A DNA stretch of 25,606 nt from positions 1 to 25,606 of IMG/VR virus record IMGVR_UViG_3300044638_001343. One strand, 5' to 3'. Position numbers and translations under genes: made by a program. How positions within the stretch are numbered: the stretch's first letter is position 1; every line of letters starts with the position of its first letter. The DNA is from a virus. Under the pieces are notes generated by a model, which made no database searches, was not told where the DNA came from, and was given only the letters and a program-made list of their open reading frames with translations. Positions 1-25,606 of this stretch are shown piece after piece.

Positions 1-2
1 AA

Positions 3-1412
3 ATTGCTACAAAGCGATTAACCGACTCCCTTCAATACAAGTTCACTGGGCCTCACAAAGTCTTGGGTCAAGATTTAGATTTTGGCGACTTCCTTGGAAT
101 TATGGCTTCTAAGATTGGGCGTAAGCACTTCAGAATGCCGACCTTCCAAGGAGACAAAATTATCTCTGCTGAACGTGAGGCAGAGTATGAAGAAATTGTA
201 AAGAGGATGATTCCTGCTGGTGTAAAACCTAACCCTAGCGGAAAACCAAAGGTATTCTTTACTGGTGGAGGACCTGGTGCTGGTAAGGGTTCTATTGCTA
301 AGCCTAACCCTAAATCTAGAGAAGACGACCCTGATGGATTTACAAGACCTTCACTGCCTGTCACTCAAGAGTGGGTAGAAGATGGCACTCCAAAACCTCT
401 ACCAGACGGGGTAGAAGCCACTGGTGTGATGGTTAACCCAGACGATGTTAAGACTCAATTTAAAGAAACTCGTTCAGCACTTCTAAGACTCTTTGCAAAG
501 AGGGAGGACCCTTCAATTAGATTAAAGGCTGGAGATGAAAAGTGGGCGTCAGAAATTCATGAAGAGTCTTCCTTGCTTTCAAAAATTCTTTTGAACAGAG
601 TTACTGACATGAACCTAGACGTAGTCGTTGATGGCACTGGAAACGATGACCTAGATAAAATGATTGGCAAAGTTGAGAAGATGAAGCGTAAGGGTTATAG
701 AGCAATTGGTGTATATCTAAATGCACCTCCAGCGGATGCTGTAGGTGGTGCTATAGGTAGAGCGTTTGAAATTATGCGTAAAGTCCCTAGAGAAGTTCAA
801 TTAAACACCTTTATTAACCTTGCAAAAATGCTATTCCCTAGTTACGTTAAAAAGGATGGCTCAGTCAGAGATAAGCCTCCTTATGACATAACTGAAGGTG
901 TTTTTGACGAATTTGTCTTATACGATAGAAGAGAATTTGGCACACCTCCATTCGTCGTTGGCTATAGCAATGTAGATGTACAAGATGGTAAGTATCTTAG
1001 AAACCAGACCATGAAGGGTGGTAACCTAGAATGGGTAGAAATCGAAGATAAAATTAAATCATATATACCAGGATACTCTGACAAAGGTAACCCAGCAAAA
1101 AATAAAAATGAAATTTTTGAAGCACTTGAAAAAGAAGGCAAAAAAATAGGTGATAAAAAAAGACGAGAGAAAAAAGCAGAGTTACTTGCAGACCAACAAA
1201 AACCTGTGGAGCAGAGAGCAAGAGAAGCAGAAGAACAAAAAAACAAATTAAAGCAGAATGTTATTAGCAACATAAGGATAATTAAAGCAATTGCTGCAGA
1301 ACTCGGTAAGACTCCTCAAGAAATTGTAAACAGGATGGACGTAGCAAGTATGATTAAGGATGGAATGTCTGTAGAAGATATTATTAGCAACCTGAGAGGT
1401 GCATTTAACTAA
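3..1412 (+). CDS. Partial gene with zeta-toxin/P-loop kinase-like domain (5' end outside window)
   Basis: The frame is open from the first bases of the window. The TTG at 63 has no Shine-Dalgarno, so the gene very probably begins upstream and this is its C-terminal part. A P-loop GGGPGAGKGS lies at 264-293. It has the GxPGxGKG form of adenylate kinases and zeta toxins, with Gly at the usual Ser/Thr position followed by Ser. Downstream are HEESS (about 558-572) and VVVDGTGND (621-647), which resemble zeta-toxin kinase cores. Zeta toxins phosphorylate UDP-N-acetylglucosamine. Whether this protein does so is inference. After the kinase-like part comes a Lys/Glu-rich, probably coiled-coil stretch (about 1080-1260) and a short helical tail. 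Its place just ahead of the capsid protease suggests a head-associated protein, perhaps the C-terminal part of a portal or MuF-like protein. The final TAA shares one base with the next ATG. Confidence 0.7.
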   Translation: MATKRLTDSLQYKFTGPHKVLGQDLDFGDFLGIMASKIGRKHFRMPTFQGDKIISAEREAEYEEIVKRMIPAGVKPNPSGKPKVFFTGGGPGAGKGSIAKPNPKSREDDPDGFTRPSLPVTQEWVEDGTPKPLPDGVEATGVMVNPDDVKTQFKETRSALLRLFAKREDPSIRLKAGDEKWASEIHEESSLLSKILLNRVTDMNLDVVVDGTGNDDLDKMIGKVEKMKRKGYRAIGVYLNAPPADAVGGAIGRAFEIMRKVPREVQLNTFINLAKMLFPSYVKKDGSVRDKPPYDITEGVFDEFVLYDRREFGTPPFVVGYSNVDVQDGKYLRNQTMKGGNLEWVEIEDKIKSYIPGYSDKGNPAKNKNEIFEALEKEGKKIGDKKRREKKAELLADQQKPVEQRAREAEEQKNKLKQNVISNIRIIKAIAAELGKTPQEIVNRMDVASMIKDGMSVEDIISNLRGAFN

Positions 1413-1642
1413 TGAGTGAACAGCAAGACTGGAACATTCCTGGTCCTTTGATGAACAGCATGTACGCTACTTTTGCGAGCGGATTAGATAGATACGAAAT
1501 GTATCAAGCATTGTCAATCCCAAGTAAGTATGCAGATGCTGTCTCGGCTATGTGGGATGCTTGGGAACTAGAACGTGAAAATGACCCACTGCCTGAAGGC
1601 ATAGTAGCCGACATCCCAAGCGAATTCCCTGACATCGACTAA
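1412..1642 (+). CDS. Small acidic hypothetical protein
   Basis: A 76-residue protein whose ATG overlaps the previous stop by one base (TAATG), so translation is probably coupled to the kinase-like gene. The product is rich in Trp, Met and acidic residues and ends in an acidic tail (DIPSEFPDID). No signal peptide, membrane segment or known motif is visible. I do not recognise the family. Because it directly follows a zeta-toxin-like gene, an antidote or partner role can be imagined. But known epsilon antitoxins normally precede zeta, and phage head regions often contain small unknown genes, so this is only a guess. Confidence 0.7.
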   Translation: MSEQQDWNIPGPLMNSMYATFASGLDRYEMYQALSIPSKYADAVSAMWDAWELERENDPLPEGIVADIPSEFPDID

Positions 1643-1673
1643 TAACTTAATCGGTTTTAATGTAAGATTGATT

Positions 1674-1685
1674 ATAGATATCTAT
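1674..1685 (+). promoter_or_regulatory. Perfect 12-bp palindrome before 1696 gene
   Basis: ATAGATATCTAT is its own reverse complement. It is followed by TGGAG, which provides the ribosome binding site of the next gene. The same ATAGA-x-ATCTATTG pattern recurs at 7613-7628 in the leader of the capsid gene. It lies in one of the few true gaps (1643-1695). It could be a protein-binding site or promoter-associated element, and its function is unproven. Confidence 0.3.
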
Positions 1686-1695
1686 TGGAGACGAA

Positions 1696-2355
1696 ATGCC
1701 TCAACGCCCTGAGTTTGATATGAACTCTCAAACGATTGCACCAGTATATGGTCGCGTCGGCGTTTTAGAGTCAGACAAGTCAAAAGACCCGATTTTAGGT
1801 GCTTACTATGACAGAGCACCTGAATATCAAGGTCTTTATGTTATTACTAGCACGGGAATTAAGTATTTTGACATATCAGTAGACGCCTTGTCTGTAATTG
1901 GCCTAACTGGTTATGCGGAATTTACCTACAATGGCACCCCCTACCTACTTCGTGAATTAGACGAAGAAGACGGTCTGTGGATGTCTAACTACAAAACAGA
2001 ACTGCCTATACCTGTTCTTCAGCAAATGATTGTAACTAAATCAAGAAGACAAATTGAGCAATTGACTGGGATTGAAATTCCAGAAGGTTTGCCTGAGTTT
2101 GAGGCTTTATATGTGTATCACGAGCCAAAGTCAGATAAAGTTTTAGCAATTATATACATGAGTTCTTACGGCATATTTAGCCGAAATGACGCTGACTGGC
2201 AAGATGTAAACTTAAGGTTGCCAGAGTTGCAGAATTTAACTACGGAAGATGTAGACCCTTTGAAAGCAAATGAACTAATAAATTTGTATGACGATAACAG
2301 GGACAACATGTCTGTCAAACAGGCAGTTAAGTACACTATTAAGGTTAAGGGATAG
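1696..2355 (+). CDS. Hypothetical protein of head gene region
   Basis: A 219-residue protein starting at ATG 1696 with GGAG at 1687-1690, five bases upstream. The sequence is soluble-looking and acidic, with alternating beta-type segments such as YQGLYVITSTGIKYF and ALYVYHEPKSDKVLAIIYMS. No catalytic motif is evident. The gene ends two bases before the ATG of the polyprotein gene, so the two are probably co-translated. I do not recognise a family. Position between the kinase-like gene and the capsid protease suggests a minor head or assembly role, by context only. Confidence 0.75.
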   Translation: MPQRPEFDMNSQTIAPVYGRVGVLESDKSKDPILGAYYDRAPEYQGLYVITSTGIKYFDISVDALSVIGLTGYAEFTYNGTPYLLRELDEEDGLWMSNYKTELPIPVLQQMIVTKSRRQIEQLTGIEIPEGLPEFEALYVYHEPKSDKVLAIIYMSSYGIFSRNDADWQDVNLRLPELQNLTTEDVDPLKANELINLYDDNRDNMSVKQAVKYTIKVKG

Positions 2356-2357
2356 GG

Positions 2358-5300
2358 ATGGAACAAGACTCTAACTTATCTACTCCTGTATATCTTGGTA
2401 GACAGGACAATTTAGCCTTATTTATTAGTGGAGAGATGGCTGTAGTTGTAGATGCCAATCTCGGTATGCTCATAGAATTTGGTACCGAAGAAGATATATT
2501 AAACTCCAAGGAGTGGGCACTATCCAGCGAGCCAGTGTCTGAAGAATTAGCAGACTTTGCTGAGCACGCTTTGGAGAACATTCAGCCATCTAAAACTGAC
2601 GCTTTAACTGCTTCGGCACGTTTATACACCATACCAACTGGAGTCCGTTCCGAAGCAAAAAAGGCTTTAGAGTGGCGTAAAGAACACAAGCGTGGTGGCA
2701 CCCCTGTCGGTCTAAACACTGCTCGCACTCTTGCTAAGGGTGGACAGATTGGTATCGAAAAAGTACGTCACATCGCAAAATACTTCCCAAGACACGAAGT
2801 CGACAAGAAGGGCAAAGGCTGGAAGCCGGGACAAGATAACTTCCCTTCTAACGGACGAATTGCTTGGGCACTCTGGGGCGGAGACGCCGCTTGGCGTTGG
2901 GCTAAGGCAATCGTTGAACGTGAAAACAAAAAGCCAATTAGGGCTGATGGTTTTTATGAAGCATACGGTGCTGAGTTAAATCCATTTATTAAGGCTACCG
3001 AAATAGATGAGACCGCTGCTCCAGAGTTCCTAGCAAGAGTACGCATGGACGGCTCTGGCATTGACCGCATCTACAAGATTGACATTAGTGGTCACGTCTA
3101 CGTTTGGGATGATGGTACTTGGGACGACCTAGGCCATATTGAGGGAGACGTTTGGACTTATGACAAAGCCCTAGACGACCCTTACGACACTTGTGAAAAA
3201 TCTCACGTTCAGATTGACCCAGACTCTGCTATCTCAATTTGTGCCAGAATGCAGACTAATCCTTTTAAAAATATCTCTATCGGTGATATTGAAAAAGAAG
3301 AAGCAGAAATGTTTGCTGAGTCAGACTTGTCTGAAGAATTTGAATTTATTGATTCTGTAGTCACTGCCGCTGCTGGTGACGGAGTTTCACTAAAGAGTAC
3401 AGTAAAAAATGACGGGGTATACACTCCTGAAGAACGTTCAAAAAATGCCTCAAGTCAGGTTAGAGACGGCAGTGGTCAGTTTGCTAAGCAAGGTGGTCGA
3501 GTTGTAGTTGGTGGTGACAGGGAAAACGGTCGTGGTGTAATCACCAGAGTAAACCCAGACAAGACATTGAGCGTAGAATTAGACAACGGTAAGACTATAA
3601 ACGTTGACGCAAAATCAACTAAAGACGAGCAGACTGAACTTTCTAAACCTCAGAGTTTGCTACAGAAAAGAGTTGTAGCGGATGATTTTGAAAAACCTCT
3701 AGACGTTTCTGGAATCTTAGGTGAGCCTAGGTCTCCTCAGGGTACTAAAGGTACTTTGCCTGGCACTCTTCCTGCTTTAACTTCAGACGATTTACACTCT
3801 CTCCTCAAAGACTGGGATGGTTGGGTCGCTGGTCAACGTGCAGAGTTTAAGCGTTTTGAAAAACCAGAAATTTACAAGTTTGGCCGTAAGAACTATCCGG
3901 GCAAAAAAATTATTGACGATATGCCTAACTACGCACTTCTTGGCAATGACCTGACCAGCCTTGCTAATAAAGAAGATGGGGAAAAGGCATGGGAGGACGA
4001 CTCTGAGTTTGAAGACGAAGAGCAAAAAGACAGCGTACATCCGCTACTTAAGAAGTGGAAGCAAAAGCAAGAAGACCCCTCTAAAGTAAAGGTTGACTCT
4101 CCGCTTTGGGCAAAGCCTGTTGTCGCTGCTGCTGGCCCACAACCGTCTGACGTAGCACCTGTTTACTTAGCGATTGTTGCACCAGATGACCCTCGTGCAG
4201 TTCTTGACTTAATTAGCATTGTTCCAGCAAGTGCAACTTCAACTCAGCCTATGACTTACGTTCGCCGTGAGAAGAAATGGCAACGTGAACCTAAGTTTCT
4301 AAATGATTTGAAATCAGCCACTCCTCCACCAGTTGTCCCTCTCGACCCTGAAGTTTTGAATGATGTTTTGATTCAGGTTGACGGCCTTCAGGCTTCTGGA
4401 ATTAATGCTTTGGACCACACTCTTATGGTTCTTTGGGGACCTAGCCCAAGTGCTATGAAATTTGCTTTGGAAGAGGCTTTTGAGCAAGATTTAGAAGCAC
4501 TTTTATCTGCTGGCGGTGCAGACCGAAACAGGGGAAATGCAGAGAAATTAAGACGTTATTGGACTAAAGGTAAGGGTGCTGCCAAGATTCGCTGGGGCAC
4601 TCCGGGTGACTGGAAGCGTTGCGTTCGTTACTTAAGTAAGTACATGGGTGTCCGTGCGAAGGGCTACTGTCAACTTCGTCACAAGGATGCAACAGGTGTT
4701 TACACTGGAAGCAAACTAAATCCAGGAAGAGAGAACTCTACAAACGAGTTCATCATGGAAGAAGTGTGGGCTAAGAATATTGGCAAACCTACTGTCATAA
4801 CTGACGAAGATATGTTGATGCCTCTACCTAAAATTATGCGTGACAGTGATGATATCTATGACCACCACTGGACTCCAGAAGACGACATTGTTTTTGAACT
4901 AAAAGAACTAGCCAAATGTAGCGATGAAGAATACGCTTTGGTTGCTGGTGCTCGCCCACCTAGTGGATTTAACATCAATAGAAACCGTAGAAACGCTGAG
5001 AAGTTGCGTCGCTATTGGACTGTAGGTAAGGGTGCTGCGAAGATTCGTTGGAACAGCGGTGGAGACTGGACTAGATGCGTTAAGTATTTATCAAAGTACA
5101 TCGGTATGCGTTCTAAGGGCTACTGTGCTCTACGTCACAAAGAGATGACTGGGATGTGGACTGGTGACAGAGAACACCTTCAAATGTATGGAAGAAACTT
5201 TTCTGGTAAAAACGTTTTCAGCACCGAGGTAATTAACAGTAGTGAAAAGGTTGTAGAACTTAGTCAACTAATTGCTAAGGCTAATATGGCTAAGAGCAGA

Positions 5301-7604
5301 TTTGCTTTGACAGCATCTGCACCAGCAACTCAAGAAGTTAAATTTTCTATCCCCCTAGTTATCCCCGAAGAACTAGAATCTGGCGATGGCAGAAGTTTTA
5401 AGAAAGGTGCTATTACTTTCCGTGAACTTCCACTGCCTCTTATGTGGCAAACTCAAACAGCAGACGGCCACAATGGTTCCGTAGTAGTTGGTCGAATCGA
5501 TTACATGGAAAGAACCGACAATGGTATTGGGAACGCCTACGGTGTTTTTGACACTGGTAACCACGCACGAGAAGTGGTTCGACTTTTGCAAAACGGATTC
5601 ATTCGTGGCGTATCGGCTGATATGGACAAATTTGAAGCCGTTGAAGAGAAGTCTGAATCTTCAAAAGAGGACTCAGAGAACTCTAAAAAAACTTTAGGTA
5701 AAGACAAAATCACTATCAACAAGGCACGCGTTATGGGCGTAACTATCGTCCCTAAACCAGCGTTCCAAGAATGCAAAATAACTCTTCAAATTGAAGAGCC
5801 TTATGAAAATCAGCAGGAGGAACCATTGATTTCCGATGGAATCTATGCGGATGATGCAGATTCTCTAGACGCTCAGAGCCTCGTCGCTTGTGGCTTTGTC
5901 GCTGGAGCAATCCCCGTCACACCGCCTACAGCGTGGTTTGCCAATCCAAAACTGGATAAGGCTACACCACTAACAGTTACTGACGACGGACGAGTGTTCG
6001 GTCATATTGCCGCTTGGCACGTTGACCACATTGGTATGGCGTACGGTACAAAGCCACCACGAAGCCGTAGCAACTACGCATACTTCCACACTGGTGTTGT
6101 TCGCACCGATAGTGGCACAGATGCTCAGGTTGGTCAACTAACTCTCGCTGGTGGTCACGCATCACTTCAAGCAAGTGCAGAAGAGGCTGTTCGTCACTAT
6201 GACGACACCGCTTCAGCAGTAGCAGATGTCCACGCAGGTGAAGACCGCCATGGTATTTGGGTTGCTGGTTCTTTAAGACCAGGAACTACTCCAGAACAGA
6301 TTCGTGCTTTGCGTGCATCAGCACCTTCTGGTGACTGGCGTCCAATCCGTGGCTCACTAGAACTTGTCGCTGTATGTCAGGTAAACGTTCCGGGCTTCCC
6401 AGTTGCTCGTGCTCGTGTTGCTTCAGGTGCTGTTATGGCTCTGGTTGCAGCGGGTGCAGCGACACTAGCCAAGATGAAGAACGACCCACTAACTGAGTTG
6501 AGCGACAGACTTGCTCGTCTAGAGATGACTAGCAACTCTGAATTAGTTGCTAAGGCTGAATCTGCTAGAGCAGTTTTTGCTGACATCAAGGCTCAGAAGA
6601 ATGATGCATTGCTAAGCAGAATGGCTGAACTATCTTCACGTTTTGATGAGAATCTAGAGTACTTAGATGACTTTGCATTTGTCTCTCGTCGTGAGCGTAA
6701 AGACTTGGCAGAAAAAGGTCAGGCTCTTTCAGATGGTTCATTCCCTATTCGTAACGAAGAAGACTTGAAGAACGCAATTAGTTCTTATGGTCGTTCTAAG
6801 AAGGGTGACCGTGCTAAGGTTCGTCGTCACATTATTAAGCGTGCTCGTCAACTGAAGCAGAGCAAATTGATTCCTGACAACTGGAAGACTGCATCAATTG
6901 AAGAGTTTGACACTCACTTAGATTCTATGCGTTCAAAGATTGCAGAGTTCTCTGGATTGGTAGCAGCACCTGTTGAGCCAGTAGTGCCTGAAGAGCCACT
7001 AGAAGGTGAGCAATTCCCAAAATCTGATGCGGTTGAGCCTGAAAACGTAGAGGATGTTAATTCCCCTACTGTGGAGAGCGGTCTAAAAGTAGACGGCAAA
7101 TACACTCCACAGACTCAACCGCGTGACGATGCTGGAAAGTTCCGTCAGGTTCTTGCTCGTTTAAAGCAAGACCTCGGAACATCTGGTCTACAAGACATTG
7201 TTGAAGAAGCAAAATATGTTGAAAACCTGCATGAAATCGGCAACTATGTCGAATCTGCTGGAGCAGCAGTAAATCTTCTAGACATTTTGGACAGACTAGA
7301 TTCTGGTGCTTTAAACAAAGTTTCCCTAGAAAACGTGCGTAGTTCTGCATCTGAACTAGGAAAAGTTATTTCTAACCTACCGCTTGGCTTTAATAACCAA
7401 GCCCAGAAGGTTAGATACTCAGATTTGCCGCCTTCTCTAAAAAACCTCATGGATAGCATGATGGACAGAGTTGAGGCAAAAATAGGTAAGGATGACGCCG
7501 AAATTGCTAACGCAGATTTGGCAGCATTTAGAAGTGGCTCAGAGGTTTATAGTCAGGGTGAGATTTCATCCCAGATGTCTAAACTCCTGAGGCTCCTTAC
7601 TTAA
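2358..7604 (+). CDS. Giant capsid-maturation protease/scaffold polyprotein
   Basis: A 1748-residue protein, several times the usual 200-300 residues of a prohead protease. Visible parts in order: a conserved actinophage-type domain (residues 89-192, motifs RGGTPVG, KVRHIAKYFPRHEVDKKGKG and AWALWGGDAAWRWA); a YTP..RDGSGQF motif (354-375) leading to an SH3-like beta stretch; two copies of a basic Cys/His-containing domain (722-785 and 874-937); a protease core (about 992-1145) resembling S78/HK97-type prohead proteases, with candidate catalytic His1038 and Ser1086 (GFIRGVSAD); a following actinophage domain (about 1169-1365, FGHIAAWHVDHIGM); a DUF6582-like helical segment (about 1444-1510, SFPIRNEEDLKNAI); and a helical scaffold-like tail (1578-1748). 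The protease probably cleaves the scaffold and itself during head maturation. An in-frame TTG with a perfect Shine-Dalgarno at 5815-5828 suggests a nested C-terminal product. Domain names rest on remembered family patterns. Confidence 0.85.
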   Translation: MEQDSNLSTPVYLGRQDNLALFISGEMAVVVDANLGMLIEFGTEEDILNSKEWALSSEPVSEELADFAEHALENIQPSKTDALTASARLYTIPTGVRSEAKKALEWRKEHKRGGTPVGLNTARTLAKGGQIGIEKVRHIAKYFPRHEVDKKGKGWKPGQDNFPSNGRIAWALWGGDAAWRWAKAIVERENKKPIRADGFYEAYGAELNPFIKATEIDETAAPEFLARVRMDGSGIDRIYKIDISGHVYVWDDGTWDDLGHIEGDVWTYDKALDDPYDTCEKSHVQIDPDSAISICARMQTNPFKNISIGDIEKEEAEMFAESDLSEEFEFIDSVVTAAAGDGVSLKSTVKNDGVYTPEERSKNASSQVRDGSGQFAKQGGRVVVGGDRENGRGVITRVNPDKTLSVELDNGKTINVDAKSTKDEQTELSKPQSLLQKRVVADDFEKPLDVSGILGEPRSPQGTKGTLPGTLPALTSDDLHSLLKDWDGWVAGQRAEFKRFEKPEIYKFGRKNYPGKKIIDDMPNYALLGNDLTSLANKEDGEKAWEDDSEFEDEEQKDSVHPLLKKWKQKQEDPSKVKVDSPLWAKPVVAAAGPQPSDVAPVYLAIVAPDDPRAVLDLISIVPASATSTQPMTYVRREKKWQREPKFLNDLKSATPPPVVPLDPEVLNDVLIQVDGLQASGINALDHTLMVLWGPSPSAMKFALEEAFEQDLEALLSAGGADRNRGNAEKLRRYWTKGKGAAKIRWGTPGDWKRCVRYLSKYMGVRAKGYCQLRHKDATGVYTGSKLNPGRENSTNEFIMEEVWAKNIGKPTVITDEDMLMPLPKIMRDSDDIYDHHWTPEDDIVFELKELAKCSDEEYALVAGARPPSGFNINRNRRNAEKLRRYWTVGKGAAKIRWNSGGDWTRCVKYLSKYIGMRSKGYCALRHKEMTGMWTGDREHLQMYGRNFSGKNVFSTEVINSSEKVVELSQLIAKANMAKSRFALTASAPATQEVKFSIPLVIPEELESGDGRSFKKGAITFRELPLPLMWQTQTADGHNGSVVVGRIDYMERTDNGIGNAYGVFDTGNHAREVVRLLQNGFIRGVSADMDKFEAVEEKSESSKEDSENSKKTLGKDKITINKARVMGVTIVPKPAFQECKITLQIEEPYENQQEEPLISDGIYADDADSLDAQSLVACGFVAGAIPVTPPTAWFANPKLDKATPLTVTDDGRVFGHIAAWHVDHIGMAYGTKPPRSRSNYAYFHTGVVRTDSGTDAQVGQLTLAGGHASLQASAEEAVRHYDDTASAVADVHAGEDRHGIWVAGSLRPGTTPEQIRALRASAPSGDWRPIRGSLELVAVCQVNVPGFPVARARVASGAVMALVAAGAATLAKMKNDPLTELSDRLARLEMTSNSELVAKAESARAVFADIKAQKNDALLSRMAELSSRFDENLEYLDDFAFVSRRERKDLAEKGQALSDGSFPIRNEEDLKNAISSYGRSKKGDRAKVRRHIIKRARQLKQSKLIPDNWKTASIEEFDTHLDSMRSKIAEFSGLVAAPVEPVVPEEPLEGEQFPKSDAVEPENVEDVNSPTVESGLKVDGKYTPQTQPRDDAGKFRQVLARLKQDLGTSGLQDIVEEAKYVENLHEIGNYVESAGAAVNLLDILDRLDSGALNKVSLENVRSSASELGKVISNLPLGFNNQAQKVRYSDLPPSLKNLMDSMMDRVEAKIGKDDAEIANADLAAFRSGSEVYSQGEISSQMSKLLRLLT
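4521..4712 (+). repeat. Copy 1 of duplicated basic domain in polyprotein
   Basis: Residues 722-785 of the polyprotein. The core NAEKLRRYWTKGKGAAKIRW is followed by RCV..LSKY.G.R.KGYC.LRHK..TG. Over 62 ungapped residues it matches copy 2 at 47 positions (about 76 percent, counted by hand). The nucleotide copies have diverged at many wobble positions. Two Cys and one His are conserved (C-x15-C-x3-H), which could bind metal or simply be structural. Confidence 0.85.
4977..5168 (+). repeat. Copy 2 of duplicated basic domain in polyprotein
   Basis: Residues 874-937 of the polyprotein, the second copy of the NAEKLRRYWT domain. It ends in LRHKEMTGMWTGD. About 90 residues of unrelated acidic linker (residues 786-873) separate it from copy 1. 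I recall single copies of this pattern in actinophage head proteins. Two copies in one protein look like an internal duplication. The domain is strongly basic, so contact with DNA or with acidic scaffold is possible. Confidence 0.85.
5815..5828 (+). promoter_or_regulatory. Internal Shine-Dalgarno plus in-frame TTG start candidate
   Basis: AGGAGG (5815-5820) followed after five bases by TTG (5826-5828) in the frame of the polyprotein (Leu1157). The string AGGAGGAACC closely matches the ribosome site of the major capsid gene (AGGAGGAACA before GTG 7740). Starting here would give a product of about 592 residues lacking the protease core. That would be analogous to the nested scaffold Nu3 inside lambda gene C. 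The motif also encodes QEEP, so chance is possible. Confidence 0.45.
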
Positions 7605-7612
7605 ATAATAAG

Positions 7613-7628
7613 CAATAGAAATCTATTG
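7613..7628 (+). promoter_or_regulatory. Inverted repeat in capsid gene leader
   Basis: CAATAG-AAAT-CTATTG is a perfect 6-bp inverted repeat with a 4-base spacer, nine bases after the polyprotein stop. It is followed by TAAAATAAAACTAGG. The right arm plus flank CTATTGTAAAA is the exact reverse complement of TTTTACAATAG at 13286-13296. It may be a regulator site or part of a late promoter, by inference only. Confidence 0.3.
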
Positions 7629-7695
7629 TAAAATAAAACTAGGTGGAGTGCCTTGCGTGTCCGTACGTAAAGTCCCTTTACCTTGTACCGAAAGC

Positions 7696-7718
7696 GTATA
7701 GGTGAAATCCATCTATAC
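7696..7718 (+). promoter_or_regulatory. Leader hairpin upstream of capsid gene ribosome site
   Basis: GTATAGGTG-AAATC-CATCTATAC can form a 9-bp stem with one G-U pair and a 5-base loop. It ends 11 bases before the AGGAGG of the major capsid gene. It could stabilise the 5' end of the mRNA or keep the ribosome site open. The 135-base gap 7605-7739 otherwise contains no gene I can support. Confidence 0.35.
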
Positions 7719-7729
7719 AAACTGTCCTT

Positions 7730-7742
7730 AGGAGGAACAGTG
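7730..7742 (+). promoter_or_regulatory. Strong ribosome binding site fixing the capsid GTG start
   Basis: AGGAGGA (7730-7736) precedes GTG at 7740 with near-ideal spacing. This decides the start: the longer reading from TTG 7683 has no such site, and the leader hairpin at 7696-7718 lies inside that extension. Confidence 0.8.
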
Positions 7743-9737
7743 GACCAAATTAAGTCGCAGGTAGATAGCCTGTCTGAACTTAGTGACGAGCAAGTCTCGG
7801 AACTTCAGACCGCTATCGTAAGCGAATTCGAAATGGTTGAGGGTCAAGAGCCTACTCCTGAGATAGTTGACGCTATGACTTCACTCGCAGACATGCTAGA
7901 CACCGTACGCGGTGAAACTGCACGTCGTGAGGCTGCCGCCGAGGAACTTGCTTCCAGAGCCGCCGAAGCAGCCATGCGTGTTAAGGGCGAGGGAGACACA
8001 GGCACTTATGGTGAAGATGTCGCTCCAATGGAGGAAGTAGTTCCTTCAGACGAGCCAGTTTCATCAGAAGTTGATGCTCCAATGGAAGAAACCGATGTAC
8101 CAACCGACATGCGTATGACTGAAAAGGAATATGGAGTTGAGTATGGTTCTGAGGAAGATTCTAAAGAGACCCCTGCCACCGAAGATGAAGACGAGGACAA
8201 GAAAGACATGAAGTCTTATTCCTCAACTGATTCCGAAGAAGCGTCTGCTATCACACAGGAGAACTCTGAGTTCTCATCCGAAACAATTGAGGCTACCGTA
8301 GCCTCGGGCGAAGGCGAAGAAATTTTGCCAGAAGCCACACCAATTGAAACCCCAATCGTTGAAGAAGTTCAACAGGAAGAACAGGTTCCCGTGACCGCAT
8401 CAGCAGATGAGACTCCAGTAGTCCCGGCTGACCGTCAGCCTGTAATCGAGGTTTCGGAGCCAGCACGTGTAGCAATTACCGCTGGTGCCGACATCCCTGG
8501 TTATACAGCAGGTAGCACAATCAATGACATGTACGAAGTTGCATCAGCAATGGAGAAGCGTCTCCACTCGCTTCGTCGTGTCAACGGAGGAGATGGAGAG
8601 CAGCACATCGTTGCATCCTTCGCCACCCAGTATCCAGAGGAACGCACTCTGACAACCGACCCAGAAGCGAACTCTCTAAAGGTAAACGCTGTCGTAGGCC
8701 CTGAGGCACTTGTTGCTTCTGGTGGTCACGCTGCACCTTTCGAGGTTAAGTACGACATCTTTGGTCTCGGTTCAACCACTGACCGTCCAGTACGTGACGC
8801 ACTTCCAAAGTTTCAGGCTGACCGTGGCGGTATCCGCTTCGTAACACCTCCTACCTTGGTTCGTTACTCTAGCGGCACCGTTTACGACTATGACGCAGCA
8901 GTAAGCGTGTGGACAGCCGCAAACGACTCAGCAACTACTCCATCACCAGCAAGCAAGTCTTCGCTTACTGTTTCTGCAGCAGCAGAGAACACCGTCGCAA
9001 CTGACGCTGTTACTCTACAACTACAGTTCGGTAACTTGATGACTCGTGCGTACCCAGAACTAATCGCTCGTCACAACGAGTTGGCTCTAGTACAGCACGC
9101 TCGTGAAGCAGAGTTGTACCTAATAAGCAAGATTGAGACAGCATCGACTGCGGTAAACGCTCACGTAGCAACTACCGAAGCCGCTAACCTAATTGGTTTT
9201 GCTCGTGACTTCTTGGTACAGGTTCGTAAGGCAGCAGTTGCTTACCGTAGCCGTCACCGTATCGATGTTGGAACTCGCCTAAAGGCAATTGTTCCAACAT
9301 GGATTTACGACGCTATGGCAGCAGACCTTGCTCTAAACATGCCGGGCGATGGAACCCTAGGTGTTGGCGAAGCAGAAATCAAGGGTTACCTTGCTGGAAG
9401 CAACGTTGACATGGTTGGTTCACACGACCTAGGTTCGTTTGGTGCTCAGCAGGGTTCATCCGCTAAGTTGCTGGAGTTCCCAGACAGCATTAGTTGGTAC
9501 CTATTCGCAGAGGGTTCATTCCTCTTCCTAGATGGTGGAACACTTGACCTAGGTATCATCCGTGACTCATCTCTAGTCGGCACCAACGACTACAAGATGT
9601 TCATTGAAACATTCGAAGCCATTGCCTTTGTTGGCGTTGAGTCTTTGAAGATTACTACAGCACTAAGTATCAACGGTGTGGCTGCCGCTCTACGCGACAC
9701 CACTGGTGGTGCAACCGCCGCAGCAATCGAGGAGTAA
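7740..9737 (+). CDS. Major capsid protein (hexamer type, HK97-fold) with acidic delta-like N-terminus
   Basis: A 665-residue protein from GTG 7740. Residues 1-80 are helical and coiled-coil-like (SELSDEQVSELQ, RREAAAEELASRAAE). Residues 80-245 are very acidic, low-complexity and Pro-rich. The capsid domain starts near residue 246 (TAGADIPGYTAGSTINDMYE) and resembles actinophage major capsid (hexamer) proteins, with motifs such as RFVTPPTL, LVQHAREAELYLISKIE and FLDGGTLDLGIIRDS. In HK97-like phages such an N-terminal delta region acts as internal scaffold and is removed by the prohead protease. Here the protease is the gene just upstream. Cleavage near residue 245 is inference. A leader hairpin precedes the gene and a strong terminator-like hairpin follows it, fitting a highly expressed cistron. 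The fold assignment rests on remembered homologs and gene order. Confidence 0.88.
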   Translation: MDQIKSQVDSLSELSDEQVSELQTAIVSEFEMVEGQEPTPEIVDAMTSLADMLDTVRGETARREAAAEELASRAAEAAMRVKGEGDTGTYGEDVAPMEEVVPSDEPVSSEVDAPMEETDVPTDMRMTEKEYGVEYGSEEDSKETPATEDEDEDKKDMKSYSSTDSEEASAITQENSEFSSETIEATVASGEGEEILPEATPIETPIVEEVQQEEQVPVTASADETPVVPADRQPVIEVSEPARVAITAGADIPGYTAGSTINDMYEVASAMEKRLHSLRRVNGGDGEQHIVASFATQYPEERTLTTDPEANSLKVNAVVGPEALVASGGHAAPFEVKYDIFGLGSTTDRPVRDALPKFQADRGGIRFVTPPTLVRYSSGTVYDYDAAVSVWTAANDSATTPSPASKSSLTVSAAAENTVATDAVTLQLQFGNLMTRAYPELIARHNELALVQHAREAELYLISKIETASTAVNAHVATTEAANLIGFARDFLVQVRKAAVAYRSRHRIDVGTRLKAIVPTWIYDAMAADLALNMPGDGTLGVGEAEIKGYLAGSNVDMVGSHDLGSFGAQQGSSAKLLEFPDSISWYLFAEGSFLFLDGGTLDLGIIRDSSLVGTNDYKMFIETFEAIAFVGVESLKITTALSINGVAAALRDTTGGATAAAIEE

Positions 9738-9751
9738 AAACCTCATGGTTG

Positions 9752-9794
9752 GGGGGTGGAGTTTTCGGACTCCACTCCCTACCCCATAAATTTT
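9752..9794 (+). terminator. Terminator-like hairpin after major capsid gene
   Basis: A stem GGGGGTGGAGT (9752-9762) pairs with ACTCCACTCCC (9769-9779), 11 bp with one G-U. A further U-G pair encloses a UUCG loop (9764-9767). A short TTTT follows at 9791-9794, not directly after the stem, so termination may be partial. It lies 14 bases after the capsid stop, a usual place for a stabilising or attenuating structure in late phage operons. Confidence 0.65.
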
Positions 9795-9808
9795 AGACAA
9801 GGATTAAA

Positions 9809-10903
9809 ATGGCTTTCCCTAAGAATGGCGTTGTAGAGGCTGGAAAAATTGTGCCCTCCGCTTTTGGCCTACTCGCTGTAATCAAGCCTGAAAACTCTAA
9901 TAACGAAGACATGTGGATTCGTGGATTTTCTCAGGAATATGAGACAACTGTAGACACTCTTACAAATTGGGATGATACTGACACAAGCAGTTACGTATTA
10001 GTAAATAACGCAACAGTTAATTACTACGATGAAATTAAGCCTTTCTTTATTGAACTAGACGAAGTTCGTTCAACTTTAGGTTTCCTTGGTATTGACCGAA
10101 TTGCACGTCTAAAGCGTCAACTTGAGGGAGTAAGTCAAAAATCTATAGAGCGTGAACTTTGGAATGGCGACATTAGAATTGCACAGGGCGATGACAACAA
10201 GGCTTTAGTTAGTAGTAGTGCTACCGTTTTGAATTCTGGAGTTGCACTTTCTTCTAAGCGTGCACTAGCAGTGCTAGAGCACGGAATTGCTATTGCATCT
10301 CACGCAGGTGAGCAAGGAATTATTCACGCAACTCGCGACGTAGTTGCTCTTCTTTCAAGTAACTCAAACATGCTTTTTCACGAAAAAGACAAGGACCACC
10401 TACAAACTATGGGTGGCACTCCAGTAATTGTTGGTTCTGGCTACAGTGGCGATGGTCCTCGTATTGCGGCTGCTACTGCAACTATTAGCGGTAGCACTAC
10501 GCTGACCATCAACACATCTACTCCACACTACTTAATTGCTGGTGATACTGTTCAATATTCTGTTGTTGGAGCAAACATTAACCAGTCTTCTACTTCTACA
10601 GCAGTTGTTACCGCAGCCGACGCTGACACAGTAACAATTACTATTGCAAGTGCCACTAACCGTTCTGAAGAAGCGGTTACTGGTTTTATTCAGCAGTTGG
10701 GAACCAACTCTGCAAAATGGATTTACGGCACAGGAAACGTCCGAGTTTACTTGGGCGACATTGATGTTGTAAACGACAATCTAAGTCAGGCTTATGATGT
10801 GTCGGGTAATGCGAATGACATGCGTATCAAAGCAATCCGCCCTGCAGCGGTTTACTTTGGTACATCCATCCACCTCGCTGTTCGGGTTGACCTAACAGCA
10901 TAA
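9809..10903 (+). CDS. Pentamer-type capsid protein (putative)
   Basis: A 364-residue protein from ATG 9809 with AAGGA (about 9799-9803) upstream. The N-terminus (GVVEAGKIVPSAFGLLAV), the helix RELWNGDIRIA, PVIVGSGYSGDGP and the C-terminal WIYGTGNVRVYLGDIDV through LAVRVDL resemble what actinophage annotations call the capsid pentamer protein. That protein is thought to be an HK97-fold relative that fills the vertices beside the hexamer protein. It directly follows the major capsid gene, as expected. About 70 residues (224-293) between the GYSGDGP loop and WIYGTG look inserted and match the HG/GD beta module seen in the tail genes, though as the most diverged copy. The alternative is a decoration or minor head protein. 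Confidence 0.6.
   Translation: MAFPKNGVVEAGKIVPSAFGLLAVIKPENSNNEDMWIRGFSQEYETTVDTLTNWDDTDTSSYVLVNNATVNYYDEIKPFFIELDEVRSTLGFLGIDRIARLKRQLEGVSQKSIERELWNGDIRIAQGDDNKALVSSSATVLNSGVALSSKRALAVLEHGIAIASHAGEQGIIHATRDVVALLSSNSNMLFHEKDKDHLQTMGGTPVIVGSGYSGDGPRIAAATATISGSTTLTINTSTPHYLIAGDTVQYSVVGANINQSSTSTAVVTAADADTVTITIASATNRSEEAVTGFIQQLGTNSAKWIYGTGNVRVYLGDIDVVNDNLSQAYDVSGNANDMRIKAIRPAAVYFGTSIHLAVRVDLTA
10478..10687 (+). repeat. HG/GD beta module inserted in pentamer-type capsid protein
   Basis: Residues 224-293 (about) of the 9809 product read TLTINTSTPHYLIAGDTVQY, then a Ser/Thr-rich strand and DTVTITIA. This keeps the T.T...PH.l..GD.V skeleton of the tail modules but lacks VDG.Y. It is a weaker match than the tail copies and is assigned by pattern only. 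Confidence 0.45.
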
Positions 10904-10922
10904 CAACTAAGGAGAATAGGTA

Positions 10923-12095
10923 ATGCCTACTCAAGACTATGCAGCAAGCATTCAGGGTGTGTCAATTCGTGTCACTCGTCTAGATGCTGCTGGTAATTTA
11001 CTAAACGGTGCTGGTGACTCATACACCACATCTGCTTTCATGCGTGTTTCATTTACACCAGAATACGAAGAAGGCGAAGAAATCACTGAAAAGGGTGCCA
11101 ACGGTGTAATCTGTGTTTCTTACAAAGCACCAGACACACTAAAACGTATCACTATGGAACTCGCTATCTGTGAGCCAGACCCAGAACTATCTCAACTTCT
11201 ATCTGGCGGTCTCTTGCTTCGCAAGACCGTTAACGGTGAAGTTAAGTCTGTTGGTTGGTCTGCTCCGGGTGTTGGTGACGACCCAGCAGGTAATGGTGTA
11301 GCCATTGAATGTTGGTCACACGCAGTTAAGGGCGGTAAGCGTGCTGCTACACTTCCGTACTTCCACTGGGTATTCCCATACGCCAAGATGCGTCAGTCAG
11401 GTGACCGTGTTATTGAAAACGGTATGCTTGCTAACACATTCGAAGGCTATGGTCTAGGTAACCCTAACTTTGGTGCAGGTCCTGATGGTCGCTGGGAGTT
11501 CCCAGTTGCTGCAGAGCGTCCGTACTCATACGCACGTGCATCTTACGCACCTGTATCACTACAGGGCTTCTACACTTGGTCAGATTCTGCAAACAACACC
11601 CCTGAGTCAGTGTTCTTTACTAAGTCTGGAATCCAAGGTGCTACTTCTCAAACAATTACAAGCATTGTTGCTAACGCTAACATTGCTACTGTGACAATGA
11701 GCAACGTTACTGCTGCTGGTATTGCTAACGATGACTTCATTACAATCAGCGGTGCTGGTGACCTGTTTGACACTCGTACCAACACTGATGGTGTATACAC
11801 CTTCAACAGTGCTGGTGTTGCTGTTTCTAACGTTAATGCAACTACCTTTACCTATGTCACAACTGACAGCGTCGGAGCCACTGCTATAACTGCTACTCTA
11901 GACAAGTTCAGTCGTGTCACAGTGGTTAACCAGGCAACTGAAGCACCTTCTTACTCTGTTGTTACTACCGCTGCTCTAGATACTAAGTACGGTGGAGCAA
12001 CTGCTAACAGTGCAAGTGCTTACAACGTGCCTGGAAGCATCGTTTACAACCCAGACAACAACGTCGACTTCGTAATTCGTTCGAACGAGAGTTAA
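10923..12095 (+). CDS. Probable major tail (tube) protein with C-terminal module
   Basis: A 390-residue protein from ATG 10923 with AAGGAGA at 10909-10915. The N-terminal 230 residues are beta-rich (SAFMRVSFTPEYEEGEEITE, VICVSYKAPDTLKRITMELA, LPYFHWVFPYAK). They resemble actinophage major tail proteins that polymerise into the tail tube. Residues about 249-324 hold an HG/GD-type module ending VSNVNATTFTYVTTD, as expected for a surface add-on of a tube protein. The terminal VDFVIRSNES closes the core. The gene sits before the connector genes rather than just before the chaperones, unusual for a tube gene, so a head decoration role is the main alternative. A strong hairpin follows. Confidence 0.55.
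   Translation: MPTQDYAASIQGVSIRVTRLDAAGNLLNGAGDSYTTSAFMRVSFTPEYEEGEEITEKGANGVICVSYKAPDTLKRITMELAICEPDPELSQLLSGGLLLRKTVNGEVKSVGWSAPGVGDDPAGNGVAIECWSHAVKGGKRAATLPYFHWVFPYAKMRQSGDRVIENGMLANTFEGYGLGNPNFGAGPDGRWEFPVAAERPYSYARASYAPVSLQGFYTWSDSANNTPESVFFTKSGIQGATSQTITSIVANANIATVTMSNVTAAGIANDDFITISGAGDLFDTRTNTDGVYTFNSAGVAVSNVNATTFTYVTTDSVGATAITATLDKFSRVTVVNQATEAPSYSVVTTAALDTKYGGATANSASAYNVPGSIVYNPDNNVDFVIRSNES
11667..11894 (+). repeat. HG/GD beta module in putative tube protein
   Basis: Residues 249-324 of the 10923 product. The copy reads IATVTMSNVTAAGIANDDFI, TISGAGDLFDTRTNTDGVYTF and VSNVNATTFTYVTT. TISG, DGVYTF, VSNVNA and TFTY match the tail-gene copies. The canonical His-Gly is replaced by Ala-Gly. 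Confidence 0.65.
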
Positions 12096-12111
12096 TAACT
12101 GGATTAAGAAA

Positions 12112-12160
12112 GGCGGCGTGTTTTGGTTCTTAAATGTTCCGAAACACGTCGCCTTACTTC
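12112..12160 (+). terminator. Strong hairpin between tube gene and adaptor gene
   Basis: GGCGGCGTGTTTTGG (12112-12126) pairs with CCGAAACACGTCGCC (12139-12153), 15 bp with two G-U pairs and a 12-base loop. TTACTTCTT follows, an imperfect U-rich tail. It fills most of the 83-base gap 12096-12178. It probably acts as a terminator or 3' stabiliser separating highly expressed capsid and tube messages from the connector genes. Confidence 0.7.
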
Positions 12161-12178
12161 TTACTTAAGGATTTATAA

Positions 12179-13285
12179 ATGACAGCACTTTGGATTCAAC
12201 CAGAAGAACTCGGCGACTACGCTAATACTGAGTTTGCACAAGAGGCTGCTCAGACTGCGTCTTATTTACTGTGGGCTATGTCTGGTCGTAAATTCTCTGG
12301 CGTAACAACTGTTACAGAACGTTATACCTGTGTGCTTCGTCGTGGACGTATGGGTGACTCTGTTCGTACTACTGACGCTCTACTGTTTAACGGTAGCGTC
12401 TATAACATTCCAAAATCAGATTTTGATTTTGATGAATACTCTTCTTTAACTGTAGATGGTATTTCTCCTGAATCACGTATTAAATTGCGTGGTGGCCCTG
12501 TGACAGAAATCCACTCTATTCGTAACAGACTAGGTGAAGTTCTAGACCCTTCCTACTATTACTTAGTAGACCACTCAACTGTGCAAATTTCGGTTGGTGC
12601 TCCTTGGACTCCTTGTAATACTGAAATCACTTATTCTTACGGTGCTCCACCTCCAACTTCTGGAAAAATGGCTGCTCGTACACTAGCCATCGAGTTGGCT
12701 AAGTTGTGGAATGACGAAGATTGTGCCTTGCCACAGCGTATTACTTCTGTATCTCGTCAGGGTGTCTCTTACACAATTCTTGATAGTCAAGACTTTATTG
12801 ATGACGTTCGTACTGGTCTGTACGCAATTGATTTGTTCCTTAAGACTGCAAACCCTGACAAAGCACGTGCTAAGGCTAAAGTGTTCTCAGTTGACGCTCC
12901 TAGAGGACGCCGCTACAATCCAAAGGCTTCGGTTTATACAGCCAATGTGTCTAAAGACATTACGGTAAATGCAGGTGCAACTTCTACTGGTTCTGTGACT
13001 TTAGGGCTTTCTAACATAAACGCAACTTTTCTTACGTCACAGGCTGGTTGGACTCCAAGCCTTACAGCCAAGAGTTACTCAGGTCTATACTCTAAAGACT
13101 TAGGTGCTTCCTCAGCCACAGTAAATACAAATGCTTCTACAATAACTCTCACGATTGGCTACAATGATGCCAACAATGTCTTGGGAAGAATTGACCCTGG
13201 GTCTTGGGATTTGTACGCAACTCACACAAATAGCAGCGTTGTCTTGATTACTAGCGGAAACCTAAAAATCAACACAGTCATATAG
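12179..13285 (+). CDS. Head-to-tail adaptor with C-terminal beta extension
   Basis: A 368-residue protein from ATG 12179 with AAGGA at 12168-12172. Residues 1-248 carry motifs I associate with actinophage head-to-tail adaptors: LLWAMSGRKFSGVTTVTERY, GKMAARTLAIELAKLWNDED, CALPQRITSVSRQGVSYTIL and PDKARAKAKVF. Such proteins form the ring under the portal that joins head and tail. Residues about 250-368 are an extra Thr/Ser/Asn-rich beta segment (TLTIGYNDANNVLGRIDPGS, WDLYATHTNSSVVLITSGNL). I do not expect this in the family. It looks like an Ig/BppU-like surface domain rather than the HG/GD module. Confidence 0.75.
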   Translation: MTALWIQPEELGDYANTEFAQEAAQTASYLLWAMSGRKFSGVTTVTERYTCVLRRGRMGDSVRTTDALLFNGSVYNIPKSDFDFDEYSSLTVDGISPESRIKLRGGPVTEIHSIRNRLGEVLDPSYYYLVDHSTVQISVGAPWTPCNTEITYSYGAPPPTSGKMAARTLAIELAKLWNDEDCALPQRITSVSRQGVSYTILDSQDFIDDVRTGLYAIDLFLKTANPDKARAKAKVFSVDAPRGRRYNPKASVYTANVSKDITVNAGATSTGSVTLGLSNINATFLTSQAGWTPSLTAKSYSGLYSKDLGASSATVNTNASTITLTIGYNDANNVLGRIDPGSWDLYATHTNSSVVLITSGNLKINTVI

Positions 13286-13299
13286 TTTTACAATAGAAA
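13286..13299 (+). promoter_or_regulatory. AT-rich motif TTTTACAATAGAAA after adaptor gene
   Basis: Begins at the base following the adaptor stop codon. It contains TACAAT, close to a sigma-70 -10 box, and shares TTTTA...GAAACATA with the gap at 22838-22856 and CAATAGAAA with 7613-7621. It may be a promoter or regulator site for the small genes that follow. No convincing -35 box is visible, so confidence is low. Confidence 0.25.
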
Positions 13300-13327
13300 C
13301 ATATCCATTACTAGAGAAAGTCAAAAA

Positions 13328-13549
13328 ATGGCACACATTCAGACAAACTTCACCGCTGCGTCTATGAACACAGGCAAGAAGGTAGAAGCAACAGTAGCCC
13401 CTAAAAAGGTAGAAAAGCCAGTTAAAAAAGAGAAGCCAGTTGTAGTCGAAGAGGTAGTAGTCGAGACTCCAGTTGTAGTAGAAGACGTAGCCGTTGAGGC
13501 TCCTGTCGTCGAAGAGACTGTAACACCAGCAGAGCCTGAAGCAGAGTAA
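13328..13549 (+). CDS. Small V/E/K/P-rich low-complexity protein
   Basis: A 73-residue protein from ATG 13328 with GAGAAAG at 13314-13320. Residues 1-20 look ordinary (HIQTNFTAASMNTGKKVEA). A basic KKVEKPVKKEKP block follows, then repeated acidic VVVEEVVVETPVVVED units. It is almost certainly disordered. The V/E block has a roughly 8-10 residue periodicity. It sits between the adaptor and the next connector and ends two bases before that ATG. Function is unknown. Such a charged tether could be an assembly factor or linker. Confidence 0.7.
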   Translation: MAHIQTNFTAASMNTGKKVEATVAPKKVEKPVKKEKPVVVEEVVVETPVVVEDVAVEAPVVEETVTPAEPEAE

Positions 13550-13551
13550 GT

Positions 13552-14058
13552 ATGGCACAGCCTCTAGTAACAGCAAATTTTACTGAAGAGGCTCTCCGTC
13601 TAAAAGTAATGATGGACGGCATACTCGAAAGAGTAGAGTCAGTCTTTCAGTCTTACAACGTTCCGCTCCCTAACCGACGTTACTGGAACATCGGACAGCC
13701 ACCAGTTGATTGCGACCAAGTAGTAGTGTCTTTTATGGGCATGTACTTAGGTTCGCCCGGTGATGAAGTAGCACAACCTCAGCGTTGTAACGTACCTAGA
13801 AGTGCGACAGTTGCTATCAGCATCTCTCGTGAAATCCCTACTGTGGGTCAAAGCGGTAGACCACCTTCTGGAACCAAAATTCAGGAAAGCAGTGAGATAT
13901 CTGTAGTTGACGCTTGGATTCTTATGGAATCTTTGCGTGAATTTGACATGTGGGATGACACTGGTTACGGCCTTGGTATTGTTGCAACACTTGAAATTGG
14001 TGAGCCTGAAGGTGGATTTGTTACCTCAGTACTCAACGTTGTGATGGCAGTTCCTTAA
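13552..14058 (+). CDS. Head-tail connector or tail terminator protein
   Basis: A 168-residue protein from ATG 13552, two bases after the previous stop and probably translationally coupled. Motifs NRRYWNIGQPPVDCDQVVVS, MYLGSPGDE, QRCNVPRSATVAISISRE and VTSVLNVVMAVP resemble a family in the neck/tail-terminator slot of actinophages. The length and position fit a protein that caps the tail tube and joins it to the neck. I cannot separate tail terminator from head-closure protein by sequence alone. Confidence 0.6.
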   Translation: MAQPLVTANFTEEALRLKVMMDGILERVESVFQSYNVPLPNRRYWNIGQPPVDCDQVVVSFMGMYLGSPGDEVAQPQRCNVPRSATVAISISREIPTVGQSGRPPSGTKIQESSEISVVDAWILMESLREFDMWDDTGYGLGIVATLEIGEPEGGFVTSVLNVVMAVP

Positions 14059-14059
14059 A

Positions 14060-14719
14060 ATGCCTTACGGTTTAAAAGATAGTTGGATTCTTTGGGGTGG
14101 CCGTAAGGTTGCCAGAGCAGGTAGAGGTAGACGTCCACCAAAACCGCCTAAATTATCTCCTATCAAAATTGGTGGTAGAGGTAGAACTTCTACTAAAACT
14201 GTATACACATATAAATTTAGCCACATGTCTTGGGATAGACATGCTGTAAGTTACTATCGTGAATTTCACACCATAGATGGTTATCTATGGAAGTACTTAG
14301 ATAAGCAAGGTGAGTTAGCAACTAAAGCGGCCAAAAACCGTATGCGTAAGATGCCTCAGAAACCTTGGCGTACTGGACGTCTGGCTAAATCTATCCACAA
14401 AAAACATCTTGGATATTTAAACACCAAAGGTCAATATTTAATGGTCGGTTCTTGGACTGTGCCATACGCTCTCATGGTACATAGGGGCACTAAGCCACAC
14501 ACCATCACTCCAAAGGGTGACAATCAACTTGTCTTTATGGGTAGAGGTGGCGGTAAGAGTGGTAGCCGTTTAAGGCTAGTTAGGACTAACTTAGTCAACC
14601 ACCCAGGGACTAAAAGAAATAGATACCTCTACGACCAACTTAAGTTTTTTAGAGGTGCTGGTAGGACTCCTATGTACACTCCTAAGCCCGGACAGCGTTC
14701 TAGGTACGGTATTAAATAA
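14060..14719 (+). CDS. HK97 gp10-like neck/tail completion protein
   Basis: A 219-residue, very basic protein from ATG 14060, one base after the previous stop. The first 50 residues are rich in Arg/Lys/Gly/Pro. The central part has AKNRMRKMPQKPWRTGRLAK and VPYALMVHRGTKPHTITPKG. The later HPGTKRNRYLYDQL matches the HPGTKPN-like signature of HK97 gp10-type proteins, which act at the head-tail joint. The basic N-terminus may contact DNA or the acidic proteins around it. Confidence 0.6.
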   Translation: MPYGLKDSWILWGGRKVARAGRGRRPPKPPKLSPIKIGGRGRTSTKTVYTYKFSHMSWDRHAVSYYREFHTIDGYLWKYLDKQGELATKAAKNRMRKMPQKPWRTGRLAKSIHKKHLGYLNTKGQYLMVGSWTVPYALMVHRGTKPHTITPKGDNQLVFMGRGGGKSGSRLRLVRTNLVNHPGTKRNRYLYDQLKFFRGAGRTPMYTPKPGQRSRYGIK

Positions 14720-14745
14720 ATCACTCTTTTTTATACATAGTAAAA

Positions 14746-14775
14746 TTGACTATGGATGCATACCGTATCTAATAA
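14746..14775 (+). promoter_or_regulatory. Candidate sigma-70-like promoter before chaperone genes
   Basis: TTGACT (14746-14751) and TAATAA (14770-14775) are 18 bases apart, 33 bases before the chaperone ATG. The -35 overlaps a CATAGT-AAAATTG-ACTATG inverted repeat (14736-14754) that could be an operator. The 88-base gap 14720-14807 contains no gene. This is pattern evidence only. Confidence 0.35.
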
Positions 14776-14807
14776 CTCACGACAACACGAGAAAGAACTA
14801 AAAACAA

Positions 14808-15149
14808 ATGACTGCTAGATTCAAAGATTTTGGCCGTGGAAATGACAAGAACGTTTCTGACCAGCCTCTAACCTTTAAACTATTCGACCAAGAGTTCCAC
14901 TGCTACCCACGTATGCAGGGTAAGGCTCTACTTGAGTTTGTTGAGATGGCAAACTCTGAAAACGCTTCTGACACTGCAAAGGTTACAAGAGTCTTCTTTA
15001 AGAAGGTGCTAAAGCCAGAGAGTTACACAAAGTTTGACGCTCTACTTGATGACCCAGACAAGATTGTTTCAGTTGAAACATTGGCTGAAATTACTGGATG
15101 GCTACTAGAACAATATGGTGACCGCCCGGAAGAGCAACCAGAAGTCTAA
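14808..15149 (+). CDS. Tail assembly chaperone, short form (lambda G-like)
   Basis: A 113-residue protein from ATG 14808. Just ahead of the tape measure, small acidic-to-neutral proteins of this type help the tape measure fold and the tail polymerise. Visible pieces are QPLTFKLFDQEFHCYP, GKALLEFVEMAN and ITGWLLEQYGDRPEE. The gene ends at TAA 15147-15149, inside a stem-loop that follows the slippery heptamer at 15125-15131. A share of ribosomes is therefore predicted to shift -1 and make a longer form, as in lambda G/GT. Confidence 0.8.
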   Translation: MTARFKDFGRGNDKNVSDQPLTFKLFDQEFHCYPRMQGKALLEFVEMANSENASDTAKVTRVFFKKVLKPESYTKFDALLDDPDKIVSVETLAEITGWLLEQYGDRPEEQPEV

Positions 15150-15172
15150 TAACTTGGGCGTTAGACCTCTGG
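15125..15172 (+). other. Predicted -1 programmed frameshift site with stem-loop
   Basis: Heptamer C-CCG-GAA (15125-15131) in the chaperone frame, then a 6-base spacer, then a stem-loop. The stem CCAGAAGTCTAA (15138-15149) pairs with TTAGACCTCTGG (15161-15172) at 11 of 12 positions, with an 11-base loop. Slipping re-pairs Pro CCG on CCC, while Glu GAA on GGA mismatches at the middle base, so the heptamer is not fully canonical. The -1 frame is closed by TGA at 15119-15121 and open from 15122 to 15526, which confines the shift to 15122-15149. Confidence 0.75.
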
Positions 15173-15529
15173 TATTACGTAAACGGTAAAGCCTTGATGA
15201 GCCAAGTTAAATTGGCAGAAATGGATGCAGCGGACATGCTTGACGTTATCCATTACATATATGAGGAAGATATTAATTACGTTTCTCAAGAGCAAGCACA
15301 GATGGTAGAAACTCGCAGAGTTGCTATTTGGAAAAGTATGTACAACGCTCCATACAGGTACACAGTTTTTCAAAAAAGCAATGAGTTTGATGTAGAAGAA
15401 ACTGAAGACTTTAAAGCGTTTGACCCTACTCAAAGAAGTAATGTAAAACCTTATTTTCCACCTACTGACTTTAGTGCAGATGATAGTGACCCGTTTGGTG
15501 GAGTCTTAGACGCACCTATTGGTGGCTAG
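15128..15529 (+). CDS. Tail assembly chaperone, frameshift extension (lambda T-like)
   Basis: This frame is -1 relative to the chaperone gene and is open from 15122. Across the junction it reads GRATRSLITWALDLWYYVNG, then KALMSQVKLAEMDAADMLDV and IHYIYEED. This matches the second part of actinophage frameshifted chaperones. TTG 15194 and ATG 15197 lack a Shine-Dalgarno, and homology-like sequence begins before them, so separate initiation is unlikely. With the shift after Pro CCG at 15126-15128 the fused product is about 240 residues (107 + 133). It would bring the tape measure and tube protein together during tail assembly. The C-terminus (AFDPTQRSNVKPYFPPTDFS) is acidic and Pro-rich. Confidence 0.78.
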   Translation, partial: GRATRSLITWALDLWYYVNGKALMSQVKLAEMDAADMLDVIHYIYEEDINYVSQEQAQMVETRRVAIWKSMYNAPYRYTVFQKSNEFDVEETEDFKAFDPTQRSNVKPYFPPTDFSADDSDPFGGVLDAPIGG

Positions 15530-15553
15530 GAAAATAATTAAGAGTGGATAGTT

Positions 15554-15569
15554 AGGAGGTGAGAATGTG
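15554..15569 (+). promoter_or_regulatory. Tape measure ribosome site with competing ATG/GTG
   Basis: AGGAGG (15554-15559) serves GTG at 15567, seven bases away. An out-of-frame ATG at 15565 overlaps this GTG and opens a three-codon ORF (Met-Trp-Gln-stop) ending at 15576. The GTG is the right start because only its frame continues. The ATG may compete and lower tape measure synthesis. Confidence 0.6.
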
Positions 15570-18500
15570 GCAGTAGTCGGTGAAGCATATATTTTAGTAC
15601 GTGCTATCACAACTGAAATTAAAAAAGATATCGCTAACGGCTTTGATGGCGTTAAGGGTCAGTCGACTAAAGAAGGTAAGTCTGCTGGTAATGCTTTTGG
15701 TCAAGGTTTTGGTGACACAATGCGTGACCAAGCGACTCAATCGGCAAGAGCGTTCTTCCAATTAATGCGTAGAGGTTACTCTGTACAAGCAGGTATCGGT
15801 GCTGCCCTCACCTCCGTCTCCGCACTTATCGGTGCTTTAGGTGCTCTGTCTGGAACGTTAGTCGGTGCTGCTACTTCTGGTATTGCTCTTGTAGGAGTGA
15901 TGGCTCAACTAAAAGTCGCTAGCATGGTTGGCAAGATGGCTTTCAAGGGCATTACGCAAGCCATTCAAGATACTGGAACCGTTGGAACAAAGAGCCTACG
16001 TGAACTTCGTGAAGAAATGCAACAACTTGCGTTTGACGCTGAAGAGGCTGCTCTTAGCGAAGAAAGTGCTGCTCTTAAATTAGAGAATGCTAGAGAAACT
16101 CTTGCTCGTGTTCAAGACTTACCACCTAACAACAGGGCTAGACGTGAAGCAGAATTAGCCTTCAAACAGGCGGAACTAGCCTACAGACGTGCTAGGGATA
16201 AAAATAATGACTTGCAAGAAGAACTTGCAAATCCAAAAAAGGCTGCTGCAAACGCTGGTCCAGACCCTATGGCTCAACTTACCAAAAGCCAAGTAGCATT
16301 TGCTCAGTACCTAAGGGCTGTAAAGCCAAGAATGAAAGAACTTACAGAGGCTGCAGCAAGTTCCTTCTTACCTGAACTTACAAAGCAAATGAAAGTCCTT
16401 TTTGATAGTGGCTACTTCGACATGCTTGTTAGAGGGTTTGAAGACGTCAGCAAGGGACTAGGTAAAGCAGTAAGTGAATTTGCTGGCACCATGTTTGACC
16501 CGTCTAATAGAGCAAATCTTTCAGCATTTTTTGAATCTACTGGCAGAACCCTAGGGACAATGGGTCGTGTAGTTGGAAACTTCTTTGGCTACTTTATGAC
16601 ATTGATGAAGGCTGCTGACCCTCTAATCGGAAGACTTGTACACTTCTTAGATAGAAAAGTTTTTAGTCTTGGAGATGCTTCTAAGAAAAACTTTGGGCAG
16701 TTAAATGCATTTTTTAAAAACGCTGGTGACTCCGCTGCAGATTTTGGAAGACTTTTAAGTAATATTTTTCAGCCGTTTAAACGTCTTGTTATGAGTCAAG
16801 TTGGGCCTGGCTCTGCTGGTAGAGAATTCCTTGACTGGATGAAGCAGAGTAGCGAAAGCCTTAGAGAATTTAAAATGGGTGCAGATGGCCTAACTCTAAA
16901 CGAAAAACTTTTGCCTATGGTTGAAAATACTCAGGCCATTTTTAGGGCATTTAGTGGACTCGGTAAGGCTCTTTTTGACATTGGAAGAGACCCCGGTGTT
17001 AAAGAATTTTGGACAATATTAGGGCAGGGAACCTCTTCCGTTCAATCTATTTTGCAAAATATTGTTACTGCCACTGGTCCTGCTTTTGCAAGAGTCATAG
17101 TTGCTATTCTCCAAATTCTTCAAGAGTTTAGCGACGGTGCTCAGTTAGAAGCCTACTTTGACGCTTTGGCTGAAATATTCACTGTGTTTGCTCAAATTGC
17201 CTCTGCTTTGGGTGACGTTATGAGATTATTTGGACCTATGACTGGTGTAATAGGTGCTTTAGTTACAGGTTTCTTGCTATTAAAAAAGGCAGGAATGCTT
17301 GTTGTAGGTGCCTTTGGAATTTTACGTGGTGGAATAGTATCTTTAACTGCCCTGTCTTATAAACAGATTATTGCTCAAAGAATTCAAATTGCAGTACAAA
17401 AACAAAAAAACATTGCGGACACCTTATCTTTAGCATTATCTAAAAAAACTTTAACTGCTAAAGGTCTTGAAACTATTGCAGAGTACAGAAACGTTGTTGC
17501 AAATAATGCTAACCTCACTGCTTCTAAAAAGAAGCAAATGCTTTCTGCTTTAGATGCAGTCGCTAGCGGAAAAAAACTTACAGCAAAGCAAGCAGAGACT
17601 ATTGCTGAGATACAAAACACTGCTGCCAAAAATGCAAACATAGCAGCACAAAAAACTCAAATAGTTCAATCTCTTGCTGCTGCTAAAGCAGGAGACACTG
17701 TCACTGCTTCTATTGCTAGGCAGGGTATAGCCGCTGCTGGAGCAAAAGTTCCAGTCACTCTTTTTGGTATTGCACTCAACTCTGCCCTTTGGCCAATCAT
17801 TGCAATCGCTGCTTTAGTTGCTGGAGGTATTGCTGCTATTTCCTTGGCTATTGGCAAACAAAATGACAAAATGAAACAAGCGTCTTCTGACACTCAAAAA
17901 GAATTAAAAAAGTTAACTGACGCTAATGTAAGTTCAAGTCAGCGTTCGGCTTATGCACAAGGCGTTTGGACAGCAGCACTTTCATCCACTGGGACTGCTG
18001 CCAATTCTTCAATTTCAGACATAAATAAACTAGGTGCCCAAACAAAGTTACTGGGTAAACTGCAAAAAGACGGGATTGCTGATTGGATTCCGCTGGCTCA
18101 GGCTGGAATAGACATAGGAAAGTATGTCCCATTTTTACAATTTGTAAGATTAATTCCAACACCTATGCAAGCATTAATCAAGACTCAAAATAACTATCAA
18201 GAAGGATTAAAAAACTTAGGTAGTGCTTTAGGTTCTATTGCTAAAGTTAACATGAAGCAAGCCCAAAGAGGCTTTACTATGCTTGCCAACGAAATGTATG
18301 ACCATAGTCTGTCGCAAGAGCAAAACTTAGAGCAACTACGGGCACAAATACAAGCACAGCCAGCCTTTACAGAACAACTAAAAGAAACTGCTGAAAAATA
18401 TGCTTTAGTTAATGATGCAATGACTGAGCAAGAAAAAATTGCTGTCTACACTGACATTGCATTGACCCGTGGAGCATATGCGGCAATTAAGGCTGGAGAG

Positions 18501-19523
18501 GCTCAGCAATTCCTAGCAAATAAATTAAAGAACGCTGCGGCTTCGTTTATTGATGTAAACGCTCCTCTAGAGAAGTTCACTAAAAAGGGTGTAGTAGACC
18601 TTAAGGGTTATCAAGGTGAGTTAGACAAGCAACTTACGGTTCAGGTAGATTGGTTTGACAATCTACAAAAAGTACAGGCTAAGGGTATCAAGGGCAGTAC
18701 TTATAAAGCACTTATTGACATGGGTAAAGAAGGTGCAAATTTAGTTTCAACTCTTGCAAGTTCAAGTGTGAAAGATGTCAAAACTTGGGAAAAAACTTTT
18801 AATGCAGTAATTCCTGACACTACTGCTGGTCTTGCAAGTGCCTTAACCGACCCTGAAACTCTTTTTAGTATTATAAGAACAAGGCGTGGTGCAAAAAGAA
18901 GCACTGACATATATATAAAAAGTTTAAAAGATAGTTTAGATGCTGGAAAAACTACCATTGGTAAAATTATGCAGGAGCAAAGCATTACGGTTGCAGATAT
19001 TATGCAAGGACTGGCTGACGCAAAACCTATCAAACAAAAAGTTGAATGGGATGGCGACTCAATTACAAAACTCCAAGAAAAACTTGCCGAAGAAATGGGT
19101 AAGACTACTCTAACAGTGACTGCTACTACAAAAAATAAAGACGGCGGACTTATTAAATTTGCTAATGGTGGGTTCGCTAAATTTGCTAACGGTGGAAATG
19201 TATTGAAGAAATTTGCTCCGGGTGGTCAAGTATTTGGTCAAGGCGGTCCTCGCTCAGACAAGATTCCAGCCATGCTTTCCAACGGAGAGTATGTTGTGAA
19301 CGCTGCGGCTACTGCTCGCACGCTACCATTACTTAATGCTATTAACTACGGAGTTACTCAAAGAAATGGTGACGCTGGCACGATGGTCGGTGGAGGTGGA
19401 GGTTCTCTAATGAACTCCGTAAACATCACCGTAAACCCTGCTCCTGGAATGGATGAAGCAGAACTTGCCGCCATGGTTGGCCGTGAACTTTCTGCTCAGA
19501 TGCGAAGAGGGGCGATGTCGTAA
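15567..19523 (+). CDS. Tape measure protein
   Basis: A 1318-residue protein from GTG 15567, the longest tail gene, placed right after the chaperones. It runs inside the tail tube and sets its length. At about 1.5 angstrom per residue it predicts a tail near 200 nm. Features: hydrophobic segment at residues 78-115 (SALIGALGALSGTLVGAATS), Glu/Ala/Arg coiled coil at 143-222, hydrophobic segments near 561-595 and 732-766 (LWPIIAIAALVAGGIAAISL), and a 42-residue internal repeat near 629-675. A Gly-rich FANGG repeat follows near 1197-1225. Then comes GGPRSDKIPAMLSNGEYVVN from residue 1226, a tail-end signature common in phage tape measures. No lysozyme or peptidase motif is evident. The stop overlaps the next ATG by one base. 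Confidence 0.92.
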   Translation: MAVVGEAYILVRAITTEIKKDIANGFDGVKGQSTKEGKSAGNAFGQGFGDTMRDQATQSARAFFQLMRRGYSVQAGIGAALTSVSALIGALGALSGTLVGAATSGIALVGVMAQLKVASMVGKMAFKGITQAIQDTGTVGTKSLRELREEMQQLAFDAEEAALSEESAALKLENARETLARVQDLPPNNRARREAELAFKQAELAYRRARDKNNDLQEELANPKKAAANAGPDPMAQLTKSQVAFAQYLRAVKPRMKELTEAAASSFLPELTKQMKVLFDSGYFDMLVRGFEDVSKGLGKAVSEFAGTMFDPSNRANLSAFFESTGRTLGTMGRVVGNFFGYFMTLMKAADPLIGRLVHFLDRKVFSLGDASKKNFGQLNAFFKNAGDSAADFGRLLSNIFQPFKRLVMSQVGPGSAGREFLDWMKQSSESLREFKMGADGLTLNEKLLPMVENTQAIFRAFSGLGKALFDIGRDPGVKEFWTILGQGTSSVQSILQNIVTATGPAFARVIVAILQILQEFSDGAQLEAYFDALAEIFTVFAQIASALGDVMRLFGPMTGVIGALVTGFLLLKKAGMLVVGAFGILRGGIVSLTALSYKQIIAQRIQIAVQKQKNIADTLSLALSKKTLTAKGLETIAEYRNVVANNANLTASKKKQMLSALDAVASGKKLTAKQAETIAEIQNTAAKNANIAAQKTQIVQSLAAAKAGDTVTASIARQGIAAAGAKVPVTLFGIALNSALWPIIAIAALVAGGIAAISLAIGKQNDKMKQASSDTQKELKKLTDANVSSSQRSAYAQGVWTAALSSTGTAANSSISDINKLGAQTKLLGKLQKDGIADWIPLAQAGIDIGKYVPFLQFVRLIPTPMQALIKTQNNYQEGLKNLGSALGSIAKVNMKQAQRGFTMLANEMYDHSLSQEQNLEQLRAQIQAQPAFTEQLKETAEKYALVNDAMTEQEKIAVYTDIALTRGAYAAIKAGEAQQFLANKLKNAAASFIDVNAPLEKFTKKGVVDLKGYQGELDKQLTVQVDWFDNLQKVQAKGIKGSTYKALIDMGKEGANLVSTLASSSVKDVKTWEKTFNAVIPDTTAGLASALTDPETLFSIIRTRRGAKRSTDIYIKSLKDSLDAGKTTIGKIMQEQSITVADIMQGLADAKPIKQKVEWDGDSITKLQEKLAEEMGKTTLTVTATTKNKDGGLIKFANGGFAKFANGGNVLKKFAPGGQVFGQGGPRSDKIPAMLSNGEYVVNAAATARTLPLLNAINYGVTQRNGDAGTMVGGGGGSLMNSVNITVNPAPGMDEAELAAMVGRELSAQMRRGAMS
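17451..17675 (+). repeat. Tandem 42-residue repeat inside tape measure
   Basis: LTAKGLETIAEYRNVVANNA recurs 42 residues later as LTAKQAETIAEIQNTAAKNA (from 17577). Both are followed by N-[LI]-x-A-x-K. The shared skeleton LTAK..ETIAE..N..A.NAN..A.K.Q is helical. It probably arose by in-frame duplication, one way tail length can change. Confidence 0.65.
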
Positions 19524-22500
19524 TGGTACAAACTCCAGACCAAGGCCAAGAAAATGCAATTGTCAATAGAGCCTTAACTAAGGTCCCAAGACCGCATATT
19601 ACTGGAGCCGTTCTAGGCAAGGATATAAAACTTGGAGACCTACAACTTAACGCTATTGACGACAACGACGTTGTGTGGGTCTGCACTGACATCGAGGGCT
19701 GGTGGAATCTCCCAGACGTCGAGGTTCAGGATTTAGATAAAGGTTGGGGCGACGGAAGTTACAACTCCAAAGGACGTTATCGTTCTAGGATTTTGACACT
19801 TGAGGGCGTAATTCTGCCACCAGACGCTAGCAAAGTCACTGTTGCTAGAGATACTTTGGTTCAAGCAATAAACCTAATTAGGACTACTGCATGGCTAGTT
19901 GTTAACGAGGCTGACTACACTAAGGCTGTAAAGGTACGTATAAGTGGTAAGCCTAGAATTGACAACGTTAATGCTCGTGGTCGAATTCAATTTTCTATTG
20001 GTCTAGTCGCTGTAGACCCTATCAAGTACCAGTGGTTTGGAGATAGTCTAACTACTGACTACGCTGAAACTCAACCAAAAAATGCTACTGGAACTCAAGA
20101 CGGCTACGTCACAATCAATAACAAGGGTAACTATCCTGTCGGTGCCGTCTATGAAATAGAAGGTCCGATTGTTAGCGGAGACGCTACTATTTTTAACCAA
20201 ACAAATGGCGATTTACTTTCAATCATTGACTCGACTCGTGGGAAGATGTATCGCTACGCAAACGCTAAATCTATGGCTAACGGTACATCCACTCTTACTG
20301 TAACTACTAAGCACGATTTGACCGAGGGCGATGAAGTAGAAATAACTCTTCCGCAAAACTTTGGAGTTACTAACTTTGTTGTGTCCAGTTTGGTGGCAAC
20401 ATTTACCACAAACGCAACCCACAACTTCGCTATCGGTGATGTTTTTGCTGTATCAAACGTCCACGCTAACGTAGATGGCGTAGAACTGACTGTAGCCTCT
20501 ACACCTGCCCACAACACATTTACTGCTACTACATCTTCTGGAAATATAACTAGCACTGCTGTCACTGGAACTGTTGAAAATATAACCAACAAAAAACTTA
20601 ACGGAACTTTCCCTGTTGCTAGCGTAGTAAATAACTTTGCGTTTACCTACACAACAATTTATAATGATTCGATAACTAACGTTGCTCAGACGTTTGCCAA
20701 CTCTGTACCTACGGTTTTTAGAGACGCAGACATTCTTGAGATTGATACTTCAAACAGAGAAGTTGCGTTTAACGGAGATGGTTCTCAAAAACGTGGAATG
20801 CTAGATGCCATAGTTGATTGGGTGTCCCTCAGTAAAGGCAACAACATAGTTCAGTTTGATGACAGCGGTGCCCCTACTTCTTGGATTTACAGATACAAAA
20901 CTGTAGCAAACGCTACTGCCGACACAGTAACTCTTTACACAACTAATGCTCACGGCTACAGCACTAGCGACTCGGTCACAATTAGCAATGTCTCTAGCAA
21001 CGTCAACACTGATTTGTCTAAGCCTATTGTTACTTATGTTAGTACTGCAAACGTAGTCACTGCTCGTGTAAATTCTCACGGATACACTACTGGAAATCAC
21101 GTTGTTGTGTCTGGAATAGATAAGACCGTAGATGGACTATACGCAGTAACAAATGTAAATGCCAACTTTATATCTTTTACGACCACTAGCAGCGGTAACT
21201 CTTATACAACTAACGCACCAGAAGGTGCTACGGCTAGAAAAGTTTCTAAGGTCTATGACTACAGTAGAACTGCAAACGTTGTGACTGTAAATGCAACTGC
21301 TCACGGTTTTTACTCTAACGAATACGTATTTTTCACTGGTCTAAGTAACGTAGTTGATGGCTTGTACATTGTTACTAACGTAGATGCTAATACTATGACT
21401 TATGTAACTAGGTCTACTGGCAACGTCGCTAGTACTAACACTGCTAATGGGTATGCTGCTGTTAGATATCAACTGGCTGACGAAGACGACTACAAGATTG
21501 TATTCACTAAGAGACCTGCAACTGTCAACGTTTCAGAGGTCGGTATTGGTGCAATTGCTTCTACCGATAACGTAGGAGAAATTGGCGTTTACTCTATTTC
21601 AACCAATCCTACAACTAATTTAGTAACTCTAACTACTAACGGCGAGCACGGATTCCAACCAAACGACCACGTGCAAATTATTTCCGAAGACACTTCTTCT
21701 TCTGCTGTAAATATGTACGCTGTTGCAACTGGAACTCCAGTTAGAATCAATAACTGGGAACGTGCCAGCAATGGTAGAGTCACTCTAAATTCAACAAATG
21801 TTTTTAATTACGTATCTTTTTCTGCTAATAACTACGTAACTGTTAGTAACGTTGATAGTTCTGTAGATGGTACTTATCAACTTATTAGTGCTTCTTTGGC
21901 AAGCAATGTGTATACAGTAACTTTTGATAGTTCAAACACAAACTCTGTATCAACTACTGTGGTAGACAATGCTTACATGAAGCGTCTACACAAAGTAATC
22001 TATTTCACTAGAAATGATGGAACTGCTGTTAACTCGGCTACTATAGGAAACTCTGTGTCAGTAGCATTTGATTCTCCGCATGGACTGTTGACTGGAGAAT
22101 CTCTTGCCTTGTATGGACTAAGTTCTTCTGTAGACGGAGTTCGACAAATATCTAACGTCAATGCTGACGTTGTTCGCTACACCGTAGATAGCACCGCTTT
22201 AAGACAATCTAGAGCAAGCACAAACGTTAGAAGAACTAGCCCTAATAACATAGTCACTGTAGTTACCTCTACTAATCACGGATTCACCGTTGGAGATTCT
22301 ATATATGTTGTCGGTGCTGGTGCAGTAGGGGACCTAGACGGCCAATGGGTAATGTACTCAAACATCAATGCTACTGCTTTTACTTACGTTTCTGGTGCTA
22401 ACACAAACGCAAACATTACAACTACTACTCGTGTACATCAAAGCCTAGTAGACACTTACGCTGAAGAAGTTTATCCGATAGTTAGTAAGACAAATACTAC

Positions 22501-22834
22501 TTTTACTTACTTCCATCCAAATCTGAGAGTCTTTAACGCCTCTGGCACGGCTTCTGCTGGAAACACAACCATAACTGGAACTACTACTAACAGTGAGTTC
22601 TATGTTGGAAGAATTGTAGAACGTAACTCTGGAGCAGCAATGGCTAACTCATTTATTACAAGTGTGATAAACGCTACTGCTTTCACGGTCAATACTGCTC
22701 CCACTGGTAGCGGTTCCATAAACTACTCTCTTATGGGGTCAAGCAACCTTGTTTTAGCAAATACTCCTGGAGAAATAGTAAGGAACAGCGACGGCACCAT
22801 GCGTGTCTACTTCAGGTCTGGCTGGATAGGTTAA
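19523..22834 (+). CDS. Distal tail (Dit-like) minor tail protein carrying an array of beta modules
   Basis: A 1103-residue protein whose ATG overlaps the tape measure stop by one base. Residues 1-250 look like an actinophage distal tail protein, which forms the ring joining tube and tip (WVCTDIEGWWNLPDVEVQDL, YRSRILTLEGVILPP, GRIQFSIGLVAVDPIKYQWF). Core pieces reappear at about 400-447 (ADILEIDTSNREVAFNGDGS, KGNNIVQFDD) and at the end (1088-1103, MRVYFRSGWIG). Everything between is inserted: residues 254-380 and 460-1070 hold about nine HG/GD modules and one different beta repeat. Subtracting these leaves a core near 330-350 residues, close to the usual Dit size. The arms would project from the tail tip and may bind the host surface. 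That role is inference. Confidence 0.75.
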   Translation: MVQTPDQGQENAIVNRALTKVPRPHITGAVLGKDIKLGDLQLNAIDDNDVVWVCTDIEGWWNLPDVEVQDLDKGWGDGSYNSKGRYRSRILTLEGVILPPDASKVTVARDTLVQAINLIRTTAWLVVNEADYTKAVKVRISGKPRIDNVNARGRIQFSIGLVAVDPIKYQWFGDSLTTDYAETQPKNATGTQDGYVTINNKGNYPVGAVYEIEGPIVSGDATIFNQTNGDLLSIIDSTRGKMYRYANAKSMANGTSTLTVTTKHDLTEGDEVEITLPQNFGVTNFVVSSLVATFTTNATHNFAIGDVFAVSNVHANVDGVELTVASTPAHNTFTATTSSGNITSTAVTGTVENITNKKLNGTFPVASVVNNFAFTYTTIYNDSITNVAQTFANSVPTVFRDADILEIDTSNREVAFNGDGSQKRGMLDAIVDWVSLSKGNNIVQFDDSGAPTSWIYRYKTVANATADTVTLYTTNAHGYSTSDSVTISNVSSNVNTDLSKPIVTYVSTANVVTARVNSHGYTTGNHVVVSGIDKTVDGLYAVTNVNANFISFTTTSSGNSYTTNAPEGATARKVSKVYDYSRTANVVTVNATAHGFYSNEYVFFTGLSNVVDGLYIVTNVDANTMTYVTRSTGNVASTNTANGYAAVRYQLADEDDYKIVFTKRPATVNVSEVGIGAIASTDNVGEIGVYSISTNPTTNLVTLTTNGEHGFQPNDHVQIISEDTSSSAVNMYAVATGTPVRINNWERASNGRVTLNSTNVFNYVSFSANNYVTVSNVDSSVDGTYQLISASLASNVYTVTFDSSNTNSVSTTVVDNAYMKRLHKVIYFTRNDGTAVNSATIGNSVSVAFDSPHGLLTGESLALYGLSSSVDGVRQISNVNADVVRYTVDSTALRQSRASTNVRRTSPNNIVTVVTSTNHGFTVGDSIYVVGAGAVGDLDGQWVMYSNINATAFTYVSGANTNANITTTTRVHQSLVDTYAEEVYPIVSKTNTTFTYFHPNLRVFNASGTASAGNTTITGTTTNSEFYVGRIVERNSGAAMANSFITSVINATAFTVNTAPTGSGSINYSLMGSSNLVLANTPGEIVRNSDGTMRVYFRSGWIG
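20282..22432 (+). repeat. Array of about nine HG/GD beta modules in the distal tail protein
   Basis: Approximate residues: 256-280 plus 354-378 (one copy split by the copy at 290-342), 466-506 (front half only), 508-560, 584-634, 699-735 (degenerate), 750-805, 842-898 and 908-970. The common pattern is NVVTVTT..HGF..GD.V.ISG....VDG.Y.VTNV.A.TFTY...GN. Copies at 508 and 584 are about 48 percent identical (25 of 52, counted by hand), so the array is not a recent perfect duplication. The pattern recalls the E1 FCCH domain that databases sometimes report in phage proteins. This needs a profile search. Confidence 0.75.
22562..22702 (+). repeat. Different beta repeat near the end of the distal tail protein
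   Basis: Residues about 1014-1060 read TTITGTTTNSEFYVGRIVER and SFITSVINATAFTVNTAP. The T.FY.VG..I....G...I.SV...T.FTV pattern differs from the HG/GD modules. It resembles a small beta repeat seen in phage minor tail proteins (VGD-I ... V..I.SDT.L.V). Single copy here. Confidence 0.45.
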
Positions 22835-22880
22835 ACTTTTAATAATGAAACATAGACGCTTTTAGGAAAGAATATAAGAC

Positions 22881-25172
22881 ATGGCAACAAGCGACACTGT
22901 GTCATACAAATACATCCTGACTAATTTACTTACAAATGAAGTAATAGCAGAGGTGCCTTTTGTCGACGTCAATTATTCAAGAGCAATTAAATCTGCTGGA
23001 AGTTTTTCTGGAAAAATAGCAGTAACGGACGACACCTCTTACTTAAATCTTTATGAGACAACTATGCCAGCAAAAACTGGCTTATACGTAATGAGAAACG
23101 ATTCTTGCGTTTGGGGTGGAATTCTTTGGAGCAGAGATTACAACGTTAAGGAAAGACAACTAACTGTTAAAGGGTTAGAGTTCACAAGTTACTTTGCCCA
23201 CAGAAAAATTTGGAAGACTTACACAAATTCATTTTCTGCAAAGTTAGTTGTTCCTAATGAAATTGGTGCAGATTGTACTGTAACTCTTTCTAATGATACT
23301 TTTGGTTTTGAGGCTGGAAGTGACGTATACATATCTTTTACTGGCGATTACATAAACCTAAGCAGTTTCTTTAAAATTGGAAATAACCCGACTACTGAAT
23401 CTTTTCAAATAAACCCTGCTGAACGTTCTTATATTATAAATAGCGTTTCTTTGAAAAAGGGCGTTTTCACTTTTAAAACTAAAACTAACCATGGATTGTC
23501 AATTGGTGACCAAGTCACAGTTAGCGGAATTAAGTTAGATAATAAAAAATACCCTGCTGCTCAAACCAGAATGAATGCCACTCAAACTGTTACAAAAGTA
23601 CCTACCAACAATTCTTTTACAGCAAAAACTGATGTTGACCAAGCATTGAAAGTCGACAACGTTAAGCAAAACGCTAGGGCTACTTTTAATGGGTCTTTGC
23701 CACCCGGAACTTACACGGTAACTGTTACTTGTTCTCTAGATAGTTACGAGTTTGCTAGAAGAATGATTGACGCTATTGCCACTGATTTTACTGGCACGGG
23801 ATACCCTAACTCCGCTATTGAGCCTGGAATCTCATACGCTGTTGATGTAGATGGAGTAGGTAGACAAGCCAACATTGTAACTATAACAACATCAGAGCCT
23901 CACGAACTTTATCAAGGGCAAGAATTTACTATCAGTAGCCTATCTTCTGACATCAACGGTAAGCACTCTGTCTTAGAAATTATTGACGACACCACTGCCA
24001 CTTTTTTCTCTGAAGGAGAAGCCTTCCCATTTAAATCCACATCTAGTAGGGATGTTTACGTTCAAAGTCGTTTTAGAAGAAACAGAGTAATTACCTACAC
24101 CACTGCTACTGCACACAGTTTTGAAGCAGGAGACTACGTAACAATATCTGGAGTTGCTAGTACAAAGCAATTAATAAAAGAAGACAAAAAAGACCCAAAA
24201 AACAATACATATGAGTATTACAACTACAAAGGTGTATTTAGGGTTATTGACGCACCTACCTCAAAAACTTTTGGCGTTAAAGCACCAGAACAAAAAGTAG
24301 ACAGCAAAAAATCAGAACCTATTACTCCAAATGGTTTAGCGTCTGCTCAGCCGACGCTTAAAGTTGGTTCTTATGGGCCGTTTGTAAATAATGCCGACAT
24401 TGGAATTACTTTTGAAGAGGAATTTTCTGGGATAAATAAGGCACCTAGTTTAATTAGAGGTGACCAAATGCAAACGCTTGATAAAGTTTTAGATACCTAC
24501 TCCGACGATATTGACGGTTTTGACTATCGTATTGATTGTGATTATGACCCCGAAAGCAAAAGTTTTAAAAGAGTTTTTAAATTTATCCCTAGACAATTTC
24601 CTGACCCGCCTATAAATGGAGAAGTATCTCCAATTAGTAGATTTGGTGCAGATAAAGTTGTATTCGAGTTTCCCGGAAATATTAGTGGAGTACAACTTCA
24701 AGAAAATGCTGAAAACGCTGCTACTAGATTCTTTACTATCGGCTCCAAGGAGGGTCTAGGGGATGCGGCCTTTGCACCGCACGCTGCGGCTGCGGCACAA
24801 GACTTGCTAGATGACAACTGGCTACTACTAGATGAAGACGAAAAAGTAGATTCAGAAAATAACGAAAGCGTTCTCTATCAGTGGGCTGAGAGGTACTTGT
24901 ACGAAAGCAGACCTCCAATGGGTGAAATTTCTATATCTGTAAACGGAAGCATTGACCCTGTTATTGGGAGTTACTATCCGGGTGACTGGTGCTCAGTAAT
25001 TATTGACGACGACTTTATTAGACAGCGTTTGGCCAGTGGGCTAGAGCCTAGAGATGATATAATTGTTAGGAAGATTGTTGGCTACAGTGTGAAAGTAAAA
25101 GATGCTTTAGGTGTGCCAGAAGAAGTTTCTTTGACATTAGTACCTGATTGGGAGGTGGACACCTTTGCCTAG
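22881..25172 (+). CDS. Tail hub/Gp37-like minor tail protein with inserted modules
   Basis: A 763-residue protein from ATG 22881 with AGGAAAG (about 22864-22870) upstream. The N-terminus (ILTNLLTNEVIAEVPFVDVN, AGSFSGKIAVTDD, GLYVMRNDSCVWGGILWSRD) and the C-terminal half (FEEEFSGINKAPSLIRGDQM, LLDDNWLLLDEDE, SYYPGDWCSVIIDDDF, LTLVPDWEVD) resemble siphoviral ReqiPepy6 Gp37-like/hub proteins that close the tail tip. Core sequence is interrupted at about residues 130-265 and 329-490 by HG/GD modules (192-252, 329-380, 400-470). CSLDSYEFARRMIDAIATDF between them is core. Ala-rich FAPHAAAAAQDL (631-642) lies near the end. The protein probably contacts the Dit-like ring and carries receptor-binding parts. 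The next gene starts inside its last codons. Confidence 0.72.
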   Translation: MATSDTVSYKYILTNLLTNEVIAEVPFVDVNYSRAIKSAGSFSGKIAVTDDTSYLNLYETTMPAKTGLYVMRNDSCVWGGILWSRDYNVKERQLTVKGLEFTSYFAHRKIWKTYTNSFSAKLVVPNEIGADCTVTLSNDTFGFEAGSDVYISFTGDYINLSSFFKIGNNPTTESFQINPAERSYIINSVSLKKGVFTFKTKTNHGLSIGDQVTVSGIKLDNKKYPAAQTRMNATQTVTKVPTNNSFTAKTDVDQALKVDNVKQNARATFNGSLPPGTYTVTVTCSLDSYEFARRMIDAIATDFTGTGYPNSAIEPGISYAVDVDGVGRQANIVTITTSEPHELYQGQEFTISSLSSDINGKHSVLEIIDDTTATFFSEGEAFPFKSTSSRDVYVQSRFRRNRVITYTTATAHSFEAGDYVTISGVASTKQLIKEDKKDPKNNTYEYYNYKGVFRVIDAPTSKTFGVKAPEQKVDSKKSEPITPNGLASAQPTLKVGSYGPFVNNADIGITFEEEFSGINKAPSLIRGDQMQTLDKVLDTYSDDIDGFDYRIDCDYDPESKSFKRVFKFIPRQFPDPPINGEVSPISRFGADKVVFEFPGNISGVQLQENAENAATRFFTIGSKEGLGDAAFAPHAAAAAQDLLDDNWLLLDEDEKVDSENNESVLYQWAERYLYESRPPMGEISISVNGSIDPVIGSYYPGDWCSVIIDDDFIRQRLASGLEPRDDIIVRKIVGYSVKVKDALGVPEEVSLTLVPDWEVDTFA
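23454..23636 (+). repeat. HG/GD module 1 in tail hub protein
   Basis: Residues 192-252: GVFTFKTKTNHGLSIGDQVT, VSGIKLDN, TVTKVPTNNSFTAKT. It keeps NHG..IGD.V.VSG and the closing NSFTA. A stretch NDTFGFEAGSDVYISFTGD just upstream (residues 138-156) may be a degenerate extra copy. Confidence 0.65.
23865..24020 (+). repeat. HG/GD module 2 in tail hub protein
   Basis: Residues 329-380: NIVTITTSEPHELYQGQEFT, ISSLSSDINGKHSVLEIIDD and TATFFSEGE. NIVTITT, PH, ISSL, D-NG and the closing TATF follow the array pattern. Confidence 0.68.
24078..24290 (+). repeat. HG/GD module 3 in tail hub protein
   Basis: Residues 400-470: RVITYTTATAHSFEAGDYVT, ISGVAST, then GVFRVIDAPTSKTFGVKAPE. A Lys/Asp/Asn/Tyr-rich loop of about 20 residues (KEDKKDPKNNTYEYY) is inserted between the GD.V.ISG half and the closing half. 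Confidence 0.68.
25151..25167 (+). promoter_or_regulatory. Ribosome site for the last gene, inside the hub gene
   Basis: GGAGGT (25151-25156), eight bases before TTG 25165, lies in the coding end of the hub gene. It decides the start of the last gene: the frame from TTG 25165 runs open to the window end, and no ATG start exists near it. Confidence 0.6.
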
Positions 25173-25606
25173 TAAAAGATATAATTCAAAACGCAGTTTT
25201 GGAACTAGATTTAATGACATTAAAGAAACTTTTGAAGTAGTAAACAAGCAGACTCCACCCGACAAAATTATCAACGAAGGTGTCGACTTTGCTCAACTAG
25301 AGGTCAACTCTATTGACACCACCACTATTAACTACGGTGGAATTTCTGCTAGCAACTTCTCTGAAGGTGCAAAAATTGCCTCTGGTGAATCTAACCAGCG
25401 TGTGCCGTCTGAATTAACTGACGTACCTTACTGGGTACAAGTTACTTCTGGTTTTGCTGAACTCCACAAGCAGGGGTTCCACAACAATGAGGACATTCAG
25501 CATGTTGAAGCCACCTCTGACGGAATCTTATTTACTCCAGAAGTTGACGAACCAGCAAGAATTTATTTGACTGGCAGAATTCCGATTCCTAAAAGTAGAA
25601 AAGTCT
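25165..25606 (+). CDS. Minor tail protein, 3' end outside window
   Basis: Frame open from TTG 25165 through the last base (147 full codons). It overlaps the hub gene by eight bases and has GGAGGT upstream. It begins LPSKRYNSKRSFGTRFNDIK (the first Leu read as Met), then EVNSIDTTTINYGGISASNF and LTDVPYWVQVTSGFAELHKQ. Late residues are beta-rich (GILFTPEVDEPARIYLTGRI). No trimer, collagen-like or depolymerase motif is visible in this part. I do not recognise the family. Its place after the hub suggests a tail tip or fibre component. Confidence 0.65.
   Translation, partial: MPSKRYNSKRSFGTRFNDIKETFEVVNKQTPPDKIINEGVDFAQLEVNSIDTTTINYGGISASNFSEGAKIASGESNQRVPSELTDVPYWVQVTSGFAELHKQGFHNNEDIQHVEATSDGILFTPEVDEPARIYLTGRIPIPKSRKV

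Follow-up and report, generated by a model that had tools for sequence, protein, structure and literature searches.

Many phages carry Ig-like and FN3 domains, for which an adhesion role has been proposed, as optional additions to proteins of head and tail; to our knowledge, attachment of one domain to surfaces across the whole virion has so far been described mainly for Ig-like domains. Another accessory barrel, the endosialidase beta-barrel (PF12195; K1F, phi92, CUS-3), binds polysialic acid and in K1F harbors the binding site as well as a host-discrimination hotspot (PMC12632334). In the head, P22-type I-domains (P22, CUS-3, Sf6) are beta-barrels inserted in the A-domain of the HK97 fold; that of P22 gp5 comprises residues 222-345 (PMC9965877).

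Here we report that a freshwater actinobacterial phage repeats a single small barrel module in its head, tail tube, distal tail and tail hub proteins. The module belongs to an already-known superfamily, that of Pfam E1_FCCH and End_beta_barrel, so that the novelty is its deployment across the virion and not the domain family itself.

Results

Distribution of the module among virion proteins

Profile searches of the window (the whole stretch of viral DNA analysed, 25,606 nucleotides) located 13 module copies at domain E < 0.01 (head 1, tube 1, Dit 8, hub 3), three of which are partial, all in Dit. The gene calls and the repeat pattern in four structural genes are as an earlier sequence-only reading had described them, and the identities given there to the tube, distal tail and hub proteins were corroborated by phrog_792 (9e-22), PF22768 (1.6e-9) and phrog_1885 (6.6e-27, together with gp27/Tal-type matches), respectively. 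Its count of about fourteen copies holds for 13; the fourteenth, at Dit aa 744-818, gives no match below 0.01 with the refined profile and is kept outside the 13 as an uncertain, weak candidate. The features are as follows.

9809..10903, + strand: PEN, second HK97-fold head protein, phrog_779, 364 aa, one module
10460..10714, + strand: PEN module insert, aa 218-302, in the A-domain loop between GYSGDGP and KWIYGTG
10923..12095, + strand: tail tube (major tail) protein, 390 aa, phrog_792
11676..11870, + strand: tube module, aa 252-316, C-terminal part, E 0.003 in the window
19523..22834, + strand: Dit (distal tail) protein, 1103 aa, PF22768 SPP1_Dit and PF16190 (1.6e-8)
20279..20347, + strand: outer Dit module, left half, aa 253-275, split by the inner copy (partial)
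20384..20542, + strand: inner Dit module, aa 288-340, lying within the outer copy; full, E 7e-10
20579..20677, + strand: outer Dit module, right half, aa 353-385
20918..21010, + strand: partial Dit module, aa 466-496, E 8e-6
21044..21193, + strand: Dit module, aa 508-557, full, E 4e-10
21269..21418, + strand: Dit module, aa 583-632, full, E 2e-10
21614..21724, + strand: partial Dit module, aa 698-734, E 5e-4
21752..21976, + strand: weak candidate Dit module, aa 744-818, first seed set only
22046..22195, + strand: Dit module, aa 842-891, full, E 4e-8
22244..22393, + strand: Dit module, aa 908-957, full, E 4e-15
22881..25172, + strand: tail hub/tail-associated protein, 763 aa, phrog_1885
23460..23630, + strand: hub module 1, aa 194-250, E 3e-9; not confidently folded in the model
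23868..24017, + strand: hub module 2, aa 330-379, E 8e-15; barrel strands in the model
24081..24272, + strand: hub module 3, aa 401-464, E 2e-11; Pfam E1_FCCH 1.4e-5

The module would fold on its own as a beta-barrel of 55-85 residues, a member of the E1-FCCH/endosialidase-barrel superfamily, and the positions conserved most strongly (T, H, GD, N/D-G and V/I) look structural. In this phage lineage it would serve as an accessory domain displayed on the surface, attached to a number of virion proteins at their loops or ends: in the A-domain loop of PEN, the C-terminal part of the tube, two places in Dit, and hub loops. Among relatives, copy numbers range from 0 to 9 in Dit, from 1 to 5 in hubs and from 1 to 4 in tubes, and the head-tail adaptor of some of these phages carries the module too. 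The cultivated Microbacterium phages Pumpernickel, Big4 and Cece have modules in both tube and Dit.

PEN, the 'pentamer-type capsid', is predicted to fold as an HK97-type head protein. Its orthologues fall into two length classes, 286-325 aa without and 359-380 aa with an insert, at one insertion site; the 291-aa orthologues lack it. In the predicted structure the insert reaches pLDDT 91-95, and the profile match within it spans aa 229-281 (E < 0.01). Pfam searches of the head and tube proteins individually revealed no module and no PF16190 match; single-sequence annotation therefore misses these copies.

The window tube copy is among the weakest of its family, and it owes its membership to orthologues scoring strongly at the same place (E down to about 1e-21 to 2e-21). 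The tube module is absent in DSL-LC01, Mimi and Sixama. In Dit, the nested arrangement was evident from the outer flanks, which score 31.7 bits when joined versus 23.1 and 14.9 apart, and from DSL-LC01, which has an intact single copy (59.1 bits). The window Dit also contains, at aa 1006-1070, a repeat of a second type, seen elsewhere only in tubes; there is no overlap between it and the modules.

Head and tail copies are homologous

A profile built from Dit and hub copies only found 27 of 27 PEN inserts and about 75 tubes. With the tail-trained HMM, the window PEN insert scored 22.3 bits, a value that none of 200 shuffles of its own sequence attained, and the window tube stretch 16.8 bits, above all 200 of its shuffles. 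In the opposite direction, an HMM of PEN inserts only matched the tube (1e-10), Dit (5e-7) and the hub (2e-7), with no match in the major capsid (MCP) or tape measure (TMP) proteins. The earlier proposal of one homologous module in capsid and tail is thus backed by profile matches both ways.

The copies have a biased composition (Thr/Val/Asn-rich beta repeats), pairs are mostly about 15-25% identical, and the window tube copy taken alone is weak, all of which would fit low-complexity repeats that score mutually by convergence, without common descent. However, shuffling abolishes the signal although it preserves composition: 1,313 proteins, each shuffled five times, yielded nothing below 0.01 (lowest 0.54), nor did the module search of 86 MCP and 85 TMP orthologues return any match, and on these grounds low-complexity convergence was rejected. 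Intermediates also join the two ends of the virion, the head insert of L096 and the tube of L044 being 57% identical over 70 aa (E 3e-18), and structure searches started from the head and hub models arrive at the same fold family. We consider convergence extremely improbable. A candidate module in the MCP of one relative (L028, aa ~345-430; BLAST 4e-5 without composition correction) was confirmed by neither profile and counts only as a lead.

The PEN insert behaves as a cassette

The core tree needs 9 gains or losses of the insert, at least 8 of them forced by supported branches. In the pair L088/L090 the modules are 96% identical versus 72% for the core, with DNA identity of 53-66% before the insert and 90-96% inside it; on the other hand, module identity is 39% versus 86% for the core in L088/L122, and 24% versus 81% in L033/L063. 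DNA identity jumps at the insert edges, as at mosaic breakpoints. The PEN insert therefore behaves as a cassette that close relatives have repeatedly gained, lost and replaced, and the tail proteins show copy-number change (from 0-1 up to 4-9) and nested insertion. A single cassette separates natural PEN pairs with and without the module, so that the role of the domain can be tested directly.

Neutral or selfish spread would be compatible with such gains and losses as well. Indeed, the replacements, the nested insertion, the half-copies and the large copy-number differences between relatives are what short repeats would leave behind if they were passengers of homologous recombination, settling in permissive loops with little effect on fitness. 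Yet the modules are in frame and folded, their core residues are conserved over 252 distinct copies, and of about 80 tube orthologues, retrieved in a way that favoured long matches, nearly all retain the copy. We thus hold a mere passenger to be improbable.

Relationship to P22-type coat proteins

The P22 and CUS-3 coat I-domains were matched by PDB profile at E 0.0027-0.011, and the tail-only HMM reached them at 0.0024 and 0.0042 (Z=1000; hhalign probability 46%). A scan aimed at a wider range of P22 coats brought up near-identical ones only, which did not sharpen this comparison. Foldseek placed the Sf6, P22 and CUS-3 coats at the top of the PDB matches of the head model, ahead of all other HK97 folds; across 149-180 columns, matches of the same model extended to proteins of phage fibres and baseplate wedges and to CBM-annotated proteins. 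The hub model reached P22-type coats independently, besides tail lysin and gp27/Tal-type hubs (best 1e-6); it is poor overall (pLDDT 65.6), and as structural evidence we use only hub modules 2 and 3. Homology between the module and the P22 I-domain is probable, albeit not settled. No open paper was found that links coat I-domains to E1-FCCH or to endosialidase barrels. PEN is not put forward as an orthologue of the P22 coat, as comparing the complete head alignment with P22 coats by hhalign produced no significant match over the full length.

In P22 the comparable domain acts in folding and in capsid contacts rather than in adhesion, and the PEN copy could therefore be structural. The modules would then be spacers or staples, the head copy contributing to folding, inter-capsomer contacts and stability as the P22 I-domain does, and the tail copies thickening or stiffening tube and distal tail, with no part in adhesion. 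The coat matches of the head model, the reach of the tail-trained profile to the I-domains and an insertion in the same A-domain region as in P22 gp5 all favour such a role. Nevertheless, the gains and losses among close relatives imply that shells assemble without the insert, which is unnecessary for head assembly because orthologues lacking it are common; the long P22 D-loop (residues 239-254; inter-subunit salt bridges) has no counterpart in the PEN insert sequence, and a capsid role cannot apply to the up to nine repeats in Dit. A purely structural role is, in our judgement, unlikely, though less so than a passenger.

Discussion

We favour, with a probability of roughly 60%, an adhesion domain that is displayed on the surface and can be dispensed with, filling the role attributed to Ig-like domains in phages. 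The copies would face outward and make numerous weak contacts of low specificity with glycans of the host surface or the environment, prolonging the time that the virion dwells on its host before receptor engagement, as proposed for phage Ig-like domains. Sugar binding by the modules is suggested by analogy with the endosialidase barrel.

That barrel, the closest relative whose function is known, resembles the module as an accessory barrel in a virion protein with an HGL..GD.V.FS motif, but it differs in being a single copy within a catalytic tailspike. The best PDB profile match of all was to this barrel, with phi92 at 6e-7 (4hiz) and K1F at 1e-3 (1v0e); PF12195 matched 7 of 42 module copies (best 1.6e-4), and the module profile extends to cyanophage fibres and the gp7 wedge. 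The polysialic-acid site residues of K1F are not kept: Ser occupies the Ser460 position in 34% of modules and the Ser468 position in about 1%, the latter being Asn/Asp in 93%, and polysialic-acid specificity therefore cannot be transferred to the modules.

The hint at E1_FCCH in the sequence-only reading proved right for the tail, as PF16190 exceeds its curated cut-off (29.5 bits) in whole-protein searches of Dit (34.9 bits) and hub (32.7 bits). With the whole hub model as query, Foldseek matched human UBA1 (6dc6_C; E 6.5e-4, probability 1.00, 187 columns), consistent with a shared FCCH fold; by sequence, the module profile matches E1 structures weakly (0.1-0.75). Unlike E1 FCCH, the phage copies are tandem, nested and mobile, and the phage has no ubiquitin chemistry.

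Compared with Ig-like domains, the module belongs to a different fold family, and one family occupies at least four gene products of this one virion, with nesting. Ig-family profiles (Big_2, I-set and similar) found no match in the window proteins, and Ig-type profiles run against 42 modules gave one stray Big_11 at 0.03. The earlier idea of a non-Ig domain in the spreading role of Ig-like ones is upheld by this result and by the gain, loss and swapping of the module as a mobile accessory; virion-wide spread of one accessory domain is thus not special to Ig-like folds.

The P22 I-domain, like the PEN insert, is a beta-barrel within the A-domain of an HK97 fold, but it has 124 residues, is fixed in the main coat protein and bears D- and S-loops, whereas PEN, a second head protein, has an optional insert of ~75 residues. 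We tentatively propose, as an idea that may well prove wrong, that P22-type I-domains, endosialidase barrels, fibre and baseplate FCCH domains and the eukaryotic E1 FCCH form one mobile barrel family, which phages moved between head and tail genes as a surface display unit, and that the P22 I-domain is a domesticated tail adhesion module. If true, this link would give the well-studied P22 I-domain an evolutionary origin.

Genomic context

The window (25.6 kb, 43% G+C), which is 99.9% identical to an IMG/VR contig, reads as a siphovirus head-and-tail block, arranged as protease, major capsid protein (MCP), second HK97-fold head protein (PEN), tube, adaptor, chaperone region, tape measure (TMP), distal tail protein (Dit) and hub. 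Its nearest sequenced relatives are the lake Actinomycetia phage DSL-LC01 and large Microbacterium, Arthrobacter and Gordonia phages. Two side observations in this block:

63-1412: Zeta_toxin P-loop protein (PF06414, 7.6e-14), at the block start and directly ahead of the head genes
2358-7604: 1748-aa protein weakly matching the prohead protease family Peptidase_S78; the motif NAEKLRRYW..GKGAAKIRW...RC.KYLSKY.G...KGYC.LRHK is present twice (aa ~727 and ~877)

A mobile insert in the head protein

By length, PEN orthologues form two groups: those lacking the module have 286-310 aa, and those that carry its ~75 residues, always inserted between GSGYSGNGP and KWIYATG, have 359-380 aa; the 325-aa PEN of locus L081 also carries it, in a sequence that begins at a contig end and is incomplete. 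On a tree of 78 PEN cores, from which the insert columns had been taken out, nine state changes are required, at least eight of them forced by supported branches. Comparison of PEN from related loci further evidenced that modules are swapped between close relatives: L088 and L090 share 96% identity in the module but 72% in the core, with DNA identity rising from 53-66% to 90-96% at the insert, whereas the modules of L088 and L122 (39%) and of L033 and L063 (24%) are far less alike than their cores (86% and 81%, respectively). This mismatch, together with the jump in DNA identity, indicates that recombination moves the insert as a cassette.

Modules in the tail and adaptor

Most tube orthologues contain one module and others up to four, while those of DSL-LC01, Mimi and Sixama have none. 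Dit modules range from none (in Dit of ~300 aa) to nine, and hub orthologues hold 1-5. The single intact module of DSL-LC01 Dit (59 bits) is located in the Dit domain; its window counterpart is interrupted by an inner copy, its halves scoring 23.1 and 14.9 bits separately and 31.7 bits once the flanks are joined. By sequence, the other window Dit modules precede the final strand (RVYFRSGWIG; RLFYRSGWLG in DSL-LC01). Among the retrieved loci, one adaptor carries a module (L062, aa 328-380). Other additions to these proteins were:

12179-13285: adaptor, with an additional C-terminal beta-rich domain (aa 245-368) also found in DSL-LC01 and metagenomic relatives and missing from the Microbacterium, Arthrobacter and Gordonia relatives
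22538-22732: Dit aa 1006-1070, a second repeat type (NTTI..T..G..VG......NTTI..V.NATAFTV) with 10 tube copies besides window Dit and no overlap with the main module

Tube genes arranged as tandem pairs in L079, L077, L081, L082, L084, L085 and near-copies have near-identical cores and different C-terminal cargo (L079, for example, has a tube of 376 aa with one module followed by one of 519 aa with a second repeat type), and tubes are possibly built from two mixed subunits. One of ~74 MCPs (L028) bears a Thr-rich insert of ~80 residues (aa ~345-430) in a loop that lacks it in the others; module profiles did not match this insert.

Homology of head and tail copies

The sequence-only reading had proposed one module common to head protein, tube, Dit and hub. 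We built a profile from nine Dit and hub copies, retrained in three rounds with copies of these two proteins only, head and tube sequences being kept out. This tail-only profile matched all 27 PEN inserts longer than 40 residues (median 22.3 bits, lowest 10.8; for 5,400 shuffles, 99.9th percentile 10.0 and maximum 17.1). Window PEN (22.3 bits) and tube (16.8 bits) each exceeded all 200 of their own shuffles. No match below 0.01 arose in five fully shuffled protein sets, and none was found in 86 MCP or 85 TMP orthologues. Conversely, a profile trained on PEN inserts only recovered tubes (1e-10), Dit (5e-7), hub (2e-7) and one adaptor (2e-6), with no MCP or TMP match, so that the proposal holds in both directions. 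Moreover, the PEN inserts of L087 and L096 closely resemble tail copies, the latter being 57% identical to tube L044 over 70 aa (E 3e-18). Collectively, the reciprocal matches, the silence of MCP and TMP and these close pairs make common descent of head and tail copies well supported.

Fold and family

AlphaFold2 modelled PEN as an HK97-type fold in which the module stands apart as a six-strand element (module pLDDT 91-95). Its top Foldseek matches in PDB are the Sf6, P22 and CUS-3 coats (7e-9 to 2e-6), ahead of all other HK97 folds; these coats carry an I-domain in the A-domain, with which the PEN module probably pairs. The hub model, devoid of an HK97 fold, reaches, independently of PEN, human UBA1 (6.5e-4), P22 coats (5e-3) and endosialidases (1e-2), plus tail hubs. 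Searching PDB with a 42-module profile ranked the phi92 and K1F endosialidases top, P22 and CUS-3 I-domains next and E1 enzymes lower. In BFVD, alignments of 149-180 columns linked the PEN model to phage fibres, a baseplate wedge protein and a CBM-annotated protein, an extent that is presumably accounted for only by the module and its flanks.

Adhesion or structural role

These comparisons show that the copies are homologous, that the module is inserted, that the head can do without it and that it is mobile. We infer that modules would be displayed on the virion and mediate adhesion, a role favoured by their repetition on presumably exposed virion parts, their optional presence in the shell and their relationship to a polysialic-acid-binding barrel. 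The main rival is a structural role like that of the P22 domain. Two findings weaken it: relatives lose the domain, and there is no counterpart of the P22 D-loop (residues 239-254), which makes inter-subunit contacts (PMC9965877). As to adhesion, the endosialidase barrel of K1F is a binder of polysialic acid and modulates how the phage discriminates between hosts (PMC12632334). However, the position of its Ser468 is Asn/Asp in the present modules and that of Ser460 is Ser in one third of the copies, which counts against simple transfer of function.

Comparison with known systems

The domain family is already known and its occurrence in phage tails already annotated; among sequenced phages, comparable modules have been annotated in fibres and gp7 wedge proteins of cyanophages as well as in phages of Yersinia, Klebsiella and Pantoea. 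Our search of the open literature found no description of such a module being used across head protein, tube, Dit and hub within a single virion, combined with cassette swapping in a head protein. Phage protein-domain shuffling is known, recent events being reported mostly in receptor-binding proteins and endolysins (PMC10684548). Phage CUS-3 (L146) has a probably related barrel in its coat protein (the I-domain) and a related one in its endosialidase tailspike, which may be a second example of a module shared by head and tail; the head-plus-tail pattern may therefore extend beyond the lineage of the window.
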